Source: Pseudoxanthomonas suwonensis | Lineage (GTDB): Bacteria > Pseudomonadota > Gammaproteobacteria > Xanthomonadales > Xanthomonadaceae | Length of the DNA: 64,000 nucleotides | NCBI RefSeq assembly: GCF_000972865.1 | Contig: NZ_CP011144.1 | Location: 434,001-498,000 of the forward strand | Reading direction: 5' to 3' | Shown: positions 1 through 64,000 of the stretch, piece after piece | Layout: each line of letters begins with the position of its first letter | Numbering within the stretch: position 1 is the first letter of the stretch | Made by a program: the position numbers and the translations under genes | Notes under the pieces: generated by a model | Told to the model about the DNA's origin: nothing | The model's database searches: none | The model's input: only the letters and a program-made list of their open reading frames with translations

Positions 1-1425
1 CTTCTCTTCCTCGGCGTTGGAGATGAACGCGGTCTCCACCAGCATCGCCGGCATGTCGGCGGTGCGCAGCACCGCGAAGTTGGCGCGCTCGATGTTCGGC
101 TTGTGGTTGTTGCCGACCCGCTTGAGCCCACCGAGCACGTGGTTGGCCGCGTCCTCGGAGGCGCGCATGTGCCCGCTCTGGGCCAGGTCCAGCAACACGC
201 TGGCCAGCACGTTTTCGGTCTGCTGCAGGCGCACGCCACCGACCAGGTCGGCCGCGTTCTCCTTGTCGGCCAGCCAGCGCGCGCGTTGCGAGGACGCGCC
301 CTTGGTCGAGAGCACGTACACCGAGGAACCGCGCGCGTTGCGGTTCTCCGCCGCATCGGCGTGGATGGAGACGAAGATGTCGGCCTTGGCCGCGCGCGCG
401 CGCTGGGCGCGCATCGGCAGCGGAAGGAACACGTCCGAGTCGCGCACCAGGAACGCCTTCAGGCCCGGGGTGGCGTTGACCTGGCGCGCCAGTTCGCGGG
501 CCATGGCCAGGGTCACGTCCTTCTCGCGCTTGCCGGTCGGGCCGATGGCACCGGGGTCCTGGCCGCCGTGGCCGGCGTCGATGGCCACGACCAGCGTGCG
601 CATGCCGGCGGCGGAGATGGCCGGGCGCGGTGGCGCGGGAGCCGGCGCCTGGGTGGCCACCGGTGCAGGCGCGGCAGACGATGCGGCGACGCCGTCCTGC
701 GCGGCCACGCCTGCGGTCGCCGGCGCCGTCGTCGCGGCTGCCGCCGCGCTGGCGGCGCGGCCCTCGAGGATCGCCTGCGGCGACACCGTCGTGCCTGATG
801 GCGGCACCTCGCCGGGTGCGCCGGTGGCGGCCGGGCGATTGAGTGCTTCGGTGACCTGCGCGGTCAGCAGCGCGGTGGCGCGCGCCGCCTCGGAACGCGG
901 ATCCTGCGGCGGCGGCGTGGCGTTCCCGCTGGAAGCGGCGGCCGGCACGGCCTCCGCCGGCGATGGTGCGGCGGTCGCCACGCCCGTGGCCACGGACGCG
1001 CCAGAAGAAGCCGGACCGTCGCCCGGCCACTCGATCAGCAGCCGCGCGCCGCCGCTCGACGGCTCCACGCGCAGCGGCAGCGCGGCCACCGGAGCGGCCA
1101 GTTCGAAGACGATGCGGAAGGTACCCGGCACCGGCTGCCCGGTACGCACCGCGGTGACCACGCCGGTCGGCGCCGGCAGCTGCAGGCCGCGGACCGCCTG
1201 CGAATCGGGCAGGTCCAGCACCAGCCGGTGCGGATCGGACAGGGACAGGGTCTTGTACTGGCCCGCGCCCTGCAACTGGACTTCGGCGCGGGTGCCGGTG
1301 CCGGTGGCACCCTGCTCCAGCGCCACCGAGCTGACCTGGCCGGCCCAGGCGGCGCCGGCGAACGACAGCGCGGCGAGCACGAAGCCCACCCTCCACCGTC
1401 CGATCCGGGTAATCCCCTGGCGCAT
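1..1425 (-). CDS. amiC: N-acetylmuramoyl-L-alanine amidase (AmiC type), 3' end cut by window
   Basis: Periplasmic zinc amidase that removes stem peptides from peptidoglycan during daughter-cell separation. The 475 residues present begin with a signal peptide (hydrophobic FVLAALSFAGAAWA near residue 20), continue through an N-terminal AMIN-type domain to about residue 140, an Ala/Pro-rich linker, and the amidase_3 domain. That domain shows the zinc-binding DAGHGGQDPGA and SIHAD motifs. The last visible residues, ETAFISNAEEEK, contain the catalytic Glu region, so only a short C-terminus is missing. The ATG at 1425 is chosen because it opens directly into the signal peptide. It lies downstream of tsaE and nnr on the same strand, matching the nnr-tsaE-amiB order of E. 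coli. AmiB and AmiC are hard to separate, so the symbol is tentative. Confidence 0.93.
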   Translation of the reverse strand, partial: MRQGITRIGRWRVGFVLAALSFAGAAWAGQVSSVALEQGATGTGTRAEVQLQGAGQYKTLSLSDPHRLVLDLPDSQAVRGLQLPAPTGVVTAVRTGQPVPGTFRIVFELAAPVAALPLRVEPSSGGARLLIEWPGDGPASSGASVATGVATAAPSPAEAVPAAASSGNATPPPQDPRSEAARATALLTAQVTEALNRPAATGAPGEVPPSGTTVSPQAILEGRAASAAAAATTAPATAGVAAQDGVAASSAAPAPVATQAPAPAPPRPAISAAGMRTLVVAIDAGHGGQDPGAIGPTGKREKDVTLAMARELARQVNATPGLKAFLVRDSDVFLPLPMRAQRARAAKADIFVSIHADAAENRNARGSSVYVLSTKGASSQRARWLADKENAADLVGGVRLQQTENVLASVLLDLAQSGHMRASEDAANHVLGGLKRVGNNHKPNIERANFAVLRTADMPAMLVETAFISNAEEEK

Positions 1426-1500
1426 GGCCGGGATTCAAGCACCATGCCCCGGGGAATGCAAGCACTTTTCCCTTAATAATCCGGGGCCTGGGAAACCTTC

Positions 1501-1986
1501 CTAGGGTCGATCCAGAGAAACAGGCCGCAAACCGGCCATTCCCCCTACCGCCACCAGCCAGTCCTCGCCGGCCGGCGTGCCGGCTTCCAGCCCGGCCTGC
1601 CGCCCTGGCCCGTCCTGCGCCAGGCGCACCCGCAGGTCCGGCGCCGGCAAGGCCGCCGCGCCGCGTTCGGGCCATTCGACCAGCCACAGCGTGGCCTCGT
1701 CGCCGTCCAGGCCGAGGAAATCCAGTTCGCCGGCGTCGCCGATGCGATACAGGTCCAGGTGCCAGGCCTCGCCCCCGGGTACCGGATAGCGCTCGACCAG
1801 GGTGTAGGTCGGGCTGCGGATCGGGCCTTGGACGCCGAGCTCGCGCAGCAGCGCGCGCGCCAGGGTGGACTTGCCGGCGCCGAGGTCGCCCTGCAGGTGC
1901 ACCACTGCCTGCGCCGGCCGGCTGGCGGCGAGCAGGCGCCCGAGTTGCTCGGTGGCTTCGCTGTCGGCCAGGGCGATGCGCATCAT
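1501..1986 (-). CDS. tsaE: tRNA threonylcarbamoyladenosine biosynthesis ATPase TsaE
   Basis: Small P-loop ATPase that works with TsaB and TsaD to make t6A at position 37 of ANN-decoding tRNAs. The 161-residue product has Walker A GDLGAGKST near residue 34, the family motif SPTYTLVERY, then HLDLYR and LVEWPERG, all typical of TsaE. The start ATG at 1986 overlaps the nnr stop as ATGA, indicating translational coupling; a second ATG follows at 1983. The C-terminus after LRVRL is about 30 residues longer than compact TsaE proteins and looks unstructured. A 75-bp gap separates it from amiC. Confidence 0.95.
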   Translation of the reverse strand: MMRIALADSEATEQLGRLLAASRPAQAVVHLQGDLGAGKSTLARALLRELGVQGPIRSPTYTLVERYPVPGGEAWHLDLYRIGDAGELDFLGLDGDEATLWLVEWPERGAAALPAPDLRVRLAQDGPGRQAGLEAGTPAGEDWLVAVGGMAGLRPVSLDRP

Positions 1987-3458
1987 GGGTCCTGCGGGTT
2001 GGCCAGCCACCGCAGGTGCGGCAGCAGGTCGGACGGCAGCAGGCCGCGCTGGCCTTCGCCCGCGGCCGCGTCGCCGGCCAGCGAATGCAGCAGCGCGCCG
2101 GCGCAGGCCGCGTCGAATGCCGGCAGTCCCTGCGCGCGCAGCGCGGCGATCGTGCCGGTGAGCAGGTCACCCATCCCGCCCACGGCCATGCCGGGATTGC
2201 CGGCGTCGAGCACGCGCGGCAGGTGGCCGGGTGCGGCCACGATCGTGCCGGCGCCCTTCAGTACCACGGTGCTGGCGTAGCGCTCGGCCAGTGCCGCCGC
2301 GGCGGCGAGACGGTCGCACTGCACGCCGGCGGTGTCGGTACCGAGCAGGCGCGCGGCCTCGCCCGGATGCGGGGTCAGGATCGCGTCGGCGAGCGAGCGC
2401 GGCGCGGCGGCCAGCAGGTTCAGTGCATCGGCATCGAGTACCAGCGGCTTGCCGCTGTCGAGCGCGCGCTGGAACAGCGCCGCGCCCCATTCGTCCTGTC
2501 CCAGGCCCGGGCCGCAGGCGACCACGCCGGCCGCGTCGAGCATCGGCGCGAACTCGCCGGTGCCTTCCACCGCGCGCACCATCGCCTCCGGGCGCCGCGC
2601 CAGGACCGCCGGCACGTGCTCGGCGCGCGTGGCCACGGCCACCAGCCCGGCGCCAGCGCGCAGCGCCGCTTCGGCGCAGAGCAGGATGGCACCGCCGCTG
2701 CCATGGTCGCCGCCGACGCACAGCACGCGGCCGGATTCGCCCTTGTGCGTGTCGCGGCGGCGCGGCGGCAACCAGCCACGCAGCGCGGACGCGTCCAGCA
2801 GGCCGGCTACCGGCGGAACGGCATCGGCGTACGACCCGGCATCGACATCGAGGCGGTCGAGCAGCAGTTCGCCGGTACGGTCCAACGCGGCGCCGGTGTA
2901 CAGGCCGGCATGGGCGACGATGAACTGCAGCGTGCAGTCGGCGCGCAGTGCGGCTCCCGGCAGGCTGCCGTGGTCGGCGTCGACGCCGCTGGGCACGTCC
3001 AATGCGAACACCGGCGCGGCGGCGGCGTCCAGCGCCTCGACCAGGGCCGCCATGTCGTCACGCGGCGCCTGCTGCAGGCCGATGCCGAACAGCGCGTCGA
3101 CCAGCACGTCCGCATCGTCCAGCGGCGCCGGGAACAGGTCGACGTGGCCGCCAGCGGCCAGGTAGTCGGTGCAGGCGCGCTGCGCCAGCGGCGTGCGCGG
3201 GCCGCCGTCGGCCGGGTGCAGCACCCGCACGCGACGGCCCGACTGCAGCGCCAGCCGCGCCAGCACGTAGCCGTCGCCGCCGTTGTTGCCGCTGCCGCAG
3301 GCGACCGCGATCCGCTGCGCCTGCGGCCAGCGCTGCAGCAGCACGCGCCACGCGGCCTGCCCGGCGCGCTGCATCAGCACGTAGCCGTCGTCGCCCAGCG
3401 CGGCGGTGGCAAGGCGGTCAAGCTCGCGCGCGGCGGCCGAGTCGTAGAGGGCGGTCAT
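1983..3458 (-). CDS. nnr: Bifunctional NAD(P)H-hydrate epimerase / ADP-dependent NAD(P)H-hydrate dehydratase
   Basis: Repairs hydrated NADH and NADPH: the N-terminal YjeF domain (about residues 1-210) epimerises NAD(P)HX and the C-terminal ribokinase-like domain (about 225-491) dehydrates it using ADP. Visible signatures are GSGNNGGDGYVLAR in the epimerase half and NPGMAVGGMGDLLTGTIAAL in the dehydratase half. The ATG at 3458 gives 491 residues. An in-frame GTG at 3467 lies 6 nt after a TAGAAT -10 hexamer and would be a leaderless start, so the true N-terminus could be three residues longer. The stop overlaps tsaE. It is divergent from queG, as in the E. coli yjeS/yjeF arrangement. Confidence 0.95.
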   Translation of the reverse strand: MTALYDSAAARELDRLATAALGDDGYVLMQRAGQAAWRVLLQRWPQAQRIAVACGSGNNGGDGYVLARLALQSGRRVRVLHPADGGPRTPLAQRACTDYLAAGGHVDLFPAPLDDADVLVDALFGIGLQQAPRDDMAALVEALDAAAAPVFALDVPSGVDADHGSLPGAALRADCTLQFIVAHAGLYTGAALDRTGELLLDRLDVDAGSYADAVPPVAGLLDASALRGWLPPRRRDTHKGESGRVLCVGGDHGSGGAILLCAEAALRAGAGLVAVATRAEHVPAVLARRPEAMVRAVEGTGEFAPMLDAAGVVACGPGLGQDEWGAALFQRALDSGKPLVLDADALNLLAAAPRSLADAILTPHPGEAARLLGTDTAGVQCDRLAAAAALAERYASTVVLKGAGTIVAAPGHLPRVLDAGNPGMAVGGMGDLLTGTIAALRAQGLPAFDAACAGALLHSLAGDAAAGEGQRGLLPSDLLPHLRWLANPQDP

Positions 3459-3473
3459 GCTGGGCACCGGGCA

Positions 3474-3479
3474 ATTCTA
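3474..3479 (-). promoter_or_regulatory. -10 hexamer of the nnr-tsaE operon
   Basis: Read on the minus strand this is TAGAAT. A transcript starting 6-7 nt downstream would begin at or next to the GTG at 3467 and 8-9 nt before the ATG at 3458, leaving no room for a Shine-Dalgarno site. I see no convincing -35. Confidence 0.5.
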
Positions 3480-3536
3480 GCCGCGGCGCGCCCGGACCAC
3501 GCGCTGCCGGAAACCGGGCCCGAACGACCCGATCCC

Positions 3537-3542
3537 TATAAT
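3537..3542 (+). promoter_or_regulatory. -10 hexamer of queG (probable leaderless mRNA)
   Basis: A perfect TATAAT ends 6 nt before the queG ATG at 3549. Normal spacing places the transcription start at the A of the start codon, so the mRNA would be leaderless. No Shine-Dalgarno sequence is present and the -35 region is weak. Confidence 0.6.
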
Positions 3543-3548
3543 CCGCCC

Positions 3549-4664
3549 ATGTCCCGCGCCCTGCCCGCCGCCGTTCCCGTCCCCGCCGATCCGGCGGCGG
3601 TGGCCCGGCGCGTGCGCGAACTGGCCCGCGAGCTCGGTTTCCAGCGTTGCGGCATCACCGGCATCGAGCTGGGCGAGGACGAAGCACACCTGCGCGACTG
3701 GCTCGCCCGCGGCCTGTACGGGACCATGGACTGGATGGCCGCACACGGCGACAAGCGCTCGCGGCCGCAGGATCTGATCCCGGGCACGCTGCGGGTGATC
3801 TCGGTCGGGCTGGACTACGGCCGCAACGACAGCGAGGAGGCCTGGGACACGCTGCGCGCCGGCGAACGCGCCTATGTGGCCCGCTACGCACTGGGGCGCG
3901 ACTACCACAAGCTGATGCGCAACCGCCTGCAGAAGCTGGCCGAACGCGTGCAGGCCGAGATCGGCCCGTTCGGCCACCGGGTGTTCGTCGACTCCGCGCC
4001 GGTGCTGGAGCGCGCGCTGGCACGCAACGCCGGGCTGGGCTGGATCGGCAAGCACACCTGCCTGATCGATCGCGACGGCGGCTCGTGGTTCTTCCTCGGC
4101 GAGATCTATGTCGACCTGCCGTTGCCGGTGGACGCGCCGGCCAGCGCGCACTGCGGCACCTGCATGCGCTGCATCGAGGTCTGCCCGACCCAGGCCATCG
4201 TCGCGCCGTACCGGCTCGACGCGCGGCGCTGCATCGCCTACCTGACCATCGAGCATGACGGCCCGATCCCGGAGGACCTGCGCCCGGCGATCGGCAACCG
4301 CATCTTCGGCTGCGACGACTGCCAGCTGGTCTGCCCCTGGAACAAGTTCGCCCGGCGCACCGACGAACCCGACTTCCGCGCGCGCAACGACCTGGACACC
4401 GCGACCCTGCCTCAGCTGTTCGCCTGGGACGAGGACGAGTTCCTGCGCCGCACCGAGGGCAGCCCGATCCGCCGCAGCGGCCACGAGCGCTGGCTGCGCA
4501 ACATCGCCGTGGCGCTGGGCAATGCGCCATCCACGCCGGAGGTGCTCGCCGCGCTGGCGTCGCGCCGCGAGCATGCGTCGCCGGTGGTGCGGGAGCATGT
4601 GCAGTGGGCGCTGGCGCGGCATGCGGATGGCGTGCGGGGGTTGTCGCCTGCGGGGGGATCGTGA
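3549..4664 (+). CDS. queG: Epoxyqueuosine reductase QueG
   Basis: Cobalamin and iron-sulfur enzyme that reduces epoxyqueuosine to queuosine in tRNA, the last queuosine step. The 371 residues carry two 4Fe-4S clusters: the CxxCxxCxxxCP group beginning at Cys202 (CGTCMRCIEVCP) and CDDCQLVCP beginning at Cys255. The C-terminal HEAT-like tail is about residues 310-360. The open frame extends about 1.5 kb upstream because of high G+C, but homology starts at MSRALPAAVPV. The ATG at 3549 is also fixed by the TATAAT just upstream. Divergent from nnr, a conserved neighbourhood. Confidence 0.96.
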   Translation: MSRALPAAVPVPADPAAVARRVRELARELGFQRCGITGIELGEDEAHLRDWLARGLYGTMDWMAAHGDKRSRPQDLIPGTLRVISVGLDYGRNDSEEAWDTLRAGERAYVARYALGRDYHKLMRNRLQKLAERVQAEIGPFGHRVFVDSAPVLERALARNAGLGWIGKHTCLIDRDGGSWFFLGEIYVDLPLPVDAPASAHCGTCMRCIEVCPTQAIVAPYRLDARRCIAYLTIEHDGPIPEDLRPAIGNRIFGCDDCQLVCPWNKFARRTDEPDFRARNDLDTATLPQLFAWDEDEFLRRTEGSPIRRSGHERWLRNIAVALGNAPSTPEVLAALASRREHASPVVREHVQWALARHADGVRGLSPAGGS

Positions 4665-4755
4665 TCGTGGATCGGTGGCGGGGACGCTAGCTTTCTTCCC
4701 ATGGCCGTGCCTGGGCCTAGCTAAGCGAAAGCTCTAAAGGCGAAGCGGAAGCGCT

Positions 4756-4907
4756 GGCTTCGGAAGGGTCCGCCGTGCCCTGGGGGTATGGCGCATCGCT
4801 CCGCTCCGGCGTCCTGCCTCCGAGTCGCGAACGCAGCACATCCCTGTGCTGCTTGCGCCATACCCCCAGGGCACGACGGCCTCGGGAGCTTTGAGGGCAT
4901 GGCTTCG
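4756..4907 (-). repeat. Long-hairpin element, copy A (diverged)
   Basis: 152-bp element bounded by CGAAGCC at both ends (minus strand). A perfect 21-bp helix pairs 4774-4794 with 4855-4875. Its sequence differs from copies B, C and D, but the position, length and flanking box AAAGCTCCCGA are the same. Inside, 4833-4852 forms an 8-bp hairpin whose minus-strand loop context reads ACAGGGATGT. A second small stem (GGC/GCC) with AGGA in the loop lies near 4811-4821. Copy A points away from copy B, with the REP pair 4997-5088 between them. A short (CAACAG)n-like run at 4916-4933 lies on its 5' side. Confidence 0.75.
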
Positions 4908-4996
4908 ATCGGACGAGCAACAGCAACAGCAATGGCACCGGCATCCCCCAGGCCTCTCCTTCGCCGGCGGGCAAGCCCACGACGGCGCTGCTTGTT

Positions 4997-5088
4997 GTAG
5001 GAGCGGGCATGACCGCGACACGGGCGTCGGAATCACGAGGGCGTCGCCTGGGCCGACGGCGTCGGGTCGCGGTCATGCCCGCTCCTAC
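4997..5088. repeat. GTAG-type REP pair 1
   Basis: Inverted pair beginning GTAGGAGCGGGCATGACCGC and ending with the complement GCTCCTAC; arms of more than 20 bp pair perfectly. It lies between the divergent long-hairpin copies A and B. GTAG-starting REPs of this kind are known in Stenotrophomonas and Pseudomonas and are linked to RAYT transposases elsewhere in genomes; none is in this window. Confidence 0.85.
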
Positions 5089-5116
5089 AAAAGCCGTGCG
5101 CTGCTCCACGCCTGAA

Positions 5117-5265
5117 CGAAGCCACGACGCCAAAGCTCCCGAAGACGTGGCGGGCCGGGGGTATTGCGGCAGTGGCCAGGGATGGCCACGTCGGCGAGTC
5201 GGCACATGGATGTGCCGTCGAGACGACCGCAATACCCCCGGCCTGCCGCGGCTCAGACCGAAGCC
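5117..5265 (+). repeat. Long-hairpin element, copy B
   Basis: 149-bp element bounded by CGAAGCC. The 5' part can form a GCCACG/CGTGGC stem. The closing helix pairs 5149-5169 with 5227-5247 (21 bp with one G-U). Inside are two hairpins: GTGGCC-AGGGAT-GGCCAC (5172-5189) and CGGCACA-TGGA-TGTGCCG (5200-5217). The 3' end has a CGGCT/AGCCG stem. A GCGGTT triplet repeat follows at 5287-5304. The spacer 4665-5391 holds only copies A and B and REP pair 1; I see no convincing gene in it. Confidence 0.8.
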
Positions 5266-5391
5266 GACGCACACCCGACGCTTTTCGCGGTTGCGGTTGC
5301 GGTTCCTTCCGCCACTCTCCCAGGTGGCAAGCGCGCGAAAGCAGGCCCATCACCGTCGCGCTATCCTGTCCCACCGACCGCCACGCGCCCG

Positions 5392-6753
5392 ATGTCCGAG
5401 CAGAATCCCGTCCTCACCCCGAGCCAGCTCAACACGCTGGCGCGCGACCTGCTGGAGAGCGCGTTCCCGCTGGTCTGGGTCGAGGGCGAGCTGGGCAACA
5501 TCACCCGCCCCGGTTCCGGGCACCTGTACTTCACCCTGAAGGACGCGCGCGCCCAGGTGCGCTGCGCGATGTTCAAGCCCAAGAGCCAATGGCTGAAGTT
5601 CGTCCCGCGCGAGGGCCTGAAAGTGCTCGGCCGCGGCCGCCTCACCCTGTACGAGGCGCGAGGCGACTACCAGCTGGTGCTCGACCACCTCGAGGAAGCC
5701 GGCGAAGGCGCGCTGCGCCGCGCGTTCGAGGCACTGAAGGCCAAGCTCGAAGCCGAGGGCCTGTTCGACACCGGGCGCAAGCGCGAACTGCCGGCCTTCG
5801 TACGGCGGCTGGCGGTGATCACCTCGCCCACCGGCGCGGCCGTGCGCGACGTGCTCAGCGTGCTGGCGCGGCGCTGCCCGCTGCTGGAGGTGGATATCCT
5901 GCCCAGCCTGGTGCAAGGCGAGACCGCCGCGGCGCAGATCGCCGACCTGCTGCGCCGCGCCGGCGCCAGCGGCCGCTACGACGCGGTGCTGCTGGCCCGC
6001 GGTGGCGGCTCGCTGGAAGACCTGTGGGCGTTCAACGACGAACGCCTGGTGCGCGCGATCGCCGACTCGCCGGTGCCGGTGGTGTCGGCGGTCGGCCACG
6101 AGACCGACTTCACCCTGGCCGACTTCGCCGCCGACGTGCGCGCGCCCACTCCGTCGGTCGCCGCCGAACTGCTGGTGCCGGACCGGCGCGACCTGCAGGC
6201 GCGGCTGCGCGCGCTGCAGGAGCGCGTGCATTCGCTGCAGCGCCATCGCCTGCGCCAGGCCATGCAGCGCGCCGACCGCGCCGCGCTGCGGCTGCAGGCG
6301 CAATCGCCGCAGGCGCGGCTGCGCCTGCTCCGGCAGCGCCACGCCGAACTGCAGCGCCGCTTGCAGGCCCTGTGGCAGCAGCGCCTGCTGGACCGGCAGG
6401 CGCGTTTGCGCCATGCCGCCGCGGTGCTGCGCGCACACCATCCGGCGCGCCGGATGGCGCAGCTGCAGGCACGGCTGCAGCGGCTCGGTGCCCGGCCGCA
6501 GGCGGCCATCGCCCGCACCCTGCAGCGCGATGCGCTGCAGCTGCGCGCGCTGGCCCGTTCACTGGAGGCCTGCAGCCCGCTGGCCACCGTGGCGCGCGGC
6601 TATTCGATCCTCACCCGTGCCGACGACAGCCGGCTGGTCCAGTCGGTGGCGCAGGCCGCGCCCGGCGACCGCCTGCAGGCGCGCGTGCGCGACGGCGTGC
6701 TGGCGCTGTCGGTCGAGGGCGTGCTGCCTGATCCTCCGGAGCCGAATCCGTAG
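5392..6753 (+). CDS. xseA: Exodeoxyribonuclease VII large subunit
   Basis: Catalytic large subunit of ExoVII, which with several XseB copies degrades single-stranded DNA in both directions. The 453 residues start with an OB-fold ([24 protein letters not shown]), then the catalytic domain with [31 protein letters not shown] and [28 protein letters not shown], then a long Arg/Gln/Leu-rich coiled-coil stalk (about 265-400). It ends with the ARGYSIL region that binds XseB. The open frame runs further upstream through copy B, but [14 protein letters not shown] at 5392 matches the family start. A TATCCT hexamer at 5362-5367 may be its -10. Confidence 0.97.
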
Positions 6754-6770
6754 CGACCACGCTGCTTTCT

Positions 6771-6864
6771 GCAGGAGCCGGGTTCAGCCGGCGACCCGAC
6801 GCCGTCGGCACAGGCGATACCCCCGTGATTGCGGTACCCGTGTCGCCCATTGGTGGGCTCCTGC
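6771..6864. repeat. REP pair 2 (GCAG variant)
   Basis: Inverted pair between xseA and the glycosyltransferase. It begins GCAGGAGCCGGGTTCAGCCG and ends GGGCTCCTGC. The terminal tetranucleotide is GCAG instead of GTAG and the right arm is degenerate, so this is an older or decaying copy. Confidence 0.7.
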
Positions 6865-6954
6865 ACAGGAAGGTGCGTCACCCGGCGGTCATCCCAGCGT
6901 AACGGCGCTTGCATCCATGCGGCGGAGGATGGGCAAAACCCGGAGCCGCCGCGC

Positions 6955-8109
6955 ATGCGCTACGCCCTCGTCACCGAAACCTGGCCGCCGGAGGTCAACG
7001 GCGTCGCCCTGACCGTGCAAGGGCTGGCCCACGGCCTGCTCGCCCGCGGACACGCAGTGGAAGTGGTGCGGCCGCGTCAACCAGAAGATCCGGCGGACGG
7101 CACCGGCGAAGGTGCGATCGCGACCCTGCTGTTGCGCGGCGCCGCGCTGCCACGCTATCCGGGACTGCGCTTCGGCCTGCCGGCGACGCGCACCCTGCTG
7201 CGCCACTGGAAGCATGCGCCGCCGGACGCGCTCTACGTGGCCACCGAAGGCCCGCTGGGCTGGTCCGCGCTGCGCGCGGCGGCCAGGCTGGGCATCCCCG
7301 TGGCCACCGGCCTCCACACCCGGTTCGACCACTACATGCGCGACTACGGCATGCCGTGGCTGGAAGGCACCGCGCTGGCCTGGATGCGCCGCTTCCACAA
7401 CCGCGCCGACGCGACCCTGGTGCCGACCGTCGAGCTGCTGGACTTCCTGCGCATGCGCGGTTTCGAGCGCGTGACCCGGCTGGCGCGCGCGGTCGACACC
7501 ACGCAACTGTCGCCGGCGCTGCGCGACGACACCCTGCGCGCCGCCTGGGGCGCCGGCGCGGACACGCTGGTGGCGATCCACGTCGGCCGGATCGCGCCGG
7601 AAAAGAACCTGGACCTGGCGGTGCGTGCGTTCCGCGCGATCCAGCGGCGGCGTCCGCAGGCCCGCTTCGTCTGGGTGGGCGACGGGCCGGCGCGCGAAAC
7701 GCTGGCGCAGGCCAACCCGGACTTCGTGTTCTGCGGCGTGCAGCGTAGCGCCGAACTGGCGCGGCATTTCGCCAGCGGCGACCTGTTCCTGTTCCCGAGC
7801 CGCAGCGAGACCTTCGGCAATGTCACTCTTGAAGCGATGGCCAGCGGCGTGCCGACGTTGGCGTTCGACTCCGGCGCCGCGCGCGAGCACCTGGGCGACG
7901 GCGTGCACGGCGCGCTGGCGCGCGACGAGGCCGGGTTCATCGATGCCGCCGTGCGCCTGGCCGGCGACGACGAGACCCTGTGGGCGATGGGCCGGGCCGC
8001 GCGCGCGGCGGTGCTGCGGCTGCGCCCGGAGCAGGTCGCCGCGGATTTCGATGCACTGCTGGCGGGACTGGCCCGCCGGGGAGACAGCCGTGCCGCCCTC
8101 GCCGCCTGA
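6955..8109 (+). CDS. Glycosyltransferase family 4 (GDP-mannose-dependent mannosyltransferase-like)
   Basis: Cytoplasmic retaining GT-B glycosyltransferase, 384 residues. The N-terminal Rossmann domain begins MRYALVTETWPPEVNGVALT, typical of MgtA/PimB-like enzymes. The C-terminal domain carries HVGRIAPEKNLDLAV and the nucleotide-sugar binding E-x7-E motif in SRSETFGNVTLEAMASGVP. The ATG at 6955 is chosen because the conserved fold starts there; the frame remains open upstream. The stop overlaps the GTG of the PAP2 gene, so the two are translationally coupled. Acceptor not deducible; pairing with a lipid phosphatase suggests a glycolipid. Confidence 0.85.
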   Translation: MRYALVTETWPPEVNGVALTVQGLAHGLLARGHAVEVVRPRQPEDPADGTGEGAIATLLLRGAALPRYPGLRFGLPATRTLLRHWKHAPPDALYVATEGPLGWSALRAAARLGIPVATGLHTRFDHYMRDYGMPWLEGTALAWMRRFHNRADATLVPTVELLDFLRMRGFERVTRLARAVDTTQLSPALRDDTLRAAWGAGADTLVAIHVGRIAPEKNLDLAVRAFRAIQRRRPQARFVWVGDGPARETLAQANPDFVFCGVQRSAELARHFASGDLFLFPSRSETFGNVTLEAMASGVPTLAFDSGAAREHLGDGVHGALARDEAGFIDAAVRLAGDDETLWAMGRAARAAVLRLRPEQVAADFDALLAGLARRGDSRAALAA

Positions 8110-8671
8110 ACGCATCCTGCCCGCGCTGGCGCCGTCGCGCCGCCGCGCCGCGCGCCTGCGCGCCCGCGACCGCGGCTGGTGCGTGCGCGCCAACCGCTGG
8201 GGCGCGCGTGGCGCGGTGCGCCGCTACTTCGCCGTGGTCAGCCGGCTCGGCGACGGCGTGTTCTGGTATGGACTCATGGGCGCGCTGGTGGTGTTCGACG
8301 GCCTGCAGGGCCTGTCCGCCTCCGTGCACCTGGCCGCCACCGGCGTGGTCGCGCTGACCCTGTACAAGCGGCTCAAGCGCTGGACCCGGCGCCCACGGCC
8401 GTTCACCGCCGACGGGCGCATCCGCGCCTGGGTCGCGCCGCTGGACGAGTTCAGTTTTCCCTCCGGACACACGCTGCACGCGGTCGCCTTCAGCGTAGTC
8501 GCGCTGGCGTACTACCCATGGCTGGCGGCGCTGCTGATCCCGTTCACCGCCTCGGTGGCGGTGTCGCGGGTGGTACTGGGGCTGCACTATCCCAGCGACG
8601 TGCTGGCCGCAACCGCGATCGGATCGCTGCTGGCCGGTGCCTCGCTCTGGCTCGGCGCGGTGCTGTTGTAG
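8090..8671 (+). CDS. PAP2-family membrane phosphatase
   Basis: Probable inner-membrane lipid phosphate phosphatase, 193 residues. All three PAP2 signature blocks are visible: KRLKRWTRRPRP, PSGH in FSFPSGHTLHAVAFS, and SRVVLGLHYPSD. About four hydrophobic segments follow an Arg-rich cytoplasmic N-terminus. The GTG at 8090 is preceded by GGGGAGA at good spacing and overlaps the glycosyltransferase stop by 20 nt. The reading frame ends CTG TTG TAG, and this TAG is the TAG of the terminal GTAG of REP pair 3. Confidence 0.88.
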   Translation: MPPSPPERILPALAPSRRRAARLRARDRGWCVRANRWGARGAVRRYFAVVSRLGDGVFWYGLMGALVVFDGLQGLSASVHLAATGVVALTLYKRLKRWTRRPRPFTADGRIRAWVAPLDEFSFPSGHTLHAVAFSVVALAYYPWLAALLIPFTASVAVSRVVLGLHYPSDVLAATAIGSLLAGASLWLGAVLL

Positions 8672-8762
8672 GAGCCGGATTCAGCCGGCGACACGCCACG
8701 CTGGCACAGGCGACTCCCTCATTCTCCCGACGCCCGTGTCGCCGGCTGAACCCGGCTCCTAC
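8668..8762. repeat. GTAG-type REP pair 3 carrying two stop codons
   Basis: 95-bp inverted pair. The left GTAG supplies the stop codon of the plus-strand PAP2 gene (8669-8671) and the right one, read on the minus strand, supplies the stop of the nitrilase gene (8759-8761). It differs from REP pair 4 at only four positions. It can also fold as a long hairpin between two convergent genes and may terminate transcription in both directions. Confidence 0.9.
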
Positions 8763-9649
8763 AACGACGTGAAGCCCTCGACCCGGGCGCGGGCCAGCGC
8801 CGGCTGCTGCTGGCCGGGCCAATCGCGGTCGTTGGCGACCTGGGCGCGGCCGCGCGTGGCCTCGAGCAGGTCGAAGTCCAGGTCCGCCACCGCCCAGGCC
8901 TCGTCGCCGCGGGTGCGGGCGAGGATGCCGTCAGCGGGAAAGCCCGCGTCCATCGGCGCGTACAGCGTGGCCTCGCCGGTGTTCTCGTCCAGCGCCGGAC
9001 TCCACGGCGCCTGCCCGGCGGTGACCGACTGGGCGACGAACATGCGGTTCTCCAGCGCGCGCGCCAGGCAGCCGACCTGCACCCGGGTGGCGCCAGCGGC
9101 GGTGTCGGTGCAGCTGGGCACCAGCAGCAGCCGCGCGCCGGCTTCGTACTGGGCGCGTACCGGCAACGGGAACTCGCTGTCGTAGCAGACCGCGATACCG
9201 GCGCGGATGCCGCCGAGTTCGGCGACCTTCAACGCGTCACCACCGGCGATCGCGCCGCTGGCCTTCTCGAAGCCGGTCAGCTGCAGCTTGTCCTGCCACA
9301 GGTGGCCGCCGTCGGGCGCGAACAGGTCGCTGCGGTTGCGATGGCGGCCATCGTCCTGCGCCAGCAGGAAGCTGCCGGCGACCACGTGCATGCCGGTCTC
9401 GCGCGCCAGGCCGGCAAACAACTCCAGCCATGCCGCACGCAGGGGCTGGATCGCCGCCAGCGACGCGCGCAGGTCGCGATGCACCTCCGGGGGGAAGACC
9501 GCCGCCAGTTCCAGCGACAGGTACTCGGGCAACACCGCGACCTGGGCACCGGAGTCGGCGGCATCGCCCAGCAGCGCGCGCTGCCGGCGCGCGAATGCTT
9601 CGAAGTCGGCCGGCTGGCCCACCCGGTACTTGCAGACGGCCACCCTCAT
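8759..9649 (-). CDS. Carbon-nitrogen hydrolase (nitrilase superfamily)
   Basis: Amidase/nitrilase-fold hydrolase of unknown substrate, 296 residues, probably cytoplasmic. The Glu-Lys-Cys triad is visible: LPEYLSLE (Glu), WQDKLQLTGFEK (Lys) and IAVCYDSEFP (Cys). The start at MRVAVCKYR (9649) overlaps the acetyltransferase stop as ATGA. The coupled GNAT upstream suggests the two act on one small amine or amide, but the substrate is not readable from sequence. The gene ends in REP pair 3 with TTG TAG. Confidence 0.9.
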   Translation of the reverse strand: MRVAVCKYRVGQPADFEAFARRQRALLGDAADSGAQVAVLPEYLSLELAAVFPPEVHRDLRASLAAIQPLRAAWLELFAGLARETGMHVVAGSFLLAQDDGRHRNRSDLFAPDGGHLWQDKLQLTGFEKASGAIAGGDALKVAELGGIRAGIAVCYDSEFPLPVRAQYEAGARLLLVPSCTDTAAGATRVQVGCLARALENRMFVAQSVTAGQAPWSPALDENTGEATLYAPMDAGFPADGILARTRGDEAWAVADLDFDLLEATRGRAQVANDRDWPGQQQPALARARVEGFTSL

Positions 9650-10257
9650 GCCGCGTCCTTCAGTTCGCGCAGCCAGAAGGTCAGCGGGTGCTGCACCTCG
9701 CCGCGGTCGACCTCGTTCCACGGCAGCCAGGCGGTCATCCCCGGCAGGCGCGCGTAGCCGCGCTTGTGCCAGAACGAATCGTTGGAACGGTAGCCGGGCG
9801 GCCGCCGTGGATCGTCGGCGTCGCGGTCCACCGCGCAGAAGGCGGTCCAGCGGAACCGTCCCAGCGCACGCGCATGCGCCTCGCGCTCGTCGAAGAACGC
9901 ATGGCCCACGCCCAGCCCGCGGTAGCCCGGCAGCAGCACCGATTCGCCGAAATAGAAGACCTGCGCGACCGGCAGGCCGGCAGCGCGCAGCGGCCTGGAA
10001 AACGCATCAGGATCGTCGGCCAGTGGCAGCCCGGTGGACGCGCCGACCACCCGGCCGCCATCCAGGGCCAGCACCGCTACGCTGTCGGGCGAACCGAGGT
10101 AGACCGACAGGTACTCGCGCTCGTAGGCGTCGTCGGCCTGGCCGTCGTACAGGTAGGGCCACTCGCGGAACACGGCGATGCGCAGGCGGGCGATGTCGTC
10201 GAGCCACGGCGCGATGGCGTGGCCGCGCAGCCGGCGGATTTCGGGCTGATTGGACAT
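9646..10257 (-). CDS. GNAT-family N-acetyltransferase
   Basis: 203-residue protein with the GNAT acetyl-CoA binding signature LLPGYRGLGVGHAFFDER around residues 110-127 and a preceding VFYFGESV strand. The C-terminal region is rich in Trp and aromatic residues, and the substrate is unknown. It is first in a two-gene operon with the nitrilase. The ATG at 10257 lies 6 nt after a TAGAAT -10, so the mRNA is probably leaderless; no Shine-Dalgarno site is present. Confidence 0.87.
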   Translation of the reverse strand: MSNQPEIRRLRGHAIAPWLDDIARLRIAVFREWPYLYDGQADDAYEREYLSVYLGSPDSVAVLALDGGRVVGASTGLPLADDPDAFSRPLRAAGLPVAQVFYFGESVLLPGYRGLGVGHAFFDEREAHARALGRFRWTAFCAVDRDADDPRRPPGYRSNDSFWHKRGYARLPGMTAWLPWNEVDRGEVQHPLTFWLRELKDAA

Positions 10258-10263
10258 GCGCGG

Positions 10264-10269
10264 ATTCTA
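10264..10269 (-). promoter_or_regulatory. -10 hexamer of the GNAT-nitrilase operon (probable leaderless mRNA)
   Basis: Minus-strand TAGAAT followed by CCGCGC and then the ATG at 10257. The predicted transcription start coincides with the start codon. Same layout as queG. Confidence 0.55.
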
Positions 10270-10422
10270 TCCGCCAGCGACTTCGTGGCGGCGTGCCGCA
10301 GGTGGTCGAAGACAGGCGGACGCGACCGGCCTGCACGGCAGGCCGCATGTCCGGCGCAGGCTGATGACGCAGTGGCAACGGTTGCAACCAGACCCGGCAC
10401 AACCTGGCGATCGCCGCTTCCT

Positions 10423-10517
10423 GTAGGAGCCGGGTTCAGCCGGCGACACGCCACCTCGGCACAGGCGACTCCCTCATTCTCCCGACGCCCGTGTCGCCGG
10501 CTGAACCCGGCTCCTAC
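10423..10517. repeat. GTAG-type REP pair 4
   Basis: 95-bp inverted pair, identical to REP pair 3 except for four substitutions. Together they bracket the GNAT-nitrilase operon. It lies between the GNAT promoter and the recO 3' end. The remainder of the 10258-10529 spacer shows nothing else I can name. Confidence 0.9.
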
Positions 10518-10529
10518 ACGCGGCATGGG

Positions 10530-11258
10530 TCAGCGCGATGGGGCGAAACGACCCAGCGCGGCCATCTCCCACGACTTGAGCCCGCGCGGGCCAAGGTGGT
10601 GGGCCAGCACCGCGCGCAGCGGCAGGCGCAGGCTGGCCAGGTCGGCGGCGTCGGGACGCGTGTCGACGGCCAGCGCCAGCAGCGCGCGGCCGGTGGCCGC
10701 GGCGCTGCGCTCGGCCTGGCCGCGGTCGCTGAGCAGGCGGCGCGGGCCGTGTTCCGGATCCAGTCGGTAGCGCGCAGCCGGATCCAGCGGCTCGCCGTCG
10801 CCGTCGCAATGCAGCTCGAAACCCACGCCCAGCGCCTCGAGCAGGTCGCGTTCGAACCGGCGCAGGGTCCAGGCCAGCGGCTCGCCGCCACGCAACCGCT
10901 CGCGGGTGCGCGCATAGGCGGCGCCGAGCTCGGGCAGCGGATCCTGGCGCGGGGCCAGCCGCAGCACCAGTTCGTTGAGGTAGAAGGCGGCCAGCAGCGC
11001 GTCGCCGGCCAGCGGCGGGGCTGCGTCCAGCGCCTCGGCCGCGCGCAGCTGCGCCAGTTCGCCGACCAGGACCGCGTCGAAGCGGATGTGCTGCAGCGGT
11101 TGCAGCGCCGCGCGCAGCACCTGCCGCTTCGGCGAGTGCACCCCGCGCGCGACCAGGCCAATGCGACCGTGTCCGGCGCTCAGCACCTCGACCAGCAGGC
11201 TGGTCTCGCGCCAGGACCGCGCGTGCAGGACGAAGCCGGTGTCGCCTTCGATACGCAT
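10530..11258 (-). CDS. recO: DNA repair protein RecO
   Basis: Recombination mediator that loads RecA onto SSB-coated single-stranded DNA together with RecR (recR is at 45116-45715 here). The 242 residues have the N-terminal OB-fold ([24 protein letters not shown]), the segment [11 protein letters not shown], and the helical domain with [17 protein letters not shown]. As in many gammaproteobacteria, the zinc-finger cysteines of Gram-positive RecO are missing. The ATG at 11258 is the natural start. It is downstream of era, separated by a spacer with a GGGGAA-type inverted repeat. Confidence 0.93.
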
Positions 11259-11268
11259 GGAGTAAGGG

Positions 11269-11364
11269 CGGGGAACAGGGAATGGGGAATGAAGGAAATC
11301 GCGAGGCCCGGGCAGCAGCGCCCTGTCATTCCCGCTTTTTCATTCCCCCATTCCTTGTTCCCCG
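11269..11364. repeat. GGGGAA-type inverted spacer repeat, copy 1
   Basis: Left arm GGGGAACAGGGAATGGGGAA near 11270 and right arm CATTCCCCCATTCCTTGTTC at 11341 are imperfect complements, forming a stem of more than 20 bp between recO and era. Related copies are at 14253-14350 and, more diverged, 45016-45104. Confidence 0.7.
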
Positions 11365-11368
11365 ACCC

Positions 11369-12286
11369 TCATTCGTACCCGAACGCCTTCAGCGCCGCCT
11401 CGTCGTCCGACCAGCCCTCGCGCACGCGCACCCACGTTTCCAGGAACACCTTGCGGCCGAACAGGCGTTCCATCTGCTGCCGCGCCTTGCTGCCGATCTC
11501 GCGCAGCCGCACGCCGCCCTTGCCGATCACGATCGGCTTCTGGCCCTCGCGCTCGACCCAGACCACCGCGCCGATCCGCAGCAGCTCGCCGTCCTCGGCG
11601 AAGCGCTCGATCTCCACCGTGGTCGCGTACGGCAGCTCGTCGCCGAGCTGGCGCATCAGCTGCTCGCGGACCAGCTCGCCGGCGAGGAAGCGCTGGCTGC
11701 GGTCGGTGATCTCGTCCTCCTCGTACACCGGCGGCGCCTCGGGGACCAGCTTCAGCAGGTCGCGCAGCAGCTGCTCCAGGCCCTTGCGCTTGAGCGCGGA
11801 CACCAGGTGGATCGCGGCGAAGTCGCGGCCCTCGCTGACCTGGGCCAGGAACGGCAGCAACGCGCTCTTGTCCTTGAGCCGGTCGACCTTGTTGACCGCC
11901 AGCACCACCGGGATGCCGCCGGCACGCAGCACGTTGAAGACCAGTGTGTCCTCCTCGTCCCAGCGCCCGGCCTCGACCACCATCAGCGCCGCGTCCACGT
12001 CCTCCACCGCGCTGCGCGCGGTGCGGTTCATCACCCGGCTCATCGCCGAGGCCTTGAACCGGCCCTGGCCGCGGTGCAGGCCGGGGGTGTCGACCAGCAG
12101 CAGCTGGCCGCCCTCGACGGTGGCGATGCCCAGCAGCCGGTGCCGGGTGGTCTGCGGCCGGTTGGAGACGATGCTGACCTTGGCCCCGACCAGGGCGTTG
12201 ACCAGGGTGGACTTGCCGACGTTGGGCCGGCCGATCACCGCGACGCTGCCGCAGCGGTGGGAATCTGGATTCTGTTCGGAATTCAC
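11369..12286 (-). CDS. era: Ribosome-assembly GTPase Era
   Basis: GTPase that binds the 3' end of 16S rRNA during 30S maturation. The 305 residues have GRPNVGKS (19-26), the effector region [14 protein letters not shown] near residue 66, NKVD, and a C-terminal KH domain with VIGKGG. The start is a GTG at 12286; no ATG is available before the P-loop. It follows rnc with a 26-bp gap, the standard rnc-era order. Confidence 0.96.
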
Positions 12287-12312
12287 TTTGACTCAAAGCT
12301 GGAGAGAAACGC

Positions 12313-13005
12313 TCATGGCTGCCGGGGCGAAGGCTCCAGCCGTTCCAGCACCGCCGCCGCCGCCGCCTGTTCGGCCAGCCGGCGCGAGGTGCCCTGCCCC
12401 TCGGCGCTGACCGGGGGTTCGCTCAGGGTACACCGGGAGAGGAAGACCTTGGCGTGGTCCTCGCCGCTCTCGGAAACCAGTTCATAGGCCGGCAAGGGGC
12501 GCTGCCGCGCCTGCAGCCACTCCTGCAGCCGGGTCTTGGCGTCCTTCTCCGGCCGCCCGACGGGCAGCGCGGCCAGGGCCTCCTCGAACCACGGCAGCAC
12601 CACGTGCCGGCAGGCCTCGTAGCCGGCGTCCAGGTAGACCGCCGCGACCACCGCCTCCAGCGCGTCGGCCAGGATCGAATCACGACGGAAACCGCCGGAC
12701 TTCAGCTCGCCCGGCCCCAGGGTCAGCCGCTCGCCCAGTTCCAGCCGACGGGCGATCGTGGCCAGCGAGGCCTCGCGCACCAGTTCGGCCCGGGCCCGGG
12801 TCAGCACCCCCTCGTCGGCACCGGGCCAGCGCCGGTACAGCGCCTCGGCGGCGAGCAGGTTGACCACGCCGTCGCCGAGGAATTCCAGCCGTTCGTTGTG
12901 CGGGGTGCCGGCGCTGCGGTGGGTCAGCGCCTGCGCCAGCAGCGACGGATCGGCGAAGTCGTGGCCGATCCGGTCGCGGACGACGGTGCGCTCAGCCGCC
13001 ACCAC
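12313..13005 (-). CDS. rnc: Ribonuclease III
   Basis: Double-strand-specific endoribonuclease that processes rRNA precursors and structured mRNAs. The signature NERLEFLGD spans residues 37-45 with acidic residues E38, E41 and D45. The second acidic cluster is in [15 protein letters not shown], and the C-terminal half is a dsRNA-binding domain ending [13 protein letters not shown]. The start is GTG at 13005 (followed by a second GTG), inside the 3' end of the DUF4845 gene, an overlap of 14 nt. No strong Shine-Dalgarno, consistent with coupling. Confidence 0.95.
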
Positions 13006-13372
13006 CGCGCCGGGTCAGGTCCTGGGTCTTGTCGAAACGGCCGACCACGTCCAGGTTGCCGACCAGCGGACGGCGTACCTCGTAGTTGACCCGCATCCGC
13101 CAGCCGCTCTCGATGCGCTCGAACTTGACGTTCTGCGGCTTCACGTTCTCGGAGTAGTTGATGTACAGGCGGCGGAAGAACAGGTCCTGGACCTTGGCCG
13201 GGTCCATGTCCGCCACGCCCGGCTCGTTGGCCAGGCCCTTCATCGCCGACTGCACCGAGTAGTACTCCTGGTACATCGGGAACAGCTTCATGCCGATGTA
13301 GGCGGCGAAGCCGACCACGGCCAGCACCACCAGGAACCCCAACAGGCTCAGACCGCTTTGCTTGCGCTTCAT
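12992..13372 (-). CDS. DUF4845 membrane protein
   Basis: Small single-pass inner-membrane protein (126 residues) of unknown function, found between lepB and rnc in many gammaproteobacteria. It starts [21 protein letters not shown]; the first hydrophobic stretch resembles a type IV pilin-like N-terminus, followed by a soluble domain. The start at 13372 is preferred over in-frame ATGs at 13378 and 13423 because AAGGGGA is correctly spaced only for 13372. It overlaps rnc. Confidence 0.85.
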
Positions 13373-13435
13373 TGCCATTCCCCTTGACTCGGATGCCTCG
13401 GACGCACGCCGGTTGTATGCCATCCCGGCAGCGCG

Positions 13436-14236
13436 TTACTTGATCTTCGTCCCGATCCGCGAAGGATCGAAACTCCCCTTGCAGAACCAGCCCTCGCAGT
13501 TCAGCCAGATCAGGAACGCCCTGCCCCGCAGGTGCTCCTCGGGCAGGAAATGGGTCTGGGTCCAGAACCGGCTGTCCTCGCTATTATCACGATTGTCGCC
13601 CATTACGAAATAGTGGCCGGCCGGGACCGTCCACTCGCCCTGCCCGGCCGGGTTGGCCCGGTCCAGCCATTCCAGCACCTGGTGCTCGCGCCCGGGCAGC
13701 TTTTCCAGCAGCAGGGAGGCGCCGGTCATCTCCGCGCCGCGGCCGGTGCCGACGAACTCGCCCAGCTTCTCGTACTGGACCGCCTCGCCGTTGATGTACA
13801 GGGTATCGCCGTGGAAGCCGATGCGGTCGCCCGGCAGGCCGACCACCCGCTTGATCCAGTTCTGGTCCGGTGCGTGCGGCGGCTTGAACACGACCACGTC
13901 GCCGCGATCGGGCTCGCCGAGGGCCAGGAACTTGTGGTTGTTCACCGGCAGCCGCAGGCCGTAGGAGAACTTGTTGACCAGGATGAAGTCGCCGATCAGC
14001 AGGTTCGGCATCATCGAACTGGACGGGATCTTGTACGGCTCGGCGACGAAGCTGCGCAGCACCAGCACCACCGCCAGCACCGGGAAGAAGGCGCGCGAGT
14101 AATCGACGATCACCGGCTCCTCGTCCAGCAGCCCGCCCTCGGCGGCGCGGCGCCTGGCGAAGAACAGGCGGTCGACCAGCCAGATCAGGCCGGTGGCGAA
14201 GGTCAGCACGACCAGGCCGAGTTCAAACCATTTCAT
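13436..14236 (-). CDS. lepB: Signal peptidase I
   Basis: Inner-membrane serine-lysine protease that removes Sec and Tat signal peptides. Two N-terminal membrane segments (about 5-22 and 48-64) are followed by the catalytic domain. Ser74 lies in PSSSM and Lys129 in WIKRVVGLPGD; GDNRDNSEDSR is also present. At 266 residues it is shorter than E. coli LepB (324) but normal for this family. Downstream of lepA, as expected. Confidence 0.97.
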   Translation of the reverse strand: MKWFELGLVVLTFATGLIWLVDRLFFARRRAAEGGLLDEEPVIVDYSRAFFPVLAVVLVLRSFVAEPYKIPSSSMMPNLLIGDFILVNKFSYGLRLPVNNHKFLALGEPDRGDVVVFKPPHAPDQNWIKRVVGLPGDRIGFHGDTLYINGEAVQYEKLGEFVGTGRGAEMTGASLLLEKLPGREHQVLEWLDRANPAGQGEWTVPAGHYFVMGDNRDNSEDSRFWTQTHFLPEEHLRGRAFLIWLNCEGWFCKGSFDPSRIGTKIK

Positions 14237-14252
14237 GCGGGATCCTAAGTAG

Positions 14253-14350
14253 CGGGAACGGGGAACAGGGAACGGGGAATGGGACGGGAACCGTTCCTCA
14301 CCGGCACGCCGGATACGGACATTCCCCGCTCCCTGTTCCCCGTCCCCCGC
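14253..14350. repeat. GGGGAA-type inverted spacer repeat, copy 2
   Basis: Arms CGGGGAACAGGGAACGGGGA near 14259 and ATTCCCCGCTCCCTGTTCCC near 14321 are nearly complementary and fill the lepB-lepA spacer. Close relative of 11269-11364. Confidence 0.75.
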
Positions 14351-14357
14351 TTCATCA

Positions 14358-16166
14358 TCACTTGCTATCCACCTGCAGCACCGCCAGGAAGGCCTCCTGC
14401 GGGATCTCGACGCGGCCGACCTGCTTCATCCGCTTCTTGCCCTCTTTCTGCTTCTCGAGGAGCTTCTTCTTGCGGGAGATGTCGCCGCCGTAGCACTTGG
14501 CCAGCACGTTCTTGCGCAGCGCCTTGACCGTGGAGCGGGAGATGATCTGCGAGCCGATCGCGGCCTGGATGGCCACGTCGAACTGCTGGCGCGGGATCAG
14601 GTCCTTCATCTTCTCGCACAGTTCGCGGCCGCGGCGGTCGGCATGGCTGCGGTGGACGATCAGCGACAGCGCATCGACCCGGTCGCCGTTGATCAGCGTG
14701 TCCACGCGCACGAACGGACCGGGCTCGAAGCGCAGGAAGTGGTAGTCCAGCGAGGCATAGCCGCGGCTGACCGACTTGAGCTTGTCGAAGAAGTCCAGCA
14801 CCACCTCGGCCATCGGCAGCTCGTAGCTGATCTGCACCTGGCTGGCCAGGTACTGGATGCCGACCTGCACGCCGCGCTTGTCCTCGCACAGCTTGATGAT
14901 CGCGCCGATGTACGCCTCGGGGGTGAGGATGTTGGCGCGGATGATCGGTTCGCGGACCTCGTCGACCAGGTTGCTCTGCGGCAGCTTGGCCGGGTTGTCC
15001 AGCGGCATCACCGTGCCGTCGGTCCGCAGCACCTCGTAGACCACCGTCGGTGCGGTGCTGATCAGGTCCAGGTCGTACTCGCGCTCCAGCCGCTCCTGCA
15101 CGATCTCCATGTGCAGCATGCCGAGGAAGCCGCAGCGGAAGCCGAAGCCCATCGCCTCGGAGCTTTCCGGCTCGAAGCGCAGCGCAGCGTCGTTCAGGCG
15201 CAGCTTCTCCAGCGCCTCGCGCAGGTCCGGGTAGTCCTCGGCGTTGACCGGGAACAGGCCGGCGAACACGCGCGGCTGCATTTCCTGGAAGCCCGGCAGC
15301 GGCTTCGGGGCCGGGTCGCCGGCCAGGGTCAGGGTGTCGCCGACCGGCGCGCCGTGCACGTCCTTGATCGAGGCGTTGATCCAGCCCACCTCGCCGGCGC
15401 CGAGCTTCGGCAGCTCCTTGCGCTTGGGGGTGAACACGCCGACCTTGTCGACCAGGTGGGTGCGGCCGGTGGACATCACCAGGATCTTGCTGCCCGGCCT
15501 GATCTCGCCCTGCATGACCCGCACCAGCGAGACCACGCCCAGGTAGTTGTCGAACCAGGAATCGATGATCAGCGCCTGCAGCTTGTCGGTGTCGCGCGGC
15601 ACCGGCGCCGGGATGCGGTGGACGATGGCCTCGAGCACGTCGCCCACGTTCAGGCCGGTCTTGGCGCTGACCGCGATCGCGTTCTCGGCGTCGATGCCGA
15701 TCACCGCCTCGATCTCGGCCTTGGCCCGCTCGATGTCGGCGGTGGGCAGGTCGATCTTGTTCAGCACCGGCACCACTTCCAGGCCCTGCTCCACCGCGGT
15801 GTAGCAGTTGGCCACCGACTGCGCCTCCACGCCCTGGGCGGCGTCGACCACCAGCAGCGCGCCCTCGCAGGCGGCCAGCGAGCGGCTGACCTCGTAGGAG
15901 AAGTCGACGTGGCCGGGGGTGTCGATGAAGTTCAGCTGGTAGGTGTTGCCGTCCTTCGCCGTGTACGGCAGCGAGACGGACTGGGCCTTGATGGTGATGC
16001 CGCGCTCGCGCTCGATCGGATTGGAGTCGAGCACCTGCGCTTCCATCTCGCGCGCTTCCAGCCCGCCGCACAGCTGGATGATGCGGTCGGCGAGGGTCGA
16101 CTTGCCGTGGTCGACGTGCGCGATGATGGAGAAGTTGCGGATGAACCGCATGGAATCGGAAGACAT
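14358..16166 (-). CDS. lepA: Translation elongation factor 4 (LepA)
   Basis: Ribosome-bound GTPase that affects initiation and back-translocation. The 602 residues match the family length. Motifs: [10 protein letters not shown] (P-loop), the G2-region residues [14 protein letters not shown], and NKIDLPTAD; the C-terminal lysine-rich LepA domain ends [14 protein letters not shown]. The start at 16166 gives the usual short leader before [18 protein letters not shown]; an ATG at 16151 is possible. Confidence 0.97.
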
Positions 16167-16309
16167 GGGGGCGGCGGTCTCGGCCGTCGTCGGACAACGG
16201 CGGATTATCGCACGCCGGCGCGGTTCCCCGCCCGGCGCCCGGTCCCGCCGGGCCGCCCGGCCTGCCGGCGCGGCGCCCGCCCGGGGCGCCGCGCGGCGTC
16301 ATGGCCCGC

Positions 16310-17836
16310 TCAGGAGCCGACGGTCAGGGCTACGAAACTGGTCCTGCCGGCCGGATCGCGCACCAGCAGCATTACCGCATCGCCGGCACGGCTGCCGCGC
16401 AGCTGCCGCTCGAGCTCGGCGACGCTGCCCACCGGGGTGCGGCCCACGCGCAGGATCGCCATGCCCGGCTGCAGGCCGGCCTCGCGCGCATCGACGCCAT
16501 CCACGCTGGTGATGCGCACGCCCTGGCCCGCCTCCAGGCCCAGTTGGCGCCGCGACTGCACGTCCAGGTCGGCCACGCGCAGGCCCAGCTGCGACACGTT
16601 CGAGACCGCCGCCGGACCGCCGTCACCGGCATCCGGCGCGCTGGCCACGCGCTGCGCATCGCTGGGCAGCTCGCCCAGGGTCACGGTCAGATCGCGCGGC
16701 TTGCCGTCGCGGATCACGCCGACCTTGGCCTTGCTGCCCGGCGGCAGCATGCCGACCATCGGCGGCAGGTCGGCGCTGGTGGCGACCGGCTGGCCGTTGA
16801 CCGACACGATCACGTCGCCGATCTCGATGCCGCCCTTGGCCGCGGCACTGTCCGGCTCGACGCTGTTGACCAGCGCGCCGTTGTTGTTGGGCAGGCCCAG
16901 GCCCCGGGCCCGGGTCGCGTCGATCCCCTGGATCTGCACGCCCAGCATGCCGCGGCTGACCTTGCCGGTCTTCTTGATCTGCTCGACCGCGCCCATCGCC
17001 AGGTCCATCGGGATGGCGAAGCTCACGCCCATGTAGCCGCCGGAATTGCTCAGGATCTGCGAGTTGATCCCGACCACCTCGCCGGAGGTGTTGAGCAGCG
17101 GACCGCCGGAATTTCCGCGGTTGATCGCCACGTCGGTCTGGATGAAGGGCACGTACTGCTGGCCGGGGCCGCCGGTGCGGCCGACCGCGCTGACGATGCC
17201 GGCGGTGACCGACTGGTCCAGGCCCAGCGGCGAACCGATCGCCACCACCCACTGGCCCGGCTTGATCGCGGACGACTGCCCCTGGCGCAGGGCCGGCAGG
17301 CCCTTGCCGTCGACCTTCAGCAAGGCCACGTCGTAGGTCTCGTCGCTGCCGACCAGCTTGGCGGTCAACTCGCGGCGGTCGGACAGGCGGACCGTGATGC
17401 TGTCGGCGCCATCGACCACGTGGTGGTTGGTCAGGATGTAGCCGTCGTTGGAGATGAGGAAGCCCGAGCCGACCGAACGGCCCGACGGCGCGTCGGGTCC
17501 CGGCTGGCCGGGTTGGCCGGGCTGCCCCGGGAAACCCGGTCCGAAGAAGCGGCGGAAGATCTCCGGCACCTGGTCGTTGCCGGGCATGCTGCGGCCGGCC
17601 AAGCGCGCCGGGATGCGCGCCTCGATGTTGACCACGGCCGGGCCGACCTGCTCGACCAGGCGGGTGAAGTCGGGCAGGCCGGTGACCAGCGGCGCGGCCG
17701 GCGCGGCCACGGCGGCGGGAGCGGCCTGGGCGGCGGGAGCGTCGGCCTCCGGCGCGCGGGCGCAAGCCATCAGCGGCGCGGTCAGGACCAGGGCGGCGAG
17801 GAGACTGGGACGGACACGGGAGTTCATCAGGGTCAT
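16310..17836 (-). CDS. mucD: DegP/MucD-family periplasmic serine protease
   Basis: Periplasmic trypsin-like protease and chaperone of the sigma-E envelope-stress circuit. From the ATG at 17836: a secretion signal with a possible lipobox (LMAC, Cys25), an Ala/Pro-rich spacer, a Gly-Pro-Gln-rich linker (FPGQPGQPGQPG), then the protease domain with His139 (TNHHVVDG), Asp169 (YDVALLKVD) and Ser243 (NRGNSGGPL), then two PDZ domains. Upstream GTG (17863) and downstream ATG (17827) starts are possible; 17836 has a weak AAAGG site. It follows rseA after about 118 bp, so it probably belongs to the rpoE operon. In Xanthomonas campestris the rpoE-rseA-mucD order is established. Confidence 0.92.
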   Translation of the reverse strand: MTLMNSRVRPSLLAALVLTAPLMACARAPEADAPAAQAAPAAVAAPAAPLVTGLPDFTRLVEQVGPAVVNIEARIPARLAGRSMPGNDQVPEIFRRFFGPGFPGQPGQPGQPGPDAPSGRSVGSGFLISNDGYILTNHHVVDGADSITVRLSDRRELTAKLVGSDETYDVALLKVDGKGLPALRQGQSSAIKPGQWVVAIGSPLGLDQSVTAGIVSAVGRTGGPGQQYVPFIQTDVAINRGNSGGPLLNTSGEVVGINSQILSNSGGYMGVSFAIPMDLAMGAVEQIKKTGKVSRGMLGVQIQGIDATRARGLGLPNNNGALVNSVEPDSAAAKGGIEIGDVIVSVNGQPVATSADLPPMVGMLPPGSKAKVGVIRDGKPRDLTVTLGELPSDAQRVASAPDAGDGGPAAVSNVSQLGLRVADLDVQSRRQLGLEAGQGVRITSVDGVDAREAGLQPGMAILRVGRTPVGSVAELERQLRGSRAGDAVMLLVRDPAGRTSFVALTVGS

Positions 17837-17953
17837 GCCTTTGGACTTGGGTTGTTCGGCCACGGCGGGCCGGGCCGTGGCAACACGGACGGGGTTAGCT
17901 GGAAGCAGGGAACGGAGGGATGCGGGAGCGGCCTGGCCGGCGCGACGGACAGG

Positions 17954-18898
17954 TCAACGCTGCCCGTCATCGTCCGGTGGCGCCGGCAGCTCGCCGCGGT
18001 CGCTGCCATTGGGCGCGGCGCGATCGCTGCCATCGGACGCGGGCGGCTGCGCCGGCAGGCTCGGTTCGAACGGATAGAAGGCGCGGGCCTGGCCCTGCCC
18101 GCCGAGGTTGGCGGTGTAGCCGCTGCCCGACGGCTGCGGGAGCACGGCGCGCGGCCACGGCCGTGCCTGCAGCGGCGCCGAGGAGGCGAACGGGTCGGCC
18201 GGCGACAGCGCCGGCATGGCGGCGGCAGCCACCTGGGTATCGGCCAGGGCGACGAACACCGGTGCGGCAGCGGCGGCAGCGGCCTGGGCCGGGGCGCGAC
18301 CGGTACCGGTGGATGCGGACGCCACCGCCACGTCGCCGAGCGACTCGCGCTGTACGCGCGGCGGCGCGGCGGCACGCGTGGCCTGCGACGGGCTGGCCGG
18401 CACCGCGGCGGCGGGAGCAGCGGCCGGTGCCGGCGCACTCGCCACCAGCACCGCGTCGGTCGAGGGCAGCGTCTGCACGGCCACCGCCGGTGCGGGCATG
18501 CCCGCCGGATCGGGCGCGGCCTGGCGTCCGACCAGCATCGCCACTGCAGCGACCGAGGCGGCCAACGCGGCGCCCCCGCCCCAGCGGGTCAGGGCCAGCC
18601 GGCGTCCGCCGGCGGCGGCCATCGGCGGCAGGGCTTCGCCGGCCGGCGCCGGCGCGGCGATCGCGGCCGCGACGCGCGCGCTGAAATCGGCGGCGACGAC
18701 GCGGCTGACCTGGCCGCGCAGCACGTCGCCGCACAGCTGCCAGCGTTCGAAGCGGCCGGACAGTTCGTCGTCGTGCTGCAGGCGGCGCAGCAGGAACCGC
18801 GCCTCGTCGGGCGCCAGCTCGCCGTCGACCAGCGCCGACAGCTGCTGCCGGTAGTGGTTCTCGAACTTGTCGTCGGTATCGCGGGGATCGTGGCTCAT
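17954..18898 (-). CDS. rseA: RseA-type anti-sigma-E factor
   Basis: Single-pass inner-membrane protein that binds and holds sigma-E until stress proteolysis. The 314 residues have an RseA_N-like cytoplasmic domain (LSALVDGELAPDEARFLLRRL, about 20-70), one membrane segment (about 107-124) and an Ala/Pro-rich periplasmic tail about 190 residues long. That tail has low complexity and is much longer than in E. coli RseA (216 residues in total). The start ATG overlaps the rpoE stop as ATGA. No rseB is seen here; mucD follows directly. Confidence 0.88.
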   Translation of the reverse strand: MSHDPRDTDDKFENHYRQQLSALVDGELAPDEARFLLRRLQHDDELSGRFERWQLCGDVLRGQVSRVVAADFSARVAAAIAAPAPAGEALPPMAAAGGRRLALTRWGGGAALAASVAAVAMLVGRQAAPDPAGMPAPAVAVQTLPSTDAVLVASAPAPAAAPAAAVPASPSQATRAAAPPRVQRESLGDVAVASASTGTGRAPAQAAAAAAAPVFVALADTQVAAAAMPALSPADPFASSAPLQARPWPRAVLPQPSGSGYTANLGGQGQARAFYPFEPSLPAQPPASDGSDRAAPNGSDRGELPAPPDDDGQR

Positions 18899-19524
18899 GG
18901 ACGGTTTCGTTCGCGTGTGGCGCTTTGGACATCAAGCAGGGGCCGAAGTTCGACGTCGATGGCTTCGCGCGCGCGGAAGATGCGCGAGCGCACCGTGCCG
19001 ATCGGGCAATCCATCTTCTGCGCGATCTCCTCGTAGCTCAGGCCGTCCACCTCGCGCAGGGTGATGGCGGTCCGCAGTTCCTCCGGCAGCGCGTCCACCG
19101 CCTTCATCACCGTGCGCTCCAGCTCCTCGCGCATGGCCTCGCGCTCGGGCGTGTCGGTGTCGCGCAGGCGGGTGCCGACGTCGTACTGCTCGGCGTCGCT
19201 GGCGTCGATGTCGTCCGTGGGCGGACGGCGGTTGTGGGCGACCAGGTGGTTCTTGGCAGTGTTCACGGCGATCCGGTGCAGCCAGGTATAGAACTGGGCG
19301 TCGCCACGGAAATTCCCCAGCGCGCGGTAGGCGCGCATGAAGGTTTCCTGGGCCACGTCCTGGCATTCGCTCCAGTCCGCGACGTAGCGCCCGATCAGCC
19401 CGGTGATCCGGTGCTGGTACTTGCGCACCAGCAGGTCGAATGCCGCACTGTCGCCGCGCTGCACGCGACGGACCAGCTCGAGGTCCAGCTCCTGGGTCGG
19501 ATCCTTGGACGTTCCTTCGGCCAT
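18895..19524 (-). CDS. rpoE: RNA polymerase sigma-E factor
   Basis: ECF sigma factor for envelope stress, 209 residues. Region 2 contains DLLVRKYQHRITGLIGRYV and DVAQETFMRAYRAL; region 4 contains LPEELRTAITLREVDGLSYE and IAQKMDCPIGTVRSRIFRAR. The ATG at 19524 has AGGAG 10 nt upstream; a GTG at 19536 is in frame but too close to that site. First gene of rpoE-rseA-mucD, coupled to rseA by a 4-nt overlap, with its own sigma-E-type promoter upstream. Confidence 0.96.
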   Translation of the reverse strand: MAEGTSKDPTQELDLELVRRVQRGDSAAFDLLVRKYQHRITGLIGRYVADWSECQDVAQETFMRAYRALGNFRGDAQFYTWLHRIAVNTAKNHLVAHNRRPPTDDIDASDAEQYDVGTRLRDTDTPEREAMREELERTVMKAVDALPEELRTAITLREVDGLSYEEIAQKMDCPIGTVRSRIFRAREAIDVELRPLLDVQSATRERNRP

Positions 19525-19562
19525 GCCGGGCCACACTCCTGTCGGCCCAGCGATCCGGGCCC

Positions 19563-19589
19563 TGTGACCGCCGTTGCCGGAAAAAGTTC
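19563..19589 (-). promoter_or_regulatory. Sigma-E-type autoregulatory promoter of rpoE
   Basis: Minus strand: -35 GAACTT at 19589-19584, 16-bp spacer, then TCACA at 19567-19563, preceded by G. This fits the ECF sigma-E consensus GAACTT-N16-TCnnA. The predicted start, near 19556, gives a leader of about 32 nt before the rpoE ATG. Confidence 0.8.
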
Positions 19590-19753
19590 AGCGGCCTGGC
19601 GGAAGCCGCTGTCCGGATGGGCCGCGCGCCGCGGGCACCGCGCTCGCCGCCCCGCGCCATCGCCTGTCCGGGGCGACATGCAGGACCTTAACCGCGTGCC
19701 CAGTATGGTCGGGCAAGCCGCCATCCGCGACGGCTCCGGTCCTTGATTGGGAT

Positions 19754-19783
19754 TTGACGCCGCGGAAACAACCTCGGGATGAT
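19754..19783 (+). promoter_or_regulatory. Sigma-70-type promoter of the FadB/FadJ gene
   Basis: TTGACG at 19754-19759, 18-bp spacer, GATGAT at 19778-19783. The transcription start would be near 19790, about 30 nt before the ATG at 19820. It is divergent from the rpoE promoter in the same 295-bp spacer. Confidence 0.5.
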
Positions 19784-19819
19784 AGCGGCCCCTTCCATAC
19801 ACAACCGGATGGTCAGGCC

Positions 19820-21895
19820 ATGCTCCCAGGCTTCGATGGACTGCGATTCAGCCACTGGCAAGCGACGCAGCGCGACGACGGCGTCGTGGTGCTGGCGCTG
19901 GACCGGCAGGGTGCGCCGGTCAACGCCCTCTCGCAGGACGTGCTGATCGAGCTGGGCGACATCGTCGAGCGGCTGGCGATCGACCCGCCCAAGGGCGTGG
20001 TGTTCCGCTCGGCCAAGGCCTCCGGCTTCATCGCCGGCGCCGACCTGAAGGAATTCCAGGACTTCGACCGCAAGGGCACGGTCAACGACGCGATCCGCCG
20101 CGGCCAGGTCGTGTTCCAGAAGGTGGCCGAGCTGCCCTGCCCGACCGCGGCCGCGATCCACGGCTTCTGCATGGGCGGCGGCACCGAGCTGGCGCTGGCC
20201 TGCGACTACCGCGTGGCGTCGAACGATGCCTCCACCCGGATCGGTCTCCCCGAGGTCAAGCTGGGCATCTTCCCCGGCTGGGGCGGCAGCGCGCGGCTGC
20301 CGCGCCTGGTCGGCGCGCCGGCGGCGATGGACATGATGTTGACCGGACGCACGCTGTCGGCCTCGGCCGCGCGCGGGACGGGTCTGGTCGACAAGGTGGT
20401 CGAGCCGGCCCTGCTCGAGGATGCGGCTGCCGCGCTGACGCTCAAGGGGACGCAGCGGCCGTTCAAGCAGCGCTTCCTGGGCTGGGCGACCAACACCTGG
20501 CCGGCGCGCAAGGTCCTCGCCCCGCAGATGGCCAAGCAGGTCGCGCGCAAGGCGAAGAAGGACCACTACCCCGCGCCCTACGCGCTGATCGGCGCATGGG
20601 AGCGCAGCGGTGGCAGCGGCATCCAGGCCCGGCTCGACGCCGAGCGCAAGGCGGTGGTCAAGCTGGCCGGCACCCCGACCGCGCGCAACCTGATCCGGAT
20701 CTTCTTCCTGACCGAACGGCTCAAGGGACTGGGCGGCAAGGACCATGGCATCCGCCACGTGCACGTGGTCGGCGCCGGGGTGATGGGCGGCGACATCGCT
20801 GCCTGGTCGGCCTACAAGGGCTTCGAGGTCACCCTGCAGGACCGCGAGCAGCGCTTCATCGACGGCGCCCTCGCCCGCGCGCAGGAACTGTTCGCCAGGA
20901 AGGTGAAGGACGAGGCCAAGCGCCCGGCGGTGGCCGCGCGGCTGAAGGGCGACCTGGCGGGTCAGGGTGTAGGCGAGGCCGACCTGGTGATCGAGGCGAT
21001 CATCGAGAATCCCGAGGCCAAGCGCGACCTGTACCACCTGCTCGAGCCGCGGCTGAAGGACGATGCGCTGCTCACCACCAATACCTCGTCGATCCCGCTG
21101 GACGAACTGCGCGAGCACATCGCGCGCGCGCCGCGTTTCGCCGGCCTGCACTACTTCAACCCGGTGGCGCAGATGCCGCTGGTGGAGATCGTCCAGCACG
21201 ACCGCCTCGACCCGGCGGTGGTCCGGCGCCTGGCCGCGTTCTGCAAGGCGCTGGACAAGTTCCCGGTGCCGGTGGCCGGCACCCCGGGCTTCCTGGTCAA
21301 CCGCGTGCTGTTCCCGTACATGCTCGAGGCCGCCACGGTGCATGCCGAGGGCGTGCCCGGCGTGGTGATCGACAAGGCCGCGGTGAAGTTCGGCATGCCG
21401 ATGGGACCGATCGAGTTGATCGACACCGTCGGCCTGGACGTGGCCCAGGGCGTGGGCGCGGAGCTGTCGCCGTTCCTCGGCCTGCAGGTGCCGGCGGCGC
21501 TGGCGTCGGTCGAGCCAGGCAAGCGCGGCAAGAAGGATGGCCAGGGCCTGTACAAGTGGGAACGGACCGACAAGGGCAGCAAGCCGGTCAAGCCGGAAGC
21601 GCCGGCCGGCTACCAGGCGCCGTCGGACCTGGAAGACCGGCTGATCCTGCCGCTGCTCAACGAGGCGGTGGCCTGCCTGCACGACGGCGTGGTCGCCGAT
21701 GCCGACCTGCTCGACGCCGGGGTGATCTTCGGCACCGGCTTCGCTCCGTTCCGCGGTGGCCCGATCCAGCACATCCGCGCCACCGGCGCCGATGCGCTGC
21801 TGGAGCGGCTCAAGGCGCTGCAGGCGCGCTACGGCGACCGCTTCGTGCCGCGGCCGGGCTGGGACGCCTCCGTGCTGCGGCAGCCGCCGGAGTAA
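19820..21895 (+). CDS. Fatty-acid oxidation multifunctional protein (enoyl-CoA hydratase / 3-hydroxyacyl-CoA dehydrogenase)
   Basis: FadB/FadJ-family enzyme catalysing hydration and NAD-dependent oxidation in beta-oxidation. The 691 residues split into an N-terminal crotonase domain (SGFIAGADLKEF, oxyanion-hole region IHGFCMGGGTELALACDYR, and Glu in GLPEVKLGIFPGWGG), a linker, the NAD-binding domain (HVVGAGVMGGDIA) and C-terminal dehydrogenase domains (HYFNPVAQMPLVEIV, GFLVNRVLFPYM). The thiolase partner fadA is not adjacent. It is divergent from rpoE. The open frame extends upstream, but the conserved start is MLPGFDGLRF. Confidence 0.93.
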   Translation: MLPGFDGLRFSHWQATQRDDGVVVLALDRQGAPVNALSQDVLIELGDIVERLAIDPPKGVVFRSAKASGFIAGADLKEFQDFDRKGTVNDAIRRGQVVFQKVAELPCPTAAAIHGFCMGGGTELALACDYRVASNDASTRIGLPEVKLGIFPGWGGSARLPRLVGAPAAMDMMLTGRTLSASAARGTGLVDKVVEPALLEDAAAALTLKGTQRPFKQRFLGWATNTWPARKVLAPQMAKQVARKAKKDHYPAPYALIGAWERSGGSGIQARLDAERKAVVKLAGTPTARNLIRIFFLTERLKGLGGKDHGIRHVHVVGAGVMGGDIAAWSAYKGFEVTLQDREQRFIDGALARAQELFARKVKDEAKRPAVAARLKGDLAGQGVGEADLVIEAIIENPEAKRDLYHLLEPRLKDDALLTTNTSSIPLDELREHIARAPRFAGLHYFNPVAQMPLVEIVQHDRLDPAVVRRLAAFCKALDKFPVPVAGTPGFLVNRVLFPYMLEAATVHAEGVPGVVIDKAAVKFGMPMGPIELIDTVGLDVAQGVGAELSPFLGLQVPAALASVEPGKRGKKDGQGLYKWERTDKGSKPVKPEAPAGYQAPSDLEDRLILPLLNEAVACLHDGVVADADLLDAGVIFGTGFAPFRGGPIQHIRATGADALLERLKALQARYGDRFVPRPGWDASVLRQPPE

Positions 21896-21975
21896 CGGGG
21901 GTTTTCCCTTCTCCCTCCGGGAACGCTTGTCCGCGCGAAGACGGCGTACCTGGATAACGAGCCAGGGCTCGAAAG

Positions 21976-22096
21976 CCCCTCTCCCTCCGGGAGAGGGGTT
22001 GGGGGGTGAGGGTCGGGAAGCCTGCGATGGTCCAGATGTCCGTCGCGCCCCCTACCCTCATCCGCCCTTCGGGCACCTTCTCCCGGAGGGAGAAGG
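21976..22096. repeat. CTCCC-GGGAG palindromic repeat pair
   Basis: Two inverted units fill the spacer between the fad gene and the DUF4380 gene. The left hairpin has CCCCTCTCCC (21976-21985) pairing with GGGAGAGGGG (21989-21998). The right has CCTTCTCCC (22076-22084) pairing with GGGAGAAGG (22088-22096). Each is flanked by GGTGAGGG or its complement. A partial third unit is near 21905-21922. It may also act as a terminator between the convergent genes. Confidence 0.75.
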
Positions 22097-22143
22097 AAAA
22101 GCATGCTGGTCCTCTCTTTAGAGAAGGAGCCGTCTACCAAGCT

Positions 22144-23202
22144 CTACTCGACGCCCGCCTCGGCCAGCATCCGCTGCAGGAATGCGACCTGCGCATCCCG
22201 CCGGTCCGGCCCGTCGTAGCGGCGTACCACCCACCACTCGTGCGCGGTGGTCGAATCGCCCGGCGCCAGGGTCACGTAGGGCGCGTGCACTTCCAGTTCC
22301 AGCACGCCGGTATCGTCCTGCCCGGGACGCCAGTCCAGGTACAGCTCGACCTGGCCCTGGTCCGGGTGGATGCGCTCGAGCGGCTGCCGCTCGAAATGGA
22401 TCAGGAAGGCCTGGCCGGCATTGAAGCCGGCGATCCAGCCGGCGCGCGGCTGGATGAAGACCTTGCCGCGGCGCCCCCTCAGTCCGTCCGAAGGCGGCAG
22501 CAGTTCCAGCGAGAACAGCCCGTCGGCGCTGCTGCTGACCAGGCCGTCGAAACCGTCGCCGGTGTCCGAGCGCACGCGCACGCGGCTGCCGTCGGCGGCG
22601 ACCGGCACGTAGACGCGCGTCTCCGGATGCACGCGGGTGTTGAACCAGATGTCGCGCGACACCGGCGCCTTGCGGATGTTGCGCATCTCCACCGCCAGCT
22701 CGGCGGTGTGCGGCCGGTCCGCCGCGATCGAGAAGGTCTGGGTCAGACGGACGCCGCTGACCGGGCTGGCCGCCCCCTCCAGCACCAGCCGGTCGTCTCC
22801 GTGCGCGACCACCCGCGCCGGCGCATGCGCCAGCCACGGATCCGGCGGCCATTGCGCGCCCGCCTTGCGCCGCGCGGGATTGACGGCCTGGTCGCGCCAC
22901 CAGTCGGCCTGCGGTCCCACCCACACCTCGTGGCCGAGGTAGGGAATGTTCCCGCCGGCGGCCTGCACCTTCGGCTCCGGCTGCGCCTCCACCGCCGCAC
23001 CGATCCGCAGCAGGTTCGGGGAGTCCGGCAGCGAGAAATGCAGCACGCGACCGCCCAGGCGCGGCGAGACTTCCATCCGCAGCTTCGGGCTCTCCAGGCG
23101 CACCTGCGAGGGCACGGCGGTATCCGCCGGCACCGCCTCGAACGCGACCGTCGCCAGCACGCCGGCCAGCAGCCCCGATCCCACGATCAGCGCACGCCGC
23201 AT
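22144..23202 (-). CDS. DUF4380 family exported protein
   Basis: 352-residue protein with an N-terminal signal or anchor (RRALIVGSGLLAGVLATVAF) and a beta-rich body starting with VRLESPKLRMEVSPRLGGRV. That pattern is typical of galactose-mutarotase/DUF4380-type beta-sandwich proteins that handle carbohydrates. The function is unknown, and no catalytic residues can be assigned with confidence. It is last in the minus-strand run after pilZ, 37 bp from it, so it may be co-transcribed. Confidence 0.7.
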   Translation of the reverse strand: MRRALIVGSGLLAGVLATVAFEAVPADTAVPSQVRLESPKLRMEVSPRLGGRVLHFSLPDSPNLLRIGAAVEAQPEPKVQAAGGNIPYLGHEVWVGPQADWWRDQAVNPARRKAGAQWPPDPWLAHAPARVVAHGDDRLVLEGAASPVSGVRLTQTFSIAADRPHTAELAVEMRNIRKAPVSRDIWFNTRVHPETRVYVPVAADGSRVRVRSDTGDGFDGLVSSSADGLFSLELLPPSDGLRGRRGKVFIQPRAGWIAGFNAGQAFLIHFERQPLERIHPDQGQVELYLDWRPGQDDTGVLELEVHAPYVTLAPGDSTTAHEWWVVRRYDGPDRRDAQVAFLQRMLAEAGVE

Positions 23203-23239
23203 CGCATCCTCCCCGGCCGGCGGTCGCGGCCGTCGCCGC

Positions 23240-23589
23240 TCACATGGTCTGGGTCGGCTTGTCCGCGTTGAGGGTGCCGGCCAGCAGGGTCTCGATCCGG
23301 TTCTTGACCGCCTCGCCCTCGACGCCCTCGGGGAACTGCACGCCGATGCCGGCGGTGCGGTTGCCCTGGGCGCCGGCGGGGGTCACCCACACCACCTTGC
23401 CGGCGATCGGCAGGCGGTCGCTGGAATCGGGCAGGGTCAGCAGCAGGAACACTTCGTCGCCGAGGAAGTAGCGCTTGGGCGTGGGCACGAAGATGCCGCC
23501 ATGCCGGATGTACGGCATGTAGGCGTTGTAAAGCGCGGCCTTGTCCTTGACCGCCAGCGACAGGATGCCCTGGCGCCCGCTTGCAGCAC

Positions 23590-23593
<4 letters not shown>
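23240..23593 (-). CDS. PilZ-domain protein (type IV pilus associated, probably not c-di-GMP binding)
   Basis: 117-residue PilZ protein with the central GGIFVPTPKRYFLGDEVFLL strand pattern. The c-di-GMP motifs RxxxR and (D/N)xSxxG of canonical PilZ domains are absent. Family knowledge: Pseudomonas PilZ and Xanthomonas XC1028 have the same lack and act in pilus biogenesis. The ATG overlaps the holB stop as ATGA. The tmk-holB-pilZ order is conserved in Pseudomonas and Xanthomonas. Confidence 0.92.
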
Positions 23594-26353
<2,760 letters not shown>

Positions 26354-26469
26354 AGCCACCTCTTCGAATGCGATGCCGCCAGCATACCGCGCCGGGCGGG
26401 TGTCCTTGCCGCGCTTGTGCGGGGTTCCGGCGCACCGGCCCCGACTCGCCATGCCGCGGAAAACCGACC

Positions 26470-26585
26470 GTCGTTCCCGCGGAGGCGGGAACCCGGTGTC
26501 TTTCAGCGGCGAAAAGCGTAAGTCGCTGGATGACCAGCGCTGCGCGCTGTCGTGATGCGCCTCCCGCCTGCGCGGGGATGACGGA
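26470..26585. repeat. GTTCCCGC-type palindromic repeat pair
   Basis: The left hairpin GTTCCCGC/GCGGGAAC (26473-26492) and the right hairpin CCCGC/GCGGG (26563-26576), with GTCTTT and GTCGCTGGATGA between them, form an inverted pair. It occupies most of the 265-bp spacer between mltG and pabB. A TATGCT on the minus strand near 26385 could be an mltG -10. Confidence 0.7.
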
Positions 26586-26618
26586 GCCCTTGGTCATTGG
26601 CGTACTGGCATGCCATGT

Positions 26619-27977
26619 TCATGCTGCCGGCTCCAGCGCGCGCAGCAGGCCACGCGCCTTGGCCCGGGTCTCGTCCAGCTCGCGCTCCGGCACCGAGTCG
26701 GCGACGATGCCCGCGCCGGTGCGGAAGATCGCTTCGTCGCCCTGCACTTCCGCGCTGCGGATCAGGATGTTGAGGTCGAGGTCGCCGTCGCGGCCGAGCC
26801 AGCCGATCGCGCCGGTGTAGGCGCCGCGCGGGGTGGCCTCCAGCTCGGCGATGATCTGCATGCAGCGCACCTTCGGGCAGCCGGTGATGGTGCCGCCGGG
26901 GTATACCGCGGCGATCACCTGCCCCGGCGTGGCGTCCTCGCGCAGGATGCCGCGCACGTTGCTGACGATGTGGTGGACGTGGGCGTAGCTTTCCACCGTC
27001 ATCAGCTCGTCGACCTGCACGCTGCCCGGCACGCACACCCGGCCGAGGTCGTTGCGCTCCAGGTCGATCAGCATCACGTGCTCGGCGCGCTCCTTCGGAT
27101 GGCCGACCAGTTCGCGGATCCGCGCCGCGTCGTCGTCGCCTTCGAAGCGCGGACGGGTGCCGGCGATCGGCCGGGTCTCGACCACGCGCCCGCGCACCGA
27201 GACCAGCCGTTCCGGCGAGGAACTGGCCACCGCCCAGCCGTCGCCGGCGAACAGCCCGGCGAACGGCGCCGGGTTGGCCTGGCGCAGGCGCGCGTACAGC
27301 GCGGCCGGGTCCAGCGGTGCGTCGAAGCGCGCGCGCCAGCCGCGCGACAGGTTCACCTGGAACACGTCGCCGGCACGCAGGTAGTCGAGGATGCGCCCGA
27401 CACCGTCGAGGAAGCGCTGCGGCGGGTCCTCGACGATCTCGCCAGGCGGCCGCCACTGCGGCAACGGCGGCAGGCCGCGCGCGGCCTCGACGTCGGCGGC
27501 GACCGACTGCAGCAACGCCGCATGGGCCGCTTCGGCCACCGCGATGCACTCGCCACTGGCGCGATCGCGCAGCACCGCCGCGGGACAGCGCAGGGCCAGC
27601 GCCCGCGGGCGGCCGCCCGCCTCGCGCATCGGCAGCTCCAGCACCGGTTCCACCTGCGCGGCCAGTTCGTAGTCCAGCAGCAGCGCCCAGCCGCCGTGGA
27701 ACGGCCAGCGCGGTTCCTCGGCCGCGCTGCGCTGGCGCCGCCACTGCGCATCCAGCGCATCGAGGAAGCCGCCCGCCTGGACGTCGCCGGCCAGGTCGCG
27801 GGTGGTGCCGTCGGCATCCAGGCGCAGGCCGCTCCCGTCCGCGGCCAGCAGCAGGTCCCAGCGCCCCTGTGCCGTGCCCGAGGCCACCGATTCCAGCAGC
27901 AGCGGGTAGCGCGACGGCGCCAGCCGGTGCAGCGCCAGCAGGTCGGTATCAGCGGGGAGCGGATGGAAACGGAGCAT
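26619..27977 (-). CDS. pabB: Aminodeoxychorismate synthase component I (PabB)
   Basis: Converts chorismate to 4-amino-4-deoxychorismate with ammonia from PabA, for folate. The 452 residues have the chorismate-binding domain: DVFQVNLSRGW, SSSPERLVS, HVMLIDLERNDLGRV, GGTITGCPKVRCMQIIAELE and RTGAGIVADSVPE. The motif that is PIKGT in E. coli PabB reads PIAGT here, so the lysine nucleophile is missing. Anthranilate synthase shares PIAGT, but the fab-mltG context favours PabB. It sits where E. coli has pabC, between fabF and mltG. Confidence 0.88.
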   Translation of the reverse strand: MLRFHPLPADTDLLALHRLAPSRYPLLLESVASGTAQGRWDLLLAADGSGLRLDADGTTRDLAGDVQAGGFLDALDAQWRRQRSAAEEPRWPFHGGWALLLDYELAAQVEPVLELPMREAGGRPRALALRCPAAVLRDRASGECIAVAEAAHAALLQSVAADVEAARGLPPLPQWRPPGEIVEDPPQRFLDGVGRILDYLRAGDVFQVNLSRGWRARFDAPLDPAALYARLRQANPAPFAGLFAGDGWAVASSSPERLVSVRGRVVETRPIAGTRPRFEGDDDAARIRELVGHPKERAEHVMLIDLERNDLGRVCVPGSVQVDELMTVESYAHVHHIVSNVRGILREDATPGQVIAAVYPGGTITGCPKVRCMQIIAELEATPRGAYTGAIGWLGRDGDLDLNILIRSAEVQGDEAIFRTGAGIVADSVPERELDETRAKARGLLRALEPAA

Positions 27978-28122
27978 GCGTGCCTGTCGGAGGTCGGACG
28001 ATGCGGAAACGGCGCGGGGCCGGTGCCGCCCGCACGCGGCCCAGGACGCCGCGATGCGGGGGAAGCCGGCCCCGGCCGTCCTGGCCGCGCGGCGGGCGGC
28101 CGCCGCGGTCAGGCCATGCCGC

Positions 28123-29361
<1,239 letters not shown>

Positions 29362-29518
29362 AGACGGCTCCCTTCTGTGTTTCGGAACGGGTTCTTCGGT
29401 ATCGATGTGTTGCGGTGGCGCCGGCGCGATGCGCCAGACGCGCACAGGGCCGCACGCAGCGGCCCCGGTTGTGTTGCGGCTCCGCGGGCCGGAACCCGGC
29501 CCGCGGTCGCGACGCGCA

Positions 29519-29758
29519 TCAGCTCTTGACGTGCGCCTTGATGTAGTCGATCGCCTGCTGGACCGAGGTGATCTTCTCGGCTTCCTCGTCCGGGATCTCG
29601 CACTCGAACTCTTCTTCCAGCGCCATCACCAGCTCGACGGTGTCGAGCGAATCGGCGCCCAGATCGTCGACGAACGATGCGCTGTTGGTCACTTCCTCTT
29701 CCTTGACGCCGAGCTGTTCGACGACGATTTTCTTGACGCGTTCTTCGATGGTGCTCAT
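29519..29758 (-). CDS. acpP: Acyl carrier protein
   Basis: Carries growing acyl chains as a thioester on 4'-phosphopantetheine attached to Ser37 in [11 protein letters not shown]. The 79 residues are very acidic and strongly conserved. It has a 194-bp upstream spacer, larger than the other gaps in this cluster. That is consistent with a separate promoter, as ACP is usually the most abundant product. Confidence 0.98.
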
Positions 29759-29894
29759 GGGTTTGCTGCTCCAGGCGGAGTGGTTGTCGATACGTTCCGT
29801 CGCTCAGGCGGCGGCGCGGGGTTCACTGTCCACAGGGCGGATAGTGTAGTCAAAAGCCGCGGCAGCGGGCACTGGCCTGCAACCGCAACCGGAT

Positions 29895-29915
29895 CAAAAG
29901 CTTACGCGGCTTTTG
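29895..29915 (-). terminator. Hairpin between fabG and acpP
   Basis: CAAAAGC (29895-29901) and GCTTTTG (29909-29915) form a 7-bp stem with a 7-nt loop. The U-rich tail is poor, so this may be an attenuator or processing site that separates acpP expression from fabG. Low confidence. Confidence 0.3.
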
Positions 29916-29952
29916 AAATCCTTCTTCTTGCATTCCTGGCTTCGTGCCGGGC

Positions 29953-30699
29953 TCAGGCCATGTACATGCCGCCGTTGACATGCAGGGTTTCGCCGGTGAT
30001 GTAGCCGGCGTCCGGGCCGGCAAGGAACGCCACTGCACGGGCGATGTCGGCCGGCTCGCCGAGGCGGCCCAGCGCGATCTGGCCAAGCATCGCGCCCTTG
30101 GCGTCCTCGGGCAGGTCGCGGGTCATGTCGGTGTCGATGAAGCCCGGCGCCACGACATTGACGGTGACGTTGCGGCTGCCGATCTCCTTGGCCAGCGACT
30201 TGGAGAAGGCGATGATTCCGGCCTTGGCCGCGGCGTAGTTGGCCTGGCCGGCATTGCCGGTGGCGCCGATCACCGAGGCGATGTTGACGATGCGGCCCTT
30301 GCGCGCCTTCATCATCCCGCGCATCACCGCCTTGGAGGTGCGGTAGACGCTGGTCAGGTTGGTGTCCAGGATCGCCTGCCAGTCCTCTTCCTTCATCCGC
30401 ATCAGCAGGTTGTCGCGGGTGATGCCGGCGTTGTTGACCAGGATCGAGACCGGGCCGAATTCCTTGGCGATGCCGTCGATCAGCGCCTCGACCGCGGCCG
30501 CGTCGGTGACGTCCAGCTTGCGGCCGTGGCCGCCCTTGCCGGCCAGGCGCTGGCCGATCGCCTCGCCGCCGCCGTCGCTGGTGGCGGTGCCGACCACGGT
30601 CGCGCCGCGCGCGGCCAGCTCGTCGGCGATCGCCGCGCCGATGCCGCGGCTGGCGCCGGTGACCAGCGCCACTTCGCCGGTAAGGGGCAGGTTGCTCAT
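29953..30699 (-). CDS. fabG: 3-oxoacyl-ACP reductase FabG
   Basis: NADPH-dependent short-chain dehydrogenase that reduces 3-oxoacyl-ACP. The 248 residues show TGASRGIG (14-21), NNAGITRDNLLMRM, and the catalytic Ser, Tyr and Lys in NIASVIGATGN and QANYAAAKAG; the C-terminus is GETLHVNGGMYMA. The ATG at 30699 has AGAGGTCC upstream. Confidence 0.97.
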   Translation of the reverse strand: MSNLPLTGEVALVTGASRGIGAAIADELAARGATVVGTATSDGGGEAIGQRLAGKGGHGRKLDVTDAAAVEALIDGIAKEFGPVSILVNNAGITRDNLLMRMKEEDWQAILDTNLTSVYRTSKAVMRGMMKARKGRIVNIASVIGATGNAGQANYAAAKAGIIAFSKSLAKEIGSRNVTVNVVAPGFIDTDMTRDLPEDAKGAMLGQIALGRLGEPADIARAVAFLAGPDAGYITGETLHVNGGMYMA

Positions 30700-30760
30700 C
30701 GTGGACCTCTTGTGTGCGGAGAAAGCGGCGCGGGCACGGCCCGCAGCGCCGCGTAGCGTA

Positions 30761-31702
30761 TCAGCGCCAGTCCGCCAGCGCGGACTCGAAATCGCCGACC
30801 GCGCCGATCGCGCGCGCGTCGAGCGACTTGTCGATGCGCTTGACCAGGCCGGCCAGGACCTTGCCCGGGCCGCACTCGGCCACCCGGGTCGCGCCACGCG
30901 CGGCCAGCGCCTGCACGCAGCCGGTCCATTGCACCGGCAGGTACAGCTGGCGCACCAGCGCGCCGCGGATCGCGTCGAGGCCGTCGTGTTCCTGTGCGTC
31001 GACGTTCTGCACGACCGGCAGCGATGGCGGATGCCATTCCAGGCCGGCCATGGCCTCGGCCAGGCGGTTGCCGGCCTCGCGCATCAGCGGCGTGTGCGAG
31101 GGCACGCTCACCGCCAGCTTCACCGCCTTGCGCACGCCGCGCTCGGCCAGCAGCGCCAGCGCGCGGTCCACCGCCGCCGCGTCGCCGCCGATCACGATCT
31201 GCCCGGGCGAGTTGTAGTTGGCCGGGACCACGACCTGGCTGCCGGAGGCCTGTTCGCAGACTTCCTGCACCAGCGCGTCCTCGGCGCCGAGCACCGCGGC
31301 CATCGCGCCGGTGCCGGCGGGCGCGGCGTCCTGCATCAGCTGGCCGCGCAGGCGCACCAGGTGCGCGCCGTCGCGCAGCGACAGCGTGCCGGCGGCGACC
31401 AGCGCGGTGTACTCGCCCAGGCTGTGCCCGGCCAGCAGCGCCGGCTGCGCGCCGCCCTGCGCCTGCCAGGCGCGCCACACCGCGATGCCCGCGGCCAGCA
31501 GCGCCGGCTGGGTGTATTCGGTGCGGTTGAGCATTTCCTCCGGGCCGCCCTGCGACAGCGCCCACAGGTCGACGCCGGCGCCGTCGGAAGCCTCGGCGAA
31601 GGCTTCGCGGACCTGCGGATGCAGTTCGGCCAGTTCGGCGAGCATGCCCACGGACTGGGAACCCTGTCCGGGAAAAACGAAGGCGAGCGTCGGTTCGGTC
31701 AC
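30761..31702 (-). CDS. fabD: Malonyl-CoA:ACP transacylase
   Basis: Loads malonate onto ACP. The 313 residues start with AFVFPGQGSQSVGM; nucleophile Ser94 lies in GHSLGEY and the catalytic His in SVPSHTPLM; EYTQPALLA and VVQNVDA also fit. The start is a GTG at 31702 with no Shine-Dalgarno site, and no better start is seen. Confidence 0.96.
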   Translation of the reverse strand: MTEPTLAFVFPGQGSQSVGMLAELAELHPQVREAFAEASDGAGVDLWALSQGGPEEMLNRTEYTQPALLAAGIAVWRAWQAQGGAQPALLAGHSLGEYTALVAAGTLSLRDGAHLVRLRGQLMQDAAPAGTGAMAAVLGAEDALVQEVCEQASGSQVVVPANYNSPGQIVIGGDAAAVDRALALLAERGVRKAVKLAVSVPSHTPLMREAGNRLAEAMAGLEWHPPSLPVVQNVDAQEHDGLDAIRGALVRQLYLPVQWTGCVQALAARGATRVAECGPGKVLAGLVKRIDKSLDARAIGAVGDFESALADWR

Positions 31703-31802
31703 GCGCGGGCGCAGTGCGGGAAAGAGCGGCGATGATACGGGCGATCCCGCGGGTTTGTCTGTACCCGGGCGTATGCGCTCGACGCCGTCGCCGGCGCGCG
31801 CC

Positions 31803-32597
31803 TCAGCTGAAGATGCCCAGCAGCAGGTCCAGTTCGCCGTCGCCGCTCCAGTCCAGCAGCAGGATCAGCGCCAGCACCATCCAGGTCGTCGCACCGCGGA
31901 TCACGAACACGGCGTGGGCGAAAGCCCGCGCCGAACGCCCCAGGCGGCGAACGATGCGGGCCAGTCCGTGCAGGCGACGGCCGACACGGCGGGCATGCCG
32001 CCCCACCGGCCGCGGCTCGATCCGCATGACCTCGCCGAGCATGTCCGCCAGCGCCTCAGGCCGCGCGTCGTAGTGCCTGGCCATGCCGAACGCGAACAGC
32101 AGCCAGTCGCGCGCCTGCGCCTGCGCCAGGGTCATCACCTCCAGCGGATCTTCCTCGAAATCGATGAACCCCACCGCGCCATGCGCGTCCACGGTGATGT
32201 TGCGCGGCACCGGCTGGCCGAAGTAGGCGCCGCGCCGGTGCGCGTCGGCGATGGCCGCGGTCGCGGTGCGGGTCAGCGCGTCCAGCGCCCGCGCATCGCC
32301 GGCGGCGGCACGCAGGCGCGAGGCGAGCGAATCACCGATGTCGCCGAGCAGCAGGGTGTCGTCGTTCTCGCCGAGCACCTCGGGCACCCGCACGCCGAGC
32401 GCACGCAGTTCGGCGATGCGACGCCGCTCGGTTTCCTTGGCCCGGCTGCCGCCGTGGTGCGGCGGCGGGCGCAGCGGCGCCAGCCCGAGCTTGCGGGTCA
32501 CCAGGTCGAGCGGGCCCAGGCTCAGCCTGCGGCGACCGAGCGCATAGCGCTTGATCCAGGCCGTTCGGCCCGCCAGGTCCATCGGTTGCACGGACAT
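31803..32597 (-). CDS. Kinase-like membrane-anchored protein of unknown function
   Basis: 264-residue protein with a degenerate protein-kinase/lipopolysaccharide-kinase (Bud32-like) pattern. A basic N-lobe is followed by ELRALGVRVPEVL, a LLLGDIGDS hinge, a catalytic-loop-like AHRRGAYFGQPVPRNITVD, and DFEEDP in the place of DFG. One hydrophobic segment lies near the C-terminus (TTWMVLALILLLDWSG). The ATG at 32597 has a strong AGGAGG. It is inserted between fabH and fabD, which are adjacent in E. coli. A lipid or sugar kinase role is possible, but no substrate can be named. Confidence 0.7.
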   Translation of the reverse strand: MSVQPMDLAGRTAWIKRYALGRRRLSLGPLDLVTRKLGLAPLRPPPHHGGSRAKETERRRIAELRALGVRVPEVLGENDDTLLLGDIGDSLASRLRAAAGDARALDALTRTATAAIADAHRRGAYFGQPVPRNITVDAHGAVGFIDFEEDPLEVMTLAQAQARDWLLFAFGMARHYDARPEALADMLGEVMRIEPRPVGRHARRVGRRLHGLARIVRRLGRSARAFAHAVFVIRGATTWMVLALILLLDWSGDGELDLLLGIFS

Positions 32598-32668
32598 GTC
32601 GCCTCCTGGGAGCGGCGCGTCGGCCGCAACGGAACGCTACCGGTCAATACCGGACCGGGCTGGGCGAC

Positions 32669-33649
32669 TCAATAGCGCAGCAGCGCCGAACCCCAGGTGA
32701 AGCCGCCGCCGAAGGCTTCCAGCAGCAGCAGCTGGCCGCGCTGCACGCGTCCGGAGCGCACCGCCTCGTCCAGCGCCAGCGGCACCGAACCGGCGGAGGT
32801 GTTGCCGTGGCGGTCGACGGTGACGATCACGCGCTCCATCGGCATGTCCAGCCGCTTGGCGGTGGCCTCGATGATGCGCAGGTTGGCCTGGTGCGGGATC
32901 AGCCAGTCCAGGTCGTGCTTGTCCAGGCCATTGGCTTCCAGGGTCTCGTCGACCACCGAGTCCAGCGCCTTGACCGCGTGCTTGAACACCTCGTTGCCGG
33001 CCATGACGATGCGCACGCCGGCGTTGGGCGCGTCGGCGTCGAAGCCGGCGGACACGCCGACCGGATTCCACAGCAGTTCCTTCTTGCTGCCTTCGGCATG
33101 CAGGTGCGTGCTGAGGATGCCGGTCTCGGCATCGGCCTTGAGTATCACCGCGCCGGCGCCGTCGCCGAACAGCACGCAGGTGGTGCGGTCGCTCCAGTCG
33201 ACCATGCGGGTCAGCGTTTCGGCGCCGATCACCAGCGCGGTCTTGGCCGCGCCGCTGCGCACGTACTGGTCGGCCACGCTCAGCGCGAACACGAAGCCCG
33301 AGCAGGCCGCGTTGACGTCGAACGCCGGGCAGCCGCGCGCGCCCAGCTTCTGCTGGATCAGGCAGGCGGTGGACGGGAAGATCAGGTCGGGCGTGGTGGT
33401 GCCGACCACGATCAGGTCGATCTCGTCGACGGTCACGCCCGCCGCCTCGATCGCCTTGAGCGCGGCCTGGTAGCCCAGGTCGCTGGTGGTCTGCCCTTCG
33501 GCGACCACGCGCCGTTCGCGGATGCCGGTGCGCGAGTGGATCCATTCGTCGCTGGTGTCGACCACCTTGGCCAGGTCGTCGTTGGTCACCACCTTCTCCG
33601 GCAGGTAGCTGCCGGTTCCGGCGATGCGCGAATAGATCCGCTCGCTCAT
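32669..33649 (-). CDS. fabH: 3-oxoacyl-ACP synthase III (KAS III)
   Basis: Starts fatty acid synthesis by condensing an acyl-CoA with malonyl-ACP. The 326 residues carry Cys116 in DVNAACSGF, His in IPHQANLRI and Asn in HGNTSAGS. The ATG at 33649 has GGGA 6 nt upstream, which makes the earlier ATG (33655) less likely. The plsX gene normally upstream of fabH is missing; only 90 bp separate it from rpmF. Confidence 0.96.
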
Positions 33650-33739
33650 GCGCATTCCCGCTGGAGGCTCCCTGCGGGAGCCGGGACGTTGTTTACCGCA
33701 GGCCGGGCGCGCGCGGGCCGCGCGCGCCGGAGGTCAGGC

Positions 33740-33934
33740 TCAGTCTTCCTCGACCGCCGAGGTCTTGGTGGCGATGACCTTCTTGCCGCGGTAGTAGCCG
33801 TCGGCGGTGACGTGATGGCGCAGGTGGATCTCGCCCGTGGTCGGGTCGGTCGCCAGCTGCTTGGCCGTCAGCGCGTCATGGGAACGGCGCTGGCCGCGGC
33901 GGGACGGAGTGACTCGGGATTTCTGCACAGCCAT
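33740..33934 (-). CDS. rpmF: 50S ribosomal protein L32
   Basis: 64-residue basic protein starting [20 protein letters not shown], the L32 signature, with GYYRGKKV near the C-terminus. The zinc-binding cysteines of some L32 proteins are absent. It follows yceD, as in most gammaproteobacteria. Confidence 0.97.
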
Positions 33935-34032
33935 GGGATTGCTCCAAACTCGGTTGAATTGCGTGTCTTGTGGGACCTCGAAGCCACCCGCCGGTGCCGT
34001 TCCAGGGCGCCTTCGTCGGTGGCGCGACCGTC

Positions 34033-34554
34033 CTACTTCTTCTTCAGCGATGCCAGCGCCGCGAACGGGCTGGCCGCCTGGATTTCCTCTTCGCCCGCCG
34101 ACCAGGTGCGTTCGACCGGCGCGCTGTCGGACGCCATCGGCACCACCGGGATGGCCAGGACCAGCTCGTCCTCGACCAGCTCGGCCGGACGCAGCTGGCC
34201 GTCCTCCGGCACCAGCAGCGCCTCGTACCCGGGCGGCAACGCGGCCTCGTCGGCTTCGTCGCGGATCAGGCCGAGCCGCTGCACGGTCTGCACCGGGAAC
34301 ACGAACCGCTCCAGGCTGCGCTGGCACAGCAGCGGCAGGCCCGCTTCGATCGACAACTCGACGAACGGTACCTGCAGCGTGTCCTGGCCGAATTCCAGCG
34401 CAAAGCGGCATTCGCCCTCGCTGTCGGCGAGGCTGCCGGCGAGCCGGGGCATCGCCGACAACGGCAAGGAGCCTTCGAACTGCCGCCTTGCAGCGACCAT
34501 CCGCCAGGCATCCAGCGTTTCGGGAAGCTGCACGACGGACCCACCTGCGGACAT
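34033..34554 (-). CDS. yceD: YceD/DUF177 family protein (large ribosomal RNA accumulation protein)
   Basis: 173-residue acidic protein of the YceD family, encoded directly upstream of rpmF and implicated in 23S rRNA accumulation. The body begins [20 protein letters not shown] and ends with [11 protein letters not shown], matching the family C-terminus. The ATG at 34554 is preferred over longer starts because it lies about 4 nt downstream of the predicted transcription start. Confidence 0.92.
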
Positions 34555-34564
34555 AAGCCGCTGA

Positions 34565-34593
34565 ATGTTAAGGACCGCCCGGTCCCGTGTCAA
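34565..34593 (-). promoter_or_regulatory. Sigma-70 promoter of the yceD-rpmF-fab cluster
   Basis: Minus strand: consensus TTGACA (34593-34588), 17-bp spacer, TAACAT (34570-34565). The predicted start is about 34558, only about 4 nt before the yceD ATG, so the message is almost leaderless. Best -35 match seen in the window. Confidence 0.75.
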
Positions 34594-34679
34594 ACCGGCC
34601 GAGCGGCGAGCCGGCGCATTGCCGCGCCGGGCGGCGGCATCCGACACTGCCCGTCCCCGCCCCGCCGTCCGCGCCGCCC

Positions 34680-35246
34680 ATGCTGATCCTCGCCTCGACC
34701 TCGCCCTACCGCCGCGAACTGCTGCAGCGCCTGCGCCTGCCGTTCGAATGCGCCCGCCCCGAGGTGGACGAAACCCCGCTGGCAGGTGAACGGCCGGCCG
34801 AACTGGTCCACCGGCTGGCCCGGGCCAAGGCGGCGGCGGTGGCCCGCCTGCATCCGCAGGCCTGGGTGATCGGCTCGGACCAGGCCGCCGACCTGGACGG
34901 GCGGATCCTGGGCAAACCCGGTGGCCAGGCCGCCGCCCTCGCCCAGCTGGCGGCGATGGGCGGCCGCAGCGTCCTCTTCCATACCGCCGTCTGCCTGCGT
35001 CGCGGCGAGCGGGAGCTGGCGGCGGCGGACCTGACCCGGGTCCGCTTCCGCGAGCTGTCGGCCGCCGAGATCGAGCGCTACGTCGCCGCCGAGCAGCCGT
35101 TCGACTGCGCCGGCAGCTTCAAGTGCGAAGGCCTGGGCATCGCACTGTTCGACGCGATCGAGTCGCAGGATCCGACCGCGCTGGTCGGCCTGCCGCTGAT
35201 CGCGCTGGCCGCGCTGCTGCGCCAGACCGGCTACGCGGTGCCCTGA
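34680..35246 (+). CDS. maf: Maf-family nucleotide pyrophosphatase (YceF type)
   Basis: House-cleaning NTP pyrophosphatase; the YceF subgroup hydrolyses 7-methyl-GTP. The 188 residues start LILASTSPYRRELLQRL, with conserved GSDQAA and the KPGG and EGLGIALF segments. STSPYRR suggests YceF rather than dTTP/UTP Maf, but this is only a motif-level call. Divergent from yceD, as in E. coli yceF/yceD. Confidence 0.93.
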   Translation: MLILASTSPYRRELLQRLRLPFECARPEVDETPLAGERPAELVHRLARAKAAAVARLHPQAWVIGSDQAADLDGRILGKPGGQAAALAQLAAMGGRSVLFHTAVCLRRGERELAAADLTRVRFRELSAAEIERYVAAEQPFDCAGSFKCEGLGIALFDAIESQDPTALVGLPLIALAALLRQTGYAVP

Positions 35247-35258
35247 ACCGGCGCCGGC

Positions 35259-37121
35259 TCAGCCCGGCTCCGGCGCCAGCCGGCACCAGTGGTACGGGTG
35301 CGCCTGCCGGCCGATGCGGCTGTCCACGACCGCGCAGGCGGCCGGATCCAGGCGCAGTCCGTAGCGGGCCAGGACCGTGGCGGCATCGGCGAGCAGGGCC
35401 TGGTTGGCGTCTTCCGCGCGTTGCACGCGGTCGGCAGCCTGGGCCAGGCGGCAGCGCCCGGAAGGCGACTGCGCGGGTTCGACCAGCCGCAGGCTGCGGC
35501 TGCGTCCGGCCAGCCAGCGCAGCACCCGGCAGTCGCCGGCATCCAGGCCCAGCCTGCCCGCCCAGCGGTTGCGGCGGTCGACGCTCTCGGCCCGCCGGTC
35601 CATCACCACCGGCAGGATCGCCGCGGCCTCGCCGCCGCCTGCGCGGAGCAGTTCTTCGACCCGCGCTGCATAAGCCGGCGATTCGGGAAAGTTGGACCCG
35701 ACCGAGGCGTAGGCGGGTCCCGGCGGCAGGAACGGCACCCGCCAGGCCTGCGGTTCGCTGCCCACCAGCAGCACCGTGCCGACCGGTGCACCCGGCGGCG
35801 GCTGCACCCGGAACGCGGTGCGCGCCCAGCCCGCATGTCCCCAGTCGTTCCAGCCCGCCAGCGCCACCAGCGCACCCAGCCCGATCGCGGCGACCGCCGC
35901 GCGACCGGCGATCCGGTGCGGCAGCAGCCCGTGCAGCAGCAGCCAGAGCGCCAGCGGCGCCAGCAGTTCCAGCACCACCAGGTAGCGGTGGATGCTGAAC
36001 ATCGCCAGCCACAGCGCGAACCCGGCGAGGAAGAAGACGCCGAGCATGCGCCGCGCACGGGTGCCGTCGCGCGGCGCTCCCTCGCGGCGCCGGCCGGGCA
36101 GGCGGATCAGCCACATCGCCAATGCGGCCAGCGCCGCCACGTACAGCAGTGCCCAGGTCACCTGCAGCAGGGCGATCTCGCTGACCAGGTACGGATTGGC
36201 GGTGAACAGCAGCGGCCGCAGCAGCGCCTCGCCCCAGCCCTGCGGCAGCCAGCGCGTATCGGCCACCGCCACCGGCGCGGCCAGCGGCGCCTGGAACCAG
36301 GCGTTGAACTGCGGGAACAGCGGATTGCCGAACACGCTCCACAGCCGGTACAGCCACGGTCCGGCCAGCAGCGCAAACACGGCGAGTGCGGCCAACGTCA
36401 GGACCACGCCGGCGCGGATCCGCGCGCGCCACGGCAGCGAGGGCGCCAGCACTGCCAGGCCGAGCGCGACGGCGTAGATGGCATTGGTCAGCTTGAACGC
36501 CACCGCGGCGCCCAGCAGCGCGCCCGCCAGCACGGTCCGGCGCGTGCGCCACCGCCCGTGGTCGTCGGGCAGCATCAGCGCCAGCGCGCCGAGCACCAGC
36601 GGCGCGGTGCTGGCGTCGCCCATGGTGTTGCCCAGTTCCGACAGGAACGCCGCGCTGGCCAGCCCGGCCAGGCCCAGCAGCGGCGCCAGCCAGTCGCGGC
36701 GCGGGTCGCCGGCCAGCGCGCAGCGGGCGATCCACGCCACCGGCAGGAACGCCAGCCCGTGCAGCAGGCCGAGCAGGATGCCGGCCAGCGGCGCCGGCGC
36801 GTGCTGTACGAGCAGGAAGTACGGCACGTCGAGCAGCGGCACGAAGTAGCTCTGCAGCTGCGCCGGCGCCAGGTCGATGCCGAGGCGCCCTTCCAGCAGC
36901 GCCCAGGCGTTGTACACGTGGTAGTTGCGCAGGTCCCAGTTCGCGTCCTGGCCGCGCAGCAGGGACAGCAGCGCGCAAAGCGCGGAAACGGCCAGCGTCG
37001 CGTTGATCACGCCACCGCGCGTGCCGAAGCCGAACGTGCGTTCCAGCCGTGCCAGCTGCGGGCGCAACCGCGCCCGCAGGCGCGCCAGCCGTCCCGGTAC
37101 CGCGCCCGGGTCAGCGGCCAC
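35259..37121 (-). CDS. Polytopic membrane protein, GT-C-type glycosyltransferase-like
   Basis: 620-residue protein with about 10-12 hydrophobic segments and a C-terminal soluble region of about 200 residues. An early DANWDLRNYHVYNAWALLEGR resembles the first external loop of GT-C enzymes, which carry the catalytic acidic residue there. No closer family is recognised. GTG at 37121 (GAGG 9 nt upstream) is preferred; GTG at 37163 is also in frame. It overlaps the GT2 gene's end. With its two neighbours it looks like a set for making and using a polyprenyl-phosphate sugar. Confidence 0.65.
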   Translation of the reverse strand: MAADPGAVPGRLARLRARLRPQLARLERTFGFGTRGGVINATLAVSALCALLSLLRGQDANWDLRNYHVYNAWALLEGRLGIDLAPAQLQSYFVPLLDVPYFLLVQHAPAPLAGILLGLLHGLAFLPVAWIARCALAGDPRRDWLAPLLGLAGLASAAFLSELGNTMGDASTAPLVLGALALMLPDDHGRWRTRRTVLAGALLGAAVAFKLTNAIYAVALGLAVLAPSLPWRARIRAGVVLTLAALAVFALLAGPWLYRLWSVFGNPLFPQFNAWFQAPLAAPVAVADTRWLPQGWGEALLRPLLFTANPYLVSEIALLQVTWALLYVAALAALAMWLIRLPGRRREGAPRDGTRARRMLGVFFLAGFALWLAMFSIHRYLVVLELLAPLALWLLLHGLLPHRIAGRAAVAAIGLGALVALAGWNDWGHAGWARTAFRVQPPPGAPVGTVLLVGSEPQAWRVPFLPPGPAYASVGSNFPESPAYAARVEELLRAGGGEAAAILPVVMDRRAESVDRRNRWAGRLGLDAGDCRVLRWLAGRSRSLRLVEPAQSPSGRCRLAQAADRVQRAEDANQALLADAATVLARYGLRLDPAACAVVDSRIGRQAHPYHWCRLAPEPG

Positions 37122-38157
37122 CGGGCGTGGCCTCGGCGGATTCCGCGTCTCGGTTGCCGCCACCCAGGGCCGCCGGCACGTCCGGCACGGCGCCGCGGGT
37201 GGTCGGGATGGCCAGGTAGGCCAGGCGCTTGGCCTCGATCCGCCCGCGCGTGACCGTGTCCAGGATCAGGCCGCAGGCCAGCAGCACCGCCGCCAGCAGG
37301 ACCAGCGCCGAGCACAGGATCGCGGTCGGGAAGCGCGGCACCAGCCCGGTCTCCAGGTAGGTGAGCACCAGCGGCACCGCCAGCAGCAGCGACAGCAGCA
37401 GGCTGGCGCCGGCGCCGAGCGAGAAGAACAGCAGCGGCCGCTCGGCCTTGAACAGGCGCGCGATGGTGCCGAGGATGCGGACGCCGTCGCGCCAGGTGTT
37501 GAGCTTGCTGGTCGAGCCTTCCGGCCGTGCGCCGTAGGCGGTGGGCAACTCGGCCACCGGCATGCGCAACTGCAGTGCGTGCACCGCCAGCTCGGTCTCG
37601 ATCTCGAAGCCGGCCGCGTGCGCGGGGAACGACTTCACGTAGCGCCGCGAGAACACGCGGTAGCCCGACAGCATGTCGTCGAAACTGTCGCCGAACAGCA
37701 GCCCGACGCAGCGGGTGAGCAGGCGGTTGCCGAAGCGGTGCCCGGCGCGGTAGGCCGCCGGGTCCCGGTCGACGCGCGCGCCGACCACCATGTCCAGCCC
37801 GTGGTCGAGCAGGTGCCGCACCAGCGCCGGGGCGGCCGCCGCGTGGTAGGTGGCGTCGCCGTCGACCATCACGTAGACATCGGCCTCGATGTCGGCGAAC
37901 GCGCGGCGGACCACATTGCCCTTGCCGCGCAGCGCCACCGCATGCACGTCGGCACCGGCCTGGCGGGCGATGGCCGCGGTGGCGTCGTCGGAGCGGTTGT
38001 CGAACACATGGCAGCGCGCCGCCGGCAGGCTGGCGCGGAAGGCCTCGACCACCGAGGCGACGGTCGCCGCCTCGTTCCGGCACGGCACCAGCAACGCGAT
38101 CCGCAGCGGCCCGCCGTCGCCGCCATCCCCGTGTGCCTTCCTGTCCACGCCACGCAT
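37111..38157 (-). CDS. Family 2 glycosyltransferase with C-terminal membrane segments (DPM1/GtrB-like)
   Basis: 348-residue GT-A enzyme. It begins IALLVPCRNEAATVASVVEAF and has VMVDGDATY (DxD-like) and GYRVFSRRYVKSFP. Two hydrophobic segments (LLLSLLLAVPLVLTYLE and ALVLLAAVLLACGLILD) follow, as in polyprenyl-phosphate mannose/glucose synthases. The ATG at 38157 has GAGGGAG at ideal spacing. Probably transfers a sugar to undecaprenyl phosphate on the cytoplasmic face; the sugar is unknown. Confidence 0.85.
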   Translation of the reverse strand: MRGVDRKAHGDGGDGGPLRIALLVPCRNEAATVASVVEAFRASLPAARCHVFDNRSDDATAAIARQAGADVHAVALRGKGNVVRRAFADIEADVYVMVDGDATYHAAAAPALVRHLLDHGLDMVVGARVDRDPAAYRAGHRFGNRLLTRCVGLLFGDSFDDMLSGYRVFSRRYVKSFPAHAAGFEIETELAVHALQLRMPVAELPTAYGARPEGSTSKLNTWRDGVRILGTIARLFKAERPLLFFSLGAGASLLLSLLLAVPLVLTYLETGLVPRFPTAILCSALVLLAAVLLACGLILDTVTRGRIEAKRLAYLAIPTTRGAVPDVPAALGGGNRDAESAEATPGGR

Positions 38158-38185
38158 GCCGTGCTCCCTCGAACCGGCGCGCATG

Positions 38186-40039
38186 TTACCGGTCGCCGCC
38201 GCCGGCGGCGATCCGCACCGGCTGTTCGGGCCACTCCTCCACGCTGCCGTCGGCTCCATGCAGGCGCAGGCCGAGCCAGCGCCGGCCCGCCTGGCTGTCG
38301 GGGAGGTCGACCCGCGCGTGGAAGCCGACCCGCGGATGATTGGGATCCACCGAATGCGGGAAATGTCCGGCGACGTCGAGCTCCGAACCGTACTCGGCAC
38401 GCGCCACCACCGCGCCGTCCAGGGTGATCTCCACCCGCGACAGGCCGACGCCGTCCTTGAACGCCCAGCCGCGCACCTCGAAATGCGGCGGCAGCGACTG
38501 CCCCGGACGCGGCGTGTCGATCCAGGCCATCGCCGGGGTGACGCAGGCGCCCGGGGACGGCTGCGGCACCAGCCGCATCAGCAGGAATCGCTGCGCGCCA
38601 TGGTCCACCCGCACGCTGCGCGCGGGCGGCAGCGGACCGAGCCATGCGCACAGTTCGTGGTAGCGCTGCAGCCACTGCTTGAATGGCAGGTCACCGGGCG
38701 CCAGCACCAGCAGCGTCGGCGCGGCGGGAACGGCGTCGGCCTGCAGGCCCCACAAGCGCAACTGCGGCGCGCGCCCGTGCGCATGGTTGAGCGGATGGTC
38801 GAGCACGGCGATGCCCGGATCGCCCAGGGCGAAACCCAGCTCGGCGCCGAGCTTGAAGTTCTCGGCCAGCAGCCGTGTTCCCGGCGGCATCGCCGCCAGT
38901 TCTTCGCGCACGGCCGCCGCCAGCGGCTCCCAGCCGGCGAAATTGCGCGGATAGTGCTTGGAGCTGGCGCTGGCCTGGCGCCACTGCGGCGAGGCCACCA
39001 TCGCCATCCAGGCCAGGGCCGCGCACAGCCCCAGCCCGGCGGTGACCCAGGCCAGGCGGCGCCATGCCCGCGGCCAGTTGCCCAGCAGCATCGCCGCCGC
39101 CGGCAACAGCGCCAGGTAGGCCGGCACCGGCCAGTGGAAACTCACGCGTTCGCTGTCGGTGAAGAAGCCCAGCACGAACAGGCCGGCGAGCACGAGCGAA
39201 CCGAACAGGGCCAGGAAGCGCCATTGCGGGCGCGCCAGCCGCCGTTTCCAACCGGTGACCCAGGCCGCCTGCAGGATGGCCCAGGCCAGCAGCGGGGTGA
39301 CCAGCAGCGCCTGCAGCGGCAGGAACGCCAGGCCGCCGGCGTGCAGCGTCCACGGATGGCGGTCGACCAGCTGGAAACGCAGCCCGGCTTCGCCGTTCTC
39401 CAGGTTCCACAGCAGCAGCGGCAGCCATGCCAGCAGCCCGACCACCAGCGCCAGCAGCACCCGCGGATCGCGCAGCAGCTGCCGGCCCTGCGGCAGGTAC
39501 AGCACCACCAGCGCGCCGACCACGACCACGCCGGCGAACCGGTAGTGGCTCAGCGCGCCGAGCGCCAGTCCGAGCGCCAGCTCCACCGCCGCCAGCGGCG
39601 TGACCTCGTGCAGCAGGCGCGCGGCCGCATGCAGGCACAGCACGGTGGCCAGCGCCATCGGCACGTCCGGCAGCGCGAGCAGGCCCAGCGTGCCCAGCAG
39701 CGGCAGCAGCACCGCCAGGGTGCCGGCGCGCCAGCCATGGATCGCACCGAACCAGCGCCGCCCGATCCGCGCCACCCACCACGGCAGCAGCGCCGCCATC
39801 GCCAGGAACGGCAGGCGCAGCGCGAGCGGATGCTCGCCACCCAGGGCCGTGCCCAGGCGCGCCAGCCAGGCGGTCATTCCCGGCAGGTCGGAATAGGCCG
39901 ACGCCAGATGCCGGCCTTCCTGCCAGTAGAACGCTTCATCGACAAACAACGGCAAGCGCGAGGCCAGCACCAGCTTGACCGCGCAGGCCAGCGTCCACCA
40001 GGCGATGAATGCGCGCCGCGCGCGGTGCTCAGCCTCCAT
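38186..40039 (-). CDS. GT39/ArnT-like membrane glycosyltransferase with C-terminal beta-sandwich
   Basis: 617 residues: about 11 membrane segments starting with LVLASRLPLFVDEAFYWQEG. This matches the first periplasmic loop of PMT-family enzymes, where D-E-A-x-Y holds the catalytic acid. A soluble part follows, ending in an Ig-like sandwich (IDTPRPGQSLPPHFEVRGWA and VEITLDGAVVARAEYG). It likely takes a sugar from a polyprenyl-phosphate carrier to a periplasmic acceptor. First gene of a three-gene minus-strand set with the GT2 and the other GT-C protein; only 44 bp from divergent moxR. Confidence 0.82.
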   Translation of the reverse strand: MEAEHRARRAFIAWWTLACAVKLVLASRLPLFVDEAFYWQEGRHLASAYSDLPGMTAWLARLGTALGGEHPLALRLPFLAMAALLPWWVARIGRRWFGAIHGWRAGTLAVLLPLLGTLGLLALPDVPMALATVLCLHAAARLLHEVTPLAAVELALGLALGALSHYRFAGVVVVGALVVLYLPQGRQLLRDPRVLLALVVGLLAWLPLLLWNLENGEAGLRFQLVDRHPWTLHAGGLAFLPLQALLVTPLLAWAILQAAWVTGWKRRLARPQWRFLALFGSLVLAGLFVLGFFTDSERVSFHWPVPAYLALLPAAAMLLGNWPRAWRRLAWVTAGLGLCAALAWMAMVASPQWRQASASSKHYPRNFAGWEPLAAAVREELAAMPPGTRLLAENFKLGAELGFALGDPGIAVLDHPLNHAHGRAPQLRLWGLQADAVPAAPTLLVLAPGDLPFKQWLQRYHELCAWLGPLPPARSVRVDHGAQRFLLMRLVPQPSPGACVTPAMAWIDTPRPGQSLPPHFEVRGWAFKDGVGLSRVEITLDGAVVARAEYGSELDVAGHFPHSVDPNHPRVGFHARVDLPDSQAGRRWLGLRLHGADGSVEEWPEQPVRIAAGGGDR

Positions 40040-40083
40040 CTCTGCCGCTACACTCCATTCCGATCCCAGCCCACAGGAAGACG

Positions 40084-41040
40084 ATGACGCGGACCGCGGA
40101 ACCATCGAGCCCCATCCTAACCGACGCCCTGCACGACTCGCTCGCGCAGGCGCAACGTCAGGTCAATGCCCTGGTGCTGGGCAAGCCGCAGGAAGTGCGG
40201 CTGGCCCTGGTCGCACTGCTGGCCGGCGGTCATGTGCTGATCGAGGACCTGCCGGGGCTGGGCAAGACCACTCTGGCGCATGCGCTGGCGGCGACCGTGG
40301 GCCTGGGGTTCCAGCGCATCCAATTCACCTCGGACCTGCTGCCCGCCGATGTGCTCGGCGTCTCGGTCTACGAGGCCGATTCGCGCCAGTTCCGGTTCCA
40401 TCCCGGGCCGGTGTTCACCCAGGTGCTGCTCGCCGACGAGATCAACCGCGCGCCGCCGCGCACGCAGAGCGCGCTGCTGGAGGCGATGGCCGAGCAACAG
40501 GTGACGGTCGATGGCGTCACCCACAACCTGCCCGACCCGTTCTTCGTGATCGCCACCCAGAACCCGGTCGACCTGTCCGGTACCTTCCCGCTGCCCGATT
40601 CGCAGCTGGACCGCTTCCTGCTGCGCTTCTCGCTCGGCTACCCCAATGCCGAATCCGAGCGCGCCCTGCTGACCGGTGCCGACCGCCGCGAACTGATCGC
40701 ACGGGCGCTGCCGGTGCTGGCCGACGGCGAGGTGCAGGCGCTGCGCCGCGCCGCGGAACAGGTACACGCCAGCGAGGCGCTGATCGGCTACGTGCAGGCC
40801 CTGCTCGCGCGCAGCCGCCAGCACCCGGGCATCCGCGTCGGCCTGTCGCCGCGCGCCGGCCTGGCGCTGCTGCGCGCCGCGCGCGCGTACGCGCTGCTGC
40901 TCGGCCGCGGCCACGTACTGCCGGAGGACGTGCAAGCGTTGTTCATCGCCGTCGCCGGACACCGGCTGGCCGGTGAAGCCGAGGCCGGCAGCGGCGCAGC
41001 GCTGGCCAAGGCGGTGCTGCACGCGGTGCCGGTGGACTGA
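40084..41040 (+). CDS. MoxR-family AAA+ ATPase
   Basis: 318-residue AAA+ chaperone-like ATPase: Walker A in IEDLPGLGKTTLA, Walker B in VLLADEINRAPPRTQSALLEAM, sensor region VIATQNPVDLSGTFPLPDSQ. The ATG at 40084 is preceded by AGGAAG. Its stop overlaps the DUF58 start (TGATG). MoxR-DUF58-transglutaminase operons are widespread; MoxR proteins are thought to help assemble VWA-type or membrane partners. Confidence 0.92.
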   Translation: MTRTAEPSSPILTDALHDSLAQAQRQVNALVLGKPQEVRLALVALLAGGHVLIEDLPGLGKTTLAHALAATVGLGFQRIQFTSDLLPADVLGVSVYEADSRQFRFHPGPVFTQVLLADEINRAPPRTQSALLEAMAEQQVTVDGVTHNLPDPFFVIATQNPVDLSGTFPLPDSQLDRFLLRFSLGYPNAESERALLTGADRRELIARALPVLADGEVQALRRAAEQVHASEALIGYVQALLARSRQHPGIRVGLSPRAGLALLRAARAYALLLGRGHVLPEDVQALFIAVAGHRLAGEAEAGSGAALAKAVLHAVPVD

Positions 41041-41996
41041 TGCGGGCCGCGCTGCGCCGCCTGCACGCGCGGCTGCAGGCGTTCGAGCGGCCGCGCGCAC
41101 CGGAGCCGCTGCCGGTCCGGATCGGACGCCGCCGCATCTACGTGCTGCCCACGCCGTTCGGCCTGTTCTACGGGCTGCTGGTGCTGGCCATGACCCTGGG
41201 CGCGCTCAACTACAACAACAACCCGGCGCTGCTGCTGGCCCTGCTGCTGGGCGCGGCCGGACTGGCCAGCCTGATCGCCGGCCACCTGCAGCTGTCGGGC
41301 CTGCAGGTGGAAGCCCTGTCGGCCGAACCGGTCGCGGCGGGCGACGTACTGTGGCTGCGCCTGTCGCTGTCGACCCGCGACGGACGCCGACGCCGCGGCC
41401 TGCGCGGCGACCTCGACGACGCCGTTGCCTGGACCGGCACCGGCGCCGACGGCAACGCCGAGCTCGCACTGTCCGTTCCCACCCACCACCGCGGCTGGCT
41501 CGACCCCGGCCGGATCCGGCTGTCGACCACCCAGCCGCTCGGCCTGGCCCGCGCCTGGTCGCGGGTGTGGCCGCGGCAGCCGCTGCTGGTGTACCCGCGC
41601 GCCGAGGCCAACCCGCCGCCGCTGCCGGACAGCGGCGGCGACGCGCAGCACAGCCGCGTGCATCCGCTGGGCGAGGAACCGCACCAGCTGCGCCCCTACC
41701 GCAGCGGCGATGCGCCGCGCACGATCACCTGGAAGCACAGCGCGCGGCGCGACAGCCTGGTGGTACGCGAATACGAACGCGCGCTGCAGCAGGACGTGCC
41801 GCTCGACTGGGACACGCTGCGCGCGCTGCCGCGGGAACCGCGCATCTCGCGCCTGGCGGCCTGGGTCGACCAGGCCGAGCGCGAGGGGCGTCGCTACCGC
41901 CTGCGCCTGCCGGCGCAGCCCGAGCTCGGCCCGGGCCGTGGTCCGGAACATCGCCACGCCTGCCTGCGCGCGCTGGCGCTGCTGCCGGACGCATGA
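41040..41996 (+). CDS. DUF58 protein
   Basis: 318-residue protein with two adjacent hydrophobic segments near residues 40-80 (GLFYGLLVLAMTLGALNYNN and ALLLALLLGAAGLASLIAG), then a beta-rich region and the DUF58 signature RPYRSGDAPRTITWKHSARR. The usual VWA-like C-terminus is short. Coupled at both ends (TGATG with moxR, ATGA with the transglutaminase gene). Function unknown; probably works with MoxR. Confidence 0.9.
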   Translation: MRAALRRLHARLQAFERPRAPEPLPVRIGRRRIYVLPTPFGLFYGLLVLAMTLGALNYNNNPALLLALLLGAAGLASLIAGHLQLSGLQVEALSAEPVAAGDVLWLRLSLSTRDGRRRRGLRGDLDDAVAWTGTGADGNAELALSVPTHHRGWLDPGRIRLSTTQPLGLARAWSRVWPRQPLLVYPRAEANPPPLPDSGGDAQHSRVHPLGEEPHQLRPYRSGDAPRTITWKHSARRDSLVVREYERALQQDVPLDWDTLRALPREPRISRLAAWVDQAEREGRRYRLRLPAQPELGPGRGPEHRHACLRALALLPDA

Positions 41997-43960
41997 GCGC
42001 CCTCGCCACCAGCGCCATCGCCCCCTCCGCCGGAACCCCGGTGCTGCTGGATCGTGGCAGCCGCGGCTGGGCGCTGGCGGCGGCCGGCCTGGCGCTGCTG
42101 CCGCTGCTGATGACGCTGCCGTCCGGCCTCGGCTTCGGCTTCGGCCTGACCGCGCCGGTGATGGCGTGGCTGGCATGGCGGCGCCCGTTGCCCGGCTGGC
42201 TGCGCATGCTGCTCGCCCTGGCCATGGTCATGGCGGTGTTGGCGGTGATGGGCACACGCCTGGGCCGCGACACCGGCAGCGCGCTGCTGGCGGCGATGCT
42301 GGCGATCAAGCCGACCGAGCTGCGCACCCTGCGCGATGCGCGCAGCCTGGTCGGTTTCGCGCTGTTCGCGCCGTTCGCCGCGTTCCTGCTCGACCAGGGA
42401 CCGCTGGTGATGGCCTTCGCGCTGGCGGCGGTGCTGGCCGGACTGCTCACCCTGCAGCGGCTGGCGGACCTGGAGGCCGGCATCCCTCCGCCGCGGCCGC
42501 GGCAACGGCTGGCCACCATGGGACGGCTGGTGGCGATCGGCCTGCCGCTGGCGTTGCTCGCCTTCTGGCTGTTCCCGCGGCTGGACACACCGCTGTGGGG
42601 CGTGCCCGAACGCGCGATCGCCCAGCTCGGCCTGTCCGACAGCATGAGCCCGGGCGGCTGGCTGGACCTGATGGCCGACGACACCCCGGCGATGCGTGCG
42701 AAGTTCCAGGGCCCGGTGCCGCGGCCGGAGCAGATGTACTGGCGCGGCCCGGTGCTGCTGGACTATGACGGCCGTACCTGGACCCGCAGCCGCTGGCTGG
42801 AATCGCTGCCGCCGGCGCGCACCGAGCCGGGTGCGATCCGCTGGCGCTACGAACTGGAGGTCGAGGCCACCGACCGCCGCGACCTGCCGGCGCTGGACCT
42901 GCCGCTGGTCGTGCCTGAAGGGACCCAGCAGCTGCACGGCCTGAGCCTGGTGACGCCGCGCCCGCTGTCGGCTCCCAGCCGCTGGCAACTGCAGTCGGCG
43001 CCACCCACGCGGTTCGAGCCACAGCTGCGCGAACTGGTGCGCCAGCGCGCGCTGGCCCTGCCGCCGGACCGCGACCCGCGCACGCACGCCCTCGCCCGGC
43101 AATGGCGGCAGGACGCCGGCACCGACGACCAGGCCATCGTCGACCGTGCGCTGGGCTGGATCCGCAGCGACTTCGCCTACACGCTCGACACGCCATTGCC
43201 TGGCCGCCACGCGGTCGACGAATTCCTGTTCGAGACCCGGGCCGGCTACTGCGAGCACTTCAGTTCCGCGTTCACGGTGCTGATGCGCGCAGCCGGCATC
43301 CCGGCGCGGGTGGTCACCGGCTACACCGGCGGCTACCGCAATCCGTTCGGCGACTACTGGATCATCCGGCGCATGGACGCGCACGCCTGGGTCGAGGTCT
43401 GGCTCGATGGTCCGGGCTGGGTGCGGGTGGACCCGACCGCGGCGGTGGCGCCGGAACGGATCTACGACACCCTGGAGCGGCGCATCGGCACCGGCGGCGG
43501 CGGGCTGGATGCGTTGCGGCTGGATCGCCTCGGCGACCTGACCGACTGGCTGCGGCGCGGCTGGAACGACCTGGTGCTGGGCTTCGACGCCAACCGGCAG
43601 CAGGCGCTGCTGCGCCCGCTGGGCCTGCAGCGGCTGCAGCCGTCGCAGCTGCTGCTGCTGTTCGTGGCCACCGCGGCCCTGGCCCTGGCCGGCATGGTCT
43701 GGCTGCTGGCCCGTGGCGAACGCGAGCGCGATCCGCTGCTGCGCGCCTGGCACCGCCTGGGCCGCCGCTACGCGCGGCTGGGCCTGGGGCGGGCGCCGCA
43801 CGAGCCGGCGCTGGCCTGGGCCGTGCGCGTGGCGGCCGCGCATCCGCGCTCGGGCCAGGCGCTGCTCGCGCTCAGCCGGCGTTTCGCCGAGGCGCGTTAC
43901 GCTGGCCGGCATGGGGGGATGCGCCGGCTGCTGGATGACCTGGCGCGGCACCGCCCCTGA
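41993..43960 (+). CDS. TgpA-like membrane transglutaminase (DUF3488 + transglutaminase core)
   Basis: 655-residue inner-membrane protein: about six N-terminal membrane segments (DUF3488), a periplasmic transglutaminase domain with triad Cys420 (AGYCEHFSS), His464 (DAHAWVEVW) and Asp480 (DPTAAV), then one more membrane segment near 555-575 and a cytoplasmic tail. This is the layout of Pseudomonas TgpA, which is essential there. Third gene of moxR-DUF58-tgpA. The ATG is inside the DUF58 stop. Confidence 0.92.
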   Translation: MSALATSAIAPSAGTPVLLDRGSRGWALAAAGLALLPLLMTLPSGLGFGFGLTAPVMAWLAWRRPLPGWLRMLLALAMVMAVLAVMGTRLGRDTGSALLAAMLAIKPTELRTLRDARSLVGFALFAPFAAFLLDQGPLVMAFALAAVLAGLLTLQRLADLEAGIPPPRPRQRLATMGRLVAIGLPLALLAFWLFPRLDTPLWGVPERAIAQLGLSDSMSPGGWLDLMADDTPAMRAKFQGPVPRPEQMYWRGPVLLDYDGRTWTRSRWLESLPPARTEPGAIRWRYELEVEATDRRDLPALDLPLVVPEGTQQLHGLSLVTPRPLSAPSRWQLQSAPPTRFEPQLRELVRQRALALPPDRDPRTHALARQWRQDAGTDDQAIVDRALGWIRSDFAYTLDTPLPGRHAVDEFLFETRAGYCEHFSSAFTVLMRAAGIPARVVTGYTGGYRNPFGDYWIIRRMDAHAWVEVWLDGPGWVRVDPTAAVAPERIYDTLERRIGTGGGGLDALRLDRLGDLTDWLRRGWNDLVLGFDANRQQALLRPLGLQRLQPSQLLLLFVATAALALAGMVWLLARGERERDPLLRAWHRLGRRYARLGLGRAPHEPALAWAVRVAAAHPRSGQALLALSRRFAEARYAGRHGGMRRLLDDLARHRP

Positions 43961-43974
43961 ACCGGAGGCCCGCC

Positions 43975-44508
43975 ATGTCTGTCCGCACCTCGTTCCGCCT
44001 CGTACTCGCCGCCGCGGCGACCGCGCTGCTCGGCGCCTGCGCCACCGCCCCGCAGCCGCTGCAGGGCAGTTTCCTTCCCGTCACCCCCGAGCAGGCAGTG
44101 ATCGGCCAGCAGGTCGGCGCCAGCGTCCGCTGGGGCGGCCGGATCGTGCAGACCACGCCCGGCGCCGACAGCACCTGCTTCCAGGTCGTGGCCACGCCGC
44201 TGAACGCCAGCGGCCGCCCGGACAGCAACGCCGCCGACAACGCCCAGGGCCGCTTCGTCGCCTGCCGCGCCGGCTTCTACGATCCGGCGGTGTTCACGCC
44301 CGGCCGCGAAGTCACCTTCGTCGGCCGCGTGCAGGACACCGAGTCGGTGCGCATCGGCGAGTACGACTACCGGCTGCCGAGGATGGCCGCCGACGTCGTC
44401 TACCTGTGGCCGATCATTCGCGAAGTGCGGGTGGTGCACGATCCGTGGGGTCCCTGGGGTCCCTGGGGTCCGGGCCCGTGGGGACGCTGGGGCTGGTGGG
44501 GCTGGTAG
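43975..44508 (+). CDS. slp: Slp-family outer-membrane lipoprotein
   Basis: 177-residue lipoprotein with lipobox LLGAC and the Slp fold (VTPEQAVIGQQVGASVRWGG, VATPLNASGRPD, GRFVACRAGFYDP, GREVTFVGRV). The C-terminus is unusual: the last 20 or so residues are almost only Gly, Pro and Trp, encoded by tandem CCCTGGGGT repeats at 44450-44470. GGAGG lies 6 nt before the ATG. It follows tgpA by 14 bp and precedes a terminator. Confidence 0.88.
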   Translation: MSVRTSFRLVLAAAATALLGACATAPQPLQGSFLPVTPEQAVIGQQVGASVRWGGRIVQTTPGADSTCFQVVATPLNASGRPDSNAADNAQGRFVACRAGFYDPAVFTPGREVTFVGRVQDTESVRIGEYDYRLPRMAADVVYLWPIIREVRVVHDPWGPWGPWGPGPWGRWGWWGW

Positions 44509-44542
44509 TCCCGACGCCCTTCTGCGCCGCCGTGCAACGTGC

Positions 44543-44567
44543 AAGCGCCGCCTTCGGGCGGCGCTTT
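44543..44567 (+). terminator. Rho-independent terminator after slp
   Basis: 10-bp stem AAGCGCCGCC/GGCGGCGCTT with a TTCG loop (44543-44552 and 44557-44566), followed by T and a T-rich tract. It ends the moxR-slp transcription unit. Confidence 0.8.
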
Positions 44568-44659
44568 GCTTTGCGACGCACCAAGAATGCGGGCGGGCTC
44601 AGGAAGGCGGGGCTCGGGCTAGACCTGAAGGATTCACCCGGGCGGGTGTTCAGATCGCC

Positions 44660-45010
44660 CTACGCGGTACCGAAATGCCCCAGCGGCGCGCCGGCCAGCA
44701 AGTGCAGGTGCACGTGGAACACGGTCTGCCCGCCGTGCTCCCGACAGTTCATCACCACCCGGTAGCCGTCCCGCGCGAAACCCTCGCGCCTTGCATAGTC
44801 GGCCGCCGCCAGCATCAGCCGGCCCAGCAGCTGCGCCTGTTCCGGCGTGGTGTCGTCCAGGGTCGGGATGACCTCGCCCTTGGGCACGAACAGCACGTGC
44901 ACCGGCGCCTGCGGCGCGATGTCCTTGAAGCCGAGGATGTCGTCGTCCTCGTAGACGATTGCCGCGGGGATCTCGCGGCGGATGATCCTGCCGAAGAGGG
45001 TGTCGTTCAT
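44660..45010 (-). CDS. HIT-family nucleotide-binding protein
   Basis: 116-residue HINT-type purine nucleoside phosphoramidase: starts MNDTLFGRIIRREIPAAIVY and has the histidine triad HVHLHLLAG (His99, His101, His103). The start at 45010 is fixed by the conserved N-terminus. Single gene between slp and recR. Confidence 0.95.
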   Translation of the reverse strand: MNDTLFGRIIRREIPAAIVYEDDDILGFKDIAPQAPVHVLFVPKGEVIPTLDDTTPEQAQLLGRLMLAAADYARREGFARDGYRVVMNCREHGGQTVFHVHLHLLAGAPLGHFGTA

Positions 45011-45015
45011 GGGCG

Positions 45016-45104
45016 CGCGGGAAGTGAAGGGGATGGCATGGAGCTTAGCGCTGCGGCAACCGGGGCGCATTCCCCTACTCCGCTCCCCCACTCCCTTCAC
45101 TTCC
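45016..45104. repeat. Inverted spacer repeat between the HIT gene and recR
   Basis: Left arm GCGGGAAGTGAAGGG (45016-45030) and right arm CCCTTCACTTCCGC (45091-45104) are complementary with one unpaired base. Same placement and style as the GGGGAA-type spacer repeats at 11269 and 14253. Confidence 0.65.
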
Positions 45105-45115
45105 GCCTCACCACG

Positions 45116-45715
45116 TCACTCGGGCATCTCGCCACGCGTGCCGAACGCATGCGACAGCGTGCCGCGGTCGACGTACTCCAGTTCCCCGCCCAGCGGCAGG
45201 CCCTGCGCCAGCCGGCTCGGCCGCGCGCCGTGCCGGCGGGCCAGCTGCGCCAGGTAATGCGCGGTGGCCTCGCCCTCGACCGTGGCGCTGGTGGCCACGA
45301 TCAGTTCGGCGACCTCGCCGGCCGCCAGCCGCGCGGCCAGCGCGTCCAGCCCCAGTTCGCGCGGGCCGATGCCGTCCAGCGGCGACAGCCGGCCCTGCAG
45401 CACGTAGTACAGGCCGCGGTAGCCGGTGGCGGTCTCGATCGCCAGGCGGTCGGCCGGTGATTCGACCACGCACAGCTGCTGGCGGTCACGGCCGGCGCTG
45501 GCGCAGGTCGCGCACACGTCGGTCTCGCTGAAGTCGCGGCACTGGCTGCAATGGCCGATCCGCTCGACCGATTCGGCCAGCACCTCGGCCAGGCGGCGGC
45601 CGCCGTCGCGGCCGCGCTCGAGCACGTGGTAGGCCATGCGCTGGGCGGTCTTGCGGCCCACGCCGGGCAGCACCCGGAACGCTTCGATCAGCTGCTCCAG
45701 CAGCGGCGAACTCAT
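45116..45715 (-). CDS. recR: Recombination protein RecR
   Basis: Forms a ring around DNA and with RecO loads RecA. The 199 residues have a helix-hairpin-helix (VLPGVGRKTAQRMAYH), a zinc finger with Cys56, Cys59, Cys68 and Cys71, and a Toprim domain (VVESPADRLAIE). Standard dnaX-ybaB-recR order. Confidence 0.97.
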   Translation of the reverse strand: MSSPLLEQLIEAFRVLPGVGRKTAQRMAYHVLERGRDGGRRLAEVLAESVERIGHCSQCRDFSETDVCATCASAGRDRQQLCVVESPADRLAIETATGYRGLYYVLQGRLSPLDGIGPRELGLDALAARLAAGEVAELIVATSATVEGEATAHYLAQLARRHGARPSRLAQGLPLGGELEYVDRGTLSHAFGTRGEMPE

Positions 45716-45737
45716 GGACGGCGGCGCGCGGTGGCGA

Positions 45738-46058
45738 TCAGAACGGCAGCTTCATTCCCGGCGGCAGCGGCATGCCGGCCGAGGCCTCGGCCATCTTCGC
45801 CTTGGATTCGGCGTCGACCTTGTTGGCGGCGTCGTTGAACGCTGCGGCGATCAGGTCCTCGGCCATTTCCTGGTCGGAGAGGATGCTGGGGTCGATCCGC
45901 ACCTTGCGGCACTCCTTGGCGCCGGTGAGGGTCACGCTGACCATGCCGCCGCCGGCGCTGCCGGTGACTTCCAGCTTGGCCAGTTCCTCCTGGGCGCGCT
46001 GCAGGTTCTCCTGCATCTTCTGCGCCTGTTGCATCAGCTGGGCGATATTGCCGCGCAT
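45738..46058 (-). CDS. ybaB: Nucleoid-associated protein YbaB/EbfC
   Basis: 106-residue DNA-binding dimer: [20 protein letters not shown], then [20 protein letters not shown] and a Pro-rich tail [11 protein letters not shown]. 4 bp after dnaX and 22 bp before recR, so co-transcribed. Confidence 0.96.
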
Positions 46059-46062
46059 GTCG

Positions 46063-47919
46063 TCAGTTCTCGTCTAGAGGTCGGATGGAGTCGGGCACGA
46101 CGCGGGCGCCGTGCTGTTCGATCAGGCGCTTGACGCCCGGATCGTTGAGGAAGGCGTCCTCTGCCGCGCTCTGGCGCGAATCGCGCTCGCGGTCGCGGCG
46201 CTCGTTCAGCGTCTCGGCCGGCGCAACGACGTTCTGGATCGCAATGCGCGGCGCCGCGCCCAGCGAAGCCGCCAGCGCTGCCGCCAGCGCACCGGTGGAG
46301 CGCTCGGTGCTCAGGTATTCGAACCCCGGCGCCAGCGCCAGGGTCAGCACGCCGTCGGCATGCGACACGAAGGCGGTGTGCGCGGCCAGTTCGCGCGCCG
46401 GACCTTTCAGGTCGCAGGCGGCCACGCGCTGCAGCCAGTCCTCGGCGTCGGCGATCGCCACGCCGGCGACCGCGGGCTGCGGCGGGCGCGCTTCCGGCGG
46501 CGGCGCAGGTGGCTGTTGCTGCGGCGGCGCCACGACGATGCCGCGGTCGAGCGCAGCCGCAGCGGCGGGCACCGCGCTGCCGGTGGCCGGGCGCGGCGGC
46601 GGCGTTTCCACGGCAGGTGGCCGGTGCGCGGCGGCAGCGACAGCCACACCCGGGTCGCTCACCGGCGGCCGCGCGGCCGGCGCGGGCGGATCCCAGGGGG
46701 GCGGATCGGAGGCGGCGGCAACCGACCGGGCGGTAGCTGCCGGCGGCGTGGAAGCCGCTGCCGCGGTGGCCGCGACGCGGGCCGTGCCGGCACTGGCGCC
46801 GGTGCCGGCGCCCTGCCCGTCCGCCGCCGGATTGGCATCGGCCTCCGGTTTGAACGCCAGCATCCGCAGCACGCTCATCTCGAAGCCCACCCGCGGCGCC
46901 GGCGCCAGTTCCAGGTCGCGACGGCCGTTGACCGCCATCTGGTACCAGAGTTGCACCACTTCCGGACGCAGGCGCGCGGCGTAGCGCGCCACGTCCAGCC
47001 CTTCGTCCTCGCGCGTGGCGCCCGGCACCAGCTGTTTCACCTGGATCCGGTGCAGCGCCTCGGCCAGCGCCTCCAGCACGTTGCCCCAGTCCGGGGCGAA
47101 GCCGGCCAGGGTCTCGATCGTGGCCAGCAGCTTCTGCCCGTCGCCGTCGGCCAGCGCGTCCAGCAGCGCGGCCACCTGGGTGCGGTCGACGCTGCCGAGC
47201 ATGGCCCGCACCACGTCCTCACGCAGCGCGCCGCCGGCGTAGGCGATCGCCTGGTCCAGCAGCGACAGGCCGTCGCGCAGGCTGCCGTCGGCCGCGCGCG
47301 CCAGCAGGCGGATCGCGCCGGCATCGGCCTCGATCTCCTCGGCGGCCAGGATCCTGGTCATCTGGCCTTCGATCTGGCCCTCATCCAGGCGCTTGAGGTT
47401 GAACTGCAGGCAGCGGCTTAGCACGGTCACCGGCAGCTTCTGCGGATCGGTGGTGGCCAGCAGGAACTTCACGTGCCCCGGCGGCTCCTCCAGGGTCTTG
47501 AGCAGCGCGTTGAACGCCGCCTTGGACAGCATGTGCACCTCGTCGATCAGGTACACCTTGTACTGCCCGCGCGAGGGCATGTACTGCGCGTTCTCGATCA
47601 CCTCGCGCACGTCGTCCACGCCGGTGTTGGAGGCCGCGTCGATCTCCAGCAGGTCGATGTAGCGGCCGGCGTCGATGTCGGTGCAGGCCGGGCAGACACC
47701 GCAAGGCTCGGCGCTGGTGCCCTTCTCGCAGTTCAGCGACTTGGCGAAGATCCGGGCGATGGTGGTCTTGCCCACGCCGCGGGTGCCGGTGAACAGGAAG
47801 GCATGGTGGATCCGGCCGGTGTCCAGGGCGTTGCCCAGCGCGCGCACGACGTGCTCCTGCCCGACCAGCTCGGAAAACCGCTTCGGGCGCCACTTTCGGG
47901 CCAGGACGAGGTAGGACAT
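46063..47919 (-). CDS. dnaX: DNA polymerase III subunits gamma and tau
   Basis: Clamp-loader ATPase and replisome organiser. The 618 residues have Walker [10 protein letters not shown] (45-53), a zinc module with Cys64, Cys73, Cys76 and Cys79, [21 protein letters not shown] and SRCLQF. An Ala/Pro-rich linker (about 365-500) precedes the C-terminal tau domain that binds polymerase. I see no A-run slippery site for frameshifting to gamma. The start at 47919 ([15 protein letters not shown]) is conserved; the upstream open frame is spurious and runs over a tRNA. Confidence 0.96.
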
Positions 47920-47980
47920 CGGACGACCGTTTGGACCAGGACCGGCATTGTGCCACGCCCGCCCCACACGCCGGCCGCGC

Positions 47981-48009
47981 TTGTGGCAAGTGCCCGCGGG
48001 CGCTAGAAT
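47981..48009 (+). promoter_or_regulatory. Promoter of tRNA-Ser(GGA)
   Basis: TTGTGG at 47981-47986, 17-bp spacer, TAGAAT at 48004-48009. The transcription start is near 48016, about 37 nt before the mature tRNA. Confidence 0.75.
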
Positions 48010-48052
48010 CCGCGACCCTGATCGTGGCTGATTCGAGCTCCGGACAGGTCCC

Positions 48053-48145
48053 GGAGAGGTGTCCGAGTGGTTGAAGGAGCACGCCTGGAAAGTGTGTAAG
48101 CGTCTAAACCGCGCTTCGGGGGTTCGAATCCCCCTCTCTCCGCCA
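48053..48145 (+). tRNA. tRNA-Ser (anticodon GGA)
   Basis: 93 nt including encoded CCA. Acceptor stem GGAGAGG with UCUCUCC, anticodon loop CUGGAAA (anticodon GGA), long variable arm as in class II tRNAs, T-arm GGGGGTTCGAATCCCCC. It reads UCC and UCU serine codons. The 3' acceptor strand is part of a larger inverted repeat with 48180-48195. Confidence 0.97.
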
Positions 48146-48153
48146 GATATGCG

Positions 48154-48176
48154 AAAGCCCCCGCAAGGGGGCTTTT
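48154..48176 (+). terminator. Terminator of tRNA-Ser(GGA)
   Basis: AAAGCCCCC-GCAA-GGGGGCTTT followed by T. The stem is extended by outer pairing, with G-U pairs, that reaches back into the tRNA 3' end (48134-48149 with 48180-48195). Confidence 0.85.
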
Positions 48177-48187
48177 GCGTATCTGGC

Positions 48188-48315
48188 GGAGAGAGGTGAT
48201 CTGACGAGAACCCCCAACGGGTTCGACAACCCGTGCAGCGGGTTGCACGGTGGCGCAGCCACCGCCCGAAGGGCGAGGCCCCGCAGGGGCCGAGTGAATC
48301 CCTCTCTCTCCACCA
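48188..48315 (+). other. tRNA-Ser-like remnant with a chain of small hairpins
   Basis: It starts with GGAGAGAGG and ends with GAATCCCTCTCTCTCCACCA, which pair as an acceptor stem with a CCA end. The interior is not a tRNA. Instead it has five hairpins in a row between about 48214 and 48291: CGGGTT/AACCCG, GTGCA/TGCAC, GGTGGC/GCCACC, GCCC/GGGC and GGCCCC/GGGGCC. It has its own terminator at 48325-48353. It looks like a decayed or replaced second tRNA-Ser copy. Confidence 0.55.
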
Positions 48316-48324
48316 TATCCGCCG

Positions 48325-48353
48325 AAAACCCCTGCCCGATGGCGGGGGCTTTT
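48325..48353 (+). terminator. Terminator after the tRNA-like remnant
   Basis: AAAACCCCTGCC pairs with GGCGGGGGCTTTT around a CGAT loop. Similar in sequence to the tRNA-Ser terminator at 48154-48176, supporting an old duplication of the tRNA unit. Confidence 0.75.
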
Positions 48354-48524
48354 GCTTTCCGGGGACCGCTCGACGCTCCGCCCTTGATCGGCCCTCCCTG
48401 TCGTCCGCAACGCCGCGCCGGCTATCCTCGCGCCACCGGGAGCAACCGCCGGACATGCCTGCCGCCAACCGCGGACGGCATGCGCCGGCCTTGCTGCCCG
48501 GACCGGGGGCGGGGAAAAACCATC

Positions 48525-49739
48525 ATGGGCAACGTCGGCTACATCCCGCGCATGGAAGGGCTCGACGCCCTGCGCGGCTTCGCCCTGTTCGGGCTGTTCA
48601 TCGTGCACATGCCCGAGCTGTTCGAACTGTACTGGGCGCACCCGGCCACCGATCCGCTGCAGCTGGCCGTGCACGACGCCGTGTGGCTGGTGTTCGCCGG
48701 CAAGGCCTTCGCCCTGCTCGCCCTGAGCTTCGGCGTGAGCTTCTTCATCATCATGGACCGGGCCGCGCGCCGGGGCGTGGACTTCACCGGGCGCTTCGTC
48801 TGGCGCCTGGTCCTGCTCGCGGCGATGGGCCTGCTGCACGGGCTCTGGTATCGCGGCGACATCCTCGAAGTGCTGGCGGTGATGGGCCTGTTCCTGGTCC
48901 CGTTCCAGCGGGTGCGCTCGAACCGGCTGCTGCTGGCTGTGGCGGTGTTCTTCCTGCTGCAGCCGCTGATGCTGGTCCGCATCGCCGCCGGCCTGGCGGG
49001 CGCGGAATGGGCCAATCAGCCGCTGCGCTTCTGGAGCGCCACCATTCCGCAGGTCTACCTCGACGGCGACTTCGCCGGCACGGTACGGATGAACGTGGTC
49101 GACGGCCACGGCTTCAAGTGGTTGTTCATGTACGAGTCCGGTCGCCTCAGCCAGCTGCTCGGCCTGTCGCTGGTCGGGATGCTGCTCGGCCGGATCGGCT
49201 TCTTCGCCCGTCCCGAAGCATTCGTGCGGGCGCGGACCGTGGGCCTGGCGATCGCACTGACCTGCGCGGTGGCGCTGTACCTCGCCCGGGAACCGCTCAC
49301 CCAGCTGGTTCCCGCGACCGACGCGATGTCCATGCCGCGCGCGCTGACCGGCGCGCTGCTGGCCAGCCTGTTCGACCTGGCGGCCATGGCCGTGCTGATG
49401 CTGGGTTTCATCGGCATCTACTACGGCGGCGGCGACCGGGCGCTGGGCCTGCTCGCGCCCGCCGGGCGGATGACGCTGACCCTCTACGTCCTGCAATCGC
49501 TGGTGTTCGTGCCGGTGTTCTACGGGTACGGCCTGGGCCTGCACGCGAGCATGAGCCAGGTGCAGGCGCTGCTGCTGGGGCTGGCCGCGTTCGCGGCGCA
49601 GCTGGTCTTCGCCCACCTGTGGTTCAGGCGGTTCTGGTATGGGCCGCTGGAATGGCTGTGGCGCGCCGGCACCTACCTGACCTGGGACGTGCCGTTCGTG
49701 AAGCGTGGCACGGGCGCGGCAGAGGGCATGCCGGCCTGA
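48525..49739 (+). CDS. DUF418 family membrane protein
   Basis: 404-residue inner-membrane protein with about 10 hydrophobic segments. It opens YIPRMEGLDALRGFALFGLF, the DUF418/YeiB-type start, and the C-terminal DUF418 domain contains GRMTLTLYVLQSLVF and FAHLWFRRFWYGPLEWLWR. Function unknown; the acyltransferase-3-like fold suggests membrane or surface modification. The start at ATG 48525 has only a weak GGGG upstream. A TATCCT near 48422 may be its -10. Confidence 0.85.
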   Translation: MGNVGYIPRMEGLDALRGFALFGLFIVHMPELFELYWAHPATDPLQLAVHDAVWLVFAGKAFALLALSFGVSFFIIMDRAARRGVDFTGRFVWRLVLLAAMGLLHGLWYRGDILEVLAVMGLFLVPFQRVRSNRLLLAVAVFFLLQPLMLVRIAAGLAGAEWANQPLRFWSATIPQVYLDGDFAGTVRMNVVDGHGFKWLFMYESGRLSQLLGLSLVGMLLGRIGFFARPEAFVRARTVGLAIALTCAVALYLAREPLTQLVPATDAMSMPRALTGALLASLFDLAAMAVLMLGFIGIYYGGGDRALGLLAPAGRMTLTLYVLQSLVFVPVFYGYGLGLHASMSQVQALLLGLAAFAAQLVFAHLWFRRFWYGPLEWLWRAGTYLTWDVPFVKRGTGAAEGMPA

Positions 49740-49896
49740 GCGGGAACGAAACCCGCGCCCGGCAGGGCACCGTGCCATGGCGGCTCGCCCCGCGGATCGG
49801 CTAGAATCCGCATCCCGCATGCGCGGCGGCCGGCCCCCGGTGGCCGTCCCGTTCCGCCGCGCTCTCCGGATCGCGCGCCAGGCGGTCCAGTCCTAT

Positions 49897-50007
49897 GGTG
49901 GCCCCGTCGGCCCCTCGCGACGCTAGGTCGAAAATCCCGCCAGGGCCGGAAGGCAGCAACGGTATCGATCGACGCGGGCGCCGAGGCAAGCCGGCGGGGC
50001 CGCCACC
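49897..50007 (+). ncRNA. ffs: 4.5S signal recognition particle RNA
   Basis: About 111 nt. The conserved Ffh-binding apex is present as CAGGGCCGGAAGGCAGCAAC at 49943-49962. The ends pair (GGTGGCCCCG with CGGGG...CCACC) and TTTT follows, so the closing stem also serves as terminator. A TAGAAT at 49802-49807 could be its -10, implying a processed leader of about 80 nt. End positions are from pairing and accurate to a few bases. Confidence 0.88.
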
Positions 50008-50257
50008 TTTTCGGGGCCGGTGAAGCAACGCCAGCCGTTGATGCCGCGACGCGCCGTGGCGATGGCTCATGCCTTCTCACTGGGAATGAACGCCAGGGTG
50101 CGGCCGAGGCAAGCCCCCTCCCCGACCCGTCCGGCCCTCAGGCATAGCCTTCGGGCGTTCATCGGACTGCACGCCAATGGCGTGCAAGCAGCCCTCTTCA
50201 CCCCCTTTCGCCTGCGGCTAAAGGAAGGGAGCGAAGCCTGCGACGGCGCTGCCTTCT

Positions 50258-50353
50258 GTAGGAGCCGACTTCAGTCGGCGACACAGACGTCGGAACCACG
50301 AGGGCGTCGCCTGTGCCGACGGCGTCGGGTCGCCGGCTGAACCCGGCTCCTAC
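50258..50353. repeat. GTAG-type REP pair 5
   Basis: Left arm GTAGGAGCCGACTTCAGTCG, right arm CCGGCTGAACCCGGCTCCTAC. The two arms belong to different sequence variants, so the pair is a mosaic. The preceding 50012-50257 holds no gene I can support, only a small TGCACGCC/GGCGTGCA hairpin near 50168. Confidence 0.85.
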
Positions 50354-50379
50354 AACCGCCACAGCGCGGCCGCTCTTCT

Positions 50380-50473
50380 GTAGGAGCTGACTTCAGTCGG
50401 CGACACGGGCGTCGGAACCACGAGGGCGTCGCCTGGGCCGGCGGCGTCGAGTCGCGGTCATGCCCGCTCCTAC
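50380..50473. repeat. GTAG-type REP pair 6
   Basis: Left arm GTAGGAGCTGACTTCAGTCG, right arm GCGGTCATGCCCGCTCCTAC, the latter identical to that of REP pair 1. Mosaic pair directly upstream of long-hairpin copy C. Confidence 0.85.
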
Positions 50474-50504
50474 AAAAGCCGGGCCCTGATCGCCTCACTG
50501 CGAA

Positions 50505-50653
50505 CGAAGCCACGACCCCAAAGCTCCCGAAGACGTGGCGGGCCGGGAGTATTGCGGCAGCGGCCAGGGATGGCCGCGTCGGCGAGTCGGCACAGGGATG
50601 TGCCGCCGAGACGACCGCGATACTCCCGGCCCGCCGCGGCTCAGCCCGAAGCC
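50505..50653 (+). repeat. Long-hairpin element, copy C
   Basis: 149 bp, bounded by CGAAGCC. The closing helix pairs 50537-50557 with 50615-50635 (21 bp, one G-U). Internal hairpins: GCGGCC-AGGGAT-GGCCGC (50560-50577) and CGGCACA-GGGA-TGTGCCG (50588-50605). A GCGGTT/GTTGCC/GTTGTC repeat run follows at 50679-50712. The spacer before the YncE-like gene holds nothing else. Confidence 0.8.
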
Positions 50654-50739
50654 GACCACACCCGGCGCTTTTGACTATGCGGTTGCGGTTGCGGTTGCCG
50701 TTGTCGTTGTCGTGACGACGTATGGCGAGAGCTATCCCG

Positions 50740-51780
50740 CTACGGGCCGGCGCCGGGCGCCGCCGGCACGGCCACGATCCCCAGCGCGTCCGGCTCGTCG
50801 CCGGTGGGCCAGCGCTCCACCACCGCCCAACTGGCGGTATCCACCACGGCGATCTCGTTGCCGCCGCTGATGGCCACGTACACCCGCTGTCCCGAGGGAT
50901 CGGCGATCGCGCCGATCGGCAGCGCGGCGCGGCCGAGCATGGTGTCGCGGTATTCCACGTCCGGGCGCGCGAGCTCGACCAACGCCACCTGCCTGCGCGA
51001 GACCGCATCGAACACCGCCAGGGTGGCGGCGCGCGCGTTGGTCACCAGCGCATGCCGGCCGCTGGGCGTGAACACCACGCGGATCGGGAAACCATCGCTG
51101 TCCAGGGTGTCGAGCACGTCCAGCGTGGCCGGATCGTGCACGGTCACCGTCCCGTCCTCGCGGTTGCTCACCCACACCGTACCGTCGGCGGCGATGGCGA
51201 TGCCTTCGGCGCCGCCACCGGCCGGCTTCTCCAGTACCTCGCCGCTGGCCAGCTCGATGCGTGCCACGGTGCCGGCACGGAGCTTGCTGACGTAGGCCAC
51301 CGCGCCGTCGCGGGCGAGCGCCACCATGTGGCCCGTACCGGGCCCGATGTCGATCGCACGCTCCACCCCACCGGCCGGATCAACCAGCAGCAACGCGTCG
51401 CTGCCCTCGGTAGTGACCAGCAGGCGCCGCCCATCGACGGTGAAGCGCATGCCGTGCGGACGGGTGTGCGTGCCCAGCTCGATCCGCCGCAGCAGCTGGC
51501 CACCGGCGGTGTCGTAGACCCCCAGCGTGTGTCCCGGCGCCTGCCGCCCGTACTCGCTGACCACCGCCAGGCGGCCATCGGGACTCACCGCGATCTCGTG
51601 CGGCCCGGGCGCGGTCGGCGCCTCGCCCAGCTTGCGGCCGTCCTCCAGCGACAGCCGCCAGAGCGTGTCGGCGGACTTGTTGCCGACGAGCAGTTCGGCC
51701 GCGTGCGTGCGCGGCGCGACCAGCAATGCGAACGCGGCGGCCATCGCCGCCATGAGCAGGGGCAGGGACATGCGCTTCAT
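50740..51780 (-). CDS. YncE-like seven-bladed beta-propeller protein, exported
   Basis: 346 residues: signal peptide (LPLLMAAMAAAFALLVAPRTHAA) and repeated propeller blades with patterns such as GPHEIAVSPDGRLAVVSEYG, RPHGMRFTVDGRRLLVTTEG and PIGAIADPSGQRVYVAISGG. No enzyme residues can be assigned. The ATG overlaps the moaE stop (ATGA), so it is coupled to the molybdopterin operon. Such proteins occur near redox cofactor enzymes, but any role here is inference. Confidence 0.8.
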   Translation of the reverse strand: MKRMSLPLLMAAMAAAFALLVAPRTHAAELLVGNKSADTLWRLSLEDGRKLGEAPTAPGPHEIAVSPDGRLAVVSEYGRQAPGHTLGVYDTAGGQLLRRIELGTHTRPHGMRFTVDGRRLLVTTEGSDALLLVDPAGGVERAIDIGPGTGHMVALARDGAVAYVSKLRAGTVARIELASGEVLEKPAGGGAEGIAIAADGTVWVSNREDGTVTVHDPATLDVLDTLDSDGFPIRVVFTPSGRHALVTNARAATLAVFDAVSRRQVALVELARPDVEYRDTMLGRAALPIGAIADPSGQRVYVAISGGNEIAVVDTASWAVVERWPTGDEPDALGIVAVPAAPGAGP

Positions 51781-52271
51781 CGTGGTTCCTCCGGGGCAGG
51801 TTCGCGGGCGGCCGGCGCCGGCTGCGGGTGCAGCCATTGCCGCGCGCCGTCGGCGTAGCGCTCGTGCTTCCAGATCGGCACCCGCGCCTTGACCTCGTCG
51901 ATCACGAAGCGGCAGGCGGCGAAAGCGGCGTCGCGGTGCGCGGCGCTGGCCCCGACCCAGACCGCCAGCTCGCCGATCGCCAGCTCGCCGGTGCGGTGCA
52001 CGCAGTGCACGCCGCAGGCCCCGAAACGCACCACCGCCTCCTCGACGATGCGCTGCCCCTCCGCGGCCGCCAGCGCGGCGTAGGCCTCGTAGCGCAGGCC
52101 CAGCACCGGGCGGCCTTCGTTGTGGTCGCGAACCCAGCCTTCGAAGCTGGCGTAGGCGCCGGCCTCGTCGCGCAGCAGCCGGGTGCGCAGCGCGGCGACA
52201 TCGAACGGTGCCTCCGCCAGTTCAAAACGCGCCAGGACGGGCTCGCCGGGTTCGCGCTCCAGAGCCGCCAT
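51777..52271 (-). CDS. moaE: Molybdopterin synthase catalytic subunit
   Basis: MoaE adds two sulfurs to cyclic pyranopterin monophosphate, with MoaD as donor. The 164 residues show FEGWVRDHNEGRPV, LRYEAYAALA, HRTGELAIGE and the lysines of KARVPIWKHERYADG. The start at 52271 lies 1 nt after the moaD stop. The C-terminus has about 15 extra Pro/Ala-rich residues. Confidence 0.94.
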   Translation of the reverse strand: MAALEREPGEPVLARFELAEAPFDVAALRTRLLRDEAGAYASFEGWVRDHNEGRPVLGLRYEAYAALAAAEGQRIVEEAVVRFGACGVHCVHRTGELAIGELAVWVGASAAHRDAAFAACRFVIDEVKARVPIWKHERYADGARQWLHPQPAPAAREPAPEEPR

Positions 52272-52272
52272 C

Positions 52273-52515
52273 TCAGCCTCCCGATACCGGCGGGATGAAC
52301 GCGACTTCGCTGCCCTCGCGCGGCGTGTCGTCCCAGTGCGCGAACGCGCCGTCCACCGCCACCCGCAGGCGCTCGCGCGGCCAGTGCAGCGCGTGGCGCG
52401 CGGCGGCCTCGGCATACAGCGCGGCCAGGTCGGCCGCGGCGCTGTCCACCGTCTCGCCGTCGCAGCCGGCCGCCTCGCGCAGGCTGGCGAAATACAGCAG
52501 GCGCACCATCGCCAT
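52273..52515 (-). CDS. moaD: Molybdopterin synthase sulfur carrier MoaD
   Basis: 80-residue ubiquitin-like protein ending in the required Gly-Gly (PPVSGG), where the thiocarboxylate forms. It starts [17 protein letters not shown]; the ATG overlaps the moaC stop as TGATG. A second in-frame ATG is at 52509. Confidence 0.93.
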   Translation of the reverse strand: MAMVRLLYFASLREAAGCDGETVDSAAADLAALYAEAAARHALHWPRERLRVAVDGAFAHWDDTPREGSEVAFIPPVSGG

Positions 52516-53033
52516 CAGCCCGCCTTCCCGAAGTCGCGCTTGCCGCCGCGCTTGCCCAGCAGCCGCGCCGGGCCCAGCACGATGGCATGCGACAGCGACT
52601 TGCTCATGTCGTAGACGGTCAACGCCGCCACCGTCGCCCCGGTCAGCGCCTCCATCTCCACCCCGGTGCGCGCGGTGGTGCGCGCGCTGCACTCGATCCG
52701 CAGCTCGCGCTCGCCGTGCCAGTCGATGGCGATGCGCAGTCCTTCCAGCGGCAGCGCGTGGCAGAACGGGATCAGCTCGTGGGTGCGCTTGGCCGCCAGG
52801 GTGCCGGCGATCACCGCGGTCTCGACGATCCCGCCCTTGCCCGCGCGCAGGCCGCTGGCGCGCAGCTGCGCGGCGACCTGCACCGGGAACTTCACCCGGC
52901 ACTCGGCGGTGGCGCTGCGTGCGGACACGGCCTTGCCGGAGACGTCGACCATCGCCGGGCGCCCGGCGGCGTCCAGGTGGGTCGGCTTGGCGAGGGAAGA
53001 CTTGCCACCGCTGGAAAACCTGGATGTCGCCAC
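52515..53033 (-). CDS. moaC: Cyclic pyranopterin monophosphate synthase MoaC
   Basis: 172 residues with the family motifs [43 protein letters not shown] and YDMSKS. The start is GTG at 53033, directly after the moaA stop, with GGAGG 5 nt upstream inside the moaA 3' end. Confidence 0.95.
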
Positions 53034-54056
53034 TCAACCTCCGATCAGGTACATCTCGATGTGCTTGCGCGGCGCCTGCGGATTGCCGCGGATCTCGCTG
53101 TAGCGGTCGCCGCGCCGCGCCCACAGGCCGGACACGCGGCTGGCCAGCGCCGCCGCGCCCTGCGCCAGCGCCGGCTTCAGATCATGCCCCTCGCCGGCGA
53201 ACAGGCAGGTGTAGAGCCGGCCGTCGGCGGACACGCGCGCACGGTGGCAGTCGCCGCAGAACGGCGCACTGACCGAACTGACGAAACCGACCTCGCCGCC
53301 GCCGTCGGCGAAGGCGTAGCGCTCGGCCACCTCGCCGCGGTAGCGGGACTGCAGCGGGCGCAGCGGCCAGCGCGCGGCGATGCGGTCGCGCAGTTCGGCC
53401 GAGGCCACGACCTGGTCCTGGCGCCAGCCGTTGCAGGTGCCCACGTCCATGTACTCGATGAAGCGGACCACGTGGCCACTGCCGCGGAAGCGCTCCAGCA
53501 GCGGCAGCACCTGGTCCTCGTTGGCGCCGCGGCGAACCACGCAGTTGATCTTCAGCGCGCCGAAGCCGGCCGCCTCGGCCGCGGCGATGCCCGCCAGCAC
53601 CGCGCCGACCTCGCCACGCCCGCCGGACATCGCGCGGAACGCCTGCGGATCGAGCGCATCGAGGCTGACCGTGATCCGGTGCAGCCCGGCCTGGCGCAAC
53701 GCGCGTGCCTGCGCAGCCAACAGCGAGCCGTTGGTGGTCAGCGCCAGGTCGTCGATGCCGGGGATCCGGGCCAGCCGCGCGACCAGCTCCGGCAGGTGCC
53801 TGCGCAGCAGCGGCTCGCCGCCGGTCAGGCGCAGCTTGTGCATGCCCAGCGTGGCGAAACCGCGCACCAGCGTCTCGATCTGGTCGAAGTCCAGCCGCGC
53901 GGCCGAATCCAGCCCGTGGTCGTCGGGAATGCGGTCGGCCGGCATGCAGTAGCCGCAGCGGAAGTTGCAGGCGTCGATCACCGACAGGCGCAGGTCGCGC
54001 AGCGGCCGGCCAAGGCGGTCGTGCGGCAGCGCCTGCAGCGGCCGGGCCAGGTTCAT
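53034..54056 (-). CDS. moaA: GTP 3',8-cyclase MoaA
   Basis: Radical SAM enzyme of the first molybdopterin step. The 340 residues have the N-terminal CNFRCGYC cluster, LRLTGGEPLLR, and the C-terminal cluster CGDCHRARVSADGRLYTC, and end in the conserved Gly-Gly. The start at 54056 overlaps the MBL gene stop (ATGA). Confidence 0.96.
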   Translation of the reverse strand: MNLARPLQALPHDRLGRPLRDLRLSVIDACNFRCGYCMPADRIPDDHGLDSAARLDFDQIETLVRGFATLGMHKLRLTGGEPLLRRHLPELVARLARIPGIDDLALTTNGSLLAAQARALRQAGLHRITVSLDALDPQAFRAMSGGRGEVGAVLAGIAAAEAAGFGALKINCVVRRGANEDQVLPLLERFRGSGHVVRFIEYMDVGTCNGWRQDQVVASAELRDRIAARWPLRPLQSRYRGEVAERYAFADGGGEVGFVSSVSAPFCGDCHRARVSADGRLYTCLFAGEGHDLKPALAQGAAALASRVSGLWARRGDRYSEIRGNPQAPRKHIEMYLIGG

Positions 54057-54814
54057 GGCAGCGCCGGCATCGTCGCCCGCGGCGCGGCCAGTGGCCACGA
54101 CTCGCCCGGGCGCGCCACCCGGTAGCCGCGGGCCACCATCGCGGTGGCGTCGGCGTGGCCGGCGTAGTGGTAGAGCAGCATGCGCTTGCGCAGCGCCTCG
54201 CCGTACTCGCGCTCCAGGTCGTCCAGCCCGGTGTGCGAGGGATTGCCGTGCAGCGCGCAATCGTGGGCGATGAGCTCGCCTGCGTCGGCGTGGCGCGCCA
54301 GCATCTCCGGGATCGGCCGGGTGTCGCCGCTCCAGACCACGCTGCCGCGCAGGCGCAGGCCGAAGGCGGTGTCGGGCCAGTGGTGGCGCACCGGGAACAC
54401 CTCCAGCCGCAGCCCGTCGTGCCAGAACGCATCGCTGACCGGCACCAGCTGGAACGCGTCCCAGAAATTGGCGCCGCCCTCGGCCAGCACGTTGGGATAG
54501 TCGCCCACCCGCCGCTGCAGCAGCGGCACCACCGGCGCCGGCACGTACAGGCGCGTGCGCCCCTGGCGTTCGGGATCGAAGTAGGTCGACACGAACAGCC
54601 GCTCCAGCCCGGCCACGTGGTCCATGTGCACGTGGGTGATGAACACCGCCCCGGGCGGATGGCCGTACTGCGCCTCGAATGCGCTCAGCCCCTCGGCGCC
54701 GCAGTCGATGGTCAGCCACGGTTTGCCCTGGTGCTCGATGCTGGCCATGGCCGAGCCCAGCTCCACCGCCGACGCATTGCCGACCCCGTGCAACCGCAGC
54801 GACCAGGCGTCCAT
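54053..54814 (-). CDS. MBL-fold metal-dependent hydrolase
   Basis: 253 residues with metal ligands in THVHMDHVAGLE (HxHxDH), further His in PVRHHWPDTAF and Asp in VVWSGDTRPI, close in style to RNase Z/phosphodiesterase-type MBL proteins. The substrate is unknown. Coupled on both sides: TGATG with kdkA and ATGA with moaA. Confidence 0.85.
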   Translation of the reverse strand: MDAWSLRLHGVGNASAVELGSAMASIEHQGKPWLTIDCGAEGLSAFEAQYGHPPGAVFITHVHMDHVAGLERLFVSTYFDPERQGRTRLYVPAPVVPLLQRRVGDYPNVLAEGGANFWDAFQLVPVSDAFWHDGLRLEVFPVRHHWPDTAFGLRLRGSVVWSGDTRPIPEMLARHADAGELIAHDCALHGNPSHTGLDDLEREYGEALRKRMLLYHYAGHADATAMVARGYRVARPGESWPLAAPRATMPALP

Positions 54815-55563
54815 CAGCAGCCCCGCTTCCAGGCTAGGTCGTAGGCCCGGCGCAGGCGGGCGAAGTCGGCCTCGACCTCGGCCGAGGCGCGCTCGCCGCG
54901 CAGCTTGAGCAGCGAGCGCTGCAGCCGGCGCAGGTTGGCCTCGCGCCAGTGCGTGGCCGGGATGCGCATGCGGCCGCGGTCGAAATCGATCATCCAGCCA
55001 CGGCCGTTGCCGTCGAACAGAAGGTTGTGCGCGTTGAGGTCGGCGTGGTCCAGGCCCTCGCGGTGGAAGCGCGCGATCAGCCGGCCGGCCTCCTCCCACG
55101 GCGCGCCGTTGCCGGCCACCAGCGCGCGGTCGGCCAGCGAGCGCACGTCCATCAGCCGCTCCAGCAGGATCGACGCGCGGTACCGGAAACCGTCGCGGGC
55201 ATAACTGGCGGCCAGCGGCTTGGGCACCGGCAGGCCACGGCCCAGCAGTTCGCGCATCAGCCGGAACTCGGCGAAACTGCGCGTGTGCGAGGCGCCGCGC
55301 CACAGGTAGTGGTCGCGGCTGAAGCGGGCGGCCAGGCCGCCACGCAGATACTGGCGCAGCACGCAGGGACCGAATGGCGCGTCGACGAACCAGGCGCCAC
55401 CGCGGCCGCCGGAGCCCACCGGCCGAGCCCGCTCGCCCCAGGCCGCCGGCGAGAACAGATCGGCGCCGGCTTGCCGCAGCCGTTGACGGTCGAAGAGAAT
55501 GGCACCGTACCCGCTCTCCGCGCGGTACGGCGTCAGGGCTTCGCTGGCGTCGAAGGCGACCAT
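54814..55563 (-). CDS. kdkA: 3-deoxy-D-manno-octulosonic acid kinase
   Basis: KdkA phosphorylates Kdo in the lipopolysaccharide inner core in organisms with a single Kdo. The 249 residues show [20 protein letters not shown], the catalytic loop [12 protein letters not shown] and the metal-binding IDFDRGR. The ATG at 55563 lies 7 nt after a TAGACT hexamer, suggesting a leaderless mRNA. Divergent from a heptosyltransferase gene, fitting an LPS core role. Confidence 0.9.
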
Positions 55564-55570
55564 CCGCACG

Positions 55571-55576
55571 AGTCTA
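55571..55576 (-). promoter_or_regulatory. -10 hexamer of the kdkA-MBL-moa transcript (probable leaderless)
   Basis: Minus-strand TAGACT, 7 nt before the kdkA ATG, within the 29-bp divergent spacer. No clear -35; that region would lie inside the heptosyltransferase gene. Confidence 0.4.
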
Positions 55577-55592
55577 ACAACACCCGCAAGCG

Positions 55593-56633
55593 ATGCGCCC
55601 CTCACTCTGCCTGCTGCGCCTGTCCGCCCTCGGCGACGTGACCCACGTCGTGCCGCTGGTGCGCACCCTGCAGCGCGCCTGGCCGGACGCCCCGCCGCTG
55701 CACTGGGTCATCGACCCGGCCGGCCTGCGCCTGCTCGACGGGTTGGACGGGGTGGTGTTCCACGTCTACGACAAGCGCAGCGGCCTGGCCGGCATGCGCG
55801 CCCTGCGCCGCGCCTTGCCGTCGGGCGGCTTCGACGTGCTGCTGCAGATGCAGGTCGCGTTCCGGGCCAACCTGTTGTCCGCGTACATCCCGGCGCGCCG
55901 GCGGATCGGCTACGACCGGTCGCGCTCGAAGGACCTGCACGGGCTTTTCATCAACGAACGCATTCCCGACCGCCCCGGCATCCATGTGCTGGATGCGATC
56001 GGCAGCTTCTGCGAACCGTTGGGACTGCAGCAGACCGACGTGACCTGGGACCTGCCGGTGCCCGAGGCGGCGCGGGCGTGGGCCCACGACCAGTGGCCCG
56101 ACGACGGCGCCCCGGTGCTGATGGTCTCGCCCTGCTCCAGCCACGTGCGCCGCAACTGGTACGCCGACCGCTACGCCGCGCTGGCCGACCATGCCGCCAC
56201 ACGCGGCTGGCGGGTGGTGCTGTGCGGCGGCCGCAGCGAACTGGAACGGCAGACCGCCGACGCGATCCTGGCGGCGATGCGCGCCCCGGCCCTGGACCTG
56301 GTCGGCAAGGACACGCTCAAGCAGCTGCCGGCGCTGCTCGAACGCGCCAGCCTGCTGGTCACCCCCGACTCCGGGCCGATGCACATCGGCAACGCGATGG
56401 GCACCAAGGTGCTGGGCCTGCACGCGGCCAGCAACCCGGCCCGCAGCGGCCCCTATTCGGATCGCCGCTACTGCGTGGACCGCTACGACGACGCCGCGCG
56501 CCGCTACCTGGGCAAGCCGGCCGCGGCGCTCAAGTGGGGGACCAAGATCGAGCACGAGGGCGTGATGGAGCTGGTCACCGTGGACGACGCGATCGATGCC
56601 TTCGAACGCTATCGCGCCGATCACGGCGGCTGA
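55593..56633 (+). CDS. LPS heptosyltransferase-like GT9 glycosyltransferase
   Basis: 346-residue GT-B enzyme of family 9, WaaC-like. It opens [20 protein letters not shown], has [20 protein letters not shown], the ADP-heptose binding region [20 protein letters not shown], and conserved [12 protein letters not shown]. Likely adds heptose to Kdo in the LPS inner core; heptosyltransferase I is the best guess. Divergent from kdkA by 29 bp. Confidence 0.9.
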
Positions 56634-56639
56634 GCCGGC

Positions 56640-59600
56640 ATGTCCGGCCGGGACGCCGGCGGCATGAAAGCAGGCGCCAGCGTCGCCGCAGCGGCCGCCT
56701 TCCGCCCCCTGCCCGGCTCGGCGGTCCTGGTCCTGTTCGTCGTCTCCGGCTTCGCCGGGCTGGTGTACCAGTCGCTGTGGTCGCACTACCTGGGCCTGGT
56801 GCTGGGCCATGCCGCCTACGCGCAGAGCCTGGTGCTGGCGATCTTCATGGGCGGGATGGCGCTGGGCGCGTGGCTGGCGGCGCGGATGGGCCTGCACTGG
56901 ACCCGGCTGCTGCGCGCCTACGCGCTGGCAGAGGCCGCCATCGGCGTGCTCGGCCTGGCCTTCCATCCGCTGTTCCTCGGCTACCTGGGCCTGTCGGACG
57001 CGGTGCTGCCGGCGCTCGGCGACGGGATGGCCGGACGCGCGTATCCGTGGCTGTCGGCGGCGCTGCTGATCCTGCCGGCCTGCCTGCTGCTCGGCGCGAC
57101 CTTCCCCCTGCTCAGCGCCGGCTGGCTGCGTGCCGCGGAGCGCGACCGCAATCGTGGCCGGGGCCAGGACGCGCGCGTGCTCGGCGGGCTGTATTTCGCC
57201 AACAGCCTGGGCGCGGCGGCGGGCGCGCTCGGCGCGACCTTCCTGCTGCTGCCGCGGCTGGGCATGCCCGGGGCGATGGCCGTGGCCGGCATCGCCAACC
57301 TGGCGGTGGCCGCGGCCGCGTGGTGGCTGTCGCAGCGCCACGAGTGCGCGTCCGCCCCTGCGGCGGCCGTCGCTGCGTGGCCGGAGGAACGCGTGGCGGC
57401 GCGTACCGGGCTGACGCGCGCAGTGCTGTGGATCGCGCTGCTGTCGGGCGCCTGCTCGTTCGTCTACGAGATCGGCTGGATCCGCCTGCTCAACCAGGCG
57501 CTGGGCACGACCCTGCACAGCTTCGAACTGATGCTGGCCGCGTTCCTGCTGGGCCTGGCCTTCGGCGGCGCCTGGGTCTACCGGCGCGCGCCGCGGCTGG
57601 CCGATCCGCTGCGCACCGCGGCGCTGGCACAGGTTGCGATGGGCGTGGCCGCGCTGCTGTCGCTGCTCGCCTTCGCCCACTCGTTCGAATGGACCGCGGC
57701 GCTGGTGCAGTCGCTGTCGCGCACCGACGGCGGCTACCGGCTGTACCTGCTCGGCAGCGCCGGCATCGCGCTGGCGGTGATGCTGCCGGCCGCGTTCTTC
57801 GCCGGTACCACGTTGCCATTGTTCACTCTGGCCCTGCTCCGCACCGGCGCCGGCGAGGCGTCGATCGGCCGGCTGTACGCCGCCAATACCATCGGCGCCA
57901 TCGTCGGCGTGCTGCTGATGGTCCACCTGCTGATCCCGCTGGTCGGCGTGCGCATCGGCATCATGCTGGCCGCCGGCGGCGACGTGCTGCTCGGCTTCTG
58001 GCTGCTCGCGCACGCCCGCGGCGAACTGGCGCCACGCCGGATCGCCGGGCTGGCGCTGGCCGCGGCCGCTGCCTTCGCGGTGGTGGCGACGTGGGGGCGG
58101 CCCGATCCGCGCGCGCAGCTGTCCGGCGTGTTCCGCACCGGCTTCGCCCGGCTCGACGAGGGGCTGCAGGTGCCGTTCCTGCGCGACGGCAAGACCGCGA
58201 CGATCGGCGTCGCCCGCTCGCCGGCGCACGGGACGCTGTCGCTGCTGACCAACGGCAAGTCCGACGGCGCGATGTCGGCCACCCTGCAGGGGCCACCCGG
58301 TGGCGATGAGCTGACCATGGTCAGCCTCGGCGCGCTGCCGCTGGCGCTGCACCCGCAGCCGCGGCAGGTCGGGGTGATCGGCCTGGGCCTGGGCCTGTCG
58401 ACCCACACCCTGCTGGGCAGCGACCGCGTGCAGCGGGTGGAGACGGTGGAGATCGAGCCGATGGTCCACGCCGCCGCCTCGCGCCATTTCGCCCCGCGCA
58501 TCGAGCGCGCGCTGCACGACCCGCGCTCGGCGATCCGTTTCGACGACGCACGGCGTTTCTTCGCCAGCCAGCGGCGCCGCTACGACGTCGTCGTCTCCGA
58601 ACCGTCCAACCCCTGGGTCAGCGGCGTCGCCAGCCTGTTCACGGCCGAGTTCTACGCGTTCCTGCACGGGCACCTGGCCGAGGACGGGCTGCTGGTGCAG
58701 TGGCTGCAGACCTACGAGATCGACGACGCGCTGCTGGCGCGGATCGTGGCCGCGCTGCTGCAGGCATTCCCGGACGCGGAGGTATACGTGGCGCAGGACA
58801 ACGACCTGGTGGTGGTCGCCTGCCGCAGTCGCTGCCCGGCCGCCGATGCGCAGCGCCTGCAAGCGACCGCGGCGCTGGCGCGCGAGACCGCGCGGGTCGG
58901 CTTCGACAGCGATGCCGCGCTGCAGCTGCGCCGGATCGGCGGACGCGGGCTGCTGCAGACCTACGTCCGCGCGCTGCAGGCCGAGCCGCACAGCGACTTC
59001 CACCCGGTCGTGGCCCTGCAGGGACCGCGCACCCGCTTCCGCGGCGACCGCGCCGACACCCTGCAGCGCCTGGCCGACAACGGCCTGCCGGTGCTGGACC
59101 TGCTGGAGGGGCGCACCCCGCCGCCGGCCGCCGAGCCCGCCCGCGCCCTGCCCGGCCACGGCCTGCTGCTGGCGCGCGAACGGGCGATCATGCTGGCCGG
59201 CGCGCTGCGCGACGGCGGCCACGCCAGCGTCCTGGCCCTGCGCGAACGCGACGCGCCCGCCGCCGAGGCTCAGTTGCAGGCGCTGCTGGGCCTGTCGCGC
59301 GGCGCGGTGGCCGACCCGGCCACCTGGGCCGACGCCGCGTCGGCCATGGCGATGGCCACGCTCGGGCACCTGCCCGCCGACGACCTGCGCGGCGCCTGGA
59401 TCGAACCGGCCTGGATCGATCCGTCGCTGCAACCGGAACCGGTGCGGCGCATGCTGGCGATGTACGCCGCCGCCGCCGCCCGCGACGCGGCGGCCATGCG
59501 CGCCAGCGGCGAAGCGTTGCTGCAGCTGCCACAGGCGTTGCCGCCGCAGGTGCAGGAACAGGCGCTGCTGATCGCCCAGCTCGGCGCCATCGGCATCGGC

Positions 59601-59765
59601 CGGCCGGACGAGGTGGAACGGCTGCACGCCGGCTACGGCGTGGCGCTGCCGCACAGCGCGCGGCTGCGCATGGTCCGGCACTTCGTGCGGATCCGCGCGC
59701 TGGAACTGGAGGACGGGCGCCGCGCGCAGGCGGCGGCGGTTCAGGGCGCCGGGCCGCCGCGGTAG
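56640..59765 (+). CDS. Large membrane protein fused to a spermidine-synthase-like domain
   Basis: 1041 residues. Residues 25-490 hold about 13 hydrophobic segments in two repeats (each starting FAGLVYQSLWSHYLGLVLG-like: compare CSFVYEIGWIRLLNQALG). Residues about 500-750 resemble a spermidine synthase: IGLGLGLSTHTLL, VETVEIEPMVHAA, DDARRFF and VVVSEPSNPWVSGVASLFT. About 290 residues follow that I cannot assign. Similar fusions are annotated as polyamine aminopropyltransferase-like, but the substrate is unproven. It follows the GT9 gene by 6 bp. Confidence 0.85.
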   Translation: MSGRDAGGMKAGASVAAAAAFRPLPGSAVLVLFVVSGFAGLVYQSLWSHYLGLVLGHAAYAQSLVLAIFMGGMALGAWLAARMGLHWTRLLRAYALAEAAIGVLGLAFHPLFLGYLGLSDAVLPALGDGMAGRAYPWLSAALLILPACLLLGATFPLLSAGWLRAAERDRNRGRGQDARVLGGLYFANSLGAAAGALGATFLLLPRLGMPGAMAVAGIANLAVAAAAWWLSQRHECASAPAAAVAAWPEERVAARTGLTRAVLWIALLSGACSFVYEIGWIRLLNQALGTTLHSFELMLAAFLLGLAFGGAWVYRRAPRLADPLRTAALAQVAMGVAALLSLLAFAHSFEWTAALVQSLSRTDGGYRLYLLGSAGIALAVMLPAAFFAGTTLPLFTLALLRTGAGEASIGRLYAANTIGAIVGVLLMVHLLIPLVGVRIGIMLAAGGDVLLGFWLLAHARGELAPRRIAGLALAAAAAFAVVATWGRPDPRAQLSGVFRTGFARLDEGLQVPFLRDGKTATIGVARSPAHGTLSLLTNGKSDGAMSATLQGPPGGDELTMVSLGALPLALHPQPRQVGVIGLGLGLSTHTLLGSDRVQRVETVEIEPMVHAAASRHFAPRIERALHDPRSAIRFDDARRFFASQRRRYDVVVSEPSNPWVSGVASLFTAEFYAFLHGHLAEDGLLVQWLQTYEIDDALLARIVAALLQAFPDAEVYVAQDNDLVVVACRSRCPAADAQRLQATAALARETARVGFDSDAALQLRRIGGRGLLQTYVRALQAEPHSDFHPVVALQGPRTRFRGDRADTLQRLADNGLPVLDLLEGRTPPPAAEPARALPGHGLLLARERAIMLAGALRDGGHASVLALRERDAPAAEAQLQALLGLSRGAVADPATWADAASAMAMATLGHLPADDLRGAWIEPAWIDPSLQPEPVRRMLAMYAAAAARDAAAMRASGEALLQLPQALPPQVQEQALLIAQLGAIGIGRPDEVERLHAGYGVALPHSARLRMVRHFVRIRALELEDGRRAQAAAVQGAGPPR

Positions 59766-60172
59766 TCCCGGTAGGACTTCTCCTCGACGTAGGCCGAGCC
59801 CAGCGCCAGGTTGATCTCCTTCTTCACCCGCGCGCGCTCGTCGTTCTCGAAGTACACGCTGCGCGCCAGGCGCACGAAATCCGCGTCGAACGCCTGCGCC
59901 TTCTCCTTGACCCGGACCTCGTCCTCGATGTCCCACAGGCGCTCGTTGACCGCCTTCAGCTGCGCGCGCAGCTGGGCGATGCCCGCCCCGGATCCCGATC
60001 CGGGGGCGCCGCCGGCGGCCGGGTGCTGCATCCAGGTGCGCTCCAGCGCCGACAGCTCCTTGCGCACGTTGGCCAGCTTGGCCGGATCGGTCATGCGCTC
60101 GGACTTGATCTGCAGGATCGCGATCTTGTCGAGCAGTTCGCCGAAGGAAACGGGCACCAGGATTTCGGACAT
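59741..60172 (-). CDS. DUF6165 family protein
   Basis: 143-residue charged, mostly helical protein: ILVPVSFGELLDKIAILQIK is the family signature, followed by coiled-coil-like stretches. It is often encoded near surface polysaccharide genes; function unknown. Its 3' end overlaps the 3' end of the convergent fusion gene by 25 nt. Confidence 0.8.
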   Translation of the reverse strand: MSEILVPVSFGELLDKIAILQIKSERMTDPAKLANVRKELSALERTWMQHPAAGGAPGSGSGAGIAQLRAQLKAVNERLWDIEDEVRVKEKAQAFDADFVRLARSVYFENDERARVKKEINLALGSAYVEEKSYRDYRGGPAP

Positions 60173-60331
60173 GGCGGCATGCGCGTGCGGGAAGGCCGCC
60201 AGTCTACCGCCAACACTCGCCGCCGCCGGGCTCGGCCGGCTCCGCGAGTTTCGGCTTGGCGTGAAGCCGCCGCCTGCAGGGCAAAAGCATCGCTTCGGCC
60301 GGGGGCCGCCGTGCAGGCGTCGAACAGCGGG

Positions 60332-60383
60332 GGACGCTGCCTGTGCCGGCGGCGTCGGGTCGCCGGCTGAACCCGGCTCCTAC
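60332..60383. repeat. Half REP element 7
   Basis: Right-arm unit only, ending GGCTGAACCCGGCTCCTAC, with the GGCGTCGGGTCGCC core seen in REP pair 5. The left arm is missing. The preceding spacer 60173-60331 shows nothing I can name. Confidence 0.7.
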
Positions 60384-60408
60384 AACAGCCGCGCCGTCAC
60401 CGCTCTCT

Positions 60409-60503
60409 GTAGGAGCTGACTTCAGTCGGCGACACGGGCGTCGGAATCACGAGGGCGTCGCCCGTGCCGACGGCGTCGCGTCGCGGGCAAGCCCGGCTCC
60501 TGC
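60409..60503. repeat. GTAG-type REP pair 8
   Basis: Left arm GTAGGAGCTGACTTCAGTCG (as in REP pair 6), right arm CGGGCAAGCCCGGCTCCTGC (GCAG variant). Mosaic pair upstream of long-hairpin copy D. Confidence 0.8.
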
Positions 60504-60556
60504 ACAAGAGCAGGTCCTCGGGCGACGAACGGAGCCGGACAGGCCGTTGGCGATGA

Positions 60557-60706
60557 CGAAGCCACGACCCCAAAGCGCCCCGAAGACGTGGCAGGCCGGG
60601 TGTGTTGCGGCAGCGGCCAAGGATGGCCGCGTCGGCGAGTCGGCACACGGATGTGCCGCCGAGACGACCGCAACACACCCGGCCTGCCGCGGCTCAGACC
60701 GAAGCC
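60557..60706 (+). repeat. Long-hairpin element, copy D
   Basis: 150 bp, bounded by CGAAGCC. Perfect 21-bp closing helix, 60590-60610 with 60668-60688. Internal hairpins: GCGGCC-AAGGAT-GGCCGC (60613-60630) and CGGCACA-CGGA-TGTGCCG (60641-60658). A GTTGCC/GTTGCG-type run follows at 60726-60780. No gene is supported in 60173-60850. Confidence 0.8.
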
Positions 60707-60805
60707 GACCACCCCGAACGCTCTGGCCGTTGCCGTTGCCGTGCCGCTTCGCTTCCCGCGTCGTTGCGGTTGCGGTGCGGCCATCCCCCTCGGATCGGCG
60801 AAGAC

Positions 60806-60842
60806 CATGAAAAAGGGGTTGTGCCCATGGGCACAACCCCTT
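60806..60842 (-). terminator. Terminator of tRNA-Ser(CGA)
   Basis: A perfect 30-bp palindrome (60813-60842, centre CCATGG) followed on the minus strand by TTT. It lies 9 bp beyond the tRNA CCA end, a typical tRNA terminator though with an unusually long symmetric stem. Confidence 0.85.
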
Positions 60843-60850
60843 GAATTCGT

Positions 60851-60941
60851 TGGCGGAGAGGGAGGGATTCGAACCCTCGAGGCGCTATAAACGCCTGCCT
60901 GATTTCGAGTCAGGTACATTCAACCGCTCTGCCACCTCTCC
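60851..60941 (-). tRNA. tRNA-Ser (anticodon CGA)
   Basis: 91 nt including encoded CCA. Acceptor stem GGAGAGG/CCTCTCC, anticodon stem CCTGA/TCAGG with loop CTCGAAA (anticodon CGA), long variable arm, T-arm GAGGGTTCGAATCCCTC. It reads the UCG codon. Confidence 0.97.
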
Positions 60942-60969
60942 GCGGTCCCCGGCGCGGCCGGGGCCGTGA

Positions 60970-60998
60970 ATGATACGGGGCCGGCCTTCGCCGGACAA
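60970..60998 (-). promoter_or_regulatory. Promoter of tRNA-Ser(CGA)
   Basis: Minus strand: TTGTCC (60998-60993), 17-bp spacer, TATCAT (60975-60970). The transcription start is near 60963, about 22 nt before the mature tRNA. Confidence 0.7.
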
Positions 60999-61138
60999 GC
61001 CGGTGCACGGCTCCCCCTCGACTTCCCGTACGGCCTGCCGATACCGGCGATGAAGGCATCGCGGGCGTCGCCTTGCCGACTGTCCTGTCCGCCCGGATGA
61101 TCGCGTATGCATCCTTGAGACCCTCCCGTTGGGACGAC

Positions 61139-61843
61139 ATGATCGAATTCGGACACCTGACCCATGTCGGCCTGCGCCGCCAGCTCAACGAGGACACCTA
61201 CTACGGCGACGGCGAACTGGGATTGTGGCTGGTGGCCGACGGCATGGGCGGGCACGCCTGCGGCGAGGTGGCCAGCGCCCTGGCCCGCGAGACCATCGTC
61301 CGCGAGATCCGCAGCGGCACCCCGCTGACCCAGGCCATCCGTATCGCCGACGAGGAGATCATCCGGGTCTCGCGCCGGCGCAACGACGCCCTGCCGATGG
61401 GCACCACCGTGGTCGCCGCGCGGGTCCAGGGCCAGCGCTTCGAGGTGGCCTGGGTCGGCGACAGCCGCGCCTACCTGTGGCGCGACGGCAAGCTGGCCCA
61501 GCTCAGCCAGGACCACAGCTACGTGCAGGACCTGATCGCGCAGGGCACGCTGACCCCCGAGCAGGCCCGCTCGCACCCGCACCGCAACGTGGTCACCCAG
61601 GCGCTGGGCGTGACCGACCCGAACCACCTGAACGTATCGACCATGGCCGGCGAACTGCGCCCGGGGATGCAGCTGCTGCTGTGCAGCGACGGGCTGACCG
61701 AGGAGGTGGACGACCAGCGCATCGCCAACGCGCTGGGCGAGCAGGAGTGCAGCGCCCAGGAATGCGTGGACACGCTGGTCGCCGCGGCCCTGGACGGCGG
61801 CGGCTCGGACAACGTCACCGCGGTGCTGGTGCGCTGCCAGTAG
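61139..61843 (+). CDS. PP2C-type serine/threonine phosphatase
   Basis: 234-residue metal-dependent protein phosphatase of the Stp1/PrpC kind. Motifs: RQLNEDTYYGD, VADGMGGHACGEVAS, VGDSRAYLWRDG, LLCSDGLTEEV and the C-terminal GGSDNVTAVLV. The ATG at 61139 starts the conserved fold; the frame is open a little further up. No partner kinase is adjacent. Such phosphatases often belong to type VI secretion or stress signalling. Confidence 0.92.
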   Translation: MIEFGHLTHVGLRRQLNEDTYYGDGELGLWLVADGMGGHACGEVASALARETIVREIRSGTPLTQAIRIADEEIIRVSRRRNDALPMGTTVVAARVQGQRFEVAWVGDSRAYLWRDGKLAQLSQDHSYVQDLIAQGTLTPEQARSHPHRNVVTQALGVTDPNHLNVSTMAGELRPGMQLLLCSDGLTEEVDDQRIANALGEQECSAQECVDTLVAAALDGGGSDNVTAVLVRCQ

Positions 61844-61874
61844 CAGGCCGCACAGCGCAGCGGCGGACCACCGT

Positions 61875-62603
61875 TCAGCCGGCCAGGGCCGGCTCCGCGG
61901 CTGCCTCGGATTCGTCCCACAGCGCACGCCCGGCCTTCTTGCGCAGCGTCTCCATCCGCCGCAGGTGCGCCTCCCGTTCGGCCGGCGACGCGGCGATGCG
62001 CGGGCGCTCACCGGCCACCGGGGCGAAGCTTGCCACCGCGGCCGGCTGCGACGCGGCCTGCGCCTCGCCGAAGCCGATCTCCTCCTGGCCGGAGGTCAGG
62101 GCGACGTAGACGTCAGCCAGGATCTGCGCGTCGAGCAGCGCACCATGCAGTTGCCGGTGCGAGTTGTCCACGCCCAGCCGCTTGCACAGCGCGTCCAGCG
62201 AATTGCGCTGTCCCGGGAACCGCTCGCGCGCCAGTCGCAAGGTGTCGACCACGCTGGCCCGGTCGGCGATGCGCCCATAGCCGTCGCCCAGCCGCGACAG
62301 TTCGTAGTCCAGGAAGCCCAGATCGAAGGCAGCGTTGTGGATGATCAGCTCGGCGCCGTCGATGTAGGCGAGGAACTCGTCGACCACGTCCTCGAACGGC
62401 GGCTTGTCGGCGAGGAACTCCAGGGTCAGTCCGGTGACTTCCTGCGCGCCGGCCTCGAACTCGCAATCCGGTTTCAGGTAGCGGTGGAAGTTGCGCCCGC
62501 TCGGGCGCCGCTCCAGCAGTTCAACGCAGCCGATCTCGACCACGCGGTTGCCCTTCTTCCATTCCAGGCCGGTGGTTTCGGTATCGAGGATGATCTGGCG
62601 CAT
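61875..62603 (-). CDS. dnaQ: DNA polymerase III epsilon subunit (proofreading exonuclease)
   Basis: DEDDh 3'-5' exonuclease that proofreads for the replicative polymerase. The 242 residues have Asp7 and Glu9 in ILDTETTGLEW, HNAAFDLGFLDYEL, and the final His/Asp in HGALLDAQILADVY. The C-terminal tail should bind DnaE. It follows rnhA by 6 bp, as in many Proteobacteria. Confidence 0.97.
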   Translation of the reverse strand: MRQIILDTETTGLEWKKGNRVVEIGCVELLERRPSGRNFHRYLKPDCEFEAGAQEVTGLTLEFLADKPPFEDVVDEFLAYIDGAELIIHNAAFDLGFLDYELSRLGDGYGRIADRASVVDTLRLARERFPGQRNSLDALCKRLGVDNSHRQLHGALLDAQILADVYVALTSGQEEIGFGEAQAASQPAAVASFAPVAGERPRIAASPAEREAHLRRMETLRKKAGRALWDESEAAAEPALAG

Positions 62604-62609
62604 GCGCGG

Positions 62610-63062
62610 TCAGTTTACCGCGCTCGCGTCGCGTACCTGCTGGGCGGCGGCTCGCGCCAGCAGGTCCACACGCTCGTTGTCCGGATTGCCGGCATGGCCC
62701 TTGACCCAGTGCCACTCCACCCGGTGGCGGGCGGCGGCCGCATGCAGCCGCTCCCACAGGTCGCGGTTCTTCACCGGATCGCCGCCGGCGGTCTTCCAGC
62801 CGCGGCGCACCCAGCCCGGCATCCATTCGGTGATGCCCTGGCGCACGTACTGCGAATCGGTGTACAGCGCCACCACGCACGGCTCGCGCAGCGTCTCCAG
62901 GGCCATGATCGCGGCGGTCAGTTCCATGCGGTTGTTGGTGCTGTCCGCCTCGCCGCCAGCCAGTTCGCGCTCGTGGGCGTTGTAGCGCAGCAGCGCGGCC
63001 CAGCCGCCGGGGCCGGGATTGCCCAGGCAGGCGCCGTCGGTGTGGATCTCGATCGTCTTCAT
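62610..63062 (-). CDS. rnhA: Ribonuclease HI
   Basis: Degrades RNA in RNA-DNA hybrids. 150 residues with Asp9 ([15 protein letters not shown]), Glu47 (NNRMELTA), Asp69 (YTDSQYV) and [13 protein letters not shown]. The ATG at 63062 has AAGGAACGG just upstream. Confidence 0.97.
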
Positions 63063-63082
63063 CCGTTCCTTCTGGTTTCGTT

Positions 63083-63733
63083 CTATGCCGCCGGCGCCGC
63101 GCCGCGCCGCCAGGCCACCGGCGCCGGCGCCACCGGCGCCAGCCCCCGCTTCTCGGCGACGACGACGCGGCAGGCGCGCAGCGGTGCGGTCAGTGCGTCT
63201 TCCGCGTCGGCGCGTTCGAGCATGCGCCAGCGCGGGCCGATGAACCGCGGCACGTCGACCTGCAGGCCCTGCGCGCGCAGGCGCTGTTCCCAATACCCAC
63301 CGGCCGACGCGGGCAGGTCGCGCGGGCGACGCAACCGGTACGGGCTCCACGGGTTGACCAGGAACAGCCACAGGCGCCCACCGTCGATCAGCACGCGCAC
63401 GCACTCCTCCAGCAGGTCGCCGGCGTGGTCGCGCGCCGGATGCTGCAGCACCACGTCGCCCAGGCATTCGTTGGGCAGCGGCAGCGGCAGGCCGCAGCGC
63501 ACGGTCCCGGCGAAGCCGTCGCCGTTCTCCTGCAACAGCAGCCCGCGCGGCGGCGGCGTGTCCCAGTCCGGAGGCGATCCGGTGGGCGGCGCCAGCCACA
63601 GCCATGGGCGCGCCGGGCGGGACGCCATCCGCGCGGACAGCCACCGTCGCTCTTGCGCCAGCAGCCATCCCGCCTCCCGCCCGCTGAACCGGATCGAGGC
63701 GCCGGGTTGACGGCTGGACACGGCGGCGGGCAT
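63083..63733 (-). CDS. SAM-dependent methyltransferase-like protein (YafS type)
   Basis: 216 residues. The C-terminal part resembles a class I methyltransferase: [40 protein letters not shown]. The N-terminal SAM-binding glycine motif is not clear ([12 protein letters not shown]), so activity is uncertain. Position between gloB and rnhA-dnaQ matches E. coli yafS. The ATG at 63733 is 7 nt after TAGAAT. Confidence 0.8.
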
Positions 63734-63740
63734 GGTCGCG

Positions 63741-63746
63741 ATTCTA
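63741..63746 (-). promoter_or_regulatory. -10 hexamer of the methyltransferase-rnhA-dnaQ transcript (probable leaderless)
   Basis: Minus-strand TAGAAT, 7 nt before the methyltransferase ATG at 63733. It overlaps the first base of the gloB start codon on the other strand. Confidence 0.5.
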
Positions 63747-64000
63747 TGCGACTGAGCGCTCTGCCCGCATTCGAGGACAACTACATCTGGGTCCTGCGGG
63801 ACGCGCGGCGCGCGCTGCTGGTGGATCCAGGCGACGCGTCGCCGGTGCTGGCCGCCGCCCGAGACGGCCTGGAGCCGGCCGCGATCCTCCTCACCCACCA
63901 CCACCCCGACCACTGCGCCGGCGTGCCCGCGCTGCTGGAACGCTGGCCCGGGTTGCCGGTGTACGCGCCGGACGACGCGCGGATCGAGCTGGCCAGCGAA
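63746..64000 (+). CDS. gloB: Hydroxyacylglutathione hydrolase (glyoxalase II), N-terminal part
   Basis: The first 85 residues are present: [18 protein letters not shown], the conserved GloB start, and the metal-binding [11 protein letters not shown]. It hydrolyses S-lactoylglutathione in methylglyoxal detoxification. The canonical THHHxDH motif is intact. Divergent from the methyltransferase with a 12-bp gap; cut by the window end. Confidence 0.93.

Follow-up and report, generated by a model that had tools for sequence, protein, structure and literature searches.

The genome of Pseudoxanthomonas suwonensis carries about a hundred intergenic copies of a repeat in which a long helix bears two small hairpins with GGA loops, and it seems to be the fold of the GGA-containing strand on which selection acts. 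The copies are probably dispersed RNA modules, each of which would hold one dimer of RsmA/CsrA; we infer their transcription, the binding, and the titration of the regulator. The two loops of an element read A-N-GGA-U, with N free, or are close variants of this, and such paired loops are what we take to be the binding signature of RsmA/CsrA.

Architecture and genomic layout of the repeat

Four copies lie in the window, i.e. the whole stretch of 64,000 nucleotides that was analyzed (Table 1), and the initial annotation had placed them at the correct positions and on the correct strands. The helix, described there as 21 bp long, measures 23–24 bp in copies B, C, and D and 26 bp in copy A. The loops of the two hairpins are mostly 27–30 nt apart, and single elements have direct CGRAGCC repeats at both ends. 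For comparison, MITEs are defined by terminal inverted repeats and a target-site duplication. Upon folding, 60 of the 61 copies chosen by BLAST from this genome display two GGA loops. The base preceding GGA can be G, T, C, or A, and the A, the GGA, and the U are constant; a reading as GNRA tetraloops is ruled out by this freedom of the first loop base.

Table 1. Positions of the four repeat copies and of the adjoining REP/BIME stretches in the window
Feature	Position	Strand	Remarks
Copy A	4756–4907	−	A-like family, 152 nt
Copy A, helix arms	4855–4880 + 4769–4794	−	
Copy A, apical hairpin 1	4833–4852		loop GGGA
Copy A, apical hairpin 2	4808–4818		loop AGGAC
BIME	4996–5089		two inverted GTAG-type REPs between copies A and B
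Copy B	5117–5265	+	B-like family, 149 nt; outward twin of copy A
Copy B, helix arms	5146–5168 + 5228–5250	+	
Copy B, hairpin 1	5172–5189		loop GGGA at 5179–5182
Copy B, hairpin 2	5200–5217		loop TGGA at 5207–5210
REP/BIME stretch	50260–50480		directly upstream of copy C; limits approximate
Copy C	50505–50653	+	
Copy C, helix arms	50534–50556 + 50616–50638	+	
Copy C, hairpins	50560–50577 + 50588–50605	+	
REP/BIME stretch	60310–60510		upstream of copy D; limits approximate
Copy D	60557–60706	+	5′ box with one-base insertion
Copy D, helix arms	60587–60609 + 60669–60691	+	
Copy D, hairpins	60613–60630 + 60641–60658	+	

Copy A is located between queG (ending at 4664, plus strand) and xseA (starting at 5392, plus strand), and copy B ends 126 nt before the start of xseA. 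Copy C follows the gene for the small SRP RNA (49904–50000, plus strand) on its 3′ side and points toward the 3′ end, at ∼50740, of a β-propeller gene on the minus strand. Copy D is flanked by a DUF6165 gene (59741–60172) and a tRNA-Ser gene (60851–60941), both on the minus strand.

Although the repeat had been annotated as a four-copy element, we recognized it at 93 places checked in the 3.9-Mb genome, far above four (80 places by BLAST and 13 of 20 further sampled motif sites outside the BLAST lists, at which the long stem is present). These copies fall into two families, A-like and B-like. At least 40 places are near-complete B-like copies (BLAST; 40 of 162 candidates scored), and at least 40 are A-like, two of them partial (40 of 113 candidates scored). 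Copy A belongs to a separate subfamily that resembles copy C (∼76%) only over the 5′ 86–88 nt. The motif GCACANGGATGTGC occurs at 67 + 64 sites in the genome, its reversed control at 0 + 0. Not all of these 131 sites are copies of the element, as 7 of the 20 sampled non-BLAST sites proved to be another, shorter repeat.

A frequent arrangement consists of twins that point outward with a REP pair between them. Among 100 listed motif sites we counted 29 close pairs (28 outward, none inward, and one on the same strand) and 42 single sites. Kissing between the loops of sense and antisense twins was considered and rejected, the free base being equal in 10 of 28 twins versus 12.4 expected. In 42 of the 55 loci with a gene call, the neighboring gene on the 3′ side is encoded by the opposite strand; these calls come from a GC3-seeded gene finder that gave the strand of xseA correctly and missed queG, with calls that extend into the element at 3 of the 31 B-like loci and 7 of the 30 A-like loci.

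This bias toward the 3′ ends of neighbors, together with the very stable long helix, would also suit a bidirectional 3′-end device between genes (a terminator or an exonuclease barrier) in which RsmA is not involved. Such a role has been proposed for REPs, but it is unlikely to account for the repeat. Terminator scans of the A/B and C regions returned one site each, versus 0.4 and 0.6 expected, and in neither region did the site coincide with the helix of an element. In many B-like copies, a TTTT follows only some 35 nt past the helix, and neither the place of copy B ahead of xseA nor that of copy D between two minus-strand genes fits such a device, which moreover requires neither invariant GGA loops nor their 27–30-nt spacing.

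Selection on the fold of one strand

In the two copies compared with dinucleotide shuffles, the predicted fold is far more stable than expected by chance: RNA folding gave z scores of −6.1 (copy C) and −7.3 (copy A), and DNA folding of copy C gave −7.1. The initial annotation had pointed to paired changes in the helix, and we recovered all of them: pair 4 (alignment columns 38/130) is G-U in B, G-C in C, and A-U in D; pair 12 (columns 46/122) is G-C in B, A-U in C, and U-A in D; pair 15 (columns 49/119) is A-U in B and C and G-C in D; and a pair of the inner hairpin (columns 59/74) is U-A in B and C-G in C and D.

Across the larger sets, standard pairs make up 99.8% of the helix cells in 31 B-like copies and 98.7% in 30 A-like copies, a share that none of 500 shuffles attains in either family (slid partners give 30–48%). 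Helix cells changed on both sides number 29 in the B-like and 12 in the A-like set, as compared with shuffled means of 8.1 and 1.8. The B-like set is weaker in two measures: only four pairs show a double change versus 2.4 in shuffles (12 of 500 shuffles attain 4), and further pair types are not in excess over shuffles (484 of 500 attain the observed number). In the A-like set, none of 500 shuffles attains any of five measures. The share of standard pairs and the excess of double changes over shuffles thus support the earlier suggestion that a folded form, of RNA or DNA, is under selection.

Double changes alone are not sufficient for this conclusion, because they could also arise by copying from arm to arm. 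Palindrome correction by template switching between the arms, or gene conversion between copies, might keep the arms complementary with no selection on the fold; the copies are related and may be homogenized, and some pairs switch among A-U, G-C, U-A, and C-G nearly without intermediates (columns 46/122 in the B-like and 44/133 and 51/124 in the A-like family). Correction should, however, be strand-neutral, whereas all eight groups examined show more G-U than A-C on the GGA strand. Under a strand-symmetric stem definition, the interior positions of the stems hold 148 G-U and 28 A-C cells on this strand (178 and 98 when stem ends are included), corresponding to 60 versus 20 distinct wobble contexts (p = 8.6e-6). 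The stems are also replaced between genera while the loops stay constant, and we regard correction as a very unlikely explanation. Since G-U far exceeds A-C on the GGA strand, the asymmetry indicates a fold of one strand, and the fold of the GGA strand seems to be what is selected.

Relatives in other genomes and the question of mobility

Relatives of the repeat occur in many genera of the host's family; a search of 149 genomes of this family found the element in only 42. The sequence of the helix differs strongly in other genera, and the helix itself, the hairpins, the GGA loops, and the spacing are retained. Minimum free energy (MFE) folding yields two GGA loops in 135 of 139 elements from eight groups, a count that is biased in the groups other than our own genome, as 78 of the 139 elements were found with models containing GGA loops. 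Long stems were also sought, without regard to sequence, next to 55 of the 58 loci selected by covariance models; this search is less loop-biased, yet its stems adjoin loci found with GGA-containing models. It recovered 25 stems outside the model matches (the 24 that count span 12 genomes), 14 of them with two GGA loops by MFE, and CA(N)GGAYG is confined to one strand in 24 of the 25. Among 80 listed genome-collection loci with the two-hairpin pattern, sorted to taxa by record title, 46 belong to Xanthomonadales, 21 to other Gammaproteobacteria, 5 to Bacilli, 4 to unplaced proteobacteria, and 4 to others.

The hairpins could instead serve as single-stranded DNA recognized by a Y1/HUH (RAYT-like) transposase, with the fold kept for mobility and no function as RNA. 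The high copy number and the REP pairs adjoining most copies inspected are consistent with this, as is the queG–xseA site within the genus, which carries the full composite in this genome, a single element in G087, and none in G010 and G136. The genome also encodes two Y1 transposases, one of them (L240) flanked by GTAG REPs that share a GTAGGAG core with the REPs between copies A and B, and single-stranded DNA, too, tolerates G-T better than A-C. Nevertheless, we consider this explanation rather unlikely. A Y1_Tnp match is lacking in 14 of the 42 element-bearing genomes, including G082 with 18 matches to the element and G057 with 14, and Y1_Tnp matches, which cover more than RAYT, are not associated with the element (28 of 42 element-bearing versus 74 of 107 other genomes). 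The 3.3 kb surrounding the REP-flanked Y1 gene contain no motif hairpin; at the second Y1 locus (L241) there is a single reverse match to the motif. Mobility also leaves the GGA loops with their free N and near-constant spacing unexplained.

Like REPs and BIMEs, the element is intergenic and of high copy number, and REPs are located between its twins, but it is also present in genomes that lack a Y1_Tnp match. Whereas the passages describing REPs give 20–40-bp tagged palindromes, the element has ∼150 nt, two GGA hairpins, and no GTAG/CGTC tag, the tag being in the adjoining REPs.

Comparison with CsrA-binding RNAs and proposed mode of action

The sponge RNAs CsrB, CsrC, and RsmX/Y/Z carry GGA-loop hairpins positioned for CsrA/RsmA dimers and are single-locus sRNAs with many sites; to our knowledge, the CsrA sponges described so far are each encoded by a single sRNA gene. 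The element shares with this class two or more GGA hairpin-loop motifs and a host that encodes CsrA/RsmA, but its sites are spread over many loci, two at each, and no promoter or terminator is known for it. A parallel in its dispersal is bcr1 of Bacillus cereus, a ∼155-bp repeat thought to act at the RNA level, which is likened here by description, not by sequence, and has a different host; we know of no link between bcr1 and CsrA.

In agreement with the initial annotation, which knew of no described family with this layout, no Rfam family matched the window elements, six loci (E ≤ 10), or the Xanthomonadales loci among 18 scanned, and no description of the element was found in the literature searched (listings and selected passages). 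The nearest described families are TwoAYGGAY (RF01731) and reverse-complemented Bacillaceae-1 (RF01690), which likewise have an adjacent pair of hairpins with GGA loops and for which, in the passages concerned, Gardner and Eldai predicted binding and sequestration of CsrA (PMC4333381). The element differs from both by its closing helix of 23–26 bp, two twin families, the outward layout, and some hundred copies in one genome of the Xanthomonadaceae. At locus L142, a Bacillaceae-1 match covers a two-hairpin pattern match on the opposite strand; at L198, the two are ∼640 nt apart.

RsmU of Xanthomonas campestris is the one RsmA antagonist RNA found in the Xanthomonadaceae literature searched. According to the passages on it, this 3′-UTR-derived RNA binds RsmA in vitro and in co-immunoprecipitation, and a form with all four GGA altered still bound RsmA (PMC7694677). 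The latter result counts against the role proposed here for the GGA loops. RsmU is described there as c. 80 and 120 nt long, with a single locus and a rho-independent terminator, and is set apart from the element by this description, not by sequence.

As dispersed RsmA/CsrA modules, the copies would act when the GGA strand is transcribed. The long helix would then present the two small A-N-GGA-U hairpins, mostly 27–30 nt apart, and both together could bind one dimer of this post-transcriptional regulator. The outward twins around a REP pair are preferentially oriented toward the 3′ ends of neighboring genes, and read-through from either side would yield the antisense twin first and then the sense twin able to bind RsmA. 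We found no σ70-like promoter around copies A/B or C, and the sense strand of copy D would need its own promoter because this copy is antisense to both neighbors. Summed over some hundred copies, the elements may titrate RsmA as a distributed sponge, place RsmA on mRNA tails, or both.

If so, about a hundred intergenic elements, many of them twins readable both ways, might set the level of free RsmA/CsrA, which bears on RsmA titration in Xanthomonadaceae, and scattered paired CsrA-type sites would link transposon-like repeats to global post-transcriptional control. More tentatively, repeats that were or still are mobile might have become a genome-wide RsmA/CsrA sponge in part of the Xanthomonadaceae, with similar paired-GGA repeats arising in other lineages that have csrA.

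The putative partner is nearly universal in the family: csrA was found in 145 of 149 family genomes and in all 135 of the good ones, and the host has one copy, whose product is similar to the protein in PDB code 2jpp. Among 299 genomes of the phylum, at least five motif hairpins occur in 17 of 180 with and 3 of 119 without csrA (p = 0.014, without correction for ancestry); two of these three are only 69–74% complete. The association becomes weaker at a cut-off of at least 10 motif hairpins (p = 0.069, again without ancestry correction). With our own family removed, the counts are 14 of 175 and 3 of 119 (p = 0.038), with p ≥ 0.050 at higher cut-offs. One genome without a csrA match, G341, has six motif hairpins (control, one).

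On the 3′ side of csrA in the host genome, past a tRNA-Ser, an element occurs on the opposite strand at a distance of 339 nt; given a density of one motif site per 30 kb, this proximity is unremarkable. The host genome also has a third repeat, a short one, that likewise pairs two GGA hairpins.

Copy number in the P. suwonensis genome

The genome to which the window belongs is a single contig of 3,891,720 bp, with the window at positions 434001–498000. Copies A–D and all the paired changes named in the initial annotation are present in the sequence as claimed. Its count of four copies fails, as the long-stem element was checked at 93 places in this genome. BLAST with copy B yielded at least 40 B-like places (best 40 of 162 candidates scored), and BLAST with copy A at least 40 A-like places, two of them partial (best 40 of 113 candidates scored). 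In a genome motif search, the exact hairpin GCACANGGATGTGC occurs at 67 forward and 64 reverse sites (0 and 0 for the reversed control). Among the 100 motif sites listed, 58 fall inside BLAST places and 42 outside. Twenty of the outside sites were fetched, and a long stem surrounds the hairpin in 13 (two GGA loops in 12 of these, a single one in the other) and is absent from 7.

These 7 sites belong to another, shorter repeat, also a pair of hairpins with GGA loops (CCSGCACATGGATGTGCSGG then TTGCGAGGGAYTCGCA), which rules out that all 131 motif sites are copies of the element. The shorter repeat has two GGA loops without the long helix, and is at times in tandem. Counting 93 checked places instead of 131 leaves unchanged the odds of our reading of the elements as dispersed RNA modules, each putatively holding one RsmA/CsrA dimer, because the same paired loops in the third repeat weigh the other way.

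Features and loci named in this analysis
Feature	Location	Strand	Genome	Remarks
Copy A (A-like)	4756-4907	minus	window	
Copy B (B-like)	5117-5265	plus	window	
Copy C (B-like)	50505-50653	plus	window	
Copy D (B-like)	60557-60706	plus	window	
Further GTAG-type REP stretches	6760-6850, 8657-8763, 10412-10518, 50247-50480, 60310-60500		window	several REP variants in one genome
Hexamer run, example	50690-50710		window	
Y1 transposase gene	L240 (G000:C1:2795476-2795802)		window's genome	GTAG REPs on both flanks; no GGA element within 3.3 kb around
Element near csrA	L242:2011-2159	minus		339 nt 3' of csrA, on the far side of a tRNA-Ser
Third short repeat	L366, L367, L370, L374, L378, L380, L382		window's genome	CCSGCACATGGATGTGCSGG hairpin, ~21 nt on TGCGAGGGAYTCGCA hairpin
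Long helix with two GGA hairpins	L334, L352, L358		G283	another Gammaproteobacteria family; different helix sequence
One GGA hairpin beside plain hairpin	L335, L341, L353, L359		G149	csrA-bearing; class other than the window's
One GGA hairpin beside plain hairpin	L336, L342, L348, L354, L360		G269	csrA-bearing; class other than the window's

Probable selection on the fold, and the folded strand

The alignments combine copy D with the 30 best places of each BLAST search, giving 31 B-like and 30 A-like elements, a set that leans towards similar copies. The helix, annotated as 21 bp, is longer: copy A has 26 bp, and copies B, C, and D have 23–24 bp. The RNA folds of copies C and A lie 6.1 and 7.3 SD, respectively, below dinucleotide shuffles. 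In these sequence-based alignments, 99.8% of the B-like and 98.7% of the A-like helix cells pair, a level reached by 0 of 500 shuffles, and slid helix partners pair at only 30–48%. The proposed selection on a folded form, with an excess of paired changes, is supported by this pairing and by the doubly changed helix cells (29 B-like and 12 A-like versus shuffled means of 8.1 and 1.8). Against it stand the B-like pairs with a double change (4 versus 2.4 shuffled, reached by 12 of 500 shuffles) and the further B-like pair types, which show no excess over shuffles.

To separate one-strand folding from symmetric correction of the arms, stems were scored with G-T and A-C equal, and only interior positions with two Watson–Crick pairs on either side were counted. 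These cells comprise 2093 Watson–Crick, 148 G-U, 28 A-C, and 95 other mismatched pairs; in distinct sequence contexts, G-U, A-C, and other mismatches number 60, 20, and 36. G-U exceeds A-C in 8 of 8 groups (own B, own A, G113, G082, G057, g44, G097, and Xanthomonas g17), the strand of the six non-own groups being assigned from the GGA loops. The p value of 8.6e-6 for G-U versus A-C in distinct contexts is nominal because the copies are related, and part of the asymmetry could stem from deamination biased to one strand in the course of transcription.

Arrangement, spread, and dispersal

A frequent composite consists of an A-like element (minus), a spacer, two inverted GTAG REPs (short palindromes), and a B-like element (plus), often with a short (TTGCGG)n run. 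Within the 100 listed motif sites of 131 (the other 31 lie outside this set), 29 pairs are <1 kb apart: 28 point outward, none inward, and 1 has both members on one strand. A further 42 sites stand alone, some owing to an altered partner hairpin (e.g. L059). A home-made gene finder called a 3'-side gene at 29 B-like and 26 A-like loci (none at 2 B-like and 4 A-like loci); this gene faces the element at 24 and 18 of them, respectively. Variable-number hexamer runs (TTGCGG, TTGCAG, TTGACC, TTGCCG) lie 3' of many B-like copies.

Across the Xanthomonadaceae, the B-like covariance model has matches at E≤0.001 in 42 of 149 genomes and 22 of 54 genera (best ≤20 candidates per genome scored). Of 10 chosen genomes, 6 match the A-like model. 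The helix sequence diverges widely between genera; the long helix and hairpins are retained in the displayed loci, with loops such as CATGGATG, CAGGATG, and CACGGATG. Two GGA loops, spaced 22–37 nt (mostly 27–30), occur in 135 of 139 folded elements.

Because the covariance models themselves contain GGA loops, a sequence-blind long-stem search was made beside the model-selected loci L061–L118 (55 of 58; three of <3 kb excluded). It found 25 long stems outside the model hits, and minimum-energy folding gives two GGA loops in 14 of them. CA(N)GGAYG lies on one strand only in 24 of the 25 (exception, L063), as a single site in L076, L079, L091, and L113. These 24 stems come from 12 genomes, nine from G082 alone; oriented by the motif, 17 point outward and 3 are in tandem (L062, L075, and L097). 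At L109, L111, L115, and L117, where the hit lacks the motif form, the orientation is outward too, with the strand taken from the A-like model search.

The queG–xseA site, occupied here by copies A and B, holds one element in G087 of the same genus, no element in G010 and G136, and other short palindromes in G113 and G060. No element separates xseA from the queG-like frame (identified by eye) that lies before it in Xanthomonas G064. Y1 transposases do not explain the dispersal well: 28 of 42 element-bearing and 74 of 107 other family genomes have a match.

CsrA/RsmA-type loops and related repeats

The recognition sequence of CsrA/RsmA is A-N-GGA-U presented in a hairpin loop (SELEX core ACARGGAUGU; RsmE site A/UCANGGANGU/A), and one dimer can span a pair of sites separated by some tens of nucleotides. 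The sequence of the element's two loops suggests putative sites of this type with a free N. The single CsrA of the genome aligns over residues 1–55 with the protein of 2jpp, a structure of RsmE bound to RNA. Across 299 genomes sampled from the phylum, 17 of the 180 that encode csrA carry five or more hairpins GCMCANGGATGKGC, against 3 of the 119 that lack it (p 0.014). When the five own-family genomes are removed, the counts are 14 of 175 versus 3 of 119 (p 0.038); at ≥10 hairpins in the full sample, p is 0.069. Layouts vary among these genomes: the loci of G149 and G269 pair a GGA hairpin with a plain one, and L334, L352, and L358 of G283 have the long helix carrying two GGA hairpins.

No Rfam family matches at the elements, and the initial annotation knew of no described family with this layout. 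Gardner and Eldai (PMC4333381) predicted that CsrA binds both TwoAYGGAY and the reverse complement of Bacillaceae-1, and our two-hairpin pattern scan recovered one such predicted site unasked (L142). RsmU of Xanthomonas (PMC7694677) is a distinct, 3'-UTR-derived RNA that binds RsmA. Paired CsrA-type hairpins are known, but not, to our knowledge, as a dispersed, outward-twinned, high-copy repeat.

The 2.9 Mb of G149 contain 45 motif hairpins. Tandem 51-bp units carrying two GGA hairpins (GCACANGGATGTGC followed by GGCAGGATGCC or a similar sequence) occur in records from Methylococcaceae and other proteobacteria (L122, L166, L185, and L188).
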